Positions 1 to 64,000 of a stretch of 64,000 nucleotides of DNA are shown here, in pieces. Numbering within the stretch: the stretch's first letter is position 1; the number at the start of each line of letters is the position of its first letter. Location: assembly GCA_023480735.1 (NCBI GenBank), contig JAMCXB010000067.1, positions 1 to 64,000 on the forward strand, read 5' to 3'. The stretch comes from Bacteroidota bacterium. Lineage in GTDB: Bacteria; Bacteroidota; Ignavibacteria; Kryptoniales; JAKASW01. Below the pieces are notes generated by a model, which did not search any database, was not told the DNA's origin, and was given only the letters and a program-made list of their open reading frames with translations. The position numbers were made by a program, and so were the translations under genes.

Positions 1-1
1 C

Positions 2-1039
2 TTGGCCTCGAAAGATAAAATTCGGGTTGCAATATATGGAGCCTCCGGTTATGCCGGTTACGAGCTTTACAAAATCCTCAAGAGACATGGTTATGCCGAA
101 ATCAGGTACATAACCGCCGAATCAGCGGCCGGCAAGAGGCTGAGCGATATTTTCCCAACAACCGATGACTTCAGGATCGTGAAGAATGCCGATGTTAAGC
201 TAGGCGATGTGGATGCAATTTTTCTTTCTCTCCCTCACGGTGCCGCAAAGAGTGTGGTCGAGGAAATCGGACAGACTTCGGGACATGTTAAGATCATTGA
301 TCTGAGTGCAGACTACAGATTCGACGATGCAGATGAGTATGAGAAATGGTACGGTACTAAACACACAAGTCCAGACTTCCTGGACGACTTCGTCTACGGA
401 TTGACTGAAATCAACCGCATCGCAGTCAGGAAAGCGCAATTCGTCGCAAATCCAGGATGCTATCCGACTGCCACCATTCTTGGGGTCTATCCTCTTCTGA
501 AAAATAGGATTGCCGATTTGACTGTGCCGCTCATCATCGACGCGAAATCCGGCGTCACGGGTGCCGGGAGAAAGGCCGAGGTGAGGCTTCTGTTTGCAGA
601 GCTGAACGAGAACCTTTACCCGTATAACATCGGTTACGTCCATCGCCACACCGGGGAAATCGAACAAGAACTTAAGAAAGTATCCAGTTCTGACCTTAAA
701 ATAATCTTTTCCCCCCATCTTGTTCCGATTACAAGAGGAATGCTTAATACCATCTATGCCAAACTTAACACGACACTTTCAACCGAAGAACTAACCGGAA
801 TATTTCATGAGACCTATAGGGACGAGACCTTCGTGAAGGTACTCGCCGCGAACCAAATCGCGTCGTTCCAGCATACTGTAAACACCAACATGTGTGTCAT
901 GTCGGTGAAGAAAGTAGAGAATTCTCCGTACGCTATTGTCATTTCTTCGATTGACAATCTCGGTAAAGGGGCTGCCGGACAAGCGGTACAAAATTTCAAC
1001 GTGATGTCCGGTATCCCGGAGTCGGAGGGACTAATTTGA
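2..1039 (+). CDS. argC: N-acetyl-gamma-glutamyl-phosphate reductase
   Basis: Reduces N-acyl-glutamyl-5-phosphate to the semialdehyde with NADPH, third step of arginine synthesis in the cytoplasm. The N-terminus has the Rossmann pattern GASGYAG (residues 13-19). The catalytic Cys153 sits in NPGCYPTA, and HRHTGEIEQ (about 214-222) supplies the active-site histidine. The GCYPTA motif argues for ArgC and against the LysY paralogue, which as I recall has GCNATA. A TTG start at base 2 gives 345 residues, the usual length, but only one base lies upstream, so a start before the window cannot be excluded. The stop overlaps the argB start as TTGA. Whether acetyl or succinyl intermediates are used, as in some Bacteroidota, is not visible. 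Confidence 0.93.
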   Translation: MASKDKIRVAIYGASGYAGYELYKILKRHGYAEIRYITAESAAGKRLSDIFPTTDDFRIVKNADVKLGDVDAIFLSLPHGAAKSVVEEIGQTSGHVKIIDLSADYRFDDADEYEKWYGTKHTSPDFLDDFVYGLTEINRIAVRKAQFVANPGCYPTATILGVYPLLKNRIADLTVPLIIDAKSGVTGAGRKAEVRLLFAELNENLYPYNIGYVHRHTGEIEQELKKVSSSDLKIIFSPHLVPITRGMLNTIYAKLNTTLSTEELTGIFHETYRDETFVKVLAANQIASFQHTVNTNMCVMSVKKVENSPYAIVISSIDNLGKGAAGQAVQNFNVMSGIPESEGLI

Positions 1040-1803
1040 GGATAGTGTTAAAGATTGGCGGCAACGAAATCGATGATCACAGTTTTCTCGACAAGATATC
1101 TTCAATTGTTGCAACACTTCAGGGCGAAAATCACCAGGTAGTGCTTGTCCATGGGGGTGGGAAAGAAATTACCAGGCTTCTCACCAAACTTGGGGTCGAG
1201 ACGAACTTCGTGAAAGGGATGCGGTATACAAACGCCGAGACACTTGATATCGTGGAGATGAGTCTGTCAGGATTGATCAATAAGCGTCTAGTCAGGTCAC
1301 TTCAGCAGAAAAAAGTGAATGCGATAGGATTAAGCGGAGTAGATGGGAGGATTCTGGTCGCCGAGAAGATGTTGCGGGAAGGAGAAGACGTTGGTCTTGT
1401 TGGGGAGGTGGCAAGCGTCAATGCCAACATGCTTGAGGAATTAATGGGGCGCTTCGCCGTCGTATTATCGCCGATAAGCACGAATGCAGATTCTACTTCA
1501 TCCCTCAACGTGAATGCTGATTTCGCCGCAGCATCAGTCGCTTCGTCTCTTAGGTCCGAATTGGCTATATTCCTATCGAATGTATCGGGCGTTATTGAGA
1601 ATGGCGCCGTGTTGGCAAAGTTGAATGAAAAGGACTTCATGGGATTGAAACGAAGCGGGGTTGTCACGGGGGGAATGGTGCCTAAGATCGAAGCGGCTAT
1701 TCGTGCTGTTAGGAATGGTGTGCGGATGGCTTTTGTCACTGATGCAGACGGCGCCATGCAGATAATTTCGGGGCAAGACGCAGGAACGCAGGTGGTCGTT
1801 TGA
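1036..1803 (+). CDS. argB: Acetylglutamate kinase
   Basis: Phosphorylates N-acetylglutamate (or an N-acyl equivalent), second step of arginine synthesis. It is an amino-acid kinase fold protein of 255 residues with KIGGN at 6-10 and the glycine-rich HGGGKEI at 39-45, which binds the acyl-amino acid and phosphate. A late GGMVPKIEAA segment (about 214-223) is typical of the family. It starts with TTG inside the argC stop (TTGA), implying translational coupling, and ends with another TTGA overlap to the next gene. It is short and lacks the N-terminal helix of arginine-sensitive hexameric enzymes, so it is probably not feedback-inhibited that way (inference). Confidence 0.92.
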   Translation: MRIVLKIGGNEIDDHSFLDKISSIVATLQGENHQVVLVHGGGKEITRLLTKLGVETNFVKGMRYTNAETLDIVEMSLSGLINKRLVRSLQQKKVNAIGLSGVDGRILVAEKMLREGEDVGLVGEVASVNANMLEELMGRFAVVLSPISTNADSTSSLNVNADFAAASVASSLRSELAIFLSNVSGVIENGAVLAKLNEKDFMGLKRSGVVTGGMVPKIEAAIRAVRNGVRMAFVTDADGAMQIISGQDAGTQVVV

Positions 1804-2279
1804 GATTAGAGACTAAGAGCTACTTGTTCTTGCTTGTGCTGGCTGTGATTTACGACGTGATGTTCACTGTTCCACCATTGCTGCTTCATTTCGGAATCAA
1901 TGCGGATATACTCTACAAGTTTTTTCGTCCCGTTTGCGATCAGATGGATTCCAGAAGCTTTCACCTCTTCGGTTACAAACTTGCGGTGTGCTCAAGATGT
2001 GCGTCAATATACTACGGCGCCACACTTGGAATAGTTCTCTATCCATTCTTCAAGCCGTTGAAGGATGTCGAGATACCGAACCTTCTTTTTCTCGCTATTC
2101 CACTTGCGGCACTTGTCGCGGATTTTAGCTTAGATTACATCGATATAGGACATAACACTTTTCTCTCTCGTTCTGTGACCGGAGGAGTCTTCGGGATATC
2201 ATTGGCATTTTTCGTGGTTCCGGTTTGGGTATCACTTTTCAGAGAACTAAAAACAAAGAGGCTTGTCCAAAATGAATAG
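1800..2279 (+). CDS. DUF2085 family membrane protein
   Basis: A 159-residue integral membrane protein of unknown function. It shows the DUF2085 signature: CDQMDSRSFHLFG followed by VCSRCASIYYG (about residues 46-75), a cysteine pattern that may bind metal. Three or four hydrophobic segments are visible (about 10-30, 68-85, 95-112, 125-145). The TTG start overlaps the argB stop (TTGA), so it is probably co-transcribed with arginine genes, but nothing in the protein points to arginine. Start choice rests on the overlap. Confidence 0.75.
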   Translation: MRLETKSYLFLLVLAVIYDVMFTVPPLLLHFGINADILYKFFRPVCDQMDSRSFHLFGYKLAVCSRCASIYYGATLGIVLYPFFKPLKDVEIPNLLFLAIPLAALVADFSLDYIDIGHNTFLSRSVTGGVFGISLAFFVVPVWVSLFRELKTKRLVQNE

Positions 2280-2775
2280 TTCGGCTTATTTCCGACCTGC
2301 AATGTTTGCTGGGCTTATCCTGGCGGTAATTAATTTCTCACCCGGGTTGGATCTTGTTAATTGTTTCTGCTGTGCCGGACTTCTGTTCGGCGGCGTTCTG
2401 GCAGTTCTCTTCTACAGGATGGACCTGCAGGAAGGCCAGACGATTATGAACATAGACGGATTTTATCTCGGCCTCTGGACAGGAATTTTTGCCGCGGGTT
2501 TTGAGACTGTACTGAATATTACCATCGGCCCGTTCATCGCTGACATCAAGTTTAACATGATAAAAGGTCTCGTGCACAATATCTTCAGCGGTATGTCGAT
2601 TCCGCCAGATCTCATGAATCAGCTGAGCCAGGCTATCGCCGCTGCTAAGAGGCCTGCGTTGATCGATTCGTTGCTGAGTTTCTTCTTGCTTGTGGTAGTA
2701 TATGCGATTTTTACAATTTTCGGCGCACTCCTGACAACAGCGTTCATACAGAAACGCAAGGCAAAGCCCGTCTGA
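2272..2775 (+). CDS. Small polytopic membrane protein, unknown function
   Basis: About 167 residues, not recognised. ATG at 2272 is preferred over an in-frame TTG at 2263. It overlaps the end of the DUF2085 gene by 8 bases, so it is the last gene of the argC-argB operon. Hydrophobic segments lie near residues 10-30, 35-50, 65-90 and 125-150, with a CFCC cysteine cluster near residue 30 and a basic C-terminal tail. The cysteine-rich first hairpin resembles small uncharacterised DUF4199-like Bacteroidota membrane proteins only loosely. No function is proposed. Confidence 0.6.
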   Translation: MNSSAYFRPAMFAGLILAVINFSPGLDLVNCFCCAGLLFGGVLAVLFYRMDLQEGQTIMNIDGFYLGLWTGIFAAGFETVLNITIGPFIADIKFNMIKGLVHNIFSGMSIPPDLMNQLSQAIAAAKRPALIDSLLSFFLLVVVYAIFTIFGALLTTAFIQKRKAKPV

Positions 2776-2914
2776 TCTTCTACCCGAGTTCCTTCGGCAT
2801 TAATTGCCCGTCGGCTCCGCGGTTAGACACTTAGGACCAACTGCAAAAGCTGGATGACTGAAATCAACCCGGCCGATTCTTGCACTAAAACTAATCTACA
2901 AACAAAGAAGTGAT

Positions 2915-3250
2915 CTAATCTATTACAGTATCCTCGGGGACTTCTATTAGAAGTCGAAGCAGCGCCGTACTCATAGTCTTTCCCTGTGCATCATTCCTCA
3001 ACGATACCGTTCCTCCTCCGGCAAGTGCCTCATGTAACAGAAAATTCAGCGCGTGGAGGTTGGGAAGTTCGTATCGCTCTACTTCCCCGTTACACAGTCC
3101 CGCGAAGTGCGCTTTTACCACACCCGTTGTTACCCTTTCCTTAAGTATCTGATAGTACTCGGACTTTCGCGCTATCAAACCGATGTTTGAAGCATCTCCC
3201 TTGTCGCCGCTTCTTGCATGGGCGAGCTTGAGCAATTGCACCTTCTTCAT
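2915..3250 (-). CDS. AtuA-related small protein (AtuA C-terminal-like domain)
   Basis: A 111-residue protein starting ARSGDKGDASNIG-like (residues 12-24), the hallmark of the small domain that forms the C-terminal part of longer AtuA-type proteins. Here it is a separate gene 38 bases downstream of the AtuA-family gene on the same strand, so the two probably make one complex. In pseudomonads AtuA belongs to acyclic terpene (citronellol/geraniol) use, but this split pair is found widely in bacteria with unknown substrates. Role in acyl-CoA metabolism is inferred only. Confidence 0.8.
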   Translation of the reverse strand: MKKVQLLKLAHARSGDKGDASNIGLIARKSEYYQILKERVTTGVVKAHFAGLCNGEVERYELPNLHALNFLLHEALAGGGTVSLRNDAQGKTMSTALLRLLIEVPEDTVID

Positions 3251-3288
3251 TTGCTTTTAATCCTTTCATTCGGGGACCGATTTCCTAA

Positions 3289-4683
3289 TCAAATCTCAGA
3301 CACTTCAACAAACGGCTTCACATGAGACTTTGGAATCAGCGACGGCCAGTAGGCAACCACGTCCTGAGGTTTCGGACGGCCACCTCCAAATCCTGTTACA
3401 GTTGGTGGCCCTGTCAGGACGAGGGGCACGAGTTGTCTTCCGAAAGCGTCTACCGCTTCCCGGTCCTTGCTTCTCACGGCGACTCGGAGGACAACTTCAT
3501 TCAATTCACGGGGCATCGGGCTCAATGGACCGTGGCATGAATTATAACCTAAGAATTCGGTGTGGAACTCGTCATACCGATAGCCAAGGGACTCCAAACG
3601 CTGGCGTATAATTCTATCGGCAGCTTGAGCTTTCTCCAGGGCCTCCGGCCAGCCATATGTTAAGGTGCCAATAGCATAGTAACCCTCCGCATATGCCATG
3701 GATACTTTGAAAAACTCCGTCGGCGCTCTCCCCTTCACGTCGAAAACTTTTACCCGGTCGGCACCTGCCTGTTCGAGCCGAATACTCGTGAAATCTGCGA
3801 TCACTTCAGGCGTAATGTATTCCGCCGGGTTGCCGATCTCATACAGGAGCTGCTCCTTGATGGTATCTACCGAAACTAATCCTCCGGTACCCTTGTGTTT
3901 GGTGATATAGACTGTCCCGTTTGGATGGGCCTCAGCGATCGGGAATCCGATGTTCGCAAGGTCGGGCACGTTTTTCCAATCCTTCATATAGTTTCCGCCG
4001 GAGGATTGTCCGCCGCATTCCAGGATGTGGCCGGCCACGATGCCTGCCGCCAGCTTATCGTAGTCGTTTTCACCCCAGCCAAACTCATAGATCATCGGAG
4101 CCAGCGTCAAACCGGTGTCGGTCGCTCTGCCGGTAAGAACTATCTGAGCACCCTCGTTCAAGGCCTCTGCTATAGGGAAAGCGCCGAAATATACATTGGC
4201 ACTCTGAAGATGGTCTTTGACCTTACTGAGGCTCTCTCCAGTATCCATATTCTTGAGCTCGACGCCGCTTTCAAATAGGTTATCCACCCGACCATATATA
4301 TCGTCTCCGAGAACAACTCCTATTCTCAATCCCTTTACGCCTGCGTTTCTCGCAATCTCGAAAATGGCATCGCGGCAAGCTTGCGGATTCACTCCTCCAC
4401 CGTTTGTGATGACTTTTATGTCTCTCTCAACAACGAAGGGGAGTATCTGCTCCATCACCGGGAGCAAGTCTTTTGCATACCCGAGTTTGGGATCTCGCGA
4501 TTTCTGTTTCTGAAGTATAGACATGGTTACCTCAGCCAGATAATCCATCACCAGATAGTCGATAGGTCCCTTGCTTACTTGCCAGTAGGGTGCCTGCGGA
4601 AGGTCCCCCCAGTAACCCTGCCCTGACGCGATGCGAATTGATTCCTTCTCCGACCGTGATCTACTTGTCTTTGCTGTTTTCAC
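3289..4683 (-). CDS. Acyclic terpene utilisation AtuA family protein (DUF1446)
   Basis: A 464-residue cytoplasmic protein. After a short basic leader it shows RIASGQGYWGD (about 17-27) and DYLVMDYLAE (about 43-52), both typical of the AtuA/DUF1446 family. Then come a conserved NGGGVNPQ (about 94-101) and GRATDTGLTL (about 186-195). The biochemical reaction is not established for the family. It is followed by the small AtuA-related gene, presumably its partner. A distant carboxyltransferase at 34114-35781 belongs to the methylcrotonyl/geranyl-CoA class, a reaction type found beside AtuA in pseudomonads, so a branched acyl-CoA role is possible but unproven. Confidence 0.82.
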   Translation of the reverse strand: MKTAKTSRSRSEKESIRIASGQGYWGDLPQAPYWQVSKGPIDYLVMDYLAEVTMSILQKQKSRDPKLGYAKDLLPVMEQILPFVVERDIKVITNGGGVNPQACRDAIFEIARNAGVKGLRIGVVLGDDIYGRVDNLFESGVELKNMDTGESLSKVKDHLQSANVYFGAFPIAEALNEGAQIVLTGRATDTGLTLAPMIYEFGWGENDYDKLAAGIVAGHILECGGQSSGGNYMKDWKNVPDLANIGFPIAEAHPNGTVYITKHKGTGGLVSVDTIKEQLLYEIGNPAEYITPEVIADFTSIRLEQAGADRVKVFDVKGRAPTEFFKVSMAYAEGYYAIGTLTYGWPEALEKAQAADRIIRQRLESLGYRYDEFHTEFLGYNSCHGPLSPMPRELNEVVLRVAVRSKDREAVDAFGRQLVPLVLTGPPTVTGFGGGRPKPQDVVAYWPSLIPKSHVKPFVEVSEI

Positions 4684-4775
4684 GTGCTCCCTCGGTTTTA
4701 GTCAGGAATGACGAAGTTATCACCGAAAATTTAACAGAAAAGATGGGTAATTCCTACAGAATGGATGAAGCTGTG

Positions 4776-4891
4776 GTAATGCCTCACTGAAAGGGTTATT
4801 TCTCTCGCAAAGGCGACAAGAACGCAAAGAAATGTTGACGAGCGGTTCGCTTTGCGAGCGGCTTGGCGAGAAACTATAAGTGAGGGGTTAC
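4776..4891 (-). mobile_element. MITE-like element, copy 1 (116 bp)
   Basis: Non-coding element flanked by the exact 8-bp direct repeat AAGCTGTG at 4768-4775 and 4892-4899, read as a target duplication. Termini are imperfect inverted repeats (GTAATGCCTCACTGA at one end, and GTAAcCCCTCACTTa read from the other). It lies reversed relative to copies 2 and 3. It occupies the 398-base gap between the AtuA-family gene and the GlmU-like gene; apart from this element and the hairpin at 4958-4988 I see nothing else there. Confidence 0.82.
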
Positions 4892-4957
4892 AAGCTGTGC
4901 TGTCTCTCGTATAGCGACAGAGGAAGCGGGGTGACTAAGTTGACAGCACCTTGAAGG

Positions 4958-4988
4958 CTCAGGCCTGCGATATATCTGCAGGCCTGAG
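4958..4988. terminator. Hairpin downstream of the GlmU-like gene
   Basis: Perfect 11-bp inverted repeat CTCAGGCCTGC / GCAGGCCTGAG with a 9-base loop, located about 95 bases past the stop of the minus-strand GlmU-like gene. It could end that transcript, but there is no T-run after the stem on the minus strand, so intrinsic termination is uncertain. Confidence 0.4.
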
Positions 4989-5081
4989 ATTAGTTGTTTA
5001 TCGGAAGCCCTTTAGGAGGTTCATGTATGAGAGAATACCGGTTGTTACATTAACTCCGTAACAAACCAATAGCCGCGTTCG

Positions 5082-6356
5082 TCAAGCTTCCTCTTTAATA
5101 CCTGCAGCGGTTCTCTCTTCTTCGGTCATTTCGAAGACTTTATTGAAGAGCCTTTCGGCCGCTTCGCTGAGCGTCATCTTTCGACGTGCCATGACCCTTC
5201 GGGCAACTTCTAACGCCTTCGGAATCCTGTAGGTTGTCAGTCCTTCGAGACCACCGCCCCACGCAAACGCAGGAATGTATTTCGGCGGCAATCCGGCACC
5301 GTAGACGTTGCAGCAGACGCTGATGACTGTTCCGGTATTGAACATGGAGTTGATTCCGCATTTCGAATGGTCGCCCATCGTCAAGCCGACAAACTGAGAG
5401 CCGGTGTCTACCAGCTTGCCGTCGTTGTACACCTTGACATTGCCGTAATCGTTCTTCAAGTCGCTGTTGTTGGAATCCGCGCCGATGTTTACCCATTCTC
5501 CCAAATAAGCATGCCCAATGAAACCTTCGTGCTGCTTATTCGAATAAGCATGGATGATCGACTCTTCAACCTCACCGCCGACTTTGCATGTTTCGCCGAT
5601 CGTCGTGTTCTCGTAGATCTTTGCAGCGACCTTGACGATGCTGTTCTCGCCAATGAAGGCAGGGCCTTCTATGACGGCATTCGGCATTATCTTGGCGTTA
5701 TTCGAAATGTAGATTGGACCTCCCTCGGCATCGAGGACTACTCCAGGCTTTACCTTTGCCCCTTCAGCTATGTGTATCTGGGAGGGATTTATAAGATGGA
5801 CGCCCTCATAAACCTTGCCCAGAATCTGAGGCTTGCCGTTAGTTAAGATTGCGAAGTCAGCGACGAGCTGAGAGCCGTTGTGGTGAACCAGCTCCCAAGG
5901 ATACTTGATCATCTTCACGTCGGAGACTTCTTCTTTCTTCGCCCCGGCGAAATCTTCTGATGTAACGAGCTTCCCGCCAAGGGACTTCTTCATCGCATCG
6001 AGATTCTTTCCCGACACCCAGGCAGCGATTATCGAATCGCCGCTGACGTAAAGAACGTCGCTGCCCTTGTGTTCGAATTTCTTGACAAGTGTCTCGTCAA
6101 AAAGAAGCCTGCCGTTGATAAACAACACGCGCTGAGCATCGTTTGGAATTTCGTTCACCGGAGAATGAGGATATTTCTCCTTAACGACATCCTTCAAATA
6201 CTCGCGAGTATGCAAAACAACGACGTCACCAGAATATGAGCGGGCAATCTTTTCTCTTAACGAAGTAATACCACACTTCAAATCGTACACCGGCCGGAAA
6301 TGAACAAGAGGCATCAACTTCTTGTAGAACTCATCTTCAAATATGCATATATGCAT
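5082..6356 (-). CDS. Alternative GlmU-like sugar nucleotidyltransferase/acetyltransferase
   Basis: A 424-residue protein matching the Bacteroidota-type putative sugar nucleotidyltransferase that replaces canonical GlmU. The N-terminal part (1 to about 190) is the divergent transferase domain, without the usual LxAGxGTRM loop. From about 190 it is a left-handed beta-helix of hexapeptide repeats (PGVVLDAEGGPIYIS, NAVIEGPAFIGENS and others), then a segment rich in glycine and asparagine around GHAYLGEWVNIGADSNNSD. The likely product is UDP-N-acetylglucosamine for peptidoglycan and lipid A. AAGGAAT precedes the ATG. It lies 62 bases downstream of nagB on the same strand, linking UDP-GlcNAc synthesis and glucosamine-6-phosphate turnover. 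The exact sugar substrate is inferred. Confidence 0.78.
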   Translation of the reverse strand: MHICIFEDEFYKKLMPLVHFRPVYDLKCGITSLREKIARSYSGDVVVLHTREYLKDVVKEKYPHSPVNEIPNDAQRVLFINGRLLFDETLVKKFEHKGSDVLYVSGDSIIAAWVSGKNLDAMKKSLGGKLVTSEDFAGAKKEEVSDVKMIKYPWELVHHNGSQLVADFAILTNGKPQILGKVYEGVHLINPSQIHIAEGAKVKPGVVLDAEGGPIYISNNAKIMPNAVIEGPAFIGENSIVKVAAKIYENTTIGETCKVGGEVEESIIHAYSNKQHEGFIGHAYLGEWVNIGADSNNSDLKNDYGNVKVYNDGKLVDTGSQFVGLTMGDHSKCGINSMFNTGTVISVCCNVYGAGLPPKYIPAFAWGGGLEGLTTYRIPKALEVARRVMARRKMTLSEAAERLFNKVFEMTEEERTAAGIKEEA

Positions 6357-6418
6357 AGAATTCCTTAGTCCTGTTGTTTAGAGGTTATACACTGTTGTTA
6401 CTTCGTCTTGTCCGTTCC

Positions 6419-7201
6419 TCATCCGTAAGTAACAAACTCAGCGGCCAATTTAGTTGCTGCCTTCTTGTCAGTCAGGATAATTGCCTTTCTGTGGAGCTGG
6501 AGAGCAGATGCCGGGCACATCGCTGTGATCGGACCTTCAACTGCAGCCTTTACTGCATCGGCCTTTCCTTCGCCGTTAGCGAGCAAGAGAAGTTCTTTCG
6601 CTTCCATGATTGTCCCAATTCCCATAGTGATGGCGTAGCGAGGAACATCATTCGCACTCTTGAAGAATCTCGCATTGTCTTTCACTGTCTTTTCGGTAAG
6701 TGTCTTTATTCTGGTGCGCGAGCCCAGAGAGGAACCCGGCTCGTTAAAAGCGATGTGACCATTCCCGCCTATGCCTAATACCTGAATATCCAGACCACCG
6801 TACCTCAGCATTTCATTCTCATACCAGGTGCAGAATTGCTGAATCTTAGGATCCGTTTCGAATGAAGATATCTTCAAATCCCCATACATCCCTTGCGGAA
6901 CATGAACGTGTGATCGTTCAATGTTGATATGCTTGAAGAGGTTTTCCCACATGAAGTAGTGATAGCTCTGGTCATGTTCGGGAGGGAGGCCGACGTATTC
7001 GTCAAGATTGAAGGTGGTGACTTTTGAGAAGTCGAGACCTTCGTTCTTGTGCAGCTTGATTAATTCCTTGTATAATCCGAGGGGGGTACTCCCGGTTGCA
7101 AGGCCTAGGACAAGATTGGGTTTGCGTCTGATTCGGGAGGCAATGATCTCAGCGCCCTTCTTACTCATCGCGTCATAGTCTTCATGCACAACGACTAGCA
7201 T
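6419..7201 (-). CDS. nagB: Glucosamine-6-phosphate deaminase
   Basis: Converts glucosamine-6-phosphate to fructose-6-phosphate and ammonia. At 260 residues it has the family's normal length. Motifs: GLATGSTPLGLY (33-44, phosphate loop), TFNLDEYVG (63-71, catalytic Asp) and GIGGNGHIAFNEPGS (143-157) with His149 and Glu154. The Asn before Gly-His, where the E. coli enzyme has Asp, also occurs in other bacterial NagB proteins and is not a defect. It is divergent from the fusion gene at 7549 and shares with it an intergenic region carrying a palindromic operator candidate. With nagA nearby, it serves amino-sugar recycling. Confidence 0.94.
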   Translation of the reverse strand: MLVVVHEDYDAMSKKGAEIIASRIRRKPNLVLGLATGSTPLGLYKELIKLHKNEGLDFSKVTTFNLDEYVGLPPEHDQSYHYFMWENLFKHINIERSHVHVPQGMYGDLKISSFETDPKIQQFCTWYENEMLRYGGLDIQVLGIGGNGHIAFNEPGSSLGSRTRIKTLTEKTVKDNARFFKSANDVPRYAITMGIGTIMEAKELLLLANGEGKADAVKAAVEGPITAMCPASALQLHRKAIILTDKKAATKLAAEFVTYG

Positions 7202-7310
7202 GTTCTTGATCTCCTTTGGTTTTGGTTAGTTAATGTAGCCTGATCTGTGGTGAATTATCTATTCAACAAAGCGGCATAACAACATTGGAACCAATTTCCG
7301 AGAACTGCGA

Positions 7311-7341
7311 ATATTAGTTGGTTGTGTAAACCAACTAATAT
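7311..7341. promoter_or_regulatory. Perfect palindromic operator candidate between divergent nagB genes
   Basis: Two 13-base arms, ATATTAGTTGGTT and AACCAACTAATAT, separated by GTGTA. The core TTAGTT..GTT / AAC..AACTAA resembles the operators of ROK-family repressors such as Bacillus XylR (TTAGTTTGTTT half-site, from memory). The site is 110 bases upstream of nagB and 208 bases upstream of the NagB-like/PIG-L fusion, so one repressor could control both. An AT-rich stretch (TATATTATAA) adjoins it. The rest of the 347-base gap 7202-7548 shows nothing recognisable. Confidence 0.55.
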
Positions 7342-7548
7342 ATATTATAAAAGTCATTCGTCGTTGTCAAGGCTATTCTTACCAAGCCCCCACTGGCACG
7401 ATACAATGCGCCCGGGAATTCTCTTCGACGGGCAGCGCAAAAGGGTTCTTTAAGCAAACAAACTTGAAACATAGCACTACGGGAGCTTAATTTAATTCCG
7501 TGGTGCAGATAATGTTCTCCAGATAAATCACAAGGAACGATCTAGAAA

Positions 7549-9891
7549 ATGAAAACAACTACGACAAAAGTCGAACAACTCGCGATAGAAAGGTCAGGAC
7601 AAAAACTTCAGTACGTGCCGTCCGAAAAGGTCGGAGTAATTGTAGTGGATAACTTCCCTTCCCTCGGCAAATTGACGGCTTTACGATTTCTTGAATGGGT
7701 ACAGCATAATCCGGGCGGAGTCGTTTCACTGCCGACCGGCAAGACTCCGGAACACTTCATAAGGTGGGTCACCCATTTTGTGGACCAGTGGAACAGTTCA
7801 TCGCTCAGGAAAGAACTTGAAGAAGGAGGAATCACCTCGACCGAAAAGCCCGATATCGGTAGCCTTCACTTTGTTCAGATCGATGAATTCTATCCTATTC
7901 ATCCGAAACAGCAAAATAGTTTTTATTACTATGTCAACAAGTACTATATGCACGGGTTTGGGTTTGACCGCTCAAAGGCACTTCTGATAGATGACAGCAA
8001 GGTCGGACTTCCGGCCGGCAAGCGGATCACAGACATTTGGCCCGAGCAAACGGTCGATCTCTCCCTTCGCTACAGGCAGCCAAAAACCCGCGAGGAGAGA
8101 ATGCAGAAGTCCGTCCTGGAAGACATCGACCAGTGGTGTGCGGAGTACGAGGAACAGATAAGGTCGCTGGGCGGAATCGGATTCTTCCTCGGTGGAATAG
8201 GACCCGACGGTCACATCGGTTTCAATGTCAGTGGATCGGACTTGAACTCCACTACCCGTTTGACCGCCACGAATTATGAAACGCAGGCAGTTGCGGCAAC
8301 CGATCTGGGCGGTATTGAGGTTTCCCGAAATCGTCTCGTTATCACCATCGGACTCGGCACTATTACCTACAACCGCTCTTGTACCGCGATAATAATGGCC
8401 GCCGGTGAAGCGAAGGCGGAGGTTGTGGGAGACGCTATTCAGAAGAAGATGCACGTGCGCTATCCGGGAACAGTCCTGCAGTATCTCCCAAACGCGCGGT
8501 TCTACCTGACCAAGGGAGCTGCTAAGCTCTTGTCTGAGCGCAATTACGAGATCCTTGCAGGTCAAGAGGTAGTCCCCGATGAGGAAACCGAGAGGATCGT
8601 AATCGATTTGGCGGTCGCAAAGAGAAAACGGGTGCGTGAATTAACGGTAAAAGATTTCGAGAGCGAGAGGTTCAGCGAGTTGCTGCTGACCAAGCGGAAA
8701 GAGACTTGGCAGCAACTTGTCGACGAAGTCGACAAGAAGCTGACCGAGAAGGTTGAACTTGGGCGGACATCTCACTCAAATGAAGTCTTTCTCCACACGG
8801 AGCCGCATCATGACGACCTTATGCTTGGGTATCTTCCTTACATTGTTCGCCATGCCCGGGATGCCTCGAACAGTCACACTTTCCTGACTCTTACGAGCGG
8901 GTTCAACGCAGTTACCAACTCTTACATGCTGGATCTCCTGGACAACCTGAAAAGATTTCTGGACGACGGTTCGTTCAGTAAGCTGATCAACGAGGGGTAT
9001 TTTAATCCGAATGATGAGACTAAAAGGAACCGGGACGTCTGGCAATATCTGGATGGCGTTGCTGAGAACAACCCGAGGACGAGAGCTGAAGGCGAGGCAA
9101 GAAGACTGCTTCGAAATCTGGTCTTTCTCTTCGAAGACGATAATGTTCAGAACCTGAAAAACAGAATCGATGAGCTCGCCAATTATTTCAACACCCAGTA
9201 TCCTGGCAAGAAGGACCTGCCGCACATTCAGAGACTCAAGGGAATGATGCGGGAATGGGAAGCGGACTGCCTGTGGGGATACTTCGGGTTCAATGGGCAA
9301 TCCATTCTTCACGCGCGGCTGGGATTTTACAAAGGCGACATCTTCACCGAGGAGCCGAAAGTCGAGCGAGACGTCCTCCCTGTCCTGAATGTGTTGAGAA
9401 AAGTGAAACCGACCATTGTCGGAGTGGCTCTGGATCCTGAGGCAAGCGGTCCTGACACCCATTACAAGGTTTTGCAGGTAATGTCCGAGGCATTGAAGAT
9501 GTATGAGAGTGAATCCGGTCGTTCGGACATAAAAGTCATCGGTTATCGAAATATCTGGTACCGGTTTCATCCTGCAGAGGCGAATGTGTTTATTCCCGTC
9601 TCGCTTAATATGTTTGCCATTTTGCAGAATTCCTTCAACAATGCCTTCGGTTCCCAGCGGGGAGCATCCTTCCCTAGCTATGAGCACGACGGGCCTTTTT
9701 CTGAATTGGCACAGAGAATTCAGGTGAGGCAGTATCAGAAGGTAAAGACCTGCCTCGGGAGGCAGTACTTCAACGAGCATCCGAGCCCGCTGATACGCGC
9801 TACCAGAGGGTTGGTATTTGCCAAACTTATGAACCTGCAGGAGTTCTACGACACTTGTCTTGCACTTAGGAAATCGACGGAAGATCTGTAA
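7549..9891 (+). CDS. NagB-like isomerase/deaminase domain fused to a PIG-L-like deacetylase domain
   Basis: A 780-residue two-domain protein of a type known in Bacteroidota and annotated there as glucosamine-6-phosphate deaminase. Residues about 30-345 are NagB-like: phosphate loop LPTGKTP (61-67), DEFYP (112-116) and GIGPDGHIGFN (216-226). The position of the catalytic Glu of NagB is Val227 (FNVSGS), so standard deaminase chemistry is doubtful. Residues about 410-690 resemble PIG-L/LmbE zinc deacetylases: PHHDD (419-423) supplies metal ligands and a later THYK may supply another. Such a pair could deacetylate and then isomerise an N-acetylamino sugar (inference). ATG at 7549 follows AAGGAACGA. 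Confidence 0.8.
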   Translation: MKTTTTKVEQLAIERSGQKLQYVPSEKVGVIVVDNFPSLGKLTALRFLEWVQHNPGGVVSLPTGKTPEHFIRWVTHFVDQWNSSSLRKELEEGGITSTEKPDIGSLHFVQIDEFYPIHPKQQNSFYYYVNKYYMHGFGFDRSKALLIDDSKVGLPAGKRITDIWPEQTVDLSLRYRQPKTREERMQKSVLEDIDQWCAEYEEQIRSLGGIGFFLGGIGPDGHIGFNVSGSDLNSTTRLTATNYETQAVAATDLGGIEVSRNRLVITIGLGTITYNRSCTAIIMAAGEAKAEVVGDAIQKKMHVRYPGTVLQYLPNARFYLTKGAAKLLSERNYEILAGQEVVPDEETERIVIDLAVAKRKRVRELTVKDFESERFSELLLTKRKETWQQLVDEVDKKLTEKVELGRTSHSNEVFLHTEPHHDDLMLGYLPYIVRHARDASNSHTFLTLTSGFNAVTNSYMLDLLDNLKRFLDDGSFSKLINEGYFNPNDETKRNRDVWQYLDGVAENNPRTRAEGEARRLLRNLVFLFEDDNVQNLKNRIDELANYFNTQYPGKKDLPHIQRLKGMMREWEADCLWGYFGFNGQSILHARLGFYKGDIFTEEPKVERDVLPVLNVLRKVKPTIVGVALDPEASGPDTHYKVLQVMSEALKMYESESGRSDIKVIGYRNIWYRFHPAEANVFIPVSLNMFAILQNSFNNAFGSQRGASFPSYEHDGPFSELAQRIQVRQYQKVKTCLGRQYFNEHPSPLIRATRGLVFAKLMNLQEFYDTCLALRKSTEDL

Positions 9892-9902
9892 GAGCACCAG
9901 AT

Positions 9903-9927
9903 GCGGCGGTGCCAATAGTGCCGCCGC
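9903..9927. terminator. GC-rich hairpin between convergent genes
   Basis: GCGGCGG and CCGCCGC form a 7-bp stem around an 11-base loop, 11 bases after the stop of the NagB/PIG-L gene and just before the stop of nagA on the other strand. TTTCTCTATTT follows on the plus strand, compatible with an intrinsic terminator for the fusion gene. Confidence 0.55.
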
Positions 9928-9932
9928 TTTCT

Positions 9933-11117
9933 CTATTTCGCCATCTGCGGGATAGGAAATCTTTTGTACTCGATTTGTCCGGCTCTCATTGTCATGTCTA
10001 CATTGAAATCCCCATCAAGCACAACGATGTCTGCCCTTTTGTTAGCCTCAATACTCCCGGTCTCTTTGTCTATTCCGAGCGACCGTGCCGCGTTCAGTGA
10101 AACCATGCGCGACGCTTCGGGCAGGTCCACGCCCACTTCGCGGACAATCAGCCTCAGGGCTTTCTCCAGCACTAATGTGCTTCCAGCAAGCGTTCCATTC
10201 TCGAGGTGTACAATGCCGTTACGGACCGATACCTTTTCACCTGCAGAATAATACTCGCCGTCGCCTACCTCTGTTGCCCGTATAGAATCGGTTATTAGCA
10301 TAATGTGGTCGGCACCTTTGACTTTCGTCGCCAACTTGATGATTTTCGGATGTACGTGCGCCCCATCTGCAATCAGTTGAACATCGAGCTTGTCGGATAA
10401 GAGCGATTCCGCCAGAATCCCGACTTCGCGATGATGGAGCGGAGGCATGCTGTTGAAAACGTGAGTCACCTGCTTCGCGCCCAGGTTGATTGCACGCTGT
10501 GCCGTTTCTCCGTCGGCGGAAGAGTGACCGAGTGCAATCACGACACCGTTCCTTATCGCGTCCTCCATGACGGAAATAATACCCGTCAGTTCAGGCGCCA
10601 CAGTCATAAGACGTACGTATCCCTGTCCGGCAACGAATACTTCGCGCCACTTGTCAATTTCAGGGGTCTCGAAATATTCTCCCCTGTTCCCACCCCTCAT
10701 CGCCCGGTTGAGATAAGGACCCTCCAGGTGAATTCCGTAAATATTGGAATGCTCCCGATTTTTGCCGCAATATCCCGCTAAACGGTGCACCGCCGGAATC
10801 AGAAGGGAATGAGACAGAGGAGAGAGAGTTGCAAGCAGAGTCGTCACGCCATGCGCATAATAGTGGCGGGATAATACGGAACAGGTGTCGGGCTTTTCGT
10901 CTGTGAAATCGTAACCTAGTGCGCCGTGAGTATGCACGTCGATGAAGCCCGGCATCAGGATCTTACCGGCGCAATTTATGACTTCATATTCCTTGTCTAT
11001 CTTGTTCGCCGATAATTGGGAGACACTCTTGATCTTCTTCTCCTCAACGGCAACTACTCCGCTATCTATGACCGAATGTGGAGTAACCACCTCTCCGTCA
11101 ACGAAAACGTATTTCAT
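9933..11117 (-). CDS. nagA: N-acetylglucosamine-6-phosphate deacetylase
   Basis: Hydrolyses N-acetylglucosamine-6-phosphate to glucosamine-6-phosphate and acetate, feeding NagB. It is an amidohydrolase-fold enzyme of 394 residues. PGFIDVHTHG (56-65) carries the first metal site and HLEGPY (130-135) the metal-binding Glu132. LGHSSAD and THVFNSM, further along, hold metal histidines, and LITDSI has the catalytic Asp. It is convergent with the fusion gene. Together with nagB and the GlmU-like gene it forms a split amino-sugar cluster; it probably has its own promoter or is read from upstream with rpe, 75 bases away on the same strand. Confidence 0.93.
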   Translation of the reverse strand: MKYVFVDGEVVTPHSVIDSGVVAVEEKKIKSVSQLSANKIDKEYEVINCAGKILMPGFIDVHTHGALGYDFTDEKPDTCSVLSRHYYAHGVTTLLATLSPLSHSLLIPAVHRLAGYCGKNREHSNIYGIHLEGPYLNRAMRGGNRGEYFETPEIDKWREVFVAGQGYVRLMTVAPELTGIISVMEDAIRNGVVIALGHSSADGETAQRAINLGAKQVTHVFNSMPPLHHREVGILAESLLSDKLDVQLIADGAHVHPKIIKLATKVKGADHIMLITDSIRATEVGDGEYYSAGEKVSVRNGIVHLENGTLAGSTLVLEKALRLIVREVGVDLPEASRMVSLNAARSLGIDKETGSIEANKRADIVVLDGDFNVDMTMRAGQIEYKRFPIPQMAK

Positions 11118-11192
11118 TTGGGATTGATTCTCATTTCAGTTCTGATTGCCTGATGATGCATTCCGGGGAGATTACTCACACGGGAGTGGCCG

Positions 11193-11840
11193 TCACCGGG
11201 CGGCTTTTATTTCCCTCACAGTGGCCGTAATATCCGTCGATTTGAATATTGAAGTTCCTGCCACCAAAACGTCTGTCCCTGCATGTACAAGTCCTGCCGC
11301 ATTCTCTGGGCCGACGCCACCGTCCACCTCGACGAAAATCTTCTTTCCGGCAGGAATGAGCTTCTTCACTTCCGAAATCTTCCTGTAGGCGCTGTCGATA
11401 AACTCCTGTCCGCCGAATCCCGGGTTTACAGACATAACCAGTATAAGATCGACATCATAGACAATTTCCGATAAAAGGCCCACTGGCGTGGAAGGATTGA
11501 TAGCGACCCCAGCTTTTGCACCGAGTTGTTTTATCTTGTTGACAGTCCGATTAAGGTGAATCACAGCTTCATAGTGGACCGTGATGAAGTCGGCGCCGGC
11601 CGCTGCAAAACGCTCGATGTATGAGTCAGGATTTTCGATCATCAGATGCGCGTCAAGCACAAGATCGGTCATCTTGTCTACGGCCGATACAAGCAGAGGA
11701 CCGAAAGTAAGGTTAGGAACAAAGTGACCATCCATGATATCCAGGTGAATCCATTCCGCGCCGCCTTTCTCTACCAACCGGATTTGCTCTTCCAGCTTTG
11801 TAAAATCTGCAGAAAGGATTGATGGGGCTACAATTGCCAT
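11193..11840 (-). CDS. rpe: Ribulose-phosphate 3-epimerase
   Basis: Interconverts ribulose-5-phosphate and xylulose-5-phosphate in the pentose phosphate pathway. A 215-residue TIM barrel with APSILSADF (5-13), HLDIMDGHFVPN (about 32-43, metal and catalytic Asp), VMSVNPGFGGQ and VDGG near the C-terminus. It overlaps the stop of the PASTA-protein gene by one base (TAATG), so the two are co-translated. Confidence 0.95.
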   Translation of the reverse strand: MAIVAPSILSADFTKLEEQIRLVEKGGAEWIHLDIMDGHFVPNLTFGPLLVSAVDKMTDLVLDAHLMIENPDSYIERFAAAGADFITVHYEAVIHLNRTVNKIKQLGAKAGVAINPSTPVGLLSEIVYDVDLILVMSVNPGFGGQEFIDSAYRKISEVKKLIPAGKKIFVEVDGGVGPENAAGLVHAGTDVLVAGTSIFKSTDITATVREIKAAR

Positions 11841-12622
11841 TACTGTTCAGGGCCCTCTTGCTGGTTCTCTATGGACGAAACGAACAGGTTAATCTTTGTA
11901 CCCTTTGGCACGATTTCTTGTGAACGTGGGTATTGCTCGATTACTGTATTTGGAACCAGTCTTCTGCTCGGTTGGAAGGTGATATCACCAAGGAGAAGTC
12001 CGCCGTTCAGGATCGCCCTTTGTGCATCCGCGAGAGGCAGGCCTACCAGAGTCGGCACAGATACTTCGCCGACAGTTGGTGTTCCTGCAGACACGACGAT
12101 AGATATTGCGGAACCTGTGGGGGCCAACGAATTGGCAGGCAACGATTGCGACATTACAACGTTCTGAGGAAAATTGCTCGAAGAATCAAAGGTCACTTTC
12201 CCGAGGATGAAGCCTGCGCGTTCCAGCATGAACTGCGCCTCACGTTGAGAATGGCCGCTTAGGTTGGGAACCGTGACCTTCTCAACTCCACCGCTCAGGA
12301 TGAAGTAAATCCGCCTTCCGTGTTTTACAACCGATTCCCCCTCTGGGTTTTGCGACAGCACGGTATTTGGCGCCAACTTGCTTGATTTATTTCCGCCGAC
12401 TTCAAATTGTAAACCAAGCGTGTCAAGGATTTCTCTCGCTTTTGCTGCCTGTTTTCCGACAAGGTTGGGTACGGTCACCGTACCACCGTCGTTGACATAC
12501 CACGGCATTACAACCCAGTTCATGAGCGAAAAGAACACAATAAACAATAGTACCCACAAATATAATTTGCGTGCAAGATTTGACCACAGCAGATGCATGA
12601 AGAAGCTTCTCTTTGTATTCAT
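11840..12622 (-). CDS. Membrane-anchored protein with three PASTA domains
   Basis: A 260-residue protein with a short basic N-terminus, one membrane helix (about 18-38) and three tandem PASTA repeats outside, near 45-110, 113-180 and 185-250. Each opens with a V-P-L-V/S-G pattern such as VPNLVGKQA. PASTA domains bind peptidoglycan fragments or beta-lactams in serine/threonine kinases and penicillin-binding proteins. Here no kinase or transpeptidase domain is attached. A role as a cell-wall sensor or scaffold is inferred. It is co-transcribed with rpe. Confidence 0.85.
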   Translation of the reverse strand: MNTKRSFFMHLLWSNLARKLYLWVLLFIVFFSLMNWVVMPWYVNDGGTVTVPNLVGKQAAKAREILDTLGLQFEVGGNKSSKLAPNTVLSQNPEGESVVKHGRRIYFILSGGVEKVTVPNLSGHSQREAQFMLERAGFILGKVTFDSSSNFPQNVVMSQSLPANSLAPTGSAISIVVSAGTPTVGEVSVPTLVGLPLADAQRAILNGGLLLGDITFQPSRRLVPNTVIEQYPRSQEIVPKGTKINLFVSSIENQQEGPEQ

Positions 12623-12682
12623 TTGATGGTTAGAATCTATCCATTACATCATTGATTTTCAAGATTTCATTGTTTGGGGCGC

Positions 12683-12794
12683 GTAACCCCTCACTTATGG
12701 TTTCTCGCCAAGCCGCAAAGCGAACCGCTCATCAACATTTCTTTGCGTTCTTGGCGCCTTTGCGAGAGAAATAACCCTTTCAGTGAGGCATTAC
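12683..12794 (+). mobile_element. MITE-like element, copy 2 (112 bp)
   Basis: Same family as 4776-4891, opposite orientation. Flanked by the exact 8-bp direct repeat TGGGGCGC at 12675-12682 and 12795-12802. It sits 61 bases upstream of the PASTA gene, in the 327-base gap 12623-12949, in which I see no other feature. A small minus-strand open frame runs through it but is not credible as a gene. Confidence 0.83.
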
Positions 12795-12949
12795 TGGGGC
12801 GCCGTTTATTCTTCATTCCCGCAATGTCGGAAACCCGTATGTCTATCGAATGATTAGTATGTCCCATCGTCACGCACAGGATCGTGTCGCACCGGGTTTG
12901 GAGGTCTTATCAAAACATTACACGCCATAACTCCAGGTTCAGGATGTTA

Positions 12950-13258
12950 TCAACCTTTGATTTTGCATTCCCAGCTGGGCCAGCTGTTCCCCTTGTGCCG
13001 GTTGTTTTCCCATTGCATGGGTTCAAGATTGATCAGTGCGTCAGTGCCGCCTTCAGAAACCGGCCTGACATGATCAATCTCCCAGCCGAACTGTGACTGA
13101 ATATCTCCATAATAAAGTTTCCTAATTAAGGCCCCGCATTTGTCTCTCCTCCACAGGCTCGGGTCATATCCTGCGACAGCATAGGCCTTTTCCCATACCG
13201 CATCGACTATGCTGTTCGAGAATTCTCTCCCTTCCACGGTCCTGTTCGGTAACCTCAT
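12950..13258 (-). CDS. Small HNH endonuclease family protein
   Basis: A 102-residue stand-alone HNH domain. IDHVRPVSEGGTDALINLEP (about 62-81) carries the conserved His and Asn, and the final HKGN (about 88-91) the metal-binding His. There is no CxxC zinc pair. AAGGAGG lies about ten bases before the ATG. Small orphan HNH proteins occur as free nucleases or as accessory parts of mobile elements, and this one lies 155 bases from a MITE-like element. Target unknown. Confidence 0.75.
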   Translation of the reverse strand: MRLPNRTVEGREFSNSIVDAVWEKAYAVAGYDPSLWRRDKCGALIRKLYYGDIQSQFGWEIDHVRPVSEGGTDALINLEPMQWENNRHKGNSWPSWECKIKG

Positions 13259-13880
13259 TCTTTCACAGCCTCCTTTCTATTCCCACTTTCGATCGCACGT
13301 CTCTGCACAGGCGGTGAGCAAAATTACTGCCACGTAGTGAAGCAGTGTAACGGAGCTTCATTCATTGCCAGTAAGGGATTTTATCCCGCCGCGAGCAGCC
13401 TTCCAGAGTCCATTCTCCTTTCCCCCTCTTCCAAGAAGAAAGGACTCTACGAGCGCACAGAGGGCATTTCAAACGGCTTGCCCTGACGGTCCCTCCGTGA
13501 TGCCGGTAATTACTGCCGGTGCTTTAGTTCTATGTTTTTTTCGTGTTTGTGATGTTCAACAATCCCTGACAAATTGTCTATCACCAAGTGAAAAGATTAA
13601 GCACTTTTCTCACAGCCGATAAATGATGCAAGCTCCCTGTTCCCGCCGCTGACAATTCGTAAAACGCCTTGTCTCTCTGCATTCACTTAGTCATGCAGAT
13701 CATCCGCTATCTCTGTCTTTCGAGGAGTTTCCAGGTACAATTTTCTGTAGCCCTGACCGCGCACTCACAAAATGCCGTTTTAAGACATTGCCCTATACTA
13801 CACTAGTACGGAATAAATTACACATAAGAGGCCCTTAGATACAACTAAAGGATGGTGCTGCCCGACACTCCCTCTCCGCG
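13259..13880. other. Gene-free stretch
   Basis: A 622-base gap between the HNH gene and ptb. I see no tRNA, strong hairpin or credible coding frame. A plus-strand frame at 13365-13622 lacks a ribosome site and protein-like composition. It may be decayed sequence. Confidence 0.5.
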
Positions 13881-14813
13881 TCAGCCTCGTTTCAAGTATT
13901 CGCTCACAATGCTGCCCAGTGCAACCGAGAGCAGTTTTGCATCACTCTTGTCCGATCGGGACGGAATAAGAATAGGCACCTTCGCACCGACTATTACATG
14001 AGCAAGCCTGAGACTTGCAAAGTAAGTCGTACTTTTTGCGAGGCTGTTCGCTGATTCGATATTGGCGGCCACCAGGATTTCAGCCCTCCCTGCCACTGCA
14101 GACCTGATTCCCTTTTCGTCTGCAGCCTCAGGAGAAAGAGCATTGTCTAGTGCAAATGGCCCATCGACGATGCACCCTTTAATTTGGCCCCGCTCATTCA
14201 TCTTTGATAGGGCTGCGGCATCAATGGTCGATTGAAGATTTGGCAAAACAAACTCAGTTGCGGACAGTATTGCAACTTTCGGATTCTCGTTGCCCAGGGC
14301 ATGAGCCACTTCTACGGCATTGATAACGAGTTCAACTTTGTTTTTCAGATCCGGTGAAAGCGTCATCCCTCCGTCCGTTATCATCACAAATTGATTGTCC
14401 GGCCTCGGTGGGTACTCAAGTACGAAAATATCGCTCAAGAGTCTGCCGGTCTTGAGTCCGCTCCCTTCGTTCAGCACCGCCTTCATCATCGTTGCAGTGT
14501 CTACTCCACCTTTCATGAGAAGGTCTGCCTGTCCATCTAACACAGACGCTATTGCCGCCTTCAACGCACAGGACACCTCATTACAGTCTCCTATTTCAAT
14601 GGCAGATTCCAGACCTGAATATGATGCGATCCCCTCTGAAATCTGAGTTCTGTTGCCAAACAGCATAAACCTCGTCTTCAGCGACGTCGCCGCTTCTGCA
14701 ATGGCCGAAAATGTCTCATTGTTATTGGGATTTACGACGGCGACCGTTTTCGTAGGCAACGATACCGCGTATCCTAACAACTCTTGAAAATTATGAATTT
14801 CATTACCTCTCAT
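13881..14813 (-). CDS. ptb: Phosphate butyryltransferase
   Basis: Transfers the acyl group of butyryl-CoA (or branched/other short acyl-CoA) to phosphate. A 310-residue member of the phosphotransacetylase/phosphotransbutyrylase family with LLMKGG (about 98-103), LSDIFVLE (about 125-132), GGMTLSPDL (about 148-156) and IVDGPFALDNA (about 215-225). It begins immediately after the butyrate kinase stop with no gap, so the pair acts together: acyl-CoA to acyl-phosphate to acid plus ATP. Substrate chain length cannot be read from the sequence. Confidence 0.9.
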   Translation of the reverse strand: MRGNEIHNFQELLGYAVSLPTKTVAVVNPNNNETFSAIAEAATSLKTRFMLFGNRTQISEGIASYSGLESAIEIGDCNEVSCALKAAIASVLDGQADLLMKGGVDTATMMKAVLNEGSGLKTGRLLSDIFVLEYPPRPDNQFVMITDGGMTLSPDLKNKVELVINAVEVAHALGNENPKVAILSATEFVLPNLQSTIDAAALSKMNERGQIKGCIVDGPFALDNALSPEAADEKGIRSAVAGRAEILVAANIESANSLAKSTTYFASLRLAHVIVGAKVPILIPSRSDKSDAKLLSVALGSIVSEYLKRG

Positions 14814-15893
14814 TCAGTACTCCAAAGCTTTTTCTTTTCCCTGTAATACCCGAAGGACCCCGAGAGCCAGGCTCTTCATTTCGTCTTCGCCGGGATAAAC
14901 CTGAATCTCTGCGATGAAACCGACTCTCTCCTCAATCCAGTCTGTCAACATTTTCGAACCTGCGAGCCCGCCCGTCAGGATGATCGCATCGATGTTCCCG
15001 TTGAGGACCGTGGCCATTGCGCCGATTTCTTTGGCGATCTGGTATGCCATCGACTGGTAGATTTCACGTGGCATGGCGTCACCTTGCTCAACTCGCATTT
15101 CAACTGCACGGGCCGAATTTGTGCCCAGATACGCAAGCAAGCCTCCCTTACCCATGACCATCTTCCTGATTTCCTGCTGCGTATAGTCTCCCGAAAAGCA
15201 AACGTCGATAAACTGTTGAAGCGGCAACCCTCCGGTTCGTTCCGGCGAGAAAGGACCGTCGCTCGACGCATCGTTGGCATCGATTATCTGTCCAGCCTTC
15301 ACGGGCGCAACTGAAATACCTCCACCGAGATGAGCAATTACAAAGCTAGTGTCATGCACATCCTTGCCCACCTTCTCTGCCGCCATCCGCGCTGCGGCAT
15401 GGATATTCAACGCGTGAGAGAGACTCTTGCGTTTGATCAAAGGATGCCCTGAATAGCGAGCTAAGGGACCGAATTCATCGACCGATACCGGATCTACCAC
15501 AAATGAGGGACAGCCATATTCGCAACCAATTTGTTGTACGATGGCGCAACCCAAATTGGAGGCATGCTCTCCTTGAAGATTTGCGCGAGCATCGGCAATC
15601 ATCGCTTCATTTACTGTGTACGTTCCTCCGGCAACGGGTTTCAGGAGTCCTCCTATGCCTACCGCTGCAGATAATGGGCTATTCAACGTCTTCAACCAAT
15701 CCGAAGCGATTCTTGCCCGGAACTCCAACTGGTCCCAAACGTGATCATATTTGTCCAACTCATCTTCACGGTGTCTGAATGTCTCTGATGACACGGCGAC
15801 TGCATCCCGGAACAGGGACAATTTAGTTGAAGTCGATCCTGTGTTTACGACGAATATCAGGAAGCCTTCGTGGGGCTCATGCATGACCAGCAC
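14814..15893 (-). CDS. buk: Butyrate kinase
   Basis: Makes ATP and a short-chain acid from acyl phosphate, or the reverse. A 359-residue acetokinase-fold protein: NTGSTSTKLSLF (about 17-28) near the start, AHLGGGISVA (about 193-202) for the phosphate and ILTGGLAGS (about 306-314) near the end. It fits butyrate kinase rather than acetate kinase by length and by these motifs. It forms a two-gene operon with ptb. Butyrate or isobutyrate from fermentation or branched amino acids is the plausible substrate (inference). Confidence 0.92.
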   Translation of the reverse strand: MLVMHEPHEGFLIFVVNTGSTSTKLSLFRDAVAVSSETFRHREDELDKYDHVWDQLEFRARIASDWLKTLNSPLSAAVGIGGLLKPVAGGTYTVNEAMIADARANLQGEHASNLGCAIVQQIGCEYGCPSFVVDPVSVDEFGPLARYSGHPLIKRKSLSHALNIHAAARMAAEKVGKDVHDTSFVIAHLGGGISVAPVKAGQIIDANDASSDGPFSPERTGGLPLQQFIDVCFSGDYTQQEIRKMVMGKGGLLAYLGTNSARAVEMRVEQGDAMPREIYQSMAYQIAKEIGAMATVLNGNIDAIILTGGLAGSKMLTDWIEERVGFIAEIQVYPGEDEMKSLALGVLRVLQGKEKALEY

Positions 15894-15947
15894 CCTTTCG
15901 CGAAATGGAACCCGTTTTTCAAGCTTCGAAAATCAGTCAAACTTACA

Positions 15948-15969
15948 CCCCAAGCGGCAACCGCTGGGG
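15948..15969. terminator. Hairpin between the PorV-like gene and buk
   Basis: CCCCAAGCGG and CCGCTGGGG pair with one bulged A around a CAA loop. It lies between two minus-strand genes, 36 bases past the stop of the PorV-like gene. No T-run follows on the minus strand, so it may be a processing or rho-independent-like hairpin only. Confidence 0.35.
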
Positions 15970-16004
15970 AGACAAAAATTAGAGCCGAACAAGTTCAATC
16001 TATG

Positions 16005-16931
16005 TTAAAAGGCGGTGGTTAAATTCACTCGGTTGAGCGCGCCAATCTTTCCCCACGAAGTGTAAGAATAATCGAATCCGTAACCGTAAAACTTCAGCCC
16101 TACTCCGAAAGATAGCCCTTCCAAACCCGAACTCAGTCCCACCTTCATCTGAGTATGCTCAAGATTGTCGTAGCCTACGCGTAAATGGAAATTATCCGAC
16201 AGAAGGAATTCTCCCCCTATCACAAAAGAACGGAGCTTTTCCGACAGATTAAGGTTTGAGTCTCCCAGCCTTTGGAAAGCTACATTTAGGACCAAAGGCA
16301 AATGCTCCAGTTGTTTCGAGAAACCTATCCTCACATTCAAAGGCAAAGCCTCTGTAATTCCCCCATAAGTGCTAAGCTGCTTGCCGATATTGAGGATTGA
16401 AAACCCTACTCCAAAAAGATCGGCTGGAAAATTATAATACAGTCCGACATCCATTCCCAAGGCGGAGGAGGAATAGGAGGAAATCGATGAGTAGATACCC
16501 TTGAGACTTAATCCGTAACTGAAATTCTCCGCAAGGTAATTGGAATAGTTGAGTGTCAACATGGCATCTCCGGCACTGAAGGTGCCGTACTGATTTCCCA
16601 TCTCGTCGGTCGTGGGAAACTTGCCGTAATTAATGTATCCAAGCCCCACTCCAAAATAGCCTTCCTTTGGGAGCTGGAACGTGGAGAAGACATACCCGGC
16701 GTTTATGTCGAGGACGTGTTTGAGGAAGCCAAAGGTGACTGCCCGATTCTTAGAAGAGACTGATAAAGCCGGGTTATAGTAGAAGGATGTAGGATCATCG
16801 ATCCGTGCCATTGCACTTCCGGCAAGCGCTGCTTCGCGTGCACTGACGTCAAGATTCAGAAATTCATATGCCGTTTGACCGAAAACAGGACTTGTTGCCG
16901 CGAGAATTAGTACAAAACTGAGGATTTTCAT
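16005..16931 (-). CDS. PorV/PorQ-type outer membrane beta-barrel protein
   Basis: A 308-residue protein with a cleavable signal peptide (1 to about 18, ending VFGQ). Next comes TAYEFLNLDVSAREAALAG (about 20-38), typical of PorV/PorQ-like barrels in the FCB group, and DPTSFYYNPAL near 47-57. The rest alternates hydrophobic and polar residues as barrel strands do and ends in a phenylalanine. PorQ and PorV take part in type IX secretion; no other secretion gene of that system is in the window, so the role here is open. The glycosyltransferase gene is divergent. Confidence 0.78.
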   Translation of the reverse strand: MKILSFVLILAATSPVFGQTAYEFLNLDVSAREAALAGSAMARIDDPTSFYYNPALSVSSKNRAVTFGFLKHVLDINAGYVFSTFQLPKEGYFGVGLGYINYGKFPTTDEMGNQYGTFSAGDAMLTLNYSNYLAENFSYGLSLKGIYSSISSYSSSALGMDVGLYYNFPADLFGVGFSILNIGKQLSTYGGITEALPLNVRIGFSKQLEHLPLVLNVAFQRLGDSNLNLSEKLRSFVIGGEFLLSDNFHLRVGYDNLEHTQMKVGLSSGLEGLSFGVGLKFYGYGFDYSYTSWGKIGALNRVNLTTAF

Positions 16932-17001
16932 TTTGAGAATGTACCCGCGATTATTCTATTTTTCAAGACCACCTGTTTTGATTATATTTTCTCACGAATT
17001 C

Positions 17002-18087
17002 ATGATCGCTTTCCAGCTAAGAAAACCCGAAATACACAGGATTCTCGTGGTGAAACCCCGTGCGATTGGAGATGTGCTGCTCTCTACTCCAGTTCTGCCA
17101 AACCTGCGCAACGAATTTCCCAATGCCACGATCCATTTCCTCGTTGAGAAATTCGCGGCGCCCGTACTGGCGGGGAATCCCTACGTGGACGAGATAATCT
17201 CCTACGACACCAAGACACAATCTTCTCTCTCGATCATATCACAGGTTAGGAGAAATAAATACGACCTAATAATTGATTTGTTTGCAAATCCACGGACCGC
17301 GGTCATAACGGCGCTGAGCGGTGCAAGGTATAGGGTCGGATTCCCGTTCAAATGGAGAAGAGTGGCTTACAATATTCTCGTCAAGCCGAGAAGCGGAGAG
17401 GTACACAACGTAGAGTTCAACCTTGACGCACTCCGCAAGCTTGGGCTGAAGGTGAAATCACGAAACCCGCTATTCTATTTGGATAGTAGATCCGGAAATT
17501 TCTCGGCTGAATTCGTGTTGAAGCACCATTTGAAGGCAAATGAATTCATTACGATGAATGTCGGCGGCGGATGGCAAACGAAACGCTGGAGCATCGACAA
17601 CTTCGGCAGACTCTCGCAAATGATAGCATCGCGCTTAGGTCTGCCCGTTGTGGTTTTGTACGGCCCGTCGGAGGCCCAGGAAGCGGCTAGTATCGCTGAG
17701 ACGACGAACGCGATTCTCGCTCCACCCACTTCCCTTCACGAAATGGGAGCGATCATGACGTCGTCGCTTCTACTGGTCACGAACGACTCCGGTCCAATGC
17801 ATATAGCATCTGCACTTGAAGTTCCGACGCTAGCGATTTTCGGACCAACTAGCCCACGCCTCCAGGGGCCTTATGGAAACATTTCGGTGATAGTCCGTAA
17901 TGAGGCGCTAGGTTGCCTTGAATGCAATCTGACAAAATGCACGATTGGTAACCTGTGTATGACCAATCTCGGTGCCGAGACTGTCTTCGAGAGTCTTCTG
18001 ATTCTGGTTTCGAAAATTCACCAGATATCGGACGCAACAACTGCCAAAGTGAACGCAAAAACCAGGAAACCCGATGAAACTGTTTGA
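17002..18087 (+). CDS. Glycosyltransferase family 9 (heptosyltransferase-like)
   Basis: About 361 residues. The frame opens at TTG 16933, but that would leave one base to the divergent PorV-like gene, so ATG 17002 is preferred. KPRAIGDVLLSTPVLPNL (about 16-33) is the GT9 acceptor-side motif, and NDSGPMHIASAL with LAIFGPTSP (about 253-278) the nucleotide-sugar side. The late segment CLECNLTKCTIGNLC is cysteine-rich. Such enzymes add heptose or other sugars to lipid A core in the cytoplasm. It overlaps the next GT9 gene by 14 bases. Confidence 0.85.
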   Translation: MIAFQLRKPEIHRILVVKPRAIGDVLLSTPVLPNLRNEFPNATIHFLVEKFAAPVLAGNPYVDEIISYDTKTQSSLSIISQVRRNKYDLIIDLFANPRTAVITALSGARYRVGFPFKWRRVAYNILVKPRSGEVHNVEFNLDALRKLGLKVKSRNPLFYLDSRSGNFSAEFVLKHHLKANEFITMNVGGGWQTKRWSIDNFGRLSQMIASRLGLPVVVLYGPSEAQEAASIAETTNAILAPPTSLHEMGAIMTSSLLLVTNDSGPMHIASALEVPTLAIFGPTSPRLQGPYGNISVIVRNEALGCLECNLTKCTIGNLCMTNLGAETVFESLLILVSKIHQISDATTAKVNAKTRKPDETV

Positions 18088-19264
18088 TTTCGAAATACCC
18101 GATTGCAAGAGATTTAACGGTTACAAGCCTTGTTTTCCGTACAAGACCTGCTATGAAAGGTGCGCACGTCCCGACAGCCCGTTCGGCACAAAGATCCTCA
18201 TCGTAAATCTGGACGCCATGGGTGATGTGCTGATGACGACCGCTCAACTTAAGCCCATAAAGCGCAAATATCCGGAAAGCTACGTAGCATGGATAACCTT
18301 GAAATCTGCTGTTCCCCTTCTGCATGGAAATCCTTTCATCGATGACGTCTTTTCGTGGGATGCCGAGAGCTGGCTCGTACTTGAGCAGATGGAATTTGAT
18401 TTGATACTAAATGCAGACAAATCCAGAAGGTCTGCAGCGCTAGCCATGAAGCTGAAAGCCAACGAGAAGCTCGGATTCGGGTTGAACAATAAAGGACAGA
18501 TTATTCCCCTCAATAAAGAGGCAAGCCATAATTTTAAGCTGGGCATCGACGACTACATGAAGTTCAGAATGAACGGCAGGACGGGACAGGATATTCTTGC
18601 CGAGACGTTCAAACTCCCCTATGAGCGAGACGAATACGTCCTGGAGCTTACGGACGACGAGAAGCAGCAAACAGCGTGGTACAGGAAATCAAAAGGTATC
18701 GGCGGCAACGATGTTGTTGTAGGGTTCAATACGGGATGCTCGGACCTCTACCCCAACAAGAAAATGACTATCGAGCAGCACCTGACGCTAATCGAGATGT
18801 TTTCCGATGAGAATGATATCAAGATGTTTCTTCTCGGTGGGAGGACGGATGCAGAGAGGAATGAGGAGATTTATTCCAGTGCGTTGGAACAAAACCCCGG
18901 ATTATCGACGCGCCTCTTCAACACGCCCGCGACAGAGGGTTTGCGGAGGGGTATTGTATATGAAAACGCCGCCGACATTGTTATTACCGGTGACAGTTAT
19001 GGGATGCACCTTGCCGTTGCGCTGAAGAAATACGTGCTTGTATGGTTTGGTGTAAGTTGTTGGACGGAAATTGATCTTTATGAAAGGGGAACTAAGTTTG
19101 TTCCGGAAGGCCTATTCTGTTCCCCGTGCTGGAAGAAGGCATGTCCATACGATCTTGAATGCATCAAGATGATCGATCTGGAGAGGATGCGTTCCACAGC
19201 GATGGAATATGCTGGAAAGATTGCCGGTGAAAGAGTCCATGCTGCAAATTATGACGTCCCTTAA
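18074..19264 (+). CDS. Glycosyltransferase family 9 with cysteine-rich N-terminal extension
   Basis: A 396-residue paralogue of the previous gene. GT9 motifs: LDAMGDVLMTTAQL (about 46-59) and GDSYGMHLAVAL (about 306-317). It carries an unusual N-terminal extension with Cys11, Cys20, Cys26 and Cys30, and a C-terminal cluster CSPCWKKACPYDLEC, together suggesting metal or Fe-S binding. Donor and acceptor are unknown; with gmhB elsewhere in the window heptose is possible. It overlaps the preceding GT9 gene, so the two are one operon. Codon use looks like its neighbours. Confidence 0.82.
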   Translation: MKLFDFEIPDCKRFNGYKPCFPYKTCYERCARPDSPFGTKILIVNLDAMGDVLMTTAQLKPIKRKYPESYVAWITLKSAVPLLHGNPFIDDVFSWDAESWLVLEQMEFDLILNADKSRRSAALAMKLKANEKLGFGLNNKGQIIPLNKEASHNFKLGIDDYMKFRMNGRTGQDILAETFKLPYERDEYVLELTDDEKQQTAWYRKSKGIGGNDVVVGFNTGCSDLYPNKKMTIEQHLTLIEMFSDENDIKMFLLGGRTDAERNEEIYSSALEQNPGLSTRLFNTPATEGLRRGIVYENAADIVITGDSYGMHLAVALKKYVLVWFGVSCWTEIDLYERGTKFVPEGLFCSPCWKKACPYDLECIKMIDLERMRSTAMEYAGKIAGERVHAANYDVP

Positions 19265-19318
19265 GGCACATTGAAATCATTACACGTAACCAACACGACG
19301 CAGAATTGAAATCCCGAA

Positions 19319-20734
19319 TTAGCCTCTGACCAGCGTCAGAACGTTCTCGATGTGATACGTCTGGGGAAACATGTCAACCGGCTGCGACGAGACCGGCGTA
19401 TATCCATGAGATACAATCTCCTTCACGTCTCTCGCCTGTGTCATCGGGTTGCAGCTGACATAGACGATCTTGTCAGCCTGGAGCAAGTGGATATTGGCAG
19501 AAATCTTGGGATGTAAACCGTTTCGCGGCGGATCGACCACAATCAGGTCCGGCTTCGGGAGATTCAAGTTTCGGAAATTTCCTGCGGGGTCTCTTCCTTT
19601 GAACAACTCAGCCAGATCGGTCTTTACGAACCTGACATTCTTCACACCGTTGAGGTTCGCATTTTCTTCGGCGTCTTTGACCGAGGAGTCCGCCAGCTCG
19701 AATCCGTAGACCTGATCGGCAAATTCGGACAGATAGATGGAAATACTTCCGGTCCCGCTATAGAAATCATAGATGACCTTCTGCCTTCCTCCCACGGCGG
19801 CCAAAGCAGTCTCATAAAGCTTCTCTGCCTGGAGAGTATTCGTTTGAAAGAACGAAAGAGGAGAGATCTTGAAAGAGTATTTTCCAATTTTTTCGGTTAT
19901 GTAGCCGTTCCCAAAATGGACGCGCCAGACTGTGCCGGAGGCAACCTGTGCGCGAGTCGAATTCACTATAGTCGTGAACGTGGACACAAATGGGAGGTCC
20001 TGCTTCATTGTCGTCGCGAGTCTTTCAATCACCGCGTCTTCGTTCAGAACAAAGAGGTTTACCATGTACTCATCTGAACTCGATGATTTCCTGACGGTCA
20101 GAAACCTGAGCGAACCGGAATGGGTCTGTGGATTGTAGATTGTCATACCAGACTCGGTCCTGAAAGCCGATTCGGGAGCTATTTTGTCGCGAAACCAGTT
20201 CAGTATCCGGTTTGTCTTTTCGTCGCCGAGGTGGCAGTGGGCGATGTCTATCGTCTTGTCGTATCTTCCCGGAGAATGGAACCCAAGTGCTACCTTCACC
20301 GGGTCGTTCTCCAGTATCCTGAACGGATTCTCTGAAAAGGTAAATTCGAGTTTGTTCCTGTACTCATAAATATTGTCTGCTCCGACCGTCTCCTTGACCT
20401 CCAATTTCAAGCCTGCAGTTCGCTCGAGAGCGTCAATCACGTGTCTGCGCTTCGAGGAAACTTGTTCGTTGTAATCGAGATGCTGCCATCTACATCCACC
20501 GCAAACGCCGAAATAGCGGCATACAGGCTCAACCCGGTGGGAAGATGGAGTCAGGATGTCAATTACTTTTGCTTCCGCATAGTCGCGTTTTCGTTTGATG
20601 ACTTTTGCCTTTACCACATCGCCCGGCACACCTCCGGCAACAAATATTACGTATCCATCCAGCCTTGCAATTGCTTTCCCTTCAAACCCGATCGAGTCAA
20701 TATTCAGCTCAACAACTTCGTCTTTAGAAATCAT
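19319..20734 (-). CDS. rlmD: 23S rRNA (uracil-C5)-methyltransferase, RlmD/RumA family
   Basis: Methylates a uracil in 23S rRNA (U1939 in E. coli) with S-adenosylmethionine. At 471 residues it has an N-terminal TRAM domain (1 to about 60), then Fe-S cysteines Cys72, Cys78 and Cys81 (CRYFGVCGGC) with a fourth in AHCHLG. The methyltransferase motif is DFYSGTGSISIYLS, followed by DPPRNGLH, and the catalytic cysteine is in YVSCNP near the C-terminus. It overlaps the glycerate kinase stop as ATGA and is the last gene of the glyS operon. TrmA/RlmC specificity is possible, but the TRAM domain and Fe-S motif favour RlmD type. Confidence 0.88.
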   Translation of the reverse strand: MISKDEVVELNIDSIGFEGKAIARLDGYVIFVAGGVPGDVVKAKVIKRKRDYAEAKVIDILTPSSHRVEPVCRYFGVCGGCRWQHLDYNEQVSSKRRHVIDALERTAGLKLEVKETVGADNIYEYRNKLEFTFSENPFRILENDPVKVALGFHSPGRYDKTIDIAHCHLGDEKTNRILNWFRDKIAPESAFRTESGMTIYNPQTHSGSLRFLTVRKSSSSDEYMVNLFVLNEDAVIERLATTMKQDLPFVSTFTTIVNSTRAQVASGTVWRVHFGNGYITEKIGKYSFKISPLSFFQTNTLQAEKLYETALAAVGGRQKVIYDFYSGTGSISIYLSEFADQVYGFELADSSVKDAEENANLNGVKNVRFVKTDLAELFKGRDPAGNFRNLNLPKPDLIVVDPPRNGLHPKISANIHLLQADKIVYVSCNPMTQARDVKEIVSHGYTPVSSQPVDMFPQTYHIENVLTLVRG

Positions 20735-22065
20735 GCTACAATTATTCCCGATATGTCCATTACGTTTGTGTCGGTCGGGCCAGTACTAATCAGGCCGCCG
20801 TGTTTCGTGAAAAATGAGTTAGAATCACTTTCATTAAAATACTTCTGAATCTCTTTGCCGCCATCGTCGAAGCGCGCCAGTAACTCGGCAGAAGCGAACG
20901 CGCCTGCAGCGCTGCTGTTTCCGTCCTTACCGTCGGTACCGAAAGAAAAGACGGTCGTTCTGTTCAGATTCACGCCACCTTCCTTGAGCCTGACAAGCTC
21001 ACGAAGCGCACTCAGCACGAGGTGTTGGTTTCTTCCGCCCTTTCCTGGTCCCTTTACATTCACAGTTGTCTCACCACCGGTTAGCACAAGCGCGGGCGGA
21101 GGGACAGGAATCCCGTCTTGTTCCACCGACCTCGCAATCGAGACCAGGAAACCTGCGGCGCTTTCAGCATCCATTTCCAGGAATCTTGTGAGGACAAGCG
21201 TGTTGAATCCGTTCTCAATCCCTTCGTTCTCGGCAGCGCTTAGGGCATTCGAGTTGGAAGCGATAACCCGAACCGCATTGTTTTCCAGGTTAATGCCTCT
21301 AAAATGTTCCGAGAGACTTCTCAGAGCATTCGGTATGGATTCATTGATCTTCGCGATCAGGCCGCTCTCAACCAGGAAATCGTATGCATCGGCAGGCGTA
21401 GTGTTGTCAGGTACTGTTGGTCCGCTCGCGATGGATGGAAGATGGTCTCCGACTACATCGGAAATTACGAGCGACAGTTTATTTGCTTTCTTTGCCAATG
21501 CTGCTAATTTCCCGCCGCCAAGGGCCGAGAGATGTCGTCTTAGTAAGTTTAGTTTGTGAATCGGGACTCCGCTGTCCAGTGCCGCTTTGATTAAATGGTT
21601 GGCATCGTCAAGGCTTACGCCTTCGACAGGGACAAAGACCGACGCACTCCCGCCTCCGGAAATCAGGAAGAGCAGCATATCGGTTGCCCGGCAGGAAGAA
21701 ACGAACTGACGCACCTTATCCCCTGCCTTCAGACTCTCTTTGTCAGAATAGGGATGCCCCGTCTTGAAGAATTTAAATCCCTTCACACCGAGATGTCTCT
21801 CGATGGGTGTAGCGATTATACCGTTGACTCTGTCGCCAAGTCTCTTTTGAATTTCAAGCGCCATAGCCTCGGCGGACTTCCCTATCGCGACGCACCTCAA
21901 AGCGTTTCGACCTTCGAGATGAAGTGTATGTCCGAATGCCGTTAGATTATTGCCGGACAATCGACAGTTGTTCTCAAACACAGTTATTGGTTTTACGGCG
22001 CAGATAGAACTCTCGACAAGCCTCTGCAGCAGTGTCTCCGCAGAGCTGTCCACTGCAGCCTTCAT
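20731..22065 (-). CDS. Glycerate 2-kinase, MOFRL family
   Basis: Phosphorylates D-glycerate to 2-phosphoglycerate. A 444-residue two-domain protein: the N-terminal glycerate kinase domain has AIGKSAEAMA (about 57-66) and ISGGGSASVF (about 134-143), and the C-terminal MOFRL domain has LTGGETTVNVKGPGKGGRNQ and SFGTDGKDGNS. It overlaps both neighbours by four bases (ATGA), so it belongs to the glyS-DUF2461-kinase-rlmD operon. Physiological source of glycerate (serine or glyoxylate route) is not shown. Confidence 0.87.
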   Translation of the reverse strand: MKAAVDSSAETLLQRLVESSICAVKPITVFENNCRLSGNNLTAFGHTLHLEGRNALRCVAIGKSAEAMALEIQKRLGDRVNGIIATPIERHLGVKGFKFFKTGHPYSDKESLKAGDKVRQFVSSCRATDMLLFLISGGGSASVFVPVEGVSLDDANHLIKAALDSGVPIHKLNLLRRHLSALGGGKLAALAKKANKLSLVISDVVGDHLPSIASGPTVPDNTTPADAYDFLVESGLIAKINESIPNALRSLSEHFRGINLENNAVRVIASNSNALSAAENEGIENGFNTLVLTRFLEMDAESAAGFLVSIARSVEQDGIPVPPPALVLTGGETTVNVKGPGKGGRNQHLVLSALRELVRLKEGGVNLNRTTVFSFGTDGKDGNSSAAGAFASAELLARFDDGGKEIQKYFNESDSNSFFTKHGGLISTGPTDTNVMDISGIIVA

Positions 22066-22907
22066 TTGCTTGAGATCTTTAACAAACCAATCCGGCTTGT
22101 GTATGCTTCCAGATCTGCTACTGGATTATCGGAAGTAGAAAATATGTAAAGAGGATAAAGCCTGTTGAATGTCTTCATTGCAAGGGCAAGCAGCCTCTTT
22201 GATGAGGCGACGGGATCGAACTTCTCTAATTCTTTTCCGAAGATGATGTGGTTGACACCTTTGAACTTCAAATGATCACGTTTCGGTTTGAAGCTTTCCG
22301 AGATCGGCTCGGTCCCGTAGTGAAGTTCGTAAGCGGAAAACTCGCTCCCTATTCTATACTTCCTGCAGGCGTCGAGAAAAGCCTGGCCGTAAGAAGAGAC
22401 GTTTTCTTCGAAACGTCTTCGCCCGTCGACTTTCTCATTGTTTATGAACGTTCCGAGCTCCATTCCGTTCCTGTCGATGTAGAGGAATAGTTCCGAATCC
22501 CATTTTGATTTCCCGAAACGGATGAGCATGAAGTCTTTGTACGGCTTCTTCGCAAAACGCATGTCCCTGTTGATGCGGACAAGTGTCCGGTTGAACTTAG
22601 GTTCGGTGTCAAGCACAGGATTGATGAATTTTATGAAGGGGCCGATAGATGTGACGAACAATCGTGCGGGATTCAAGAGAAACTGCTCGTACTCCGGCCT
22701 GTGCTTGCGGAACCATGTTACCGAATTGTGTTTGTACAATTGATCGAGGAATTCGAAGGTCTCCTTTGAGAAACCCTTGAACTCTTCTATGTATCCTGCG
22801 GATTCCGAAGCACGTCCGTTAGACTTCAACCCGGCAACACGGGGAGTTGACGGGCCGACATGTCTCGTAGGAGTGCCTGTCGCTTTCTTCTTTATTTCTG
22901 ACTTCAC
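22062..22907 (-). CDS. DUF2461 family protein
   Basis: A 281-residue protein of the DUF2461 (TIGR02453) family. After a charged, low-complexity leader of about 45 residues come ETFEFLDQLYKHNSVTWF (about 49-66), RINRDMRFAKKPYKD and SYGQAFLDACRK, all typical. No enzymatic function is established for the family. It starts with GTG overlapping the glyS stop (GTGA) and ends in ATGA overlap with glycerate kinase. Confidence 0.8.
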   Translation of the reverse strand: MKSEIKKKATGTPTRHVGPSTPRVAGLKSNGRASESAGYIEEFKGFSKETFEFLDQLYKHNSVTWFRKHRPEYEQFLLNPARLFVTSIGPFIKFINPVLDTEPKFNRTLVRINRDMRFAKKPYKDFMLIRFGKSKWDSELFLYIDRNGMELGTFINNEKVDGRRRFEENVSSYGQAFLDACRKYRIGSEFSAYELHYGTEPISESFKPKRDHLKFKGVNHIIFGKELEKFDPVASSKRLLALAMKTFNRLYPLYIFSTSDNPVADLEAYTSRIGLLKISSK

Positions 22908-24421
22908 TCGTTCTGGCGTTTCAATTTATTTTCGAGATATTCCGATATCTTTGCGGAGCCGACTCGTTCTTGCTTCATGGAGTCTCGATCCCGCACGGTT
23001 ACAGTCTGATCCTGAAGCGTCTGAGAGTCTACCGTGACGCAGAAAGGGGTCCCAGCTTCATCCTGACGGCGATATCGCCTTCCGATGGAACCGGCATCAT
23101 CGTAGAATGCTCTGAAGCGCTTTCTTAGATCGTCGAAGATATTTCTGGCGATTTCGGGCATGGTTTCGCGGTTAACCAATGGAAGCACGGCTACCTTGAT
23201 TGGGGCAAGCCGTGGATGGAATTTCAGAACGGAACGGATTTCCTTGCCTGTGTCCTCTTCGGCATACGCATCGACAAGGAATGCCATGAAGGACCTGCTT
23301 GCTCCTGCTGAAGTTTCGATTATGTAGGGAATATATTTCTCCTTCGAAGCATCGTCAAAATACTCCATGCTCTTTCCGGAAAACTCCTGGTGCCTTGTCA
23401 GATCGTAGTTAGTGCGGTTGTGAATACCTTCTATTTCTCCCCAACCGAACGGGAACTGATATTCAATATCGTATGCGTCCTTGGCATAGTGTGCCAGCTT
23501 ATCTTTTTCATGTCGGTGAAAATGAAGCTTATCCTTATTGATTCCCAGGTTGGTAAACCATTCGATCCTCTCGTGCCTCCATTTCTCGAACCAGTCGTCA
23601 TCAGTTCCAGGTTTGACGAAGAATTGCATTTCCATCTGTTCGAATTCGCGCGTTCTGAACAACCAGTTCTTGGTGTTTATTTCATTGCGAAAAGCCTTTC
23701 CGATCTGCGCAATGCCGAACGGGAGTTTTTGTCTCGATGAAGCGACGACGTTTTGGTAGTTAACATAAATGCCCTGTGCAGTTTCGGGTCGCAAGTATAC
23801 CGCCGCCGAGGAATCTTCTACCGGACCCACAAAAGTCTTGAACATGAGGTTGAACTTGCGTGCCTCCGTAAATGTCGCCTTGTTCCCGCAATTGGGGCAG
23901 GATAATTCCGGAAGAACCAAAACCGGAAATCTTTCCAGCGTACCGGCAAATTCCGTACGGATTACATCCTCAGGCTGTTTCTTATCCAGAGACGCCAATG
24001 CAGGGGAGGTCTTTCTCCACTCTTCCACGATTCCAGTTCCGTTGGAACTCTGAACCTTTTCAACAGCCTCCCAAATCTTCTTCACCGAGATCTCGTCAGA
24101 GAGTGTGTCGAGTCGGTAGCGAGCCTTGCACTGTCTGCAGTCGATCATTGGATCGGTAAAATTCTCAACGTGTCCGGATGCTTCCCAGACCCTCGGATGC
24201 ATCAAAATAGACGCATCGATCCCCTCTATGTTTTCACGGAGGGTCATAGTCTTCCACCATTCGTCCTTCACATTTCGGAGAAGTTCTACGCCAAGCGGGC
24301 CGTAATCCCAGCAGCCATTCAGCCCTCCATATATTTCGCTTGATTGAAAGGCGAATCCCCTTCTCTTTGCAAGCGATACGATTTTATCAAGTGTTAGTTC
24401 GGATTTGCTCGGTTGTGTCAT
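22904..24421 (-). CDS. glyS: Glycyl-tRNA synthetase, homodimeric class II
   Basis: Charges tRNA-Gly. At 505 residues it is the single-chain type used by many FCB bacteria, not the alpha/beta type. It starts DKIVSLAKRRGFAFQSSEIYGG (about 11-32, written here only for its family pattern in parts: RRGF and SSEIYGG). Zinc cysteines are in DCRQCKARY (about 93-101) and LSCPNCGNK (about 178-186). Class II motif 2 is FRNEI...RTREFEQMEMQFF, and the C-terminal anticodon domain follows PIKVAVLPL. It is the first gene of an operon of four overlapping genes and is divergent from smpB. Confidence 0.94.
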   Translation of the reverse strand: MTQPSKSELTLDKIVSLAKRRGFAFQSSEIYGGLNGCWDYGPLGVELLRNVKDEWWKTMTLRENIEGIDASILMHPRVWEASGHVENFTDPMIDCRQCKARYRLDTLSDEISVKKIWEAVEKVQSSNGTGIVEEWRKTSPALASLDKKQPEDVIRTEFAGTLERFPVLVLPELSCPNCGNKATFTEARKFNLMFKTFVGPVEDSSAAVYLRPETAQGIYVNYQNVVASSRQKLPFGIAQIGKAFRNEINTKNWLFRTREFEQMEMQFFVKPGTDDDWFEKWRHERIEWFTNLGINKDKLHFHRHEKDKLAHYAKDAYDIEYQFPFGWGEIEGIHNRTNYDLTRHQEFSGKSMEYFDDASKEKYIPYIIETSAGASRSFMAFLVDAYAEEDTGKEIRSVLKFHPRLAPIKVAVLPLVNRETMPEIARNIFDDLRKRFRAFYDDAGSIGRRYRRQDEAGTPFCVTVDSQTLQDQTVTVRDRDSMKQERVGSAKISEYLENKLKRQNE

Positions 24422-24682
24422 CTCTTCGCGCTTTTTTTAATCAATATAAAGAACGGTGCCGAATTGACAAAGTGCACACCACTCAGGCCGTAGAATCACC
24501 AAATGAGGGAGACGTGCGATGTCTACCCGATTCAAAAGTTTAAACCAAAAATCTTTGCCTTTAATCTTGACTTTGAAAGGTAAAATTTCGCATTTTATGT
24601 CGCAATCGGGAGAACTACCAAGAGTTCGGATGGTATAGTTAGGGTGAAAAGCCGACTGCGGTCACAAATTTGGAAAGGTTAA

Positions 24683-25138
24683 ATGGAACCTGAGGAAAAA
24701 ACGGTAGCGCAGAATCGTCGGGCACGATTCGAGTATCAAATAATCGAGACTACCGAAGCCGGCATTGTCCTTAAAGGAAGCGAGGTAAAGTCGGTCAGAC
24801 AGGGAAAAGTTGACATAAGTGATTGCTTCGCATCCGTTAAGGACGGAGAGGTTTGGCTGCATAACATGCATGTGGCCGCCTATCAGAATGCGGGTCCCTT
24901 CGGACACAACCCGAGAAGGACCCGGAAACTGCTACTACACAAGAGAGAGATTAGGAAACTCATCGGCAAAACAAAACAGAAGGGACTCTCTCTCGTTCCG
25001 ATCAGACTGTATTGGAAACACGGGCTTGCAAAAGTGGAGCTTGCTATTGCAAAAGGAAAGCAAGCTTATGACAAGCGCGAGACTATAAAGCAGCGGGACC
25101 AGGAGCGCGAAATACGACGCCGCAGTGCCGATGCTTGA
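24683..25138 (+). CDS. smpB: SsrA-binding protein SmpB
   Basis: Binds tmRNA and brings it to stalled ribosomes in trans-translation. At 151 residues it has normal length. NRRARFEYQIIETTEAGIVL opens the fold (about 9-28), then GSEVKSVRQGKVDI (about 32-45) and HNPRRTRKLLLHK (about 76-88), with a basic C-terminal tail KQRDQEREIRRR. No ssrA gene is visible in this window. It precedes tyrS by 53 bases on the same strand. Confidence 0.94.
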   Translation: MEPEEKTVAQNRRARFEYQIIETTEAGIVLKGSEVKSVRQGKVDISDCFASVKDGEVWLHNMHVAAYQNAGPFGHNPRRTRKLLLHKREIRKLIGKTKQKGLSLVPIRLYWKHGLAKVELAIAKGKQAYDKRETIKQRDQEREIRRRSADA

Positions 25139-25185
25139 GATACCTTGCTAATGAATATTCACCACACCTACCAGGAGAAAGATAG

Positions 25186-26429
<1,244 letters not shown>

Positions 26430-26448
26430 TGAATAAGGAGATGTAAAA

Positions 26449-26994
26449 TTGTATGTCCCATCAAAGATATTCTTTACCAAAGGGGTAGGCCGACATCGCG
26501 ACTATCTGCAGTCCTTTGAACTGGCACTGCGAGACGCAAAGATCGAGAAATGCAACCTGGTAACGGTGTCAAGTATCTACCCCGCAGGGTGTAAGCGCAT
26601 CCCGATTGATGAAGGAACCAAGCTCCTTCAGCCGGGACAAATAACATTCTGCGTGATGGCAAGAAACTCTACTAATGAACCAAATAGGCTCGTTGCCGCA
26701 TCAATCGGAGTGGCGACCCCCAACGATTCTTCACAATACGGATATCTATCTGAACATCATCCTTTTGGCGAGACGGATGAAAAGGCCGGCGAGTATGCGG
26801 AAGATCTTGCGGCTACAATGCTCGCCACGACACTTGGGATTGAGTTTGATCCCAATGCCGATTGGGACGAACGGGAGAAAGTCTACAAAATGAGCGGAAA
26901 GATCGTTAGAACGTTCAACATTACTCAGTCTGCAGAGGGAGACAGAAGAGGAATCTGGACGACAGTCGTTGCCGCCGGTATCCTCCTCCCCTGA
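26449..26994 (+). CDS. Pyruvoyl-dependent arginine decarboxylase
   Basis: Decarboxylates arginine to agmatine, a polyamine precursor or acid-resistance product. The 181-residue proenzyme contains [16 protein letters not shown] (about 35-50); self-cleavage between the two serines would give the beta chain and a pyruvoyl-capped alpha chain. [20 protein letters not shown] follows (about 105-124). AAGGAGA precedes a TTG start. It sits 19 bases after tyrS and ends at a strong terminator, so it is the last gene of the smpB-tyrS run. Confidence 0.88.
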
Positions 26995-27021
26995 CCCGAC
27001 AAAAATATCTCCGGTTAGCAA

Positions 27022-27048
27022 AAAGCCCCGTTCCTGGAACGGGGCTTT
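27022..27048. terminator. Strong bidirectional terminator
   Basis: AAAGCCCCGTTC and GAACGGGGCTTT form a perfect 12-bp stem around CTG, between the convergent arginine decarboxylase gene and atpG. A-runs before and T-runs after the GC core give U-rich ends on both strands. Confidence 0.85.
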
Positions 27049-27077
27049 ATTGTATCTGAAGACTTGATTCTCGGTAC

Positions 27078-27968
27078 CTAACTACCTGAAGCGGTTAGCG
27101 CCTCGGCTCCGGACACGACTTCAAGCAGCTCCTTGGTAATTGCTCCCTGGCGAGCCTTGTTATACTGAAGCGAAAGCGTCTGTATGAGCTCGAACGCGTT
27201 TTCGCTCGCATTATCCATTGCAGCCATACGCGCTCCCTCCGCTGCCGCGTTGCTCTCCAGAAGTATCCTCCACACCTGATATTCAAGATGCTTTGGGATC
27301 AAAGCCTCGACAATGGAAGCCCGATCCGGTTCGTAGATATAATTCACCTCAGCGTGCTTCTTCTCCAGCATCAACTCGTCGGTTGGTATCGGAAGAAATT
27401 GTTCTATGACCAACCGCTGCTGGATAGCGCTCTTGAATTCATTGTAAACGATATCAACCCTGTCGTAATCGCCATTCATGTAACCCTTGACTATGTCTGA
27501 CACAAGATTCCTGGCAACGGGAAATGTCAAATCATGGAATATGCCGGAGTAGTTGCCTGCGATATTGAATTTCCGCCTGGAAAAGAAATCATAACCTTTC
27601 TTTCCAACCGTAAACAGGTTTACCCTGCCTAAAGCATCCAGGTGTGCGTATTCTCTCTGGATGAGTTCAACGGTAGCTTTGATGATATTTGAATTGAACG
27701 CTCCGCAGAAACCTCTGTCGGCGGTCACGGCGATGATCGCGACTTTTGATATATCCCTTTTGACCACGAGTCTGTTCTCGCCAAAGTCGGGACTGGTTGC
27801 AAGATGTTTCATCAGTTCACCGATCTTGCGAGAGTATGGCCTTGCCGAAACCACTGCAGATTGTGCCCGGCGCAGCTTGGCTGCCGCAACCATTTTCATG
27901 GCCTTCGTGATTTTTTCTGTGTTCTTGACACCGGCGATGCGGCGTCTTATTTCACGGAGAGTCGCCAA
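27078..27968 (-). CDS. atpG: ATP synthase F1 gamma subunit
   Basis: Central rotor shaft of F1. At 296 residues it shows the N-terminal coiled-coil start MATLREIRRRIAGVKNTEKI, then TADRGFCGAFN (about 77-87) and the C-terminal helix NASENAFELIQTLSLQYNKARQ. The TTG start follows AAGGAGTAAGAA. It is the last gene of the atp operon here; the beta and epsilon genes are not in the window, as is usual in Bacteroidota and Chlorobi, where atpDC lie apart. Confidence 0.94.
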   Translation of the reverse strand: MATLREIRRRIAGVKNTEKITKAMKMVAAAKLRRAQSAVVSARPYSRKIGELMKHLATSPDFGENRLVVKRDISKVAIIAVTADRGFCGAFNSNIIKATVELIQREYAHLDALGRVNLFTVGKKGYDFFSRRKFNIAGNYSGIFHDLTFPVARNLVSDIVKGYMNGDYDRVDIVYNEFKSAIQQRLVIEQFLPIPTDELMLEKKHAEVNYIYEPDRASIVEALIPKHLEYQVWRILLESNAAAEGARMAAMDNASENAFELIQTLSLQYNKARQGAITKELLEVVSGAEALTASGS

Positions 27969-27971
27969 TTC

Positions 27972-29530
27972 TTACTCCTTGATGGACGCTTTGAAAGAAG
28001 AGACAAATTCCTTTGTTATTTCATGGAGTCTCTTGTCGGTCTCCGCGTCGATGTCCTTGACGTCGGCAATCTTGTTGAGAATATCTTGATGCTTCAACTC
28101 CATCATCTCAAGAAATTCCGTCTCAAATCGTCGTATGCTCTCAACCGGCAGTTCGTCGAGAAAGCCGTTTGTTCCGGTGTAAATGATTGCGACTTGCTTT
28201 TCGACCGGCATCGGTGAGTATTGCCCCTGTTTAAGCAACTCGACAAGCCTCTGGCCTCTCCTGATTTGAGCCTGTGTAACTTTGTCCAGATCGGAACCGA
28301 ACTTTATAAACGCTTCAAGCGCCCTGAACTGGGCAAGATCAAGTCTCAGGCGGCCTGCAACCCTGCGCATCGCTTTTGTCTGTGCATGTCCGCCGACGCG
28401 GGAGACTGAAATGCCGACGTTGATTGCGGGTCGAACTCCGGAGTTGAACAACCCCGGCTCAAGGTATATTTGACCATCTGTAATTGAGATGACGTTGGTC
28501 GGTATGTAAGCAGATACGTCATTAGCCTGTGTCTCTATTATAGGAAGAGCCGTCAGGCTACCACCGCCTTCTTCGTCGCTCAGTTTTGAGGCACGCTCCA
28601 GCAGCCTGCTGTGCAAGTAAAACACATCGCCCGGATAAGCTTCGCGCCCCGGCGGTCTGCGAAGAAGTAGTGAGACCTGCCTGTACGCCCACGCATGCTT
28701 CGAGAGATCGTCATATACAACAAGAGCGTCTCTACCGCTGTCACGGAAGAACTCTCCGAGAGTACAGCCTGAGTAAGGCGCTATGAACTGCATCGGAGAT
28801 GGCACTCCAGCTGTCGCAGAGACAATAGTCGTATAGTCCATCGCTCCCTCTTCCTCAAGCTTTGCGACAACCTGTGCAACAGTGGAAGCCTTTTGTCCGA
28901 TGGCGACGTAGATGCAGTATACCGGCTTTATACCTCTCCTTTTTGCCTCTTCAGTATGGGTGTACTTCTGATTCAGAATTGCATCGATGGCGACTGCAGT
29001 CTTGCCGGTCTGCCTGTCTCCAATTATCAGCTCGCGTTGTCCGCGGCCGATTGGAATCTCATTGAGTCTATAGCCTTCAATCCGGTGTTCAGCGGCTGCT
29101 TCACCGGGCTGCGTGAAATCACTCCAAGAGCCTTTCTTTCCACCGGCAGGACTTTGTCAGTTTCTATGGGTCCTCTGCCATCGATCGGCTGCCCGAGCGG
29201 ATTTACCACACGCCCCAACATAGCTTCGCCTACAGGCATCGACATCACTTTGCCCGTACGGCGGACCTGATCGCCTTCCTTTACAAGAGTGTCGTTGCCG
29301 AATAAGATACACCCGACGTTATCTTCTTCAAGATTAAGAGCCATTCCGAAAACTCCGTTCGGAAACTCGACCAGTTCGCTGGACATCACCTTCTGCAACC
29401 CGTAGACTCTTGCGATCCCGTCACCAACTTGTAACACGGTTCCAACATCATAAATGTCGACTTCGCGCTCGAAACCTGATATCTGTTTTCTTAGAATTGC
29501 GGTAATTTCGTCAGGTCTTACTTCAGGCAT
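27972..29530 (-). CDS. atpA: ATP synthase F1 alpha subunit, reading frame broken
   Basis: Regulatory nucleotide-binding subunit of F1. The first frame (ATG 29530) runs from [13 protein letters not shown] through LKAIDSM and then leaves frame, stopping at 29027. The remainder ([20 protein letters not shown]-loop, ILNQKYTHT and the C-terminal helix bundle) is in the -1 frame to 27972. Homologues have IDSMIPIG or IDALVPIG here. Two extra bases lie at 29058-29059, explainable as duplication of GA. With them removed the protein has 518 residues and all motifs. The subunit is needed for ATP synthase, so a read error or recoding should be considered. Confidence 0.88.
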
Positions 29531-29561
29531 AACAACCTCATAGAATTAGTCTTTCGTAATC

Positions 29562-30122
29562 TCAATTTCGCAAAGTAGCTTCATCCGACAACTGTTGCTT
29601 CAAAATTTCAAGCTGGCGGCGGACGCTTCCGTCATAAACTGTGTCGCCGATCTGTACGAGGAAGCCGCCGAGAAGAGCGCGGTCGCTTGAGAAAGAAACA
29701 CGAACGCTCTTCCTCACAAGCGTCTCTAAAGTTTCCTTCAGCTGAGACATGGCCTTTTCATCCAACTTAAACGGAGCTCTTAATTCAGCATTAACGATAC
29801 CCTGCAACTGATCGAGAAGGACGGCAAATTCGACGGCAATGCTATCGACGAGTTTTTCTCTTCCTTTGTCAATCAAAAGAAAAAGGAAGTTCAGTGTCAG
29901 CTGATTAACCCTTGTGGCAAACACCGCTTTTATCACGTCTCTTTTCCTGAAACGATTAATGATTGGGCTCTTGAAGAATATATAGAGCTCATGCGAAGAC
30001 GAAATTGAGTCGTGAATCAGCCGCATGTCCGAAGCAACTTCATCGACCCTTTTCATCTCGCCGCAGAGTTCTAAAAGTGCGCCTGCATATCTTCTTGCAG
30101 CTCTTGTTTCCTTCATTATCAA
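29562..30122 (-). CDS. atpH: ATP synthase F1 delta subunit
   Basis: Peripheral-stalk protein joining F1 to the b subunits. At 186 residues it has normal length. It opens with ARRYAGALLELC (about 8-19) and has the family's C-terminal signature DRALLGGFLVQIGDTVYDGSVRRQL (in part: LLGGFLVQIGD, VYDGS). It lies three bases after atpF. The operon order B-E-F-H-A-G is the usual one. Confidence 0.92.
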   Translation of the reverse strand: MIMKETRAARRYAGALLELCGEMKRVDEVASDMRLIHDSISSSHELYIFFKSPIINRFRKRDVIKAVFATRVNQLTLNFLFLLIDKGREKLVDSIAVEFAVLLDQLQGIVNAELRAPFKLDEKAMSQLKETLETLVRKSVRVSFSSDRALLGGFLVQIGDTVYDGSVRRQLEILKQQLSDEATLRN

Positions 30123-30125
30123 GCT

Positions 30126-30614
30126 CTAGTTCTTTGGCAATGAATTCAGAAAATTCTCGACCAATTTCTTCTGCCTTGCCTCATCAATTGTCTCGCTCAG
30201 GATCTTCTCTGCTGCCTTCACGGCAAGTTCAGCCACCAACCCGTGTAGCTGAGAAATGGCCTGCTGCTTATCCCGCTCAATCTCTTCCCTGGCTTTATCG
30301 AGGACACTATTTGCATCCGCATGTGCTTTTGACATCGCCTCAGACCTTAGCTTCTCAGAAAGTTCTCTGGCCTCCCTGATAAGCTTCTGAGCTCGTTCTT
30401 CGGCCTTTGCAAGATTCTTCCTGTTCTCCTCGAGTACCACCTCAGCCTCTTTCTTGGCCTCTTCTGCGCGTTCGATCGATTGTCGGATCGACTCTTCGCG
30501 AGTATCAAGGGCCTCAAGGATCGGCTTCCAAGCGGTAGTCTTCAAGATTAATAACAGAAGGCCAAATGTCACCGCTGTCCAGATTATTACTCCCGGATTC
30601 AACTGCAATAGCAT
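30126..30614 (-). CDS. atpF: ATP synthase F0 b subunit
   Basis: Stator dimer linking membrane and F1. A 162-residue protein with one N-terminal membrane helix (about 8-28, [16 protein letters not shown]) and a long charged coiled coil, rich in E, A, K and R, to the end. [16 protein letters not shown] (about 28-43) is typical. It follows atpE after a 76-base gap that contains a hairpin. Confidence 0.92.
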
Positions 30615-30649
30615 ACTCTAGTCTCCATTAGAATTGAAAAACATGCATG

Positions 30650-30673
30650 ATTCCCTTTTTCAAAAAGGAATCA
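30650..30673 (-). promoter_or_regulatory. Hairpin between atpE and atpF
   Basis: GATTCCTTTTT and AAAAAGGGAATC pair with one bulged G on the minus strand, in the 76-base spacer after atpE. In an operon that must yield many c subunits per b subunit, a hairpin here could protect atpE mRNA or attenuate transcription (inference). Confidence 0.4.
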
Positions 30674-30690
30674 GAGTTGAAGCGGTAAAA

Positions 30691-30924
30691 TTACGGCTTC
30701 AGTGCCATAATTATGGCGATGACTTCGGCGAACAATGTGACACCCTCGATCAGAGCCGCGGCAATGATCATGGTGGTCCTAAGGTCGGCCTGAGCTTCGG
30801 GTTGACGACCGCTTGCTTCCAAAGCCGCTGCGGCGAGCCTGCCAATACCCAAACCGCCTCCGATTACTGCTAGTCCGGCAGCGAGGCCGGCTGCTAAGTG
30901 AACTAGTTGATCTTGTGCTACCAT
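30691..30924 (-). CDS. atpE: ATP synthase F0 c subunit
   Basis: Proteolipid of the rotor ring, 77 residues, two membrane helices joined by the polar loop GRQPEAQADLR (about 39-49). The ion-binding carboxylate is in AALIEGVTLF (about 56-65). Where Na+ rings have Gln in helix 1 and Glu-Ser in helix 2, this protein has Arg (GIGRL) and Glu-Gly, so proton use is likelier (inference). GGAGG lies upstream of the ATG. Confidence 0.94.
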   Translation of the reverse strand: MVAQDQLVHLAAGLAAGLAVIGGGLGIGRLAAAALEASGRQPEAQADLRTTMIIAAALIEGVTLFAEVIAIIMALKP

Positions 30925-30948
30925 TTAAAACCTCCAGTATTTCTTCTT

Positions 30949-31854
30949 TTAATGTTCTTGATGGATTGCCATCCCGACAAACAAGGCCGTCAGGATCGTG
31001 AAAATGTAAGCTTGAATAAACGCAACGAGTACTTCCAAAAGCTCTATGAATAGCGCAAAACCTATCGCAAGGGGTGCGATCAACACCGTACCGAAGACGA
31101 ATATCAGGCCGATGAAGGAAAATATTGCTATGTCACCGGCGACGAGGTTCGCAAAAAGACGGACGCAGAGGGCAAAAGGTTTTGTGAAGAGACCCAGGAT
31201 TTCAACTACTGCCAAAATGGGCAGAGCAAAAATCGGGACGCCCTTGGGTATGAGACCTTTGAAATAGCCGAAGAATCCATGATGGATGACTCCAGATATC
31301 TGGATCACGAAGAATGCAATGAGCGCAAGTGACGCGGTGAAATTTATGTCGCCCGACGGCGTCGAAGCATACGGTATCAGCTCGAAGAGATTCGAGAATA
31401 GTATGAAAAAGAAGAGAGTCAGGAAGTAAGGGAGCAGCTTCCGTCCTTTTTCCCCTGTTGCGGGAAGGACAACGTCGTCCCTGATGAAGAGGACTACCAT
31501 TTCTACCGCATTCGCGAACCGACGGGGTATCAGCGATTTCTTGTAGCCTTTCGCCGCCGCCCTCAGAACGAGGAATACTAACAAGCCTGCGATCCACATC
31601 ATGACCACATGTTTCGTCAGCGACATATCGATTGTTAAACCGGCGATATGGATAGGTGAAAAATGAGGCAGATGAATCTCTCCGAAGGGCAGAAAATCCA
31701 ATGTGTGCGAATCCGAGACGTGTTCTATTACCCAGTTGCCGTTAGAGGCGCTGCCTGCATGTGCGACCGCAGCTGCGGCGGTGTCAGAAACGGCTTTCCC
31801 GACGTTAGCAGCCAACATGCTGGCAGAAGACAAAATCGCAGATCCAAATATCAT
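30949..31854 (-). CDS. atpB: ATP synthase F0 a subunit
   Basis: Stator channel subunit, 301 residues, polytopic. It has a hydrophobic N-terminal region, then helices including the conserved Arg of CVRLFANLVAGD that meets the c-ring carboxylate, and a final LLEVLVAFIQAYIFTIL helix. The extra N-terminal segment of about 80 residues before the first core helix is typical of FCB-group AtpB. It overlaps the AtpI-like gene by four bases. Confidence 0.93.
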   Translation of the reverse strand: MIFGSAILSSASMLAANVGKAVSDTAAAAVAHAGSASNGNWVIEHVSDSHTLDFLPFGEIHLPHFSPIHIAGLTIDMSLTKHVVMMWIAGLLVFLVLRAAAKGYKKSLIPRRFANAVEMVVLFIRDDVVLPATGEKGRKLLPYFLTLFFFILFSNLFELIPYASTPSGDINFTASLALIAFFVIQISGVIHHGFFGYFKGLIPKGVPIFALPILAVVEILGLFTKPFALCVRLFANLVAGDIAIFSFIGLIFVFGTVLIAPLAIGFALFIELLEVLVAFIQAYIFTILTALFVGMAIHQEH

Positions 31855-32288
31855 TGTGCGGTGCCCTTGCCGGTTTTCTTAAAGGCCATTCTCTTATTCA
31901 GAAAAATCACTTCGAATATGGTCATCGTGAAATAAAAAACAATAAGCCCCGTCACAAGGGGGATTATTGGAGTTTTGAAGACTTCAATAAGCAGTATGAA
32001 TATCCCCAAGAGCAGAAGTAACCTGATACCCATTCCCAAGGAAATGCCTTTTAGGAAGACGAGGCTGCTTTGGTCAATAAACTTCTCTATGGTATAGAAC
32101 CCTACGGCTCCGTTCACTACTCCGAGAAGCGCGCCGAGAAAATAAGCACCGCCAAACCCATCGCCAGCGTATTTCCATATGAGAATAATGGAAATCACGG
32201 CTATTGCAATAAGGGAAACAGCTAGAGTCCTCATGGTGCCATTGTGCAGCAACCGGTCGAGAGGATCAACTTTTCTTTCTTGTATCAC
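31851..32288 (-). CDS. AtpI-like ATP synthase subunit I
   Basis: A 145-residue protein with four membrane segments (about 20-37, 48-66, 78-102, 108-130) and basic ends. Position between atpZ-like and atpB genes and topology match the subunit I/AtpR-like proteins thought to assist c-ring assembly or magnesium supply. Sequence alone is weakly diagnostic. It overlaps both neighbours (four bases with atpB, 23 with the AtpZ gene). Confidence 0.7.
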   Translation of the reverse strand: MIQERKVDPLDRLLHNGTMRTLAVSLIAIAVISIILIWKYAGDGFGGAYFLGALLGVVNGAVGFYTIEKFIDQSSLVFLKGISLGMGIRLLLLLGIFILLIEVFKTPIIPLVTGLIVFYFTMTIFEVIFLNKRMAFKKTGKGTAQ

Positions 32289-32529
32289 TCTTACCTAATT
32301 TCTGTACTTCTTTATAAAAGTTGTAAAAGCCACCGACTAGCCCTACTGCGGCCCCTGTCAGAATCAGCCATGGTGATGTACCAAAATGATCGTCAAGAAA
32401 ATATCCGAGCAACGTCATACCGGCGACCGAAGCGGCCAACTCCGTGCCCAGTCCCATGAAAGGCGCAAGTTGCCTGTACGCCTCACCCAGGCTTTCTCCG
32501 AAACTCTGTTTCTTCTTCAAATATGTCAC
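32266..32529 (-). CDS. AtpZ/AtpI family protein
   Basis: An 87-residue protein with two membrane segments (about 31-48 and 55-72) and the family pattern GLGTELAASVAGMTLLGYFLD followed by GTSPWLILTGAAVGLVGG, recognised in parts. It is the usual first atp-operon accessory gene. It lies three bases after bactofilin, which joins the atp genes to the M23-bactofilin pair. Confidence 0.85.
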   Translation of the reverse strand: MTYLKKKQSFGESLGEAYRQLAPFMGLGTELAASVAGMTLLGYFLDDHFGTSPWLILTGAAVGLVGGFYNFYKEVQKLGKSDTRKKS

Positions 32530-32532
32530 GCA

Positions 32533-32898
32533 TCATCTGAATAACTCGCTCTTCTGGTCAGGTCTCTTCTCCCCGCTCATGTCGCACTTGCCGTCAAACA
32601 TGGCGCCTTCATCAATAACCAGTTTTGAAGCTCGAATATCGCCTTTGATCCTGGCTTTCGGTTCCAGTACCAGCTTATTCTTGACATTGAGATTGCCGGT
32701 AATCTTCCCGCTGACAGTTACTGCCTGGGCGTCAATGTTGCCGGTGATTTCACCGCTCATTCCAATTACCAGATCTCCGCTCAGGGCAATGTCACCGTTC
32801 ACCTGTCCATCAACTCGAAGACTACCCGAACTCGTAATCTTACCTTCGAAACGAGATCCCTGCGAAACGATGTTGATTTGTCCGTCTTCTTTTGCCAT
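32533..32898 (-). CDS. Bactofilin
   Basis: A 121-residue cytoskeletal protein. Central beta-helix repeats appear as GKITSSGSLRVDGQVNGDIA, MSGEITGNIDAQAV and GKITGNLNVKNKL with short polar tails at both ends. Bactofilins polymerise without nucleotide and guide local wall synthesis. It lies one base downstream of the M23 peptidase gene, the classic bactofilin-LytM pairing, and just before the atp genes. Confidence 0.92.
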   Translation of the reverse strand: MAKEDGQINIVSQGSRFEGKITSSGSLRVDGQVNGDIALSGDLVIGMSGEITGNIDAQAVTVSGKITGNLNVKNKLVLEPKARIKGDIRASKLVIDEGAMFDGKCDMSGEKRPDQKSELFR

Positions 32899-32899
32899 G

Positions 32900-33781
32900 T
32901 CAATTCTTTGTTAGTAAATAATTTTCCGGGTTTAAGTTCTTGCCGTCCTGCCAAAGCTCAAAGTGAAGATGTGGTCCAGTGCTGGTGACTCCTGTTGAGC
33001 CGACGAGCGCAACCACCTCTCCTCTCGAAACCTTAGTGCCAACACTGACCAGTATGCGTTCGCAGTGTTTGTACACCGTGATGAAGTCCCCTGCATGGGC
33101 TATCATCAGTGTATTACCTCCGGCCAGGGTCCAATCTACAAAAATTACTTCGCCTGGAGCGGGTGCCACTACGGGTGAACCTATTGGTGCGGAGATGTCG
33201 ACTCCGTAATGCTGTATTTGATAATTAACGCCACGAGTTATATACCCGTTTGCGGGCATCATCAAGGGGAGTATGGAACCAATATCGTTACTGGGCTGGG
33301 CCGAAGCATAGGGTTCAGATGGTACCTTCGCGTACGAGGAGCCATTCTCTTCGGGAATCTCTTTTGCAGCTTGTTGCTGAGGAACCTCAACAGGTTGGCT
33401 GTTTGCCGCCTGTGACGAAGATTGGTCTTCTGTCGTGTCTGTCGAAGCGCTGCCTCCAAGGATCTTCCTGAGTCTCTCATTGTAGGCAGAGAGATAAGTC
33501 ATCTGCTGCTCGACTTCACCGACTTTTGACTCCAGCCTCTGTACCTTTTCAAGCTGTTCACGCTGAGTGCTGAAGTATCCAGGCAGTACCAGTCTTCCTA
33601 CGGGCGTATATATCAGAGCTACAACGCTTAACGCACCAATAACTACAAATCCAAAAAGAACAACGAATGCCAACTGAAATTTTGACGCCATGAAGGTCCG
33701 CGACGGTCTTCCAGTGTCAGAGATTACTACAAACGTCAGCTTTGGTGACGCCGTCTTCGCATGCGGTGATTTATGTTGCAT
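32900..33781 (-). CDS. M23 family metallopeptidase (LytM-like)
   Basis: A 293-residue envelope protein: cytoplasmic basic tail, one membrane helix (about 32-58), a coiled coil (about 80-115), a proline/glutamine-rich linker and a C-terminal LytM domain. Zinc ligands are intact: HYGVD (HxxxD) and HLHFE (HxH near the end). It probably cuts peptidoglycan crosslinks under control of the adjacent bactofilin, as in other bacteria with this gene pair. Confidence 0.9.
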   Translation of the reverse strand: MQHKSPHAKTASPKLTFVVISDTGRPSRTFMASKFQLAFVVLFGFVVIGALSVVALIYTPVGRLVLPGYFSTQREQLEKVQRLESKVGEVEQQMTYLSAYNERLRKILGGSASTDTTEDQSSSQAANSQPVEVPQQQAAKEIPEENGSSYAKVPSEPYASAQPSNDIGSILPLMMPANGYITRGVNYQIQHYGVDISAPIGSPVVAPAPGEVIFVDWTLAGGNTLMIAHAGDFITVYKHCERILVSVGTKVSRGEVVALVGSTGVTSTGPHLHFELWQDGKNLNPENYLLTKN

Positions 33782-34113
33782 CTCAAGCTCTCATAATATA
33801 AAAATGGGCGGCCATAATGTCAATAAAAAGCTTCAAACGCGAAGCATTTTGGCCCTCTTACCCTACCCGACGTACGAGATAGAACAACCACCGTGGCTGG
33901 CTTCAAGGGCCTTCTTGAAATATCGTCACATATTGAATAATCTTACATAAATAAGAAAGGCAATAGTATGTCACAGTACCCATGCTACCGAATCAAGGCA
34001 GCGGGCAGTCTGCACAGCCGTCTTCGTTCACTGGGGAGATCAAACTGCAATTTGGGCACCCCGCAAGCCAAGGGTTCAAACGTCCGTTTTAAACCAACAT
34101 CGAGGAAACCTCA
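33782..34113. other. Divergent intergenic region
   Basis: A 332-base gap between the M23 gene and the carboxyltransferase gene, expected to hold promoters for the M23-bactofilin-atp run and for the carboxyltransferase. GCTTC/GAAGC around AAACGC at 33830-33845 is a small hairpin of unclear meaning. Nothing else is recognisable. Confidence 0.4.
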
Positions 34114-35781
34114 ATGAAGGACTCTGGATCATGGATTCAACACGACTCCGGCTACCTGAAGAATGAAGATTTCAACAAGAATCTTCTTCGGAAATTGGAG
34201 GCGGCAATGGAAACTGTTCGTAAAGGCGGAGGCGAGGAGGCCGCAACACGACAGAAGAAGCGGGGGAAATTATTAGCCCGTGAAAGAATCGCGTCGCTCG
34301 TCGATCCCGATACATCATTCCTGGAAATTGGCACCATGGCTGCTTTCGGACATTATGAGGAACATGGCGGAGCACCCTCCGCGGGAATCGTCACCGGAAT
34401 TGGCAAGATTCACGGACGGGATGTGGTGATTGTTGCCAACGACTCAACTGTGAAGGCGGGTGCCTACTTCCCTCTTTCCATAAAGAAGCATTTGCGCGCA
34501 CAGGAAGTGGCGCTTCAAAACAGGATTCCGATCATTTACCTAGTGGATTCAGCAGGCGTGTTTCTACCAATGCAGTCGGAGATTTTTCCGGATAAGTCCG
34601 ATTTCGGAAGAATATTCTATAATAATGCTATTCTAAGCTCCCAGGCGATAGTGCAGATTGCAGCTGTCATGGGACCTTGCGTCGCCGGGGGAGCATACCT
34701 TCCAATAATGAGTGACGAGTCAATAATTGTCGAGGGCACAGGCAGCGTTTTTCTTGCGGGTCCGTATCTTGTGAAAGCGGCGATCGGTGAAGAGACTGAC
34801 GTTGAAGAGCTTGGAGGTGCGGACACTCACTCGTCGATTTCCGGCATCACAGATTACAAAGTAGAATCCGATTCTGAAGCTATTGAACTGATCAGAGAAC
34901 TGGTATCAAAGATCGGCAAAAAGGAAAGCGCCGGCTTCGACCGAGCGGCTCCACATCCGCCAAAATTAGATCCGAAAGAGATCTATGGAATAATCCCGAT
35001 CGATCGAACTAAACCCTATGACATGTACGAAATAATCGGAAGGATTGTTGACAACGGCGAAATCGACGAGTACAAGGCTGCTTACGGCAAATCTTTGATC
35101 TGTGCTTACGCCCGAATCGACGGATGGGCGGTTGGGATTGTCTCAAATCAGCGTACGACTGTCAGGTCCAAGAAGCCTGACAACTCAAACGAGATGCAAA
35201 TTGGGGGGGTGATATATTCGGAGAGCGCGGACAAGGCCGCAAGATTCATCATGAACTGTAACCAAAGACGAATACCACTCGTATTTTTGCAGGATGTTAC
35301 CGGTTTCATGGTCGGAACGCGGGCAGAAAGAGGCGGAATCATCAAGGACGGCGCAAAGATGGTCAATGCAGTAGCTAATTCCACCGTTCCACGGTTTACC
35401 ATCATTGTTGGCAACAGCTTTGGCGCGGGTAATTACGCCATGTGTGGAAAAGCCTACGATCCTCGACTGATTTTTGCGTGGCCCTCCGCAAGAATTGCCG
35501 TGATGGGAGGCGAGCAGGCAAGCCAAACTCTTCTAAGCATCAGGCTGCAGCAAATGGAAAGAGACGGAAGGAAGATTACGGAAGAGGAACAGACGAGCCT
35601 TCTGAAGGAAATCAAAGAGCGGTATGAGATTGAAATGGATCCTAGTTATGCTGCAGCCAGGCTGTGGGTGGATGAAATAATCGATCCCCTTGAAACGCGG
35701 GAAGTCATTTCACGCGGAATAGAAATCGCCGATCAGAATCCGTTTGTCGCTCGGTTTAACGTGGGTGTAATCCAGACTTGA
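34114..35781 (+). CDS. Acyl-CoA carboxylase carboxyltransferase subunit (methylcrotonyl-CoA carboxylase beta-like)
   Basis: Transfers the carboxyl group from biotin to an acyl-CoA. A 555-residue crotonase-fold protein with two halves. GSVFLAGPYLVKAAIGE (about 210-226) and GGADTH in the N-terminal half, and DVTGFMVGTRAERGGI (about 395-410) plus SFGAGNYAMCGKAYDP in the second, fit the methylcrotonyl/geranyl-CoA type better than propionyl-CoA. The biotin carboxylase/carrier partner is not in the window. Likely role in leucine or isoprenoid breakdown (inference). The ATG follows a weak ribosome site. Confidence 0.85.
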   Translation: MKDSGSWIQHDSGYLKNEDFNKNLLRKLEAAMETVRKGGGEEAATRQKKRGKLLARERIASLVDPDTSFLEIGTMAAFGHYEEHGGAPSAGIVTGIGKIHGRDVVIVANDSTVKAGAYFPLSIKKHLRAQEVALQNRIPIIYLVDSAGVFLPMQSEIFPDKSDFGRIFYNNAILSSQAIVQIAAVMGPCVAGGAYLPIMSDESIIVEGTGSVFLAGPYLVKAAIGEETDVEELGGADTHSSISGITDYKVESDSEAIELIRELVSKIGKKESAGFDRAAPHPPKLDPKEIYGIIPIDRTKPYDMYEIIGRIVDNGEIDEYKAAYGKSLICAYARIDGWAVGIVSNQRTTVRSKKPDNSNEMQIGGVIYSESADKAARFIMNCNQRRIPLVFLQDVTGFMVGTRAERGGIIKDGAKMVNAVANSTVPRFTIIVGNSFGAGNYAMCGKAYDPRLIFAWPSARIAVMGGEQASQTLLSIRLQQMERDGRKITEEEQTSLLKEIKERYEIEMDPSYAAARLWVDEIIDPLETREVISRGIEIADQNPFVARFNVGVIQT

Positions 35782-36446
35782 AATCGACCCTTAGCCGGAC
35801 AGTCCTTCCGTTTCTATTGTTAATTTCGCTTGCCGGAAGTGCTTCCGCACAAATCGAGATTATCACCAGATTTTTCGAGCCTAAAGTTTTCAGAGTCACC
35901 AATGACCTTCGGGCATACATACGAAATGATCTCCCTCCCGTATCGTACAACAGAGAGGATGAGCTCAAACACATCGATCTGATCTTCATGAAGGCGATGG
36001 AGCTTTCCGGTAAAGAAATAAGTACGGCTCTACTTGCAAGCTCTTTTGCCGTTCTCAATCGTACCGATATACATCCCGTTGTTCCCCTGCTTGGCATTGT
36101 AACACTTCCCCTCCCTGCCGAAGATTCCTCTGATGCTATAAAGAGAATCGGAAAGTTGCCTAGATATATTTTCCCTGACTCGCCGTACGACAAACGGGGC
36201 GACAGCGATAAGCTGGTCCACTTCTTTGGTTCGGCATACCTGACGTATGAGACCGGGACGAAGAAGCTTCCCGACGCGATCGGAAACTTGATTGAAAAGG
36301 GTGAGGTTGCGTTAAAACTAGATTCTGCTTCAGATCCTCGTGACGTGTTTGCAAATAGGCTGGGTCAGCAATTTGGCTATGCTTTAAGCGATGGGAGGAA
36401 CGTGGTTCCTTCTGATTTCCTCCTGGCGAAATATATTAAGAAGTGA
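35778..36446 (+). CDS. Secreted protein of unknown function
   Basis: A 222-residue protein with a signal peptide (1 to about 24, ending ASAQ). It starts with TTG overlapping the carboxyltransferase stop (TTGA). Not recognised beyond this; the segment SDKLVHFFGSAYLTYETG (about 144-161) loosely recalls periplasmic proteins with a DKxxHF pattern. Its 3' end overlaps the convergent ispD gene by 11 bases. No function is proposed. Confidence 0.65.
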   Translation: MKSTLSRTVLPFLLLISLAGSASAQIEIITRFFEPKVFRVTNDLRAYIRNDLPPVSYNREDELKHIDLIFMKAMELSGKEISTALLASSFAVLNRTDIHPVVPLLGIVTLPLPAEDSSDAIKRIGKLPRYIFPDSPYDKRGDSDKLVHFFGSAYLTYETGTKKLPDAIGNLIEKGEVALKLDSASDPRDVFANRLGQQFGYALSDGRNVVPSDFLLAKYIKK

Positions 36447-37122
36447 GCTTCTGGAGCAGCTCCAGATCTTCGGCAGTTGTAATTTTGGGGTTAATATGGC
36501 GCGGCTCCACGACGAATGCCTTCACGCCGATTCGTTCAAGAAGCATAATCTCATCAGTGACCCCAGTGAGATCACCGAGCTGTCCGTATGCGCGGCTCAG
36601 GAGCCCGGCAGTCATGACTTGCGGAGTCTGGGCGGCAAAGAGTCTTGAGCGGTCAACCGTAGACTCGCAGAAGTTATTCTCGTCTACCATCTTCAAAGTG
36701 TCTTTCACGGGTGCAGCAAGGAAGGCTGCTCCGAACTTCCAGCCGGCCGAGATGACTTCCTCCAGATCTTCCGCGGACAACAACGGTCGGGCTGCATCAT
36801 GAATACAGACCAGGTCGTCGTCGTTGACCATGCTTCGGAGAAATTCAAATGCATTTTTGACTGATAGAGGTCTCTCGGCGCCGCCTTCTACAACCGCTGT
36901 AAGCCTCCTGAGTTCTGTTGGTTGCACAATTCTTTGGAAGTTCAATATATCGGTTTGAGGGGCAGCCAGGCAGATATGCTTGAGACCATGGAGTTTCGCG
37001 AATAGGTTGAGAAGGCGGCGAATGATCGGCTCACCGCCTATCTCAATTAAGGGTTTTGAGACTCCTCCAAGACGTCTTCCCGAGCCTGCGGCAGGAATTA
37101 TTACACCAATCCCCTTTCCCAT
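36436..37122 (-). CDS. ispD: 2-C-methyl-D-erythritol 4-phosphate cytidylyltransferase
   Basis: Third step of the non-mevalonate isoprenoid pathway. At 228 residues it has normal length, with AAGSGRRLGG (about 11-20) binding CTP, GGAERPLSV (about 79-87), IHDAARPLL (about 102-110) and the RSRLFAAQTPQ segment. The Pro-Lys-Gln usual after the glycine loop reads SKPLIEI here. It lies one base after queA on the same strand. Confidence 0.9.
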   Translation of the reverse strand: MGKGIGVIIPAAGSGRRLGGVSKPLIEIGGEPIIRRLLNLFAKLHGLKHICLAAPQTDILNFQRIVQPTELRRLTAVVEGGAERPLSVKNAFEFLRSMVNDDDLVCIHDAARPLLSAEDLEEVISAGWKFGAAFLAAPVKDTLKMVDENNFCESTVDRSRLFAAQTPQVMTAGLLSRAYGQLGDLTGVTDEIMLLERIGVKAFVVEPRHINPKITTAEDLELLQKLTS

Positions 37123-37123
37123 T

Positions 37124-38164
37124 CTACAGAATCAGCATACCGTCGCCGTAGCTGTAAAAGCGATAGCCCTCTTTAATCGCCTTCTTATAGGCTCGCATCA
37201 TGAACTCATGCCCCGCAAAGGCACTCACAAGCATTATTAGGGTTGTCTCAGGAAGATGGAAATTTGTTACGAGGTGGTCAACTATTTTAAAATCGTAAGG
37301 CGGGTAGATGAACTTGTCTGTCCATCCCCTTCCAGCTTTCACGTGATTGTCGGTTGTCACGTTGGACTCGAGGACCCGAACTACGGAGGTGCCGACTGCG
37401 AACACGCTCCTCTTCGAGTCTATCGCCTGATTTATTCCCTTCGCAGATTCAAAGGGAACCTCATAGAACTCGGAATCCATCCTGTGCTTGGTGAGATCTT
37501 CGACGTCCACCGTCCTGAACGTCCCTATACCAATGTGAAGCACGACGGGAAGAACCTTAACCCCTTTTCGTTCAAGCTTCGCAAACAGGCGGTTAGAAAA
37601 GTGAAGACCTGCTGTAGGGGCCGCCACAGCGCCCACTATCTTTGCATAGATTGTCTGGTAGTCTTCTTTGTCTTTCTCGGTAGGCTCTCTCTTGATATAG
37701 TGAGGCAGCGGCATCTGCCCGATCTTATCAAGAATCTTATAGATATCGCCCTTGTAGTTGAACTTTATCGTCCTACCGCGGCTCGTAGTATTGTCGATCA
37801 CCTCTGCGTAGATCTTCTCATCATCAAAATAGATCTTGTTGCCGATCCGAACCTTTCTGGCAGGTTCAACGACTACATCCCAAATGCCCTCATCGTGGTT
37901 CAACTCCCTAAGGAGAAGTACCTCAATCTTGGCGTTGGTTTTCTCTTTTCGTCCGAGGAGACGGGCAGGAAACACCTTTGTTTCGTTGACAACCAGGACA
38001 TCTCCCTTTTGAAAGTACTCTGAGATCTCGTGGAAGATCTTGTCTTCAATTGTCTGCTCCTTACGGTTCAAGACCATCAGCTTCGCATGGTCACGGGGCT
38101 GGGCAGGAGTCTTGGCAATCAGATTTCGTGGAACCGGGTACTTGAAGTCAGAAAGTTTCATCAT
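37124..38164 (-). CDS. queA: S-adenosylmethionine:tRNA ribosyltransferase-isomerase
   Basis: Builds epoxyqueuosine on tRNA from the ribosyl part of S-adenosylmethionine. At 346 residues it has normal length. FKYPVPRNLIAKTPAQPRDHAKLMV opens it (in part: YPVPRNLIA, PRDHAKLM, about 7-32). GAVAAPTAGLHF (about 180-191) and TNFHLPETTLIMLVSAF near the C-terminus are family hallmarks. It forms a two-gene unit with ispD. Confidence 0.93.
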   Translation of the reverse strand: MMKLSDFKYPVPRNLIAKTPAQPRDHAKLMVLNRKEQTIEDKIFHEISEYFQKGDVLVVNETKVFPARLLGRKEKTNAKIEVLLLRELNHDEGIWDVVVEPARKVRIGNKIYFDDEKIYAEVIDNTTSRGRTIKFNYKGDIYKILDKIGQMPLPHYIKREPTEKDKEDYQTIYAKIVGAVAAPTAGLHFSNRLFAKLERKGVKVLPVVLHIGIGTFRTVDVEDLTKHRMDSEFYEVPFESAKGINQAIDSKRSVFAVGTSVVRVLESNVTTDNHVKAGRGWTDKFIYPPYDFKIVDHLVTNFHLPETTLIMLVSAFAGHEFMMRAYKKAIKEGYRFYSYGDGMLIL

Positions 38165-38195
38165 TTCATAATCCCTTTTTAGAGTTTTTAATAAG

Positions 38196-38226
38196 GTGTC
38201 CCGTCCTGTATCTCAGGACGGGACAC
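38196..38226. terminator. Strong hairpin after ppdK
   Basis: GTGTCCCGTCCTG and CAGGACGGGACAC make a perfect 13-bp stem with a five-base loop, 14 bases past the ppdK stop and 32 bases upstream of queA. It may end ppdK transcription before queA. On the minus strand the stem is followed by CTTATTAAAA rather than a clean T-run. Confidence 0.55.
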
Positions 38227-38239
38227 GGGGACTACGCAG

Positions 38240-41031
38240 TCATCGCTTCGAACGTTTTGCCTTCTTCGACGGTGATTTCTCGGCCGCTTTCGCAGGCGCA
38301 ACTGGATAAGCCAGAGCTGCACGAGCGGCTGCCAAACGGGCGATCGGCACTCTGAACGGGGAACAGCTTACGTAGTTTAGTCCGATAATATGGCAGAATT
38401 CCACCGACGACGGTTCACCGCCATGCTCACCGCAAATGCCGATCTTCAAGTCAGGGCGAACGGAGCGTCCCTTCTCTTTTGCGATTTTCATGAGTGAACC
38501 GACCCCGGTTCGATCCAGGACCTCAAATGGATCCTTCGGATAGACTTCCATTTGAGAGTAAGGAATGAGGAACTTGCCCGAATCGTCACGGCTCATGCCG
38601 AGCGTCGTCTGAGTAAGATCGTTCGTGCCGAAGCTGAAGAACTCTGCAACCTTGGCAATCTCGTCGGCTGTCAGTGCGCCGCGGGGTATCTCGATCATGG
38701 TGCCGATATGGTACATAAACTTGACGCCGTTTTCTTTCATTACCTCTTGGGCAACCTGCTTAACAATAGCTGCCTGGTTTTCAAGTTCTTTTACGTTACC
38801 AACGAGTGGAATCATAATCTCCGGTTCTACCTTAATGCCTTTCTTAAGCGTATTGGCGGCCGCTTCGAAGATCGCCCGGCTTTGCATCTCCGTAATCTCA
38901 GGATAAATGATACCGAGGCGGCAGCCGCGGAAACCGAGCATCGGGTTAAACTCGTGCAGGTCCTCGACTCTCTGATGAACCTTCTCATAACTTAGACCCA
39001 TTTCACCTGCGAGCTCCCGCTGTGCTTTTTCCTCGTGCGGCACGAACTCATGCAATGGCGGGTCGAGAGTCCTGATAGTAACGGGTTTTCCCTGCATGGC
39101 CTCGAAGATGCCTTCAAAGTCTGCACGCTGGAGAGGAAGAAGTTTTGCGAGCGCCTTCTTCCTGGCTTCGACCGTATCAGCAAGGATCATCTCTCTCATC
39201 GGGCCAATTTTACCTTCGCCGAAGAACATGTGCTCGGTTCGGCACAGGCCGATTCCTTCAGCACCGAAGGCGACGGCGTTTGAAGCCTGGTCAGGCTGGT
39301 CTGCGTTTGTGCGAATCTTCAGAGTCCGGTACTTGTCGGCCCATTTCATCACCTGTTCAAATTCCCTGTAAACCGGCGCGTCCTTCGGATCGAGCGTCCT
39401 GTCAATCAATACCTGTAGAACTTCCGATGGCTTGGTGGGAACCTGGCCTTCGATAACTTCGCCGGTCGTCCCATCGATGGAAATCCAATCGCCCTCTCTG
39501 ATCGTCTTTCCGTTTACATTCATCACATGCTTAGAGTAATCGATTTCGAGGGAGGAGCAGCCTGCCACGCAGACCTTACCCATCTGTCTGGCAACCAGCG
39601 CAGCATGTGATGTCATACCGCCTCGCGCTGTCAAAATTCCGGCAGAGGCATCCATCCCTCTTATGTCCTCAGGTGAGGTTTCAATCCGGGTAAGGATAAC
39701 CGTTTCGCCGCGTTTGTTCCATTCTTCCGCATCAGGCGCGTTGAAAACGACTCTGCCCGTTGCAGCTCCGGGACCGGCGTTGAGTCCTTTCGCAAGCAAT
39801 CTGCCTCCCTTGACGGCGGCAGCTTTCTCATCAAGATTGAAAACAGGTCTCAAAAGTTGGTTCAACTGGTCGGGCTCTATTCTACTAAGGGCCTCCCGCT
39901 CAGTGATGAGCTTCTCCGCAACCATATCCACCGCCATCTTGATTGCAGCGAATGCAGTTCGTTTCCCGATCCGGCATTGAAGCATGTAGAGCTTGCCCTC
40001 TTGAATAGTAAACTCGATGTCGTTCATATCCCTGTAATGTTTCTCCAGGGTCTTACGAATGTTATCGAGCTGTTTGTATATTTTTGGATTTTCTTCGGAG
40101 AGCCGGGAGAGAGGAATCGGAGTGCGGATACCCGCTACGACATCTTCTCCCTGGGCGTTCATGAGATATTCGCCGTAAAAAGCGTTTCGTCCTGAAGCAG
40201 GATCTCTGGTAAACGCCACGCCGGTTCCTGATGACTCGCCCATATTTCCAAACACCATCGCAACGACGCTGACCGCCGTTCCCCACGACTCGGGGATATC
40301 ATACATCTTGCGGTATGCGATAGCACGATCGTTGTTCCAAGATCCAAACACGGCGCCTACTGCACCCCAAAGCTGGTCCATCGGATTTTCAGGAAAATCA
40401 TGTCCCGTGCGTTCTTTGATTGCAGTCTTGAACTTCTTGACGAGGTCCTTAAGATCTTCCGCGTTCAGTTCTGTATCGTTATGGACTCCGTTTTCCTCTT
40501 TCTTTCGTTCGATGATCGCCTCAAACGGATCAATCTCATCTTTGTGAGTCGGTTTCAGACCCAGCACGACGTCGCCATACATCTGAACGAATCGTCTGTA
40601 CGCATCATAGGCGAATCTCAAATTGTTCGTCTTCTTTGCCAGCCCTTCCACCACATTGTCGTTGATTCCGAGATTCAAGATTGTATCCATCATCCCGGGC
40701 ATTGATGCTCTAGCGCCAGAACGCACTGAAACGAGGAGCGGATTTTGTTTGTCACCGAATTTTGCTCCTACGGAAGATTCCAGCCGCTTCATAGCCTTCG
40801 CGACTTCTTCCTTCAGGGATTTCGGGTATGTCCTCTTGTTGGCATAGAAGACGAACAATTTTAGAAGTGTGTGCACACTTCGGTTGTAATTGTGAACCCC
40901 GGAGGCACCGGCAGTCCTATGTTCGTCATCTCGGCGAGATTTGCCCCCTTACCACCGAGTAGGTTCTTCATTTCTGCCTTTCCGTCGGCCTTTCCCCCGC
41001 CGAAGAAATAGACAAATTTTGCTTTACTCAT
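38240..41031 (-). CDS. ppdK: Pyruvate, phosphate dikinase, reading frame broken near the N-terminus
   Basis: Interconverts pyruvate and phosphoenolpyruvate with ATP and phosphate. Frame 1 starts at ATG 41031 ([32 protein letters not shown]) and stops after 56 residues at 40861. The remaining 860 or so residues, including the phospho-histidine motif [16 protein letters not shown] and the C-terminal TIM barrel [16 protein letters not shown], are in the -1 frame. About 17 extra bases lie between two CTTCTA copies near 40844-40866 (minus strand). Without them the protein has 924 residues and reads [12 protein letters not shown] as in homologues. A GTG inside the second frame is unlikely to be the natural start. 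Confidence 0.87.
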
Positions 41032-41044
41032 TTTCTAACCTCCA

Positions 41045-41734
41045 TCACAGATTGTTTTCCATGTTGTGTTTTTTTGTAATGTATGAACTAAACAGATTCA
41101 GCACCCCAAGCGAAAAAGGATCATCAAATTGAATCCTCTCCGGATGCCATTGGACAGATATAATCCTGCTCGGCAGATCATCTTCTCCTTCAATGGCCTC
41201 AACTGTTCCATCGTCAGCTCTGGCGGCAATTCTAAGACCGCTGCCAATCCTTTCTGCAGCCTGGTGATGTGCGCTGTTTACAGTACCTTCGTTTTGCTTT
41301 ATCGAACTTTTCAATGCTGAGCCGTCAGCAAGTTGTACACCGTGGTATCTGTCCTCGGTGTCGGAGACGGCTTCATGGCTCCTCCTGTAGTATTTCTGCA
41401 AATCAATAATGAGAGTCCCTCCAAAATAGACATTCAAGAGCTGCAGACCGCGGCAAATCCCAAGTACGGGTATTTGTCGTTTCAAAGACGCGTCAAGCAG
41501 CCTGTATTCAAACCCGTCCCGCTCCGAATCGACATGCACGGTCTCGTCAGCCCAATCACCATAAAGCTCAGGAGTAACATCCGCACCGCCTGTCAGGACA
41601 AGTGCGTCGCAACTGTTTGCCTCTTCCTCATGTCCCTTCCTGAGTAGAATCACTTCCGATTGAGGGATATGTTTCAGGTATCTCTCATAGTTGACGTTTT
41701 TTTCTCCGCAGTCGGACATTCCGATTCTAGGCAT
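41045..41734 (-). CDS. C26 family glutamine amidotransferase (gamma-glutamyl hydrolase-like)
   Basis: About 229 residues. The open frame extends to 41875 but the natural start is ATG 41734 (MPRIGMSD), which overlaps the end of lpxK by 8 bases. It is a class I amidotransferase domain with a Cys nucleophile in GICRGLQLLN and His-Glu in SVQWHPE. The GGADVTP oxyanion region is present. It belongs with PuuD-like gamma-glutamyl-GABA hydrolases and peptidase C26; the substrate is unknown. It lies between lpxK and ppdK on the same strand. Confidence 0.83.
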   Translation of the reverse strand: MPRIGMSDCGEKNVNYERYLKHIPQSEVILLRKGHEEEANSCDALVLTGGADVTPELYGDWADETVHVDSERDGFEYRLLDASLKRQIPVLGICRGLQLLNVYFGGTLIIDLQKYYRRSHEAVSDTEDRYHGVQLADGSALKSSIKQNEGTVNSAHHQAAERIGSGLRIAARADDGTVEAIEGEDDLPSRIISVQWHPERIQFDDPFSLGVLNLFSSYITKKHNMENNL

Positions 41735-42782
41735 GTACTTCTCCAAAGACTCCCGCCAGAGCCGCGTCGATGTGTTCCATACCGAAATTGACGACGGTTT
41801 TCTCATGCAATACGGATACACGTTTAATCTCTTCACGTTGAGAGAGCTCCGCATCAAGAAAGAGGCGCACTGCATCTTTTGGTGTAGTCACCGCAAGGAG
41901 GTCCTCGTTTCCGGCAAAAAGCTCATCCAGGTCGTAGTATTCGTCGAACCAGTGATGATCGCGGTAAATCGTCCTGGATACAATCCTGGCTCCCAACTGT
42001 TCCAGTTCGGTGAAAAATTGTCCCGGATTAGCCAGTGCACAAAATGCAGCTACATCTTTGCCTTCAATCTCCTCGAGCGGATGGACGACGCCGCCGGAAT
42101 CGGTAAAATGGAGAGGAAGGAAACTCACGCCTGTTATTCCTGCGGTAGAGTATTTCCTGATCGCGTTTAAGTCGAGCTCTTGCATTTCAAATGTCGCGTG
42201 AGCGGTGAGCACAACTACGTCAGCCTGTGAGACTCTTCTCTTTGAATCCCGGAGATTTCCGGCCGGCAGGTATGTGTCTCTCAAATCTGAGAGCGAACTT
42301 CGCATAAGAACAAAATCTACGTCCCTGTATAATTCTCTGTTTTGCAGGCCGTCATCCAGGATAAAAACATCGCATCCGTAAGCGTTTAACACCGAAAGTC
42401 CGGCCCGATATCTGTCCTTGTGAATCGCGACCGGCACATCCGGAAATGCCTGTGAGATCATCGCCGGTTCATCACCCAACATCTGAACATCGGCCTCACT
42501 TCCCTTTCCGGGACAGGAGATAACCAACTCGTCGGTCATGCGCTTATATCCGCGAGATAGAACAGCTGGTCTCTTTCCGAATGCAATTAGCCTTTCAATC
42601 AGGAACATCACAAATGGCGTCTTTCCTGAACCGCCGACGGTGATATTGCCGACGGAGACGACAGGTATCGGAAGCCTTTTAGCCTGGAAAAGGTTGAGGT
42701 CATAACTAAAGTTGCGAACAGAGACAGCGCCTCCGTACAACATTCCGAATGGGAACAATATGCTTCTTATTCCGTTTCTCAC
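41727..42782 (-). CDS. lpxK: Tetraacyldisaccharide 4'-kinase
   Basis: Phosphorylates the lipid A precursor at the 4' position, at the inner face of the inner membrane. A 351-residue protein with an N-terminal membrane-associated helix and the P-loop VSVGNITVGGSGKTP (42-56), then LSRGYKR and DDGLQNRELYRD (catalytic Asp region). It starts with GTG inside the lpxB stop (GTGA). Together with lpxB it shows that the organism makes lipid A. Confidence 0.93.
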   Translation of the reverse strand: MRNGIRSILFPFGMLYGGAVSVRNFSYDLNLFQAKRLPIPVVSVGNITVGGSGKTPFVMFLIERLIAFGKRPAVLSRGYKRMTDELVISCPGKGSEADVQMLGDEPAMISQAFPDVPVAIHKDRYRAGLSVLNAYGCDVFILDDGLQNRELYRDVDFVLMRSSLSDLRDTYLPAGNLRDSKRRVSQADVVVLTAHATFEMQELDLNAIRKYSTAGITGVSFLPLHFTDSGGVVHPLEEIEGKDVAAFCALANPGQFFTELEQLGARIVSRTIYRDHHWFDEYYDLDELFAGNEDLLAVTTPKDAVRLFLDAELSQREEIKRVSVLHEKTVVNFGMEHIDAALAGVFGEVHA

Positions 42783-43924
42783 TGAATCAGTTTCAAGATT
42801 AAGTCAGCAGCCCGGTCCGATGCCCCGGATCCGCCGAGTATCTTTTTCAAGTCCCTGTATCTTTCCCTAATCTCGCTTGCGACCCCGTTGTTAATTAGTA
42901 AATCTTTCACGATTGATGCCGCGACAAGGGGCTTAAATTTGTCCTGCACCAGCTCTTTGACAATATCCTTCTGCCCAACTATGTTGACAAGAGAAATCGC
43001 GTTTAATTTCACCAAGGACCTGCCGATTAAATAATTCAGAGTGCTCGTCTTATACACGACGAGCATTGGCAGTTCATGGAGAGCCGCCTCCAGCGTAGCG
43101 GTGCCGCTGGTGACCATTGCTGAGTCCGCTGAACTCATCAACAGATCAACGTCTCGTGTGAGGTGAACGGTAATTCCTGACCTCCTTACGAACTCGCCGT
43201 AGACTGACTCATCTATTCCAGGTGCACATCCGACAACTGTTTCAAGCGTCACGCCAGATTGCCTGAGTTCGCCCGAGAGCAACTTCACAGATTCAAGCAT
43301 AGTTGGAAAGATGCGGTTTATTTCCTGGAGCCTGCTGCCGGGAAGGAGGGCTAAGATCTTTCCATCCGCTGCGGTTGTGAATCTCCGTCGGAAGTCCAGG
43401 ACCTCCGAATCACTATGCGGTTTCATCTCATCAATCAGAGGATGCCCTACAAAATGCGCGTTCACATTCTCGCGCTTGTACATTTCCTCTTCAAACTTGA
43501 AAACCGTCAGCATTAGATCCACCGTCCGGCGGATCTTCTTGATACGGCCTTTCCCCCATGCCCAGACCTGCGGACTTATGAAATAGATTACCTTCATCCC
43601 CATTTTCTTAGCGGATTCGGCAAAGCGCAGGTTGAATCCCGGATAGTCGACGAGTATAACGGCTGCCGGTTTTTCAGAAGCGATGGCATTAAACAAATCC
43701 TGACGCACCTTCCGGAAAAAAAGGAGCTTGGACAGAACTTCCGAAAACCCCATTACTGACATTTCTCTTACGTGGTGAAGAAGCTCAACCCCCGCGGACT
43801 GCATCCTGTCTCCACCGATTCCTATCAACCTGACATCATCTTTCTTTTTCATGCTTTCGACCAGAAGGGCTGCATGCTTGTCGCCGGAGGTTTCACCGGC
43901 AATTATCAATAGCGTCTTCTTCAA
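42779..43924 (-). CDS. lpxB: Lipid-A-disaccharide synthase
   Basis: Condenses UDP-2,3-diacylglucosamine with lipid X. At 381 residues it is a GT-B fold family 19 enzyme with IAGETSGDKHAALL (about 8-21), YFISPQVWAWGKGRIKKI (about 114-131), LPGSRLQEI and VTSGTATLEAAL. It starts with TTG overlapping the methyltransferase stop (TTGA) and ends overlapping lpxK, so the two lipid A genes are coupled. Confidence 0.94.
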   Translation of the reverse strand: MKKTLLIIAGETSGDKHAALLVESMKKKDDVRLIGIGGDRMQSAGVELLHHVREMSVMGFSEVLSKLLFFRKVRQDLFNAIASEKPAAVILVDYPGFNLRFAESAKKMGMKVIYFISPQVWAWGKGRIKKIRRTVDLMLTVFKFEEEMYKRENVNAHFVGHPLIDEMKPHSDSEVLDFRRRFTTAADGKILALLPGSRLQEINRIFPTMLESVKLLSGELRQSGVTLETVVGCAPGIDESVYGEFVRRSGITVHLTRDVDLLMSSADSAMVTSGTATLEAALHELPMLVVYKTSTLNYLIGRSLVKLNAISLVNIVGQKDIVKELVQDKFKPLVAASIVKDLLINNGVASEIRERYRDLKKILGGSGASDRAADLILKLIQ

Positions 43925-44517
43925 GCAATATTCCTGTAGATAAATATCAGGACCAGAAACACGGAAATTGAGCTGAGCGCAAGGAGCGATGAGCGCTCCG
44001 AACGAAGTCCATGTCCCAGATTCGGTTTTAACGTACCGCCGCCGTTGAATCTCGACAAGCGAGGTACAAACCGACGTACGTTCGAGGCATATTCCTGCCA
44101 GTTAGAAAATGTCGAGGAGAGATACGTCTCTTCGAGCCTGACGATAGATGAATATTGGAATGCGAAATACACCAGCGCAACCAAGGGCAAATAAGGCATC
44201 AGTGCATTTGCCATTACGCCTATTCCGAAGTACATGAGAATATTCCCGATGTACAACGGATTTCTCACGTAGGCATAAGGCCCGCTGGTTATCAGGTGTG
44301 TTCCGCCGACCGCGCCTGTAGTCCTCGTTTCGCTTCCCGCGTAGCTTACACCCCAGAGTCTTATCAGTTCTCCTGCCAATGCAAGTACGAGGCCAATGAC
44401 AAGGGACTCAACCGTCGGTGCGGAGAAAATCACCATGACAATCAAAAACGGAATCGGAGTATAACTCCGATATGTAAACAGATACTCTTTCCAGTTTCTC
44501 TCAGTAGCTTGTTCCAT
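43921..44517 (-). CDS. Isoprenylcysteine carboxyl methyltransferase-like membrane protein
   Basis: About 198 residues, several membrane helices. ATG at 44517 overlaps the HAD gene stop (TGATG); a GTG one codon earlier is an alternative. The motif LITSGPYAYVRNPLYIGN (about 85-102) with a later EETYL and FVPRL marks the ICMT/phospholipid methyltransferase (PEMT-like) superfamily, which uses S-adenosylmethionine at the membrane. Its acceptor is unknown. It stands between a phosphatase and lpxB. Confidence 0.82.
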   Translation of the reverse strand: MEQATERNWKEYLFTYRSYTPIPFLIVMVIFSAPTVESLVIGLVLALAGELIRLWGVSYAGSETRTTGAVGGTHLITSGPYAYVRNPLYIGNILMYFGIGVMANALMPYLPLVALVYFAFQYSSIVRLEETYLSSTFSNWQEYASNVRRFVPRLSRFNGGGTLKPNLGHGLRSERSSLLALSSISVFLVLIFIYRNIA

Positions 44518-45230
44518 CACTCCGATAAATATGCCTCTCTGCGTTTCAACTCCGCGCGATGACGCTTCCTGAATCTCTTCGATTCAAAGATCTTTCTGAA
44601 TTTACTCAGTACATCCGCGAAGCTCTCGAACGGGAAGTATGTAATGTTGTTTGCTTCGCAGTATCTCAGGAGTTCATCCTTTGCGAAAATAATATCGGCA
44701 TAATCGACGGCACAACGGTCGGAGAATCCGTTGCCGATATAGACTATAAGGTCATCTATGCCGGTTCTCGTTAGTATCTGCTGGCCCTTACAATTAGCAC
44801 ACTTTGGACAATTCGATTCGTAAGGAAAATCGATTTTGATCGTGTCAGTATCGAAACGGGCAACATTGGAGTAGAATGGGATCTCCGACAGGCGGTTTGC
44901 CGCCAGTATTTCCCTTATATAGAAGTCGAGTCCATCGCTGAGGATTGTCAATTCAATACTGTTTTGTCTGCAAAACTCCACAAAGGTCCTGAACGAGCCG
45001 TCGATGTCAAAAGACTTTGCGAACTCCACCGCCTCGCTTTGAGTTGTCTTAACGAACTCGGCTTCCTTAAGAATAAGATCCCTGCCGGACATCCCGTCGG
45101 ATTTCCATTTGGCCACAGCCTTAATGGATTCCGCTTCGCTGCCGAACCTCCTGAAGAACTCATTCCCGACATCGTGTGTGGTGATTGTGCCGTCAAAGTC
45201 AACGAAGACTTTCGGAAAGAGACTCGTCAT
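44517..45230 (-). CDS. HAD-family phosphatase (MtnX/phosphoserine phosphatase-like)
   Basis: About 237 residues. The start MTSLFPK at 45230 is chosen because it overlaps the smc stop as ATGA; the frame itself opens 15 bases earlier. It is a HAD hydrolase with the nucleophile motif FVDFDGTIT (about 9-17), LSDGLDFYI (motif 2) and YIGNGFSDRCAVDYAD (motif 4). CPKCANCKGQ is a cysteine cluster typical of MtnX-like members. The substrate may be a methionine-salvage or other phosphate; unknown here. Confidence 0.78.
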   Translation of the reverse strand: MTSLFPKVFVDFDGTITTHDVGNEFFRRFGSEAESIKAVAKWKSDGMSGRDLILKEAEFVKTTQSEAVEFAKSFDIDGSFRTFVEFCRQNSIELTILSDGLDFYIREILAANRLSEIPFYSNVARFDTDTIKIDFPYESNCPKCANCKGQQILTRTGIDDLIVYIGNGFSDRCAVDYADIIFAKDELLRYCEANNITYFPFESFADVLSKFRKIFESKRFRKRHRAELKRREAYLSE

Positions 45231-48200
45231 GCGTTTGCCACCCATTCGTCGACAAACCTGACGGCCACAACTTTAGAGACACCCTGCTCCTCCATGGTTA
45301 CGCCGTACAGTGTATCGGCAGCTTCCATGGTCCTCTTATTATGCGTTATAACAATAAACTGTGTATCGTTGGAGAACTGCCTGATCATCCTCACATAATT
45401 GTCCGTGTTATTGTCATCGAGCGGACCGTCGACTTCATCGAGAATGCAAAATGGGCTTGGTTTAACAAGGTATATTGCAAAGAGGAGTGCTATTGCAGTC
45501 AGTGTTTTCTCACCTGCGGAAAGGAGATCAATTGATTGCGGCCTCTTGCCTGCAGGCTTTGCCATGATTTCAATTTTTGCCTCAAGCGGGTCCGCGTTTG
45601 CCTCGAGCTGCAAGTCAGCTTCACCGCCGTTGAAGAGGCTCTGAAATGTGGCTTTAAAATTCTCCGTTATTTGCTCGAATGTCTCGAGAAACTTTTGATG
45701 CGCAGTGTGATTGATTTCTGCGATGGTCGTAGTGAGTGTCTTCTCTGCCTCGAGGAGATCGCTTCTCTGCCCGACGAGAAAATCGAGACGTTGCTTTTCT
45801 TCCGTGTATTCTGAAAATGCAACAAGGTTCACAGGTCCGAAAGATTCTATCCTGCCTCTAAGGTAGCTTACCCGCTCGTGTGCGGCCCCGGTGTCAAAAT
45901 CGGCCGGCAGGTTCAATGACTCTGCGGTCTGCTGGGTAATATCCAGGTTGAACTCCTCTTTTCCCCGCTCAACCAGGGCCCGTGCCTCGGCTTCAAGTTC
46001 GCTGATCTTCAGACTCACCCGGTGCACGGCTTCGACGGCGGAATCATGTGTGACCCGGGCATCATTCAGCTTCTTCTCTTCGGACTCTTCGGAACTCTTC
46101 TTATCGGATACCTTCGCTGCTAATTCGCTGGTCCGCTTATCGAGAGCCTTGATCTCAAGGCGAAGGTTACCCTTTCGGTCCTCAAGCTCACTCAGTTTCT
46201 CCTGTGCCTGCTCCACTGTCAATTTGGCCGTTTGTATGTCCTCATCAGCCCTGGCTGAACTGTCCAGGTTCGCACTCATTTGTTCCTGAGAAGATTGTAT
46301 TTCTCTCTTGAGGAAGTTGAGTTTGTTTATGCATTCTATATGCTGGGCCTGAGCATCGCGGAGCGTTTCATTTTTCTTCCGGTATTCTTCTTCGATGATT
46401 CTCAGTTCCTCTAACGCAGCCTGGTACTCATGATCATTCGAACTCTTCACGGAGTTCAGTTCTGTCAATGCGACCTCGACGGTATCAAGCTCCCGCTGAG
46501 CCTCGGTTAGCTCTGTCTCCAGTCTTGAGATACGCGCCTGGGTATCTATGATCTGCCCCTGGATTCCCTGAAGACTTCGTTCGCTCTCAACACTTGATTG
46601 TTCCACACGCGCGAGTTGGAGCTCGAGATTTCTCAACTTCTCGTTACCGGTCTTTATCGGCAGCGACTCCATTTCAAGCTGAAGTGCCTTGACCGATGCG
46701 TTCAGATCGGCCAATTGCTGGCTCAATTGGGACTGCTCGTTCCTGATCTCTTCAAGCTGTCTCAGCTTGCCGACTCTCCCACCCTCAGTCCTTCGCGTGC
46801 TCCCGCCACGGATAATCCCGTTGGCCGAATAGACATCTCCGGTGAAATTCACGCAGATAACGGAATGGTCTGCACGAAGAATCTGCTCCGCTTCTGAGTA
46901 ATTCTCGACGACTGCAACATTCTCAAAGAAGTATCTTCCAATGGCTTCGTGTTCCGGTAGCATTTGAATGTGTTGGAGCAAGCTCGCGAAAGAGGTATTT
47001 CCCGGTCGGTTGTCCGGCCTTGCAATTCGATCGAGGCAGACGAATGTGACCTTGCCGAGGTCCCGGCTCCTGAGAGCGTCCACAGCGCTCAGGGCAGTAT
47101 GCTCATCCGGTGACATCAAAAAGTTTGAAGCCTCCCCCAGTATAGATTCCGCCGCAATTCTATACTCTTGCTCTACATAGAAGAGGTCGCTCAAAACTTC
47201 GAATTTCGGCAAGCCGTCTATTTCCCCCCGTGCAAGCGCCTTTGCACCGTCCGGAAGACCTTCCAAATGTTCGACAAGTCCGTTGAGGAAATCTATTCTA
47301 GCCTCATTGGTCTGTTGAACCTCTCGAAGTTTCTGTGCCTGGGTCTTCTTTCCCTCTATCTCGCTGAAGAGCTCTTCCCGATGTCTCTCGAGGTCGCTTA
47401 GCTTCGTCTTCTCAGACGCGATTTCGCCGGCAAACCTTTCCTTGTCGGACTTCGAACTCTCAATCCGCCCGCTCAGCTGCAGCTTCTCATCCTCCAGCTG
47501 ATTTCGTCTGGTGACAAGCTCCTCATTGTGCGATCTCACTCTCTCAAGCTTCGCGTGAGCCCTCTCCCGCTCGTTTTGTTTGAGAGCGAGATCGTTAAGA
47601 ATCCTGATGAGGCTTTCGTGACTTACATTAGATTTTTCCCTTGCGGCAAAGAGTCTCTCCTCGAAAGTCTTGAAACTCTCCTGTTCAACAGAGAGGGAGG
47701 CAGCCAGTGCCTTCTCTTCTTCCTCAGTCTCGATTTCACTAAGCTTCAGCTCTTCCACCTGGGAGGCGAGGGATTCATTCCTGCTCGCCAGATCGATCTT
47801 CCTGTTCTCCAGGGACGTGATCTTCTCGTTGAGGCCTCTAGTTCTCTCTACGAGTACCGCACTTTCTTCCTCGACAGTATGGAGGCTGCTCAGCTTCTCC
47901 GATCTCTCGGATCTTAATGTCGATAGACTTTTATCAAGCTCCCCTATTTCTAACCGGAGCAGCTTGAGAAGTTCTTCCTGATGCGACAGAGTATTCAGAG
48001 CGCTGGCTTTTTCACTTTCGTTTACAGACAGGCTATCCTTCAAAGGGGACACCTTCGCTAATATGGATATGTGCTCAGAAAAGAGATATTGTCTCTCCAG
48101 AGCACCCAACTCCTCAACGAATCGCTTGTATTGTTCGGCGCGTTTCGCCTGGCGTTCAAGAGAATTCACCTTCTTTTCCACCTCCGCAATCAGGTCGTTA

Positions 48201-48793
48201 ACGCGGAGCAGATCACGTTGAACATCGTCAAGTTTTCCGAGGGCGGCCTTTCTTCTCGCCTTGTACTTCGTGACGCCGGAGGCCTCTTCGAACATCTTTC
48301 TGCGCTCGTCGGTGTTCTCGCGGAGTATATCTTCAACCATCTTCAGCTCGATTACCGAGTAAGCGGTAGCGGCCACCGAGTAAGCGGTAGCGGCCATGCC
48401 GGAATCCATGAGCAAATCCTGGATATCTCTCAGTCGGCATTGATTTCTGTTTATGAAATACTCGCTTTCGCCGGATCGGAAGACGCGCCGGGTAATGCTC
48501 ACTTCCGTATAATCCACCGGAAGGACACCCTTGTCGTTTTTTATCGTTATCGTGACTTCTGCCATTCCCAGAGGCTTTCGGTTCTTCGATCCGTTGAAAA
48601 TCACATTCTCCATCGAATCGCTTCGCAGCATGCTGGTACGCTGCTCGCCCAGTACCCACCGGATGGAATCCAGCACGTTTGTCTTACCGCAGCCATTCGG
48701 CCCCACGACGGAAGTTATACCCCCGTTGAAGGTCAGTTCGGTCTTAGCTGCAAATGATTTAAATCCCAGAAGTTCCAGTTTAGAAAGAAACAT
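45227..48793 (-). CDS. smc: Chromosome segregation protein SMC
   Basis: ATP-driven chromosome condensation and segregation. At 1188 residues it is full length: Walker A GPNGCGKTN (31-39), two long coiled coils (about 165-490 and 660-1000) around a hinge (about 505-640), the signature LLSAGEKTLTAIALLF and Walker B ILDEVDGPLDDNN. Residues 134-147 read AATAYSV twice, the product of an exact 21-bp tandem duplication (48354-48395) in a region normally without it (GMGAHAYSVIEL type). It stays in frame. It runs directly downstream of the GH2-like gene. Confidence 0.95.
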   Translation of the reverse strand: MFLSKLELLGFKSFAAKTELTFNGGITSVVGPNGCGKTNVLDSIRWVLGEQRTSMLRSDSMENVIFNGSKNRKPLGMAEVTITIKNDKGVLPVDYTEVSITRRVFRSGESEYFINRNQCRLRDIQDLLMDSGMAATAYSVAATAYSVIELKMVEDILRENTDERRKMFEEASGVTKYKARRKAALGKLDDVQRDLLRVNDLIAEVEKKVNSLERQAKRAEQYKRFVEELGALERQYLFSEHISILAKVSPLKDSLSVNESEKASALNTLSHQEELLKLLRLEIGELDKSLSTLRSERSEKLSSLHTVEEESAVLVERTRGLNEKITSLENRKIDLASRNESLASQVEELKLSEIETEEEEKALAASLSVEQESFKTFEERLFAAREKSNVSHESLIRILNDLALKQNERERAHAKLERVRSHNEELVTRRNQLEDEKLQLSGRIESSKSDKERFAGEIASEKTKLSDLERHREELFSEIEGKKTQAQKLREVQQTNEARIDFLNGLVEHLEGLPDGAKALARGEIDGLPKFEVLSDLFYVEQEYRIAAESILGEASNFLMSPDEHTALSAVDALRSRDLGKVTFVCLDRIARPDNRPGNTSFASLLQHIQMLPEHEAIGRYFFENVAVVENYSEAEQILRADHSVICVNFTGDVYSANGIIRGGSTRRTEGGRVGKLRQLEEIRNEQSQLSQQLADLNASVKALQLEMESLPIKTGNEKLRNLELQLARVEQSSVESERSLQGIQGQIIDTQARISRLETELTEAQRELDTVEVALTELNSVKSSNDHEYQAALEELRIIEEEYRKKNETLRDAQAQHIECINKLNFLKREIQSSQEQMSANLDSSARADEDIQTAKLTVEQAQEKLSELEDRKGNLRLEIKALDKRTSELAAKVSDKKSSEESEEKKLNDARVTHDSAVEAVHRVSLKISELEAEARALVERGKEEFNLDITQQTAESLNLPADFDTGAAHERVSYLRGRIESFGPVNLVAFSEYTEEKQRLDFLVGQRSDLLEAEKTLTTTIAEINHTAHQKFLETFEQITENFKATFQSLFNGGEADLQLEANADPLEAKIEIMAKPAGKRPQSIDLLSAGEKTLTAIALLFAIYLVKPSPFCILDEVDGPLDDNNTDNYVRMIRQFSNDTQFIVITHNKRTMEAADTLYGVTMEEQGVSKVVAVRFVDEWVANA
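48354..48395. repeat. Exact 21-bp tandem duplication inside smc
   Basis: The 21-base unit at 48354-48374 is repeated without change at 48375-48395, adding seven residues to the conserved N-terminal head of SMC. Identity of the two copies implies a recent event or an assembly artefact. Confidence 0.95.
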
Positions 48794-51400
48794 TTACGCT
48801 ACTCTATTTCCGATGATAAACTTGTAGAAGAATTGGGTATACGATATTATGCCATCAGTCCCGTTGTAATAAAGCATGACAAGCAGGACTAATCCGACGA
48901 GAATCGCCGTGCCTACTAAGCCGACGCGAATAGTGGGAAGGTCGTAAATAACGCCGGTGCCGTGGAATAACCTGAACAGGCTAAGTAAGAAGAGAGCCAA
49001 CAGAATTACTATTGAAGCCCATACGAACCTCGGATCTCCCAGCAATCGAAAGAGGATCATGTCCAGCAATATCAGGAACGACATTGGAAGCATCGACCAC
49101 GTCGCAATCGTGAACGCGCTGACCGTCTGCAGCCGAATCTTAACTGCAAACGAGAAAAGTTTGATTACCAACGTTACGAGCGTCACCAGCAGCGTTATAA
49201 GGATCGTGAATACGACGATGAAGTTGACCGGATGCCAGATCAGGTAATCGACCTTGATTTTGAGAATGTCGCTCGGCAGGAGGAGGCCTAGCAACCTGTC
49301 GAACACGTAATCGGATCGAAACGCATAGACGAGGCTCGAGAGATAAATGGAGATCCCCGCGGAAATCAGAAGGAGGACAATCGATGTTTGAAATGGAGAG
49401 ATCATCCGCTGATCGCGAACGTCCGCAAAAAAGTTGTACGGCCTGAAGATGGCACGCGTCGCGCTCTCACGAAACCATCGCCTGCTGTAATGAAGATACG
49501 TAATTATTACAAGAAGCAGCGTCGACAAAATGACATATACTATGGGTGGGGTTTCCGTGTAATTGCCGATCGAAAGACTGGGCAGTGTTTCGTCGTTGAA
49601 TAGCGCCCTCACAACCGCAAAGGACGGCCTCTTTTCCCTCCAGTAACTGACGAGGCCGAACGTGTATAAGTATGGATGACCGTTCGGCATTAGATGCGGC
49701 ACGGCGCCTCGCCAGTCGGCGAAGCTGTTTACCGAAACGCCGGCGAAGTTGCCATTTTGAACTGCATCGAAAGCGTCAACCAAGAACCGGGCCTGATGTT
49801 CGAGAGAGAGCGGATCCGCATAACCATTATGATTGCTGATCTGCGTCTGAGTCCCGACAGAAGATACCCAGTAGATTGATTTTCTGGTGGGAACCGATAT
49901 CTCGTCGAGAAAATCCTTCATGCTCCTTCCGGAGTTAAATGGAGTCAAATCCAGCCCGACAAAATCCGCATCGGTTGCGGTAGTATCGGCCAACCCGGTT
50001 AATGGGGTGTAATAAACGAGCATTGAGGATTCACCGTGGACCAGAGAGACTATCGACGAAATATATGTACTTGTCGCGCTAACCGACGGATCAAGATTGC
50101 TGCCGGCAGATATAGCTACAACCGACGGATGGTATGAAGTCTGATCGACCACCTCTTCGGCATAACTCTGCAACGATCCGCGATACCGATTCGACTGGAG
50201 AACAGATGCAGGCGCGTCTACTAACGGAATCTCCTCGAATACTAGGAGCCCGAACCTGTCGCAGAGGTTCAACAATCTCTGTGAAGGCGGATAGTGAACC
50301 ACCCGTATGGCGTTAGCACCGAGAGTCTTTATGACCGCAATGTCTTTCTCGAGTCTCACCTCACCGAGTGCAGCGCCTACATTCGGATAGTCGTCCACGT
50401 AGTTCACACTCTTAACGAATGTCTCTTGGCCATTGAGATAGAATTTTCCGCCGGATGCGGTAAATGTCCTGAATCCAATATCGTCGACGTACTCGTCTAC
50501 TTCCGAGGTGCCTGAATACAGGAAGAAGTGAAGCTCGTACAAGTCTGGATGAGACGGCGACCAGAGGCTCGGATTCTGAACCTGAAGTGAAAAGTCTAAT
50601 TTGGCATTATGATTCTCGGCAAGCGTAAAAGCATCGTTGCCGGTCTTGGCCACGACCTTTCCCGAAGCCTTGTCAACGAGCTCTGCGTATGCCGTAAAAG
50701 GAACTGTGGTGGCACTCGAATCAATTCCGTACCTGGAGTAGTCCGAGGCAAAGACAAGAATACTGGCATCGACCTGCGCCGCGTCATAGCTTGAATTGAG
50801 ATTCGTCCTGACAGTGGGGTGATCGAAGTAGACAGGAGGCATCACCTGGAGATAAACGCTTCTGAAGAGGCCGGTATAACACTCCGGCTGAAAAGCAAGC
50901 TGCTTGAGTGGAATTGTAGAGGCGGGACTCAGTTTGTTGTGAGTGATGATCTCCACCAAATTCTCTTTGCCAGCCTGCAGGAGCCTATCGGGAATTTTTA
51001 CATTGATGGCAGAGTACGCCCCATTGTGGATCGTAACAAACTCATTATTGATTCTGATTTCTGTCGAGAGCCCCCCGTTTCCTATGAAGAGTTTGAACAC
51101 ATTGTGATCCACGAAGTTCTTTGGCACATAAATCCGCCGTGCGTAGATAACCTCTCCGTGATAACTGGAAGTTGATGGTATCACGACAGATTGCCATGAT
51201 TTGCCGCTGTTGATAGAACTGCGCCACTCACCATCAAGGTTGATTCTCCCTCTTGTTGCCGTCACTTGTTCATATTTCAAGCCGTGCTGCGCGAGTTCAG
51301 CCTGTGGACTTGGTTGTTGGGCCTCAGTCTTCCCAGCGAAAACAACAAAAACCAAGAGGAGATAAGGTACTGTCAATTTTGGAAGCTTATAGGGGAACAT
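48794..51400 (-). CDS. Glycoside hydrolase family 2-like protein with C-terminal membrane domain, probably catalytically inactive
   Basis: An 868-residue protein: signal-anchor (about 8-28), sugar-binding and immunoglobulin-like domains (about 50-310), a GH2-type TIM barrel (about 315-610) and five to seven membrane segments (about 628-860). The GH2 acid/base motif, normally NHPSIIMWSLGNE, reads YHPSVVAISAGSN (423-435), with no Glu; the nucleophile motif, normally SEYG/SEFG, reads SSVG (513-516). Both catalytic acids are thus absent. It may be a carbohydrate-binding membrane protein. It stops one base before smc starts. Confidence 0.75.
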   Translation of the reverse strand: MFPYKLPKLTVPYLLLVFVVFAGKTEAQQPSPQAELAQHGLKYEQVTATRGRINLDGEWRSSINSGKSWQSVVIPSTSSYHGEVIYARRIYVPKNFVDHNVFKLFIGNGGLSTEIRINNEFVTIHNGAYSAINVKIPDRLLQAGKENLVEIITHNKLSPASTIPLKQLAFQPECYTGLFRSVYLQVMPPVYFDHPTVRTNLNSSYDAAQVDASILVFASDYSRYGIDSSATTVPFTAYAELVDKASGKVVAKTGNDAFTLAENHNAKLDFSLQVQNPSLWSPSHPDLYELHFFLYSGTSEVDEYVDDIGFRTFTASGGKFYLNGQETFVKSVNYVDDYPNVGAALGEVRLEKDIAVIKTLGANAIRVVHYPPSQRLLNLCDRFGLLVFEEIPLVDAPASVLQSNRYRGSLQSYAEEVVDQTSYHPSVVAISAGSNLDPSVSATSTYISSIVSLVHGESSMLVYYTPLTGLADTTATDADFVGLDLTPFNSGRSMKDFLDEISVPTRKSIYWVSSVGTQTQISNHNGYADPLSLEHQARFLVDAFDAVQNGNFAGVSVNSFADWRGAVPHLMPNGHPYLYTFGLVSYWREKRPSFAVVRALFNDETLPSLSIGNYTETPPIVYVILSTLLLVIITYLHYSRRWFRESATRAIFRPYNFFADVRDQRMISPFQTSIVLLLISAGISIYLSSLVYAFRSDYVFDRLLGLLLPSDILKIKVDYLIWHPVNFIVVFTILITLLVTLVTLVIKLFSFAVKIRLQTVSAFTIATWSMLPMSFLILLDMILFRLLGDPRFVWASIVILLALFLLSLFRLFHGTGVIYDLPTIRVGLVGTAILVGLVLLVMLYYNGTDGIISYTQFFYKFIIGNRVA

Positions 51401-51487
51401 TTATAGCGGTTTAACTCCCATTGTTATGAAATTTAATCAAATCGTGAGGGGAATGCAATCGATGGAAGCAGGATTATGTCCCAAAAT

Positions 51488-52357
51488 TCAACTAATAAGC
51501 CGTAACACGGACTTTCTGGCGGCTGTTTCACCCGCCCGTATCATCTCGTCCAGCCTGTCAAAATTAGCCCAATTAGTGCGCCCGACCGCAGGACGAATCA
51601 GGAAGTCCGATTGTGACAGAAGCATTTGAGTATGATAGTAATTTGTTATTTCACCTGCCCTCACCGCAACTTCGAAAGCACTTTCCGGCTTGCTGTCACG
51701 TTTCAGATCCATCGACACGTCGACGGCGATCACTCTGCCCGGGAAAGCAGCTATTGCCGCTGTTACGGGAACTGTGCTGGTAGTGCTCCCGTCAACTAGT
51801 AAGGAAGGACCGATTCTCATGGGTTCGACAATCCCCGGAATCGAAGAACTCGCTATGAGTGCCGGAATGACTTTCCCTCGCCTCAGAACCACTTCCTTGC
51901 CGGTTACCAGGTCCGTAGCTACACAAAGAAACGGCAGCTTAAGATCTGAGAAATGAAGGTCCGGCAAAAGACATTTCAGTGTGTCGTTCAAAATGTCCCG
52001 TGAAAAAACCGCGCTCGAAGATGCAGCCTTAAGGTAAACATATCCCCTTCCCAGCCTTCTCATTGTCTTATTCGGTTCCAGAAACGTATCGGGATTTTCT
52101 GAGAGAAGGAAGAATGTCCTGCCGAAGTTCTCGTGGAACTTGCTTGACAGAAATTTTCTAAAGATCTCCTCGACCTCTATGGCATCGTTATAGTATGCGA
52201 ACATCGCACCCACGACGGCGCCCATGCTCGTTCCCGCAATAGCCTTGACCTTGATGCCCTCTTGCTGGAGTATCTTCAGAACGCCAATATGAGCCAATCC
52301 TCGCGCACCCCCGCCCCCGAGGGCAAGAACAAACTCTCTAGCTTTTCTTCGAAACAT
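51488..52357 (-). CDS. Patatin-like phospholipase
   Basis: A 289-residue lipid acyl hydrolase of the patatin/RssA type. GGGGARGLAHIGVL (14-27) is the oxyanion loop, GTSMG (42-46) holds Ser44, and VDGS in LLVDGSTTS supplies the catalytic Asp, with Ser in place of the usual second Gly. No signal peptide is visible, so it is probably cytoplasmic or membrane-associated. Substrate unknown. It lies 78 bases after the polyprenyl synthetase gene. Confidence 0.88.
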   Translation of the reverse strand: MFRRKAREFVLALGGGGARGLAHIGVLKILQQEGIKVKAIAGTSMGAVVGAMFAYYNDAIEVEEIFRKFLSSKFHENFGRTFFLLSENPDTFLEPNKTMRRLGRGYVYLKAASSSAVFSRDILNDTLKCLLPDLHFSDLKLPFLCVATDLVTGKEVVLRRGKVIPALIASSSIPGIVEPMRIGPSLLVDGSTTSTVPVTAAIAAFPGRVIAVDVSMDLKRDSKPESAFEVAVRAGEITNYYHTQMLLSQSDFLIRPAVGRTNWANFDRLDEMIRAGETAARKSVLRLIS

Positions 52358-52435
52358 GTCTCTCTAGGTAATCGAAGGATGAAAGAATTCCTTCCAAGGT
52401 CGACCTTTCACTATGCACGGTTGCCCAAGAGTAAT

Positions 52436-53407
52436 TCAACTCATCCTCTCGACGACAAACTCTGTGAGCTTCAGCAGAGACGATTTCGCTTCGGATTCAG
52501 GAATTTCTTCCAGTTCATATCTTGCCTTCGACGCGAACTCCTCCGCCTTCTTGCGAGCCCTATCAATTCCGCCATAGTTTTGTGCAAATTCAATTACTTC
52601 TGAAATCTTCGAGCCTGCCTTCCCATTCTTCAGGAGCCTCAGGATCGATCTTGATGTCCGTTTCGGAGCGTCCGCGAATGCATATATTAACGGAAGAGTA
52701 ACCTTTCTCTCACGAATGTCGCTTCCGATGGGTTTCCCTAAAGTAGCCGTCTTTCCCTCGTAGTCAAGCACATCATCTCGTATCTGGAAGGCCATCCCGA
52801 GATATTCACCGAAGGCTTTCATGCGAAGGACGATACTCTCATCCCTGGTTGCGCTGGTTGCACCCAGCTCGCAGCAAGTGGAAATCAACGACGCCGTCTT
52901 GTCCGAGATTATTCTGAAGTAAGTCTCTTCATCCATGTCGAGTTGCTTCGCTTTCTGAATCTGAAGGAGCTCCCCTTCGCTCATACGCTTAACTGCGATC
53001 GAACTCAATTTTAGGAACTGGAATTCGTCATTAAATAGCGACAGAAGCAATCCTCTCGACAGCAAATAGTCTCCCATCAGAACAGCCACTTTATTTTTCC
53101 AAGTCGCACTTATAGAGGCAATCCCTCGTCTTGTATCGGCTCCGTCGACTACATCGTCGTGTATTAGAGTGGCGGTGTGCAGCAGCTCAACCAAGGTTGC
53201 CGCATGGTAAGTGCTGGGAGTGATTCCCCCGCCTGCTTCCGCAGACAACAAGACGAGAATAGGCCGAATTTTCTTGCCTTTCTGATGCAGTACATAACGG
53301 GCAATCGTATCGACTATACCGACATTTGAACGAATGGCCGTCTTAAATTCTCTATTGAAAGTCCTAATCTCCTCCCTAACGGGAAAGATTATTTCATTTA
53401 AGTTCAA
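52436..53407 (-). CDS. Polyprenyl synthetase (octaprenyl/heptaprenyl diphosphate synthase type)
   Basis: Elongates isoprenyl diphosphates, giving the side chain of quinones. A 323-residue trans-prenyltransferase with the first Asp-rich motif DDVVDGADTRRG (84-95), a second QIRDDVLDYEG, and KTASLISTCCELGA between them. The chain length depends on residues before the first motif and cannot be set from here. It is downstream of tatC with 17 bases between. Confidence 0.9.
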   Translation of the reverse strand: MNLNEIIFPVREEIRTFNREFKTAIRSNVGIVDTIARYVLHQKGKKIRPILVLLSAEAGGGITPSTYHAATLVELLHTATLIHDDVVDGADTRRGIASISATWKNKVAVLMGDYLLSRGLLLSLFNDEFQFLKLSSIAVKRMSEGELLQIQKAKQLDMDEETYFRIISDKTASLISTCCELGATSATRDESIVLRMKAFGEYLGMAFQIRDDVLDYEGKTATLGKPIGSDIRERKVTLPLIYAFADAPKRTSRSILRLLKNGKAGSKISEVIEFAQNYGGIDRARKKAEEFASKARYELEEIPESEAKSSLLKLTEFVVERMS

Positions 53408-53424
53408 AACTCACCTGTAAAGAA

Positions 53425-54204
53425 TTATGCAGTGACTTTTTCTTTCTTTTGTTTATTCGCTCGCGTCACTTGAACGACCAGTATCGAAATTTCATACAGA
53501 AGGTATAATGGGACGGCAACCATTATCTGGCTGGCGACATCAGGTGGCGTGATCGCTGCGGCTACCAGAAGTACTACGATCACGGCATGCCGCCTGTACT
53601 TTCGCATAAATTGCGGGCCCAAGATGCCGAGTTTTGCCAGGAAATAAGAAAGCATGGGAAGTTCAAAAACGACTCCGCAAGCCAGTATTATTCCGACGAT
53701 AAAACTGAAGTATGATTGGACATCAATTATGTTCTCAATGTTGGTCGTCCCGAAGCCGGAGAAAAACGACAGGGCGTTCGGTATTAGAAAGAAGTAACCG
53801 AAAGAGCCGCCAACAAGAAAGAATAGTGTCGAGAAGAAGACGATTGACGTGACGTATTTCCGCTCATTCGGGTACAGTGCCGGCTGAACAAACTTCCAGA
53901 AATGATACAGCGTGTTGGGGAGACTTAAGATCAATCCGGCAATGAAGACAATCTCCATATAGAGCATCAGCTGGCCATAGGGTCTCAAGTTCTGAACTCT
54001 CAAAGGAGGTCTGCTATGTAAGGCAGGAGCCAGAAGGAACTTGTTTACAATTGCATCCGAGAAGAAGGCGCATATTGCAGTAGCTACTGCAATGCCCACG
54101 AGCGACCAGATGAGGCGCGAACGAAGCTCCTCAAGATGATCCCAGAACGACATCTCCCTCTGAGGCTCGTCTGGAGACGCTATTTCTTCTACGTGCTCAG
54201 TCAT
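53425..54204 (-). CDS. tatC: Sec-independent protein translocase TatC
   Basis: Core of the twin-arginine export system. At 259 residues it has six membrane helices. MSFWDHLEELRSRLIWSLVG (about 19-38, written in part as FWDHLEELRSRL) is the conserved N-terminus that binds signal peptides; RKYRRHAVIVVLLVAAAITPPD follows near the end. It overlaps the glyA stop by one base. tatA/B are not in the window. Confidence 0.95.
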   Translation of the reverse strand: MTEHVEEIASPDEPQREMSFWDHLEELRSRLIWSLVGIAVATAICAFFSDAIVNKFLLAPALHSRPPLRVQNLRPYGQLMLYMEIVFIAGLILSLPNTLYHFWKFVQPALYPNERKYVTSIVFFSTLFFLVGGSFGYFFLIPNALSFFSGFGTTNIENIIDVQSYFSFIVGIILACGVVFELPMLSYFLAKLGILGPQFMRKYRRHAVIVVLLVAAAITPPDVASQIMVAVPLYLLYEISILVVQVTRANKQKKEKVTA

Positions 54205-55526
54205 CAGCCGCGAGCGGCAAACTCCTTAGCAAAATCGTATAGCGGGAATTTGCCGCATAAGTTTTTCACATCCTCTCTGACGTCTCTCAACTTCTGTTCA
54301 TCCGAGACATTTGAAATAACCCGATCGATTAAATCAGCGACATCCTCCATTTCGGATTCTCTGAAACCACGAGTCGTCACGGCAGGAGTTCCTACCCTTA
54401 TGCCGCTCGTGATCATCGGTGATTTGTCGTCAAAAGGAACCATGTTCTTATTAACAGTAATCCCGGCTTTCTCGAGAGCCTTCTCGGCGTCTTTGCCGGT
54501 AACATTCTTGTTCCTCAGATCAACCAGCATCAGATGGTTGTCAGTTCCGCCTGAGACGAGTTGATATCCTCTCTTTGTCAACTCTTCAGAGAGTCGCTTC
54601 GCGTTGGCTACAACCTGCTGCGTGTACACTCCGAAAGTATCGCTTAACGCCTCGCCAAAGGCAACTGCTTTGGCCGCAATCACATGCATCAACGGACCAC
54701 CCTGAATCCCCGGCATAACGTTAGAGTCCACTATCTCAGACATCATCTTTAGTCTGCCGGATTTCGGAGCCGTTTGACCAAACGGGTTCTCGTAGTCTTT
54801 CCCCATCAGAATCAGCCCTCCCCGGGGTCCCCTAAGTGTCTTGTGGGTTGTCGATGTGACAATGTGGCAGTAAGGGAGGGGATCGTTCAGGAGTTTTGTT
54901 GCTATGAGTCCTGCAGGGTGCGCAATATCTGCCATCAGGAAGGCGCCGACCTTATCGGCGATTTGCCGAAAAGCCTTGAAATCGATGTCGCGTGGATATG
55001 CACTGGCACCGACGACAATCATCTTCGGCTTATGTTCGGTTGCTAACCGCTCAACTTCATCAAAGTCTATTCTTCCAGTTTCTCTTTTTACGCCGTAGGC
55101 GACTACATTGAACAACTTGCCGCTGAAATTTACCGGTGAGCCATGTGTCAGGTGTCCACCGTGCGCCAGGTTCATCCCGAGAATCGTGTCACCTGGCTTT
55201 ATGAATGAGAAGTAAGCGGCCATATTTGCCTGACTGCCTGCGTGCGGCTGAACGTTGGCGTATTCTGCACCGAACAGCTTCTTAACCCTCTCCCTGGCGA
55301 TGTTCTCCGCTACGTCTACGAATTCACATCCGCCGTAATAGCGCTTGCCCGGATATCCTTCAGCATACTTGTTTGTCAATACCGTACCCAGAGCCGCGAG
55401 TACGGGCTTGCTCACGAAATTCTCCGATGCAATTAATTCTATAGTATTATTCTGGCGGGAGATTTCCCTGGCGATGGCATCAAAGACTTCACCATCGGCA
55501 CTTCTGAGAACTTCCAGAGTATCCAT
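54204..55526 (-). CDS. glyA: Serine hydroxymethyltransferase
   Basis: Converts serine and tetrahydrofolate to glycine and methylene-tetrahydrofolate. About 440 residues. ATG 55526 is chosen because AAAGAGG lies eight bases before it; a GTG nine bases earlier is the outer limit of the frame. [11 protein letters not shown] (about 30-40), the PLP-binding lysine in [14 protein letters not shown], and [15 protein letters not shown] are typical. It ends in a one-base overlap with tatC. Confidence 0.95.
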
Positions 55527-55556
55527 GATGTGCACCTCTTTCTAGTAAAGATTGAC

Positions 55557-55997
55557 CTAGCAACTGCTGAGGCTGTGAATTTTCTCGACACGGCGCAAAT
55601 GCCGCCCGCCCTCAAACGGCGTCGAAAGCCAGACTCGTATCATCTTTTCGGCGGTATCCCAGTCTGTCAACCGTTCCCCAATGCTGAGCACGTTGGCATC
55701 GTTGTGCCTGCGGGAAAGCTCAGCCATCTCGACCGTCGTGCAGAGAGCAGAGCGAACATTCTCTACCTTATTTGCCACGATGTCCATGCCTATTCCGCTC
55801 CCGCAGACCAGTATGCCTCTGTCACATTCGCCGGTGCCGACAGCTTTAGCGGCAGCATAGGCAAAATCCGGATAATCACACGACGAATTGCTGTATGTGC
55901 CAAAGTCTTTATATTCCAATCCCAGTTCGTCGCCGAGAAGCGTCTTAATTCTTTCCTTGTAGTGAAAACCTGCATGATCCGACGCGAGTGCGAGCAT
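55557..55997 (-). CDS. rpiB: Ribose 5-phosphate isomerase B
   Basis: Interconverts ribose-5-phosphate and ribulose-5-phosphate. About 146 residues with ATG 55997, chosen because AGGAG lies seven bases upstream; ATG 56003 overlaps the barrel stop as ATGA and is the alternative. ALASDHAGF (about 3-11) and the catalytic Cys in LVCGSGIGMDI (about 62-72) are intact, and RHNDANVL follows. It lies directly after the barrel gene. Confidence 0.92.
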   Translation of the reverse strand: MLALASDHAGFHYKERIKTLLGDELGLEYKDFGTYSNSSCDYPDFAYAAAKAVGTGECDRGILVCGSGIGMDIVANKVENVRSALCTTVEMAELSRRHNDANVLSIGERLTDWDTAEKMIRVWLSTPFEGGRHLRRVEKIHSLSSC

Positions 55998-55999
55998 TC

Positions 56000-57276
56000 T
56001 CATTCTCCTACGGGGCGTATGAACCACACTTCGCCCAAAGTGACCGAGACATAAATCCTAAAGATCCTCTCCTGGAGAGGAAAATCATTCGACAACCCTC
56101 GCAGCCCATATTGGGCTGATATATTTACTGTAGACGAATAACTCATCGGAAGCTCAATGCCAGCAGTCAAAAAGAACTCATCTACTTGCTTATTCTGTCC
56201 GGATTTTGTCGGTAGAACAAACTGCGTTTTCTCATAGTAGAATCCTGCACGCAGAATTTGCTTGTCGTACAGCGCACCAATTGCCCTGCCGCGCAAGTAC
56301 TGAACTCCGCCACCGACAAACAGGACATCTTTGAATGTCCCAGGTGCCGTGAAGGAATCATAGTAACGAGAGAGCTGCTGCGTACGAACGTCTAAGACCG
56401 CAGATAAATCCTCGCTAAAACTCTTTGATATACCTATCCCGTATTCCGGCGGAATATACCCTGAGGCTAACGAAGTAAACGCCGTATCAAGCCCGTCGGA
56501 ATAAACATTCGACAGTTGATCGTTCCCGTTGAGTTGATAAGGAAGCTTGTAATAGCCCGCAATATCGAAACCGTGCAGGAAATCCACCTTCACGAGATCG
56601 TCCAAGTGACTCAAGATCACGCCAAAAGTTTCACTTGAGCCGTGGAGGTAAAGACTGTTATCCGAAAAGGTGTTTTGGTAACTGGTGTTCGAAAAGTTGA
56701 CCTGACCCGTCGTCTCTGTCCTTCCGAACGCATAATTGAACGTTGCTCCAATGCTTATCTCCTTGAATGGAGAAAAACTTGTTCCGACAAAGCCTTCTCC
56801 GAGTCCACCGGAGCCCGTGTTAAGATAAGTTGCAGATGGAATTGTAGATGTGGAGCTGATGATGGACTTAATTTGGTCTTGATAGCATATTGATAGGATG
56901 TAAGGGGTGTGAATCCCAACGCCAATGAAATGCCCAGATCACGATCAATAGGAACCGCGAAAATTCCTCCCCCGAAATTACCGTTGACAAGATAAGAAGA
57001 TTCATTGCTCAAGTTATCGTGCGAGTTTACACCTGAAAAGTCGTAAAGAGCACTGAACTGAACATTCTGAAGAGCCGACCACGTAGCCGGGTTCAGTCGG
57101 TTAAGGGAGCCGTTGTTCAGAAGCGCTAATCCCGCGTTTCCCATTCCAACCGAGTATCCACCGGCAAAACTCGTAAACGCACCGGCTCCCTTGGCGGACA
57201 GTGGGGAACCGTCACCGGCAAACGCGCCGTTTGCTGCGCACAAGAAAGCGGCACAAAATATCAGACTCTTCATCAT
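56000..57276 (-). CDS. Outer membrane beta-barrel protein, reading frame broken
   Basis: Predicted barrel with a signal peptide (1 to about 20, ending AFAGDG), then a conserved MGNAGLALLNNGSLNRLNPATW (about 44-65 in part), as in FCB-group FadL- or PorV-like barrels. The first frame (57276) stops at 56755. The continuation with TIPSATYLNTGSGGLGEGF and many barrel strands is in the -1 frame to 56000. A missing A in the AAA run at 56872-56874 would join them (about 425 residues). It overlaps the lipoprotein gene upstream by four bases. Substrate unknown. Confidence 0.72.
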
Positions 57277-58451
57277 TTTTTCACCGCGGGAGTATAAGTT
57301 ACTATTAGCCTTGGCTTGAGGGAATCAGGTGCACTACCGTCATAGAGGAATCGAGAATCCACATTCTCCAGCTCGTTGTACTCGGCAATGAGGAATCCGT
57401 AGTTCTTATTGTTCAACATGTGCTGAACGATTGTGGTTACGTCAAAAGTATATTCATTATTTGAAACCAAAGCCACCGCCGAACCTCTCGTGCTGATCTG
57501 ATTTGTCGACGGGTCTGAGAGATAATACGCAATCAGCGTGTCTATGATACCGGTGTAAGAATAGGGCGCCTCTGCAGTAGAATCGAAATGCAGAGTAAGC
57601 AGGGCGCTGTTGACGATAGAATAATTCGGAATCTTACCCAGGTCGAAAATCAGGTTTTCCCTCAAACCTGTGCCTGACTGGACGATTTTGTACGGCCCCG
57701 GCGGAGCTACGGCAGCCAGCGTTGTATGCGCCACTGAAGTGGAATAATCCAGCGCGATATTGGAAGTATCCATGACACCGTTCAGCATATAAACTACCCG
57801 GCAAACAGGTGCAGAGGTAGAAATCGACGCCAACTGGGAATATACCGACAATACCCCGTTCACGCTCGTCGGTTTTATCACGAAACCGTTGTTTTTTATG
57901 GCCGTATCCTGGGTTGCGTTCGCCCAAAGTCTTACGACCGACGTATCCAACCCAATCATGACTGTCGAATCTGTTATCGTCTGCGATGATACGATGTTCG
58001 AGGCACCATGGCTCATCGCGGCTATGCTATCCCACGTAACAGTCGTGTAGTTCCACGAGCTATCCATCGAGTAACCGTTAAACATAAGTTTCATGGCGTT
58101 ATTCCCCGAAGGATCCAACGTATAGGGGCCTCGCGTCATAATAATAGTCGCCGACAATATCGACTCGGCACCGTAGACAGGATTGAAAGCGGAGAATCGC
58201 ATCAAGAGGTCCGCTTCGGTCCACGGAACCATTCCGAGTGATAGTATCTCGCTCGAGCCTGTAGCGAGACCGTTGTTTACCTGCGAACTTGTTGTCTTGA
58301 GTGAGTCAAGAACTGAATCCAGATATTGGGGAACCAGCGTGCTGTCATAGGCGACAAGCCATGAGCCGGTCTGGTTCACCCTGTTGTTGCAGCCCAGTAA
58401 CACCAGCGCCAGCAGTCCGGCCACAATGGAGCCTTCAATTATTCGCTTCAA
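57273..58451 (-). CDS. DNRLRE-type lipoprotein
   Basis: A 392-residue lipoprotein: signal sequence with lipobox LVLLGC (about 16-21, Cys21). The body is rich in Ser, Thr and Asn, with two repeats of the DNRLRE-like architecture: LLMRFSAFNPVYGAESILSATIIM near 85 and NLIFDLGKIPNYSIVNSALLTL near 280, and a final DSLKPRLIVTYTP that is a usual ending of such domains. It is probably at the cell surface or periplasmic face and acts with the barrel encoded next. Function unknown. Confidence 0.78.
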   Translation of the reverse strand: MKRIIEGSIVAGLLALVLLGCNNRVNQTGSWLVAYDSTLVPQYLDSVLDSLKTTSSQVNNGLATGSSEILSLGMVPWTEADLLMRFSAFNPVYGAESILSATIIMTRGPYTLDPSGNNAMKLMFNGYSMDSSWNYTTVTWDSIAAMSHGASNIVSSQTITDSTVMIGLDTSVVRLWANATQDTAIKNNGFVIKPTSVNGVLSVYSQLASISTSAPVCRVVYMLNGVMDTSNIALDYSTSVAHTTLAAVAPPGPYKIVQSGTGLRENLIFDLGKIPNYSIVNSALLTLHFDSTAEAPYSYTGIIDTLIAYYLSDPSTNQISTRGSAVALVSNNEYTFDVTTIVQHMLNNKNYGFLIAEYNELENVDSRFLYDGSAPDSLKPRLIVTYTPAVKK

Positions 58452-59004
58452 TTTTCTTTCTTACAAAGTTTGTGACAGTATCGTGAAGATTCTTAGCAAG
58501 ATAATCTATTTTGATTCCGCCGTCAATGCACCGATGGTAGTCGGACTCCCCATATCCGGTCAAAACCAGGGACGTGAAAGCGCCGGCGTTTTCACCGCAT
58601 TTCACATCGCTCCATTTGTCACCGACAACAAATGATTCCGAAAGATCTATATCGAACTGATCCTTTGCGCGGAGAAGCATCCCAATATCGGGTTTCCTGC
58701 AAGTGCACTGGACACCGGCGGAATTCGGATAGTGGGGGCAGTAATATACTGCATCAACCTTTGCCCCTCTCTGCGCCAGCATCTCTACAAGACGGGCGTT
58801 GACAGCATTCACTTGTGCCGCCGTCATGATGCCTCTTGCTACGCCGGATTGATTCGATATTATAACCACTTTCAGCCCGAGGCCGTTGGCTATTGCTATA
58901 GCCTCGGGGGAATTTTCGATGAACTCAAGCTGATCAGGGTTGCTTAGGTAGTCTTTGTCGATGTTGATCGTCCCGTCACGATCGATAAATATTGCCCGGG
59001 TCAC
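58435..59004 (-). CDS. gmhB: D-glycero-D-manno-heptose 1,7-bisphosphate 7-phosphatase
   Basis: Removes the 7-phosphate in ADP-heptose synthesis for the LPS core. A 189-residue HAD-IIIA protein: FIDRDGTINID (6-16) with Asp8 and Asp10, ISNQSGVARG (about 50-59) and the zinc loop CPHYPN...CTCRKPDIGM (about 93-115). It overlaps glgA by four bases and the lipoprotein gene by 17. Histidinol-phosphatase relatives exist, but the zinc loop fits GmhB. It supplies heptose for GT9 enzymes such as those at 17-19 kb (inference). Confidence 0.88.
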   Translation of the reverse strand: MTRAIFIDRDGTINIDKDYLSNPDQLEFIENSPEAIAIANGLGLKVVIISNQSGVARGIMTAAQVNAVNARLVEMLAQRGAKVDAVYYCPHYPNSAGVQCTCRKPDIGMLLRAKDQFDIDLSESFVVGDKWSDVKCGENAGAFTSLVLTGYGESDYHRCIDGGIKIDYLAKNLHDTVTNFVRKKIEANN

Positions 59005-60485
59005 TTGTCAAGGATCTTGGTATACAGCTCGGCATACTGTCTCGCGGAGTTTGTCCAGGAAAAATCCTCTGCCATAGCGTTCCGCATGATCTTCTGCCAG
59101 TTTTTCTGATCGCCAAAAAACGTCAATGCTCTTGAGAGCGCCTTGACCACTTCATCCGGTTTGTACTCGTCGAAGAAGAAGCCGGTCCCGGTTCCCTTCT
59201 GCGGATTTACTTCCTTCACGGTGTCGGCCAGGCCGCCCGTCCGTCTGACAACCGGTATTGTCCCGTATTTGAGACTATATAATTGATTCAAGCCGCAGGG
59301 TTCAAACTTGCTCGGCATAAGAAAAATATCCGATGCGCCTTCAATCAGGTGGGAGAGCTCATCGTCATAGGCAAGCTGCAGAACAAACTTGTCAGGATAC
59401 TTCTTTGCCAGAGCTTCGAGTTTAGCATGATATTGTTTCTCGCCCGTCCCGAGGAGTATGACCTGAACGTTCATTTTCATGACCTCGGGAAATGCATCGA
59501 TAACCAGATCTATTCCCTTTTGTTCAACCAGGCGGGATACCATGCCTATCAGCGGAGTTTGAGAATCGAACTTTTTATTGAATCTCTTCAGCAGATATTT
59601 CTTGTTCTCAACCTTTGCGTCCAGCGTTTTAACGCTATATTTGAAGGGTATGTATTGATCCGTGTCAGGGTTCCAAATCGTATAGTCGATGCCGTTAACG
59701 ATTCCCGTGAAGAATTTCTTCCTCTTCTTAAGGACGCCATCCATGCCGCAGCCGTATTCGTCGCTCTCAGAAATTTCCTTTGCATAAGTCTGGCTGACAG
59801 TAGTTATGTAATCGGAATACACGAGCCCGGCTTTCAGGAAGCTGAACTTATCGAAGAATTCAGCCCCTTCCTGACTGAACACGTCTGCCGGAAGTCCGGT
59901 TTTCGCAAACATCTCCTTTGGGAAATTACCCTGATACGCCACATTGTGAATTGTGAAGACGGTCCTGATGTTCTTGAAGAATGGGTCGGCACCGTAAATC
60001 TTCTTCAGATATGCGGGGACGAGCCCTGTTTGCCAGTCATTACAATGGATTATGTGCGGCGCCCATCCAAGCCGCTTCAGGATTTCGAAGATGCCGCGGG
60101 AATAGAAAATAAATCTCTCGTCGTTGTCCGAATAGTCCTTCTTAGTCTTCGGATCCTGATAGATGCCTGCTCTGCCGAAAAATTCCGAACTGTCGATGAA
60201 GTATATCTGGACCTTCGTCCGTTCTCCGATGAGGAAAGAGGATTTTACATTCAGTTTCGCATCCTTTTTCCCAATCGGGATATCAATGTCTTTGAGGCGG
60301 ATAATCTCATGAATGCGGAATTTCCGCTCGTTGACAAATCCATAACGGGGGATTGCAAGCCGGACATCATTACCGATTTCTTTTAACGCCTGCGGCAATG
60401 CGCTGGCAACATCGGCCAATCCGCCAGTTTTCGCAAAGGGAAAGACTTCCGAGGATAAGAATAAAACATTGAGGGGCTGAGTCAT
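59001..60485 (-). CDS. glgA: Glycogen synthase (ADP-glucose type)
   Basis: Adds glucose from ADP-glucose to glycogen. A 494-residue GT5 enzyme. LFLSSEVFPFAKTGGLADV (8-26) contains the ADP-glucose loop KTGGL; HNVAYQGNFP (about 184-193), GIVNGIDYTIWNP (about 262-274) and SKFEPCGLNQLYSLKYG (about 392-408) follow. It heads the glgA-gmhB-lipoprotein-barrel-rpiB-glyA-tatC run. No branching enzyme or pyrophosphorylase is nearby. Confidence 0.94.
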   Translation of the reverse strand: MTQPLNVLFLSSEVFPFAKTGGLADVASALPQALKEIGNDVRLAIPRYGFVNERKFRIHEIIRLKDIDIPIGKKDAKLNVKSSFLIGERTKVQIYFIDSSEFFGRAGIYQDPKTKKDYSDNDERFIFYSRGIFEILKRLGWAPHIIHCNDWQTGLVPAYLKKIYGADPFFKNIRTVFTIHNVAYQGNFPKEMFAKTGLPADVFSQEGAEFFDKFSFLKAGLVYSDYITTVSQTYAKEISESDEYGCGMDGVLKKRKKFFTGIVNGIDYTIWNPDTDQYIPFKYSVKTLDAKVENKKYLLKRFNKKFDSQTPLIGMVSRLVEQKGIDLVIDAFPEVMKMNVQVILLGTGEKQYHAKLEALAKKYPDKFVLQLAYDDELSHLIEGASDIFLMPSKFEPCGLNQLYSLKYGTIPVVRRTGGLADTVKEVNPQKGTGTGFFFDEYKPDEVVKALSRALTFFGDQKNWQKIMRNAMAEDFSWTNSARQYAELYTKILDK

Positions 60486-60654
60486 TTCATACCATGATTT
60501 GTTTTCCTAAAATATCAAAAAAAAGCCTTACAATCAATTACATTTACCGCATCCGTAGACAATCCGCTCCCGGCCAGCCGTAAGCATTCAAGGGAAATAG
60601 TGGAGATGGTACGGTTAGCCCCCTCCCCGGCTCCCGGAGCCCGACAAAAACGCC

Positions 60655-60774
60655 GTAACCCCACACTTATGGTTTCTCGCCAAGCCGCGAGCTCGCAAGG
60701 CGAACCGCTCGTCAACATTTCTTTGCGTTCTTGGCGCCTTTGCGAGAGAAATAACCCTTTCAGTGAGGCATTAC
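60655..60774 (+). mobile_element. MITE-like element, copy 3 (120 bp)
   Basis: Third member of the family at 4776 and 12683, same orientation as copy 2. Flanked by the exact 8-bp direct repeat AAAACGCC at 60647-60654 and 60775-60782. It differs from copy 2 mainly by an insertion in the centre; the last 60 or so bases are identical. It lies between divergent glgA and MBL genes, in the 363-base gap 60486-60848; the AT-rich sequence 60810-60848 may hold the MBL promoter. Confidence 0.84.
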
Positions 60775-60848
60775 AAAACGCCCGCCTTCTCACCTTGAAT
60801 CACGAACGGGCATAAAATATATTGGTTTATACTTGTTGAGCTAGTGGA

Positions 60849-62246
60849 ATGCGATTACAATTCATAGGCGCCGCACAAACTGTTACCGGGTCGATGCATC
60901 TTCTCGAGGTCAACGGGAAGAAAGTTTTGCTTGAATGCGGGTTCTATCACGGCAAACGGTCCGAGACCATAAGAATAAACAGGAACTTTGATTTCTTCCG
61001 TCCGGAAGAGATCGACACCGTTGTCCTGTCCCATGCGCATATCGATCATAGTGGCAACCTGCCGAACCTCGTGAAGAAGGGTTTCTCAGGGACAATTTAC
61101 GCCACCCCCGCAACCCGTGATCTCGCGGGCATCATGCTGACTGACAGCGCGAAGATTCAGGAACAGGACGCGCAGTTCCTGAATAAGAAACTCCAGAGGA
61201 GAGGAGAACCTCTCATAGAGCCGCTTTACGATACCGAGGACGCACTTTCCGTGATGCCTCTCTTCATCTCGGTTTCGTACCACAGGGAAACAACTATTGC
61301 CGACGGTGTCAAACTGAGTTTTCTTGACGCGGGACACATACTTGGTAGTGCGATTGTGCAATTACGCATCCAGGACGACGGAAAGGAGAAAACACTCCTT
61401 TTCACCGGAGACCTCGGACGAAGAGGACTGCCCATCTTGAAAGACCCCGAAGCCGTTGAAGAAGCAGACCTGCTTATTACTGAGAGCACTTACGGGGGAA
61501 GACTGCACGACCCTATCGAGGGAATGCAAGGCAAGCTTCGCGAAGTAATCCTGAGAACTGTCTCCAGAGGCGGCAAAGTTATCATCCCGGCTTTCAGTGT
61601 CGAGAGGACGCAGGAGATTACCTATACACTTCATCGGTTGTTCAACAGCAATATACTTCCGCGCATACCGGTTTTCGTCGACAGTCCCCTTTCTGTAAAC
61701 GCCACTGAAGTGTTTCGGCTGCATCCCGAATGTTTCAATGCCGACGTCTACAAAATGGTTCTGGGTCACGACGACCCGTTTGGATTCGAGTACATTCGCT
61801 ATATCCAATCTGTCGAGGAGTCTAAGAGACTCAACGATATTCACGAGCCCGTGATAATCATATCCGCATCCGGCATGTGTGAAAGCGGAAGAATACTCCA
61901 TCATCTGGCGAACAATGCAGACAATCCGAAAAACACAATTTTAATAGTCGGATATCAGGCACCCGATACTCTCGGGAGGCGCATCCTTGATAGGCAGCCC
62001 ACGGTAAAAATATTCGGTGAGGATTATCCTTTAAGGGCAGAAGTCGTCGAAATGCATTCCTTCTCCGCCCACGCGGATCACAATGATCTCGTTGCCTTCG
62101 CGAATAATTTCGACAAGAAGAAACTAAGGAATATTTTCCTAGTACACGGTGAGAAAGAAGAACAAAGCGCACTCTCACAATCGCTAAACCAAATCGGATT
62201 CAAGAACGTCGTTGCTCCGAGGAAGGGAGAGGAATTTAATATTTGA
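60849..62246 (+). CDS. Metallo-beta-lactamase/beta-CASP ribonuclease
   Basis: A 465-residue RNA-processing exonuclease/endonuclease of the CPSF73-like class. MBL motif 2 is LSHAHIDHSG (about 58-67), motif 3 LDAGHILGS (about 157-165) and motif 4 TGDLGRRG; the beta-CASP segment includes VDSPLSVNATEVF and SASGMCESGRILHHL, and SFSAHADHNDL provides the final histidine. It acts on RNA in the cytoplasm, substrate unknown. It starts the operon MBL-SDR-nucleoside hydrolase; the stop overlaps the next start as TTGA. Confidence 0.92.
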   Translation: MRLQFIGAAQTVTGSMHLLEVNGKKVLLECGFYHGKRSETIRINRNFDFFRPEEIDTVVLSHAHIDHSGNLPNLVKKGFSGTIYATPATRDLAGIMLTDSAKIQEQDAQFLNKKLQRRGEPLIEPLYDTEDALSVMPLFISVSYHRETTIADGVKLSFLDAGHILGSAIVQLRIQDDGKEKTLLFTGDLGRRGLPILKDPEAVEEADLLITESTYGGRLHDPIEGMQGKLREVILRTVSRGGKVIIPAFSVERTQEITYTLHRLFNSNILPRIPVFVDSPLSVNATEVFRLHPECFNADVYKMVLGHDDPFGFEYIRYIQSVEESKRLNDIHEPVIIISASGMCESGRILHHLANNADNPKNTILIVGYQAPDTLGRRILDRQPTVKIFGEDYPLRAEVVEMHSFSAHADHNDLVAFANNFDKKKLRNIFLVHGEKEEQSALSQSLNQIGFKNVVAPRKGEEFNI

Positions 62247-63085
62247 CAAAAATACTGATTACAGGGGGCTCCGGTCTTGTTGGAAAATACGTCGCGCGAA
62301 GTCTTGCGGTGAAACATGACGTGGCCGTGGCAGACAAAGTCGAACCGGGCTTTGACGTTAAATTTTATAAGGTTGATGTCACTGACAGCAGTACACTAAG
62401 AAACATGGAGGGAGCTTTCGACGCTGTCCTTCATCTCGCCGGCATACCACATCCTTTGAACGACCCGCCCGCAGACGTGTTCCATGTCAATGCGTTCGGT
62501 ACCTTCAATATTCTGCAATTTGCCGCCGACAAGAACATCAGGAAGGTTGTTCTCGCCTCGAGTGAATCGACGCTTGGCTTCGCATTTGCCAGACGGCCTC
62601 ACTCTCCGCTCTACTTCCCTATCGACGAACAGCATCCGTTGGAACCCCAGGATGCATACGGCTTGAGCAAGGTCTGCTCCGAAGAGATCCTGAAGAGTTT
62701 CTCGAGAGGGTACGGAATTCAGACCATCGCCCTTCGTTTTCCCTGGATTTGGGTTCCTGAAGACAGAGAACGCAATAGGTACCGGAAACTCATTTCCGAG
62801 TACGCGGACTGGTATAAGAACTTGTGGGCCTGGGTGGGTGTGCACGATGTGGCACAGGCGTTCGCAAGGGCAATTGCATATAAGGGCGATCGATTTGACC
62901 GTTTCTTTATCACGGCGAATGACAACTGGACAGGTCATCCATCAAGAGAGCTAATAGGGGAGTTTTACAGCACTTCGCAGATTGTGCACACAATGAAAGG
63001 TACGTGCAGCCTGATCTCCAGCGATCTGGCAAAAGTCGTCTTGAAGTATTCTCCGGAAGAAAAAGTCTCAGACGTACTTGATTGA
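62243..63085 (+). CDS. NAD(P)-dependent epimerase/dehydratase (extended SDR)
   Basis: A 280-residue short-chain dehydrogenase of the extended type. ITGGSGLVGKYVARSL (about 5-20) is the Rossmann loop, HLAGIPHP (about 67-74) the cofactor contact, and YGLSKVCSEE (about 137-146) the Tyr-x3-Lys pair. It starts with TTG in the MBL stop and ends in TTGA with the hydrolase start. Related proteins include uronate dehydrogenase-like and sugar epimerases; the substrate is unknown. Confidence 0.85.
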   Translation: MTKILITGGSGLVGKYVARSLAVKHDVAVADKVEPGFDVKFYKVDVTDSSTLRNMEGAFDAVLHLAGIPHPLNDPPADVFHVNAFGTFNILQFAADKNIRKVVLASSESTLGFAFARRPHSPLYFPIDEQHPLEPQDAYGLSKVCSEEILKSFSRGYGIQTIALRFPWIWVPEDRERNRYRKLISEYADWYKNLWAWVGVHDVAQAFARAIAYKGDRFDRFFITANDNWTGHPSRELIGEFYSTSQIVHTMKGTCSLISSDLAKVVLKYSPEEKVSDVLD

Positions 63086-64000
63086 CCCGAATCATTATTG
63101 ACACCGATGCAGGCGTAGATGACAGCTTGGCCATCATCTACGCCGCACGTTCACCTGAGCTGCATGTTGAAATGATCTCGACGGTATCAGGGAATGTGCC
63201 GGTAGAGGAGGTCACGCAAAATGTGTTGCTGCTGAGAAGGCTCCTGACCCTCGACGCAGACATCAGTTCCGGAGCGGCCCTCCCGCTGAAGAAGCAACTT
63301 GTTACTGCACCGGAAGTCCACGGTGCCGATGGGCTCGGAGGCTATCGCAGGCAAACTAATACCAATTTCAACGACTGGAAAACCGCGGATGCTGCGGAGA
63401 AAATTGTCGAAGCGGCCCGTCGGCTGCGAAAGGAACTAACTATCGTTTCCATTGGCCCGATGACGAACATCGCCCGCGCTGTTGGGCTGGACACCGATGC
63501 GATGCGCGGCATCAGGGGGATAATTCAAATGGGAGGTGTATTCCATGGTTATGGAAATACCACCACTTTTACCGAATTCAACATCTTTGTCGATCCTGAT
63601 GCCGCGGATTTCGTACTGAAGAGCGGTGTAAGAGTGAGATTCGTACCGTTGGACCTGACAGAAAAGATTTTTATGCCGCGCAATATTCTCACTTCTCTCT
63701 TAAATTCAACGAGAGAAATGACCGGTGAATTGAAGAAACTTGTCAGACAGTCTGTGTCTTATTACATGGCCTACCACCGTCTTACAGATAAATTGGACGG
63801 GTGTTTCCTTCATGATCCTGTTACCGTCGCGGCAGCCGTGAACCCGGCGTGGTTTCGGTTTGTTGATGCCTTTGTCTCAGTGGAAACGACAGGCGCACTG
63901 ACATCCGGCATGACTCTGGCAGACTTCAGAACTAAGAAGCAAAGGAGCAACAGCGCGATTGCCGTAGGGATCAACGGCCGGATGTTTCTTCAGGATTTCG
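63082..64000 (+). CDS. Inosine-uridine preferring nucleoside hydrolase, cut by window end
   Basis: Cleaves the N-glycosidic bond of ribonucleosides. The frame opens at TTG 63082 in the SDR stop (TTGA) and stays open to base 64000, giving about 306 residues so far against a usual 310-330, so only a short C-terminus is missing. IIDTDAGVDDSLAI (about 4-17) binds calcium, EVHGADGLGG (about 75-84) and IGPMTNIARA (about 126-135) follow, and FNIFVDPDAAD and FLHDPVTVAAA complete the active site. Substrate specificity is open. Confidence 0.9.
   Translation, partial: MTRIIIDTDAGVDDSLAIIYAARSPELHVEMISTVSGNVPVEEVTQNVLLLRRLLTLDADISSGAALPLKKQLVTAPEVHGADGLGGYRRQTNTNFNDWKTADAAEKIVEAARRLRKELTIVSIGPMTNIARAVGLDTDAMRGIRGIIQMGGVFHGYGNTTTFTEFNIFVDPDAADFVLKSGVRVRFVPLDLTEKIFMPRNILTSLLNSTREMTGELKKLVRQSVSYYMAYHRLTDKLDGCFLHDPVTVAAAVNPAWFRFVDAFVSVETTGALTSGMTLADFRTKKQRSNSAIAVGINGRMFLQDF

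Follow-up and report, generated by a model that had tools for sequence, protein, structure and literature searches.

A recently active MITE family with mostly 8-bp target-site duplications, most likely mobilised in trans by an IS66-family transposase

Three short elements in a 64,000-nucleotide stretch of DNA (the window) are copies of a genuine mobile MITE, present in at least 53 full copies in the genome from which the window comes (G000; a draft of 2,809,464 bases in 72 contigs, about 90% complete). Because its target-site duplications are perfect, we regard the family as recently active. The element is non-autonomous and presumably mobilised in trans, and we consider it probable that the transposase belongs to the IS66 family, perhaps to its single-ORF ISBst12 group. 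Such a transposase, supplied in trans, would recognise the imperfect inverted ends of the MITE, with their core GTAAYSCCTCACT, and would move the element, leaving a duplication of 8 bp and at times 9 bp.

Direct reading of the sequence placed all three elements where the original prediction had put them (Table 1). Each is bordered on both sides by a perfect 8-bp repeat that differs from those of the other two, and the bodies, predicted to be nearly identical, are 94–98% alike in their common blocks. Main ORFs flank each of the three copies without reaching into it, in agreement with the proposed intergenic position, and the copies' own frames are too short to encode a transposase. The window had been said to contain no transposase; accordingly, none was found among the Pfam matches of its 58 main ORFs, which were scanned out of 109 listed ORFs of at least 100 aa, many of them overlapping.

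Table 1. The MITE copies of the window with their flanking duplications and terminal repeats, and sibling elements with similar ends.
Feature	Position or genome	Strand	Length	Description
MITE copy 1	4776..4891	-	116 bp	5' end at 4891; direct read
MITE copy 2	12683..12794	+	112 bp	direct read
MITE copy 3	60655..60774	+	120 bp	direct read
Left target duplication of copy 1	4768..4775			AAGCTGTG
Right target duplication of copy 1	4892..4899			AAGCTGTG
Left target duplication of copy 2	12675..12682			TGGGGCGC
Right target duplication of copy 2	12795..12802			TGGGGCGC
Left target duplication of copy 3	60647..60654			AAAACGCC
Right target duplication of copy 3	60775..60782			AAAACGCC
5' terminal repeat of copy 2	12683..12700	+		GTAACCCCTCACTTATGG; 15/18 to IS66 right end GTAACCGCTCAGTTACGG
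3' terminal repeat of copy 2	12777..12794	-		GTAATGCCTCACTGAAAG, read inward; 11/18 to GTAACCGCTCAGTTACGG
Sibling L100	G007		165 bp	perfect 9-bp duplication
Sibling L185	G009		239 bp	duplication 8/9
Sibling L189	G009		208 bp	perfect 9-bp duplication; second end matches 8/13
Sibling L040	G000		143 bp	duplication 7/8

The genome-wide copies were collected by a genome search, a terminal-inverted-repeat (TIR) pattern and inspection of fetched stretches. There are thus at least 53 copies, the genome search having scored 40 of its 66 first-look candidates, with 40 matches listed, and the TIR pattern having listed 100 of 116 places; two partial or divergent loci, L040 and L041, were excluded from the count. 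The copies are 104–125 bp long, chiefly 112, 116, 120 or 124 bp, and differ in length mostly at one spot after CCAAGC; their mean pairwise identity is 97%. The terminal inverted repeats start with GTAA; of the 53 copies, 41 have exactly the 5' end GTAACCCCWCACT and 49 exactly the 3' end AGTGAGGCATTAC. An open frame, at most 208 codons long, runs through 50 of the copies, which is no proof of an intergenic position and fits the earlier remark that such repeats are annotated as spurious small ORFs.

The original prediction turned on whether copies elsewhere in the genome also carry target duplications, and most of them do. Perfect duplications flank 42 of the 53 copies (36 of 8 bp and 6 of 9 bp), and six further copies have duplications with a single mismatch (five of 8 bp, one of 9 bp). 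The automatic rule made no call for the remaining five (L004, L029, L038, L037 and L026); on visual inspection, reading the altered 5' end of L004 as GTAACGACCCC would give this copy a perfect 8-bp repeat, but it was kept out of the count. No two of the 36 perfect 8-mers are alike. When the left flank of each copy was paired with the right flank of another, only 1 of 2,756 combinations gave a perfect repeat, which rules out chance as the origin of the duplications. A sister species, Bacteroidetes bacterium WY2.bin60 (G007), carries copies of the same kind: among 17 of its 18 listed copies, 13 have duplications of 8 bp, two of 9 bp and one of 7 bp, while L063 has none.

The window and G007 are collinear, with an identity of about 77–82%, and at all three window sites G007 lacks the element. 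The unaligned gaps at the three sites measure 309, 263 and 230 bases in the window and 180, 138 and 103 bases in G007. The resulting differences of 129, 125 and 127 are near the 124, 120 and 128 expected for the element plus 8 bp, so that the predicted relation between occupied and empty sites held for the absence of the element and approximately for its size. Scored with a single copy of the 8-mer and then with two, the G007 sites gave 109/108, 138/134 and 115/118, the third site alone scoring slightly higher with two copies, and the flanks are too diverged for these scores to decide.

Two MITE insertions are common to both genomes: L021 (G000:C54:2623) corresponds to L071 (G007:C3:1856), and L008 (G000:C70:62952) to L072 (G007:C26:238749). 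The surrounding tracts, of 3.0 and 2.3 kb, have identities of 94% and 91%, compared with about 80% for the window. From these identities, the tracts may reflect either recent exchange between the species or mixed bins.

The duplications and empty sites also bear on a different reading, in which the repeat is a structured intergenic sequence (REP- or RNA-like, a terminator or a nucleoid site) that owes its copies to recombination or selection instead of transposition. The window copies do fold better as RNA than shuffled sequences (z = -3.6, -3.8 and -2.9), and the single copy in the related genome G009 and one in G000 precede the same gene by nearly equal distances, although this flank is only 70–73% identical. 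However, folding is what inverted ends give anyway, the window contains no Rfam match at the gathering threshold, and perfect duplications involving 36 different 8-mers, together with three sites lacking the element in G007, refute this reading as a full account. We regard it as very improbable; a secondary role as a structured repeat is possible beside transposition.

An intergenic CGCCAAG/CTTTGCG repeat occurs in many bacteria and has core words in common with the MITE. The suggestion that this wider repeat is itself a mobile element found no support in a small sample. A scan of IMG/VR for the core gave at least 120 stretches, and 80 loci with 81 matches were examined, of which three passed the repeat filter, one apparently coding and two on one contig. 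None of these three combined terminal repeats with an 8–9-bp duplication. The two clear examples, on a single contig (L297), are bounded by AACCGCAAAG...CTTTGCGGTT and have neither GTAA ends nor 8-bp duplications. A literature search on the core words returned nothing useful.

IS66 elements are described with an 8-bp duplication, and GTAA ends combined with 8 bp constitute the IS66 pattern. We compared the MITE ends with the right end of an IS66 from the same genus, GTAACCGCTCAGTTACGG. The 5' ends of copies 1 and 3 match it at 14 of 18 positions, and the three MITE 5' ends are the best three of all 380 GTAA 18-mers in the window, the next best matching at 13. The 3' end, with its 11 matches, is at background level, equalled by at least ten unrelated window sites; it thus leaves the exact parent unproved. 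A further likeness lies in the neighbourhood of the ends, where the rare motif GGGTSTGCG occurs within about 10 bp of 6 of the 53 MITEs in G000, near 2 of the 16 distinct IS66 ends that 15 copies provided and near 1 of 17 G007 MITE copies. The background is two occurrences in 157,754 bases, most of which lie more than 200 bp from any copy. The six G000 cases are not fully independent, since several adjoin copies of one repeat.

A third repeat, of about 118 bp, has an end GGGTSTGCGACAAA and a body with CACATAGGCACATAGG. It lies at about 147–264 of L026 and in the flanks of L005, L008, L010, L014, L016, L070, L072 and L076. Its edge is a site of MITE insertion, and in four cases the distance between the MITE and the GGGTSTGCG motif is exactly 5 bp.

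Remains of the IS66 itself were found in three genomes of the genus. A profile search of 12 genus genomes with PF03050 (IS66) gave two pieces, both in SKS5.bin54 (G008), and no match in G000 or G007. The end GTAACCGCTCAGTTACGG adjoins these pieces. A 106-aa piece from G008, P0001, matches PF03050 with an E value of 3.1e-7 (30.6 bits, cut-off 23.1) and NCBIfam transpos_IS66 with an E value of 1e-13 (51 bits, where the cut-off for whole proteins is 180). A search of 379 genomes of the class, at least 90% complete, with the 77-aa tail of the G008 transposase found it only in G008 (seven places), G007 (three) and G000 (one, with a stop), and GTAACCGCTCAGTTACGG adjoins all 11 places. The 37-aa G007 tail alone has no Pfam or NCBIfam match; it is tied to IS66 by its 72% identity to the G008 tail. 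Plasmids gave no match to the tail. Viral contigs gave 24 pattern matches to it, none of them confirmed, no match to the IS66 end, and one match to the MITE 3' end in a stretch from which the rest of the element is absent.

All three G007 pieces lie at contig ends, with 126–127 bp between the contig end and that of the IS66. For two of the three right ends, the adjoining 8-mer was searched for directly before GTAA. Among the 11 places found, one is the opposite end of a G007 IS66: CGCGCAAG followed by GTAACCGCTCAGTTACAGG, 125 bp from a contig end. This left end, GTAACCGCTCAGTTACAG, is preceded by CGCGCAAG, the same 8-mer that follows one of the right ends. The presence of CGCGCAAG at both ends, across two contigs, indicates that the IS66 of this genus makes an 8-bp duplication. 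A full-length IS66 of this type was not recovered, only end pieces having been assembled, and the breaks 125–127 bp inside the element are probably the reason. We infer that the IS66 copies were collapsed by short-read assembly and that assembly could bridge the MITE because it is short.

An IS66 transposase probably does the moving, and a narrower, compatible form of this reading makes the resident IS66, with GTAACCGCTCAGTTAC ends, the current driver, tolerating the divergent MITE ends. Its pieces are present in G000 and G007, its duplication has the same main length as that of the MITE, and the two have the GGGTSTGCG neighbour motif in common. However, per 18 bases the MITE 5' end has three mismatches and its 3' end seven, and the evidence for a transposase in G000 is the tail relic with a stop, with no PF03050 match in this approximately 90% complete draft. 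We consider this narrower form a reasonable possibility, if somewhat short of even; a close relative with GTAAYSCCTCACT ends is a candidate that may take its place.

Some observations count against IS66 in general. The distributions of IS66 and MITE do not fully coincide, since the IS66 pieces of G008 are not accompanied by any MITE match and the one MITE of G009 by any match to the IS66 tail. In addition, 7 of the 53 duplications are of 9 bp (six perfect, one with a mismatch). Transposases of the IS256, IS1595 and IS4 types make 8–9-bp duplications, and the MITE could descend from a parent in such a family, lost or unassembled in the draft. The 9-bp duplications and the poor match of the 3' end to IS66 agree with this alternative, as does the fact that some copies of at least one further multicopy element are found where contigs end. 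We nevertheless judge it unlikely, as the combination of GTAA ends with 8 bp follows the IS66 pattern, also seen in ISDge4, and an IS66 whose end matches at 15 of 18 positions has left pieces in G007 and G008 and a relic in G000.

Two candidates for a parent in G000 were rejected. An inward-facing pair of ends at C3:45679-47504 encloses ORFs that read as infB, rbfA and truB, and was attributed to chance. The sequence GTAATACCTCACT at the end of contig C52 was dismissed as a parent end because the repeat at that place, which begins only about 17 bases further inward, belongs to another multicopy element. This second multicopy element, with an end near TTAGCCCAAGTTCGACACTT, occupies five places in G000 (C52:1-117, within L026; C62:16-131; C7:62009-62123; C32:45330-45444; C45:30459-30575), at least three of them at contig ends, and has strong matches in G007, G008, G009 and G002. 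Weak inward-facing matches of 20 bp lie about 2 kb apart in G008 (C131 and C29), and others 172–588 bp apart in G009 and G008. Judging by this arrangement, it could be an insertion sequence with its own MITEs.

Among 20 genomes of the order, including G000, full copies of the MITE were found in G000, G007 (18) and G009 (one), and a match in G010 was confined to 32 bases of the core. The TIR pattern, run over 395 genomes of the phylum in a sample without G007, matched only G000. Over named genomes it returned 48 stretches: 14 are MITE copies in WY2.bin60, eight in SKS5.bin54 and two in MAS4.bin38 are IS66-type ends, two lie at contig ends of Nitrospiraceae SURF_23, and 22 are others. Both MAS4.bin38 ends (L157, L159) lie 126–127 bp, and both SURF_23 ends (L155, L175), also of IS66 type, about 99 bp from contig ends, as if a multicopy insertion sequence had broken the assembly. 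Paired ends with a duplication were seen in this set only at L180 (Deltaproteobacteria bacterium RBG_16_49_23; match 1717–1735, - strand), a 153-bp candidate that has the ends GTAACCCCTCAGTTATGG and GTAATCCCTCAGTTTC and is flanked by 8-bp repeats differing at one base. From its sequence, L180 is possibly an IS66-type MITE outside Bacteroidetes.

Similar ends also enclose other bodies. A test of eight loci gave four sibling elements that look clean (Table 1) and three weaker candidates, L182 (duplication 6/8), L194 (7/8) and the G009 copy L193 (no duplication); L187 showed nothing. The end pattern GTAAYSCCTYACT has 13 matches in 11 genus genomes compared with nine for the reversed control, so many of its matches outside G009 and G007 are due to chance and carry little weight singly. 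The G009 copy of the MITE combines the common body with sibling-type ends. The gene downstream of this copy (L060, G009:C60:23041) is also the one downstream of L030 (G000:C17:71659), and its distance from the MITE is similar in the two species; L030 has a perfect 9-bp duplication, and L060 has none and different ends.

We conjecture that bodies are exchanged among these elements and that their ends follow the transposase available locally. In a broader proposal, which we put forward as doubtful, IS66-type ends would have been wrapped repeatedly around unrelated, pre-existing intergenic palindromes in this genus, making immobile repeats transposable; the palindromes concerned would be the CGCCAAG/CTTTGCG repeat and a G009 palindrome with CCACGACC...GGTCGTGG. 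The many chance matches of the end pattern GTAAYSCCTYACT outside G009 and G007 count against this proposal. If true, such capture would be one route by which palindromes of this kind are scattered through the genomes of environmental bacteria.

What is new in this system is the likely IS66 driver; the kind of element is itself familiar. Literature searches limited to open-licence PMC papers turned up no account of a MITE of IS66 type, which does not imply its absence from print, and the text of PMC10969869 has no occurrence of IS66. With ends that point to IS66, the family offers an abundant and tractable bacterial MITE. It may also explain why drafts from short reads contain a MITE without its driver, the MITE being shorter and the IS66 longer than the assembly overlap.

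ISDge4 is a mobile IS66 element of the ISBst12 group with the end GTAACTGCTCAGCA and an 8-bp duplication (PMC12898284). It resembles the IS66 and the MITE of this genus in its GTAA-starting ends and duplication length; the IS66 end GTAACCGCTCAG, known from end pieces only, matches GTAACTGCTCAG of ISDge4 at 11 of 12 positions. Unlike ISBst12-group elements, the MITE has no transposase, has its own end variant GTAAYSCCTCACT and shows a minority of 9-bp duplications. Among bacterial MITEs, MITEPsy1 of Pseudomonas syringae is 100 nt long, with a 4-nt duplication and a probable IS5-type parent, and MITECca01 of Cardinium has a parent in the IS982 family (PMC3189936, PMC9769881). All three are small and geneless, with inverted ends and presumed mobilisation in trans, and MITEPsy1 likewise duplicates its target, whereas the MITE described here is set apart by IS66-type ends and duplications of mostly 8 bp.
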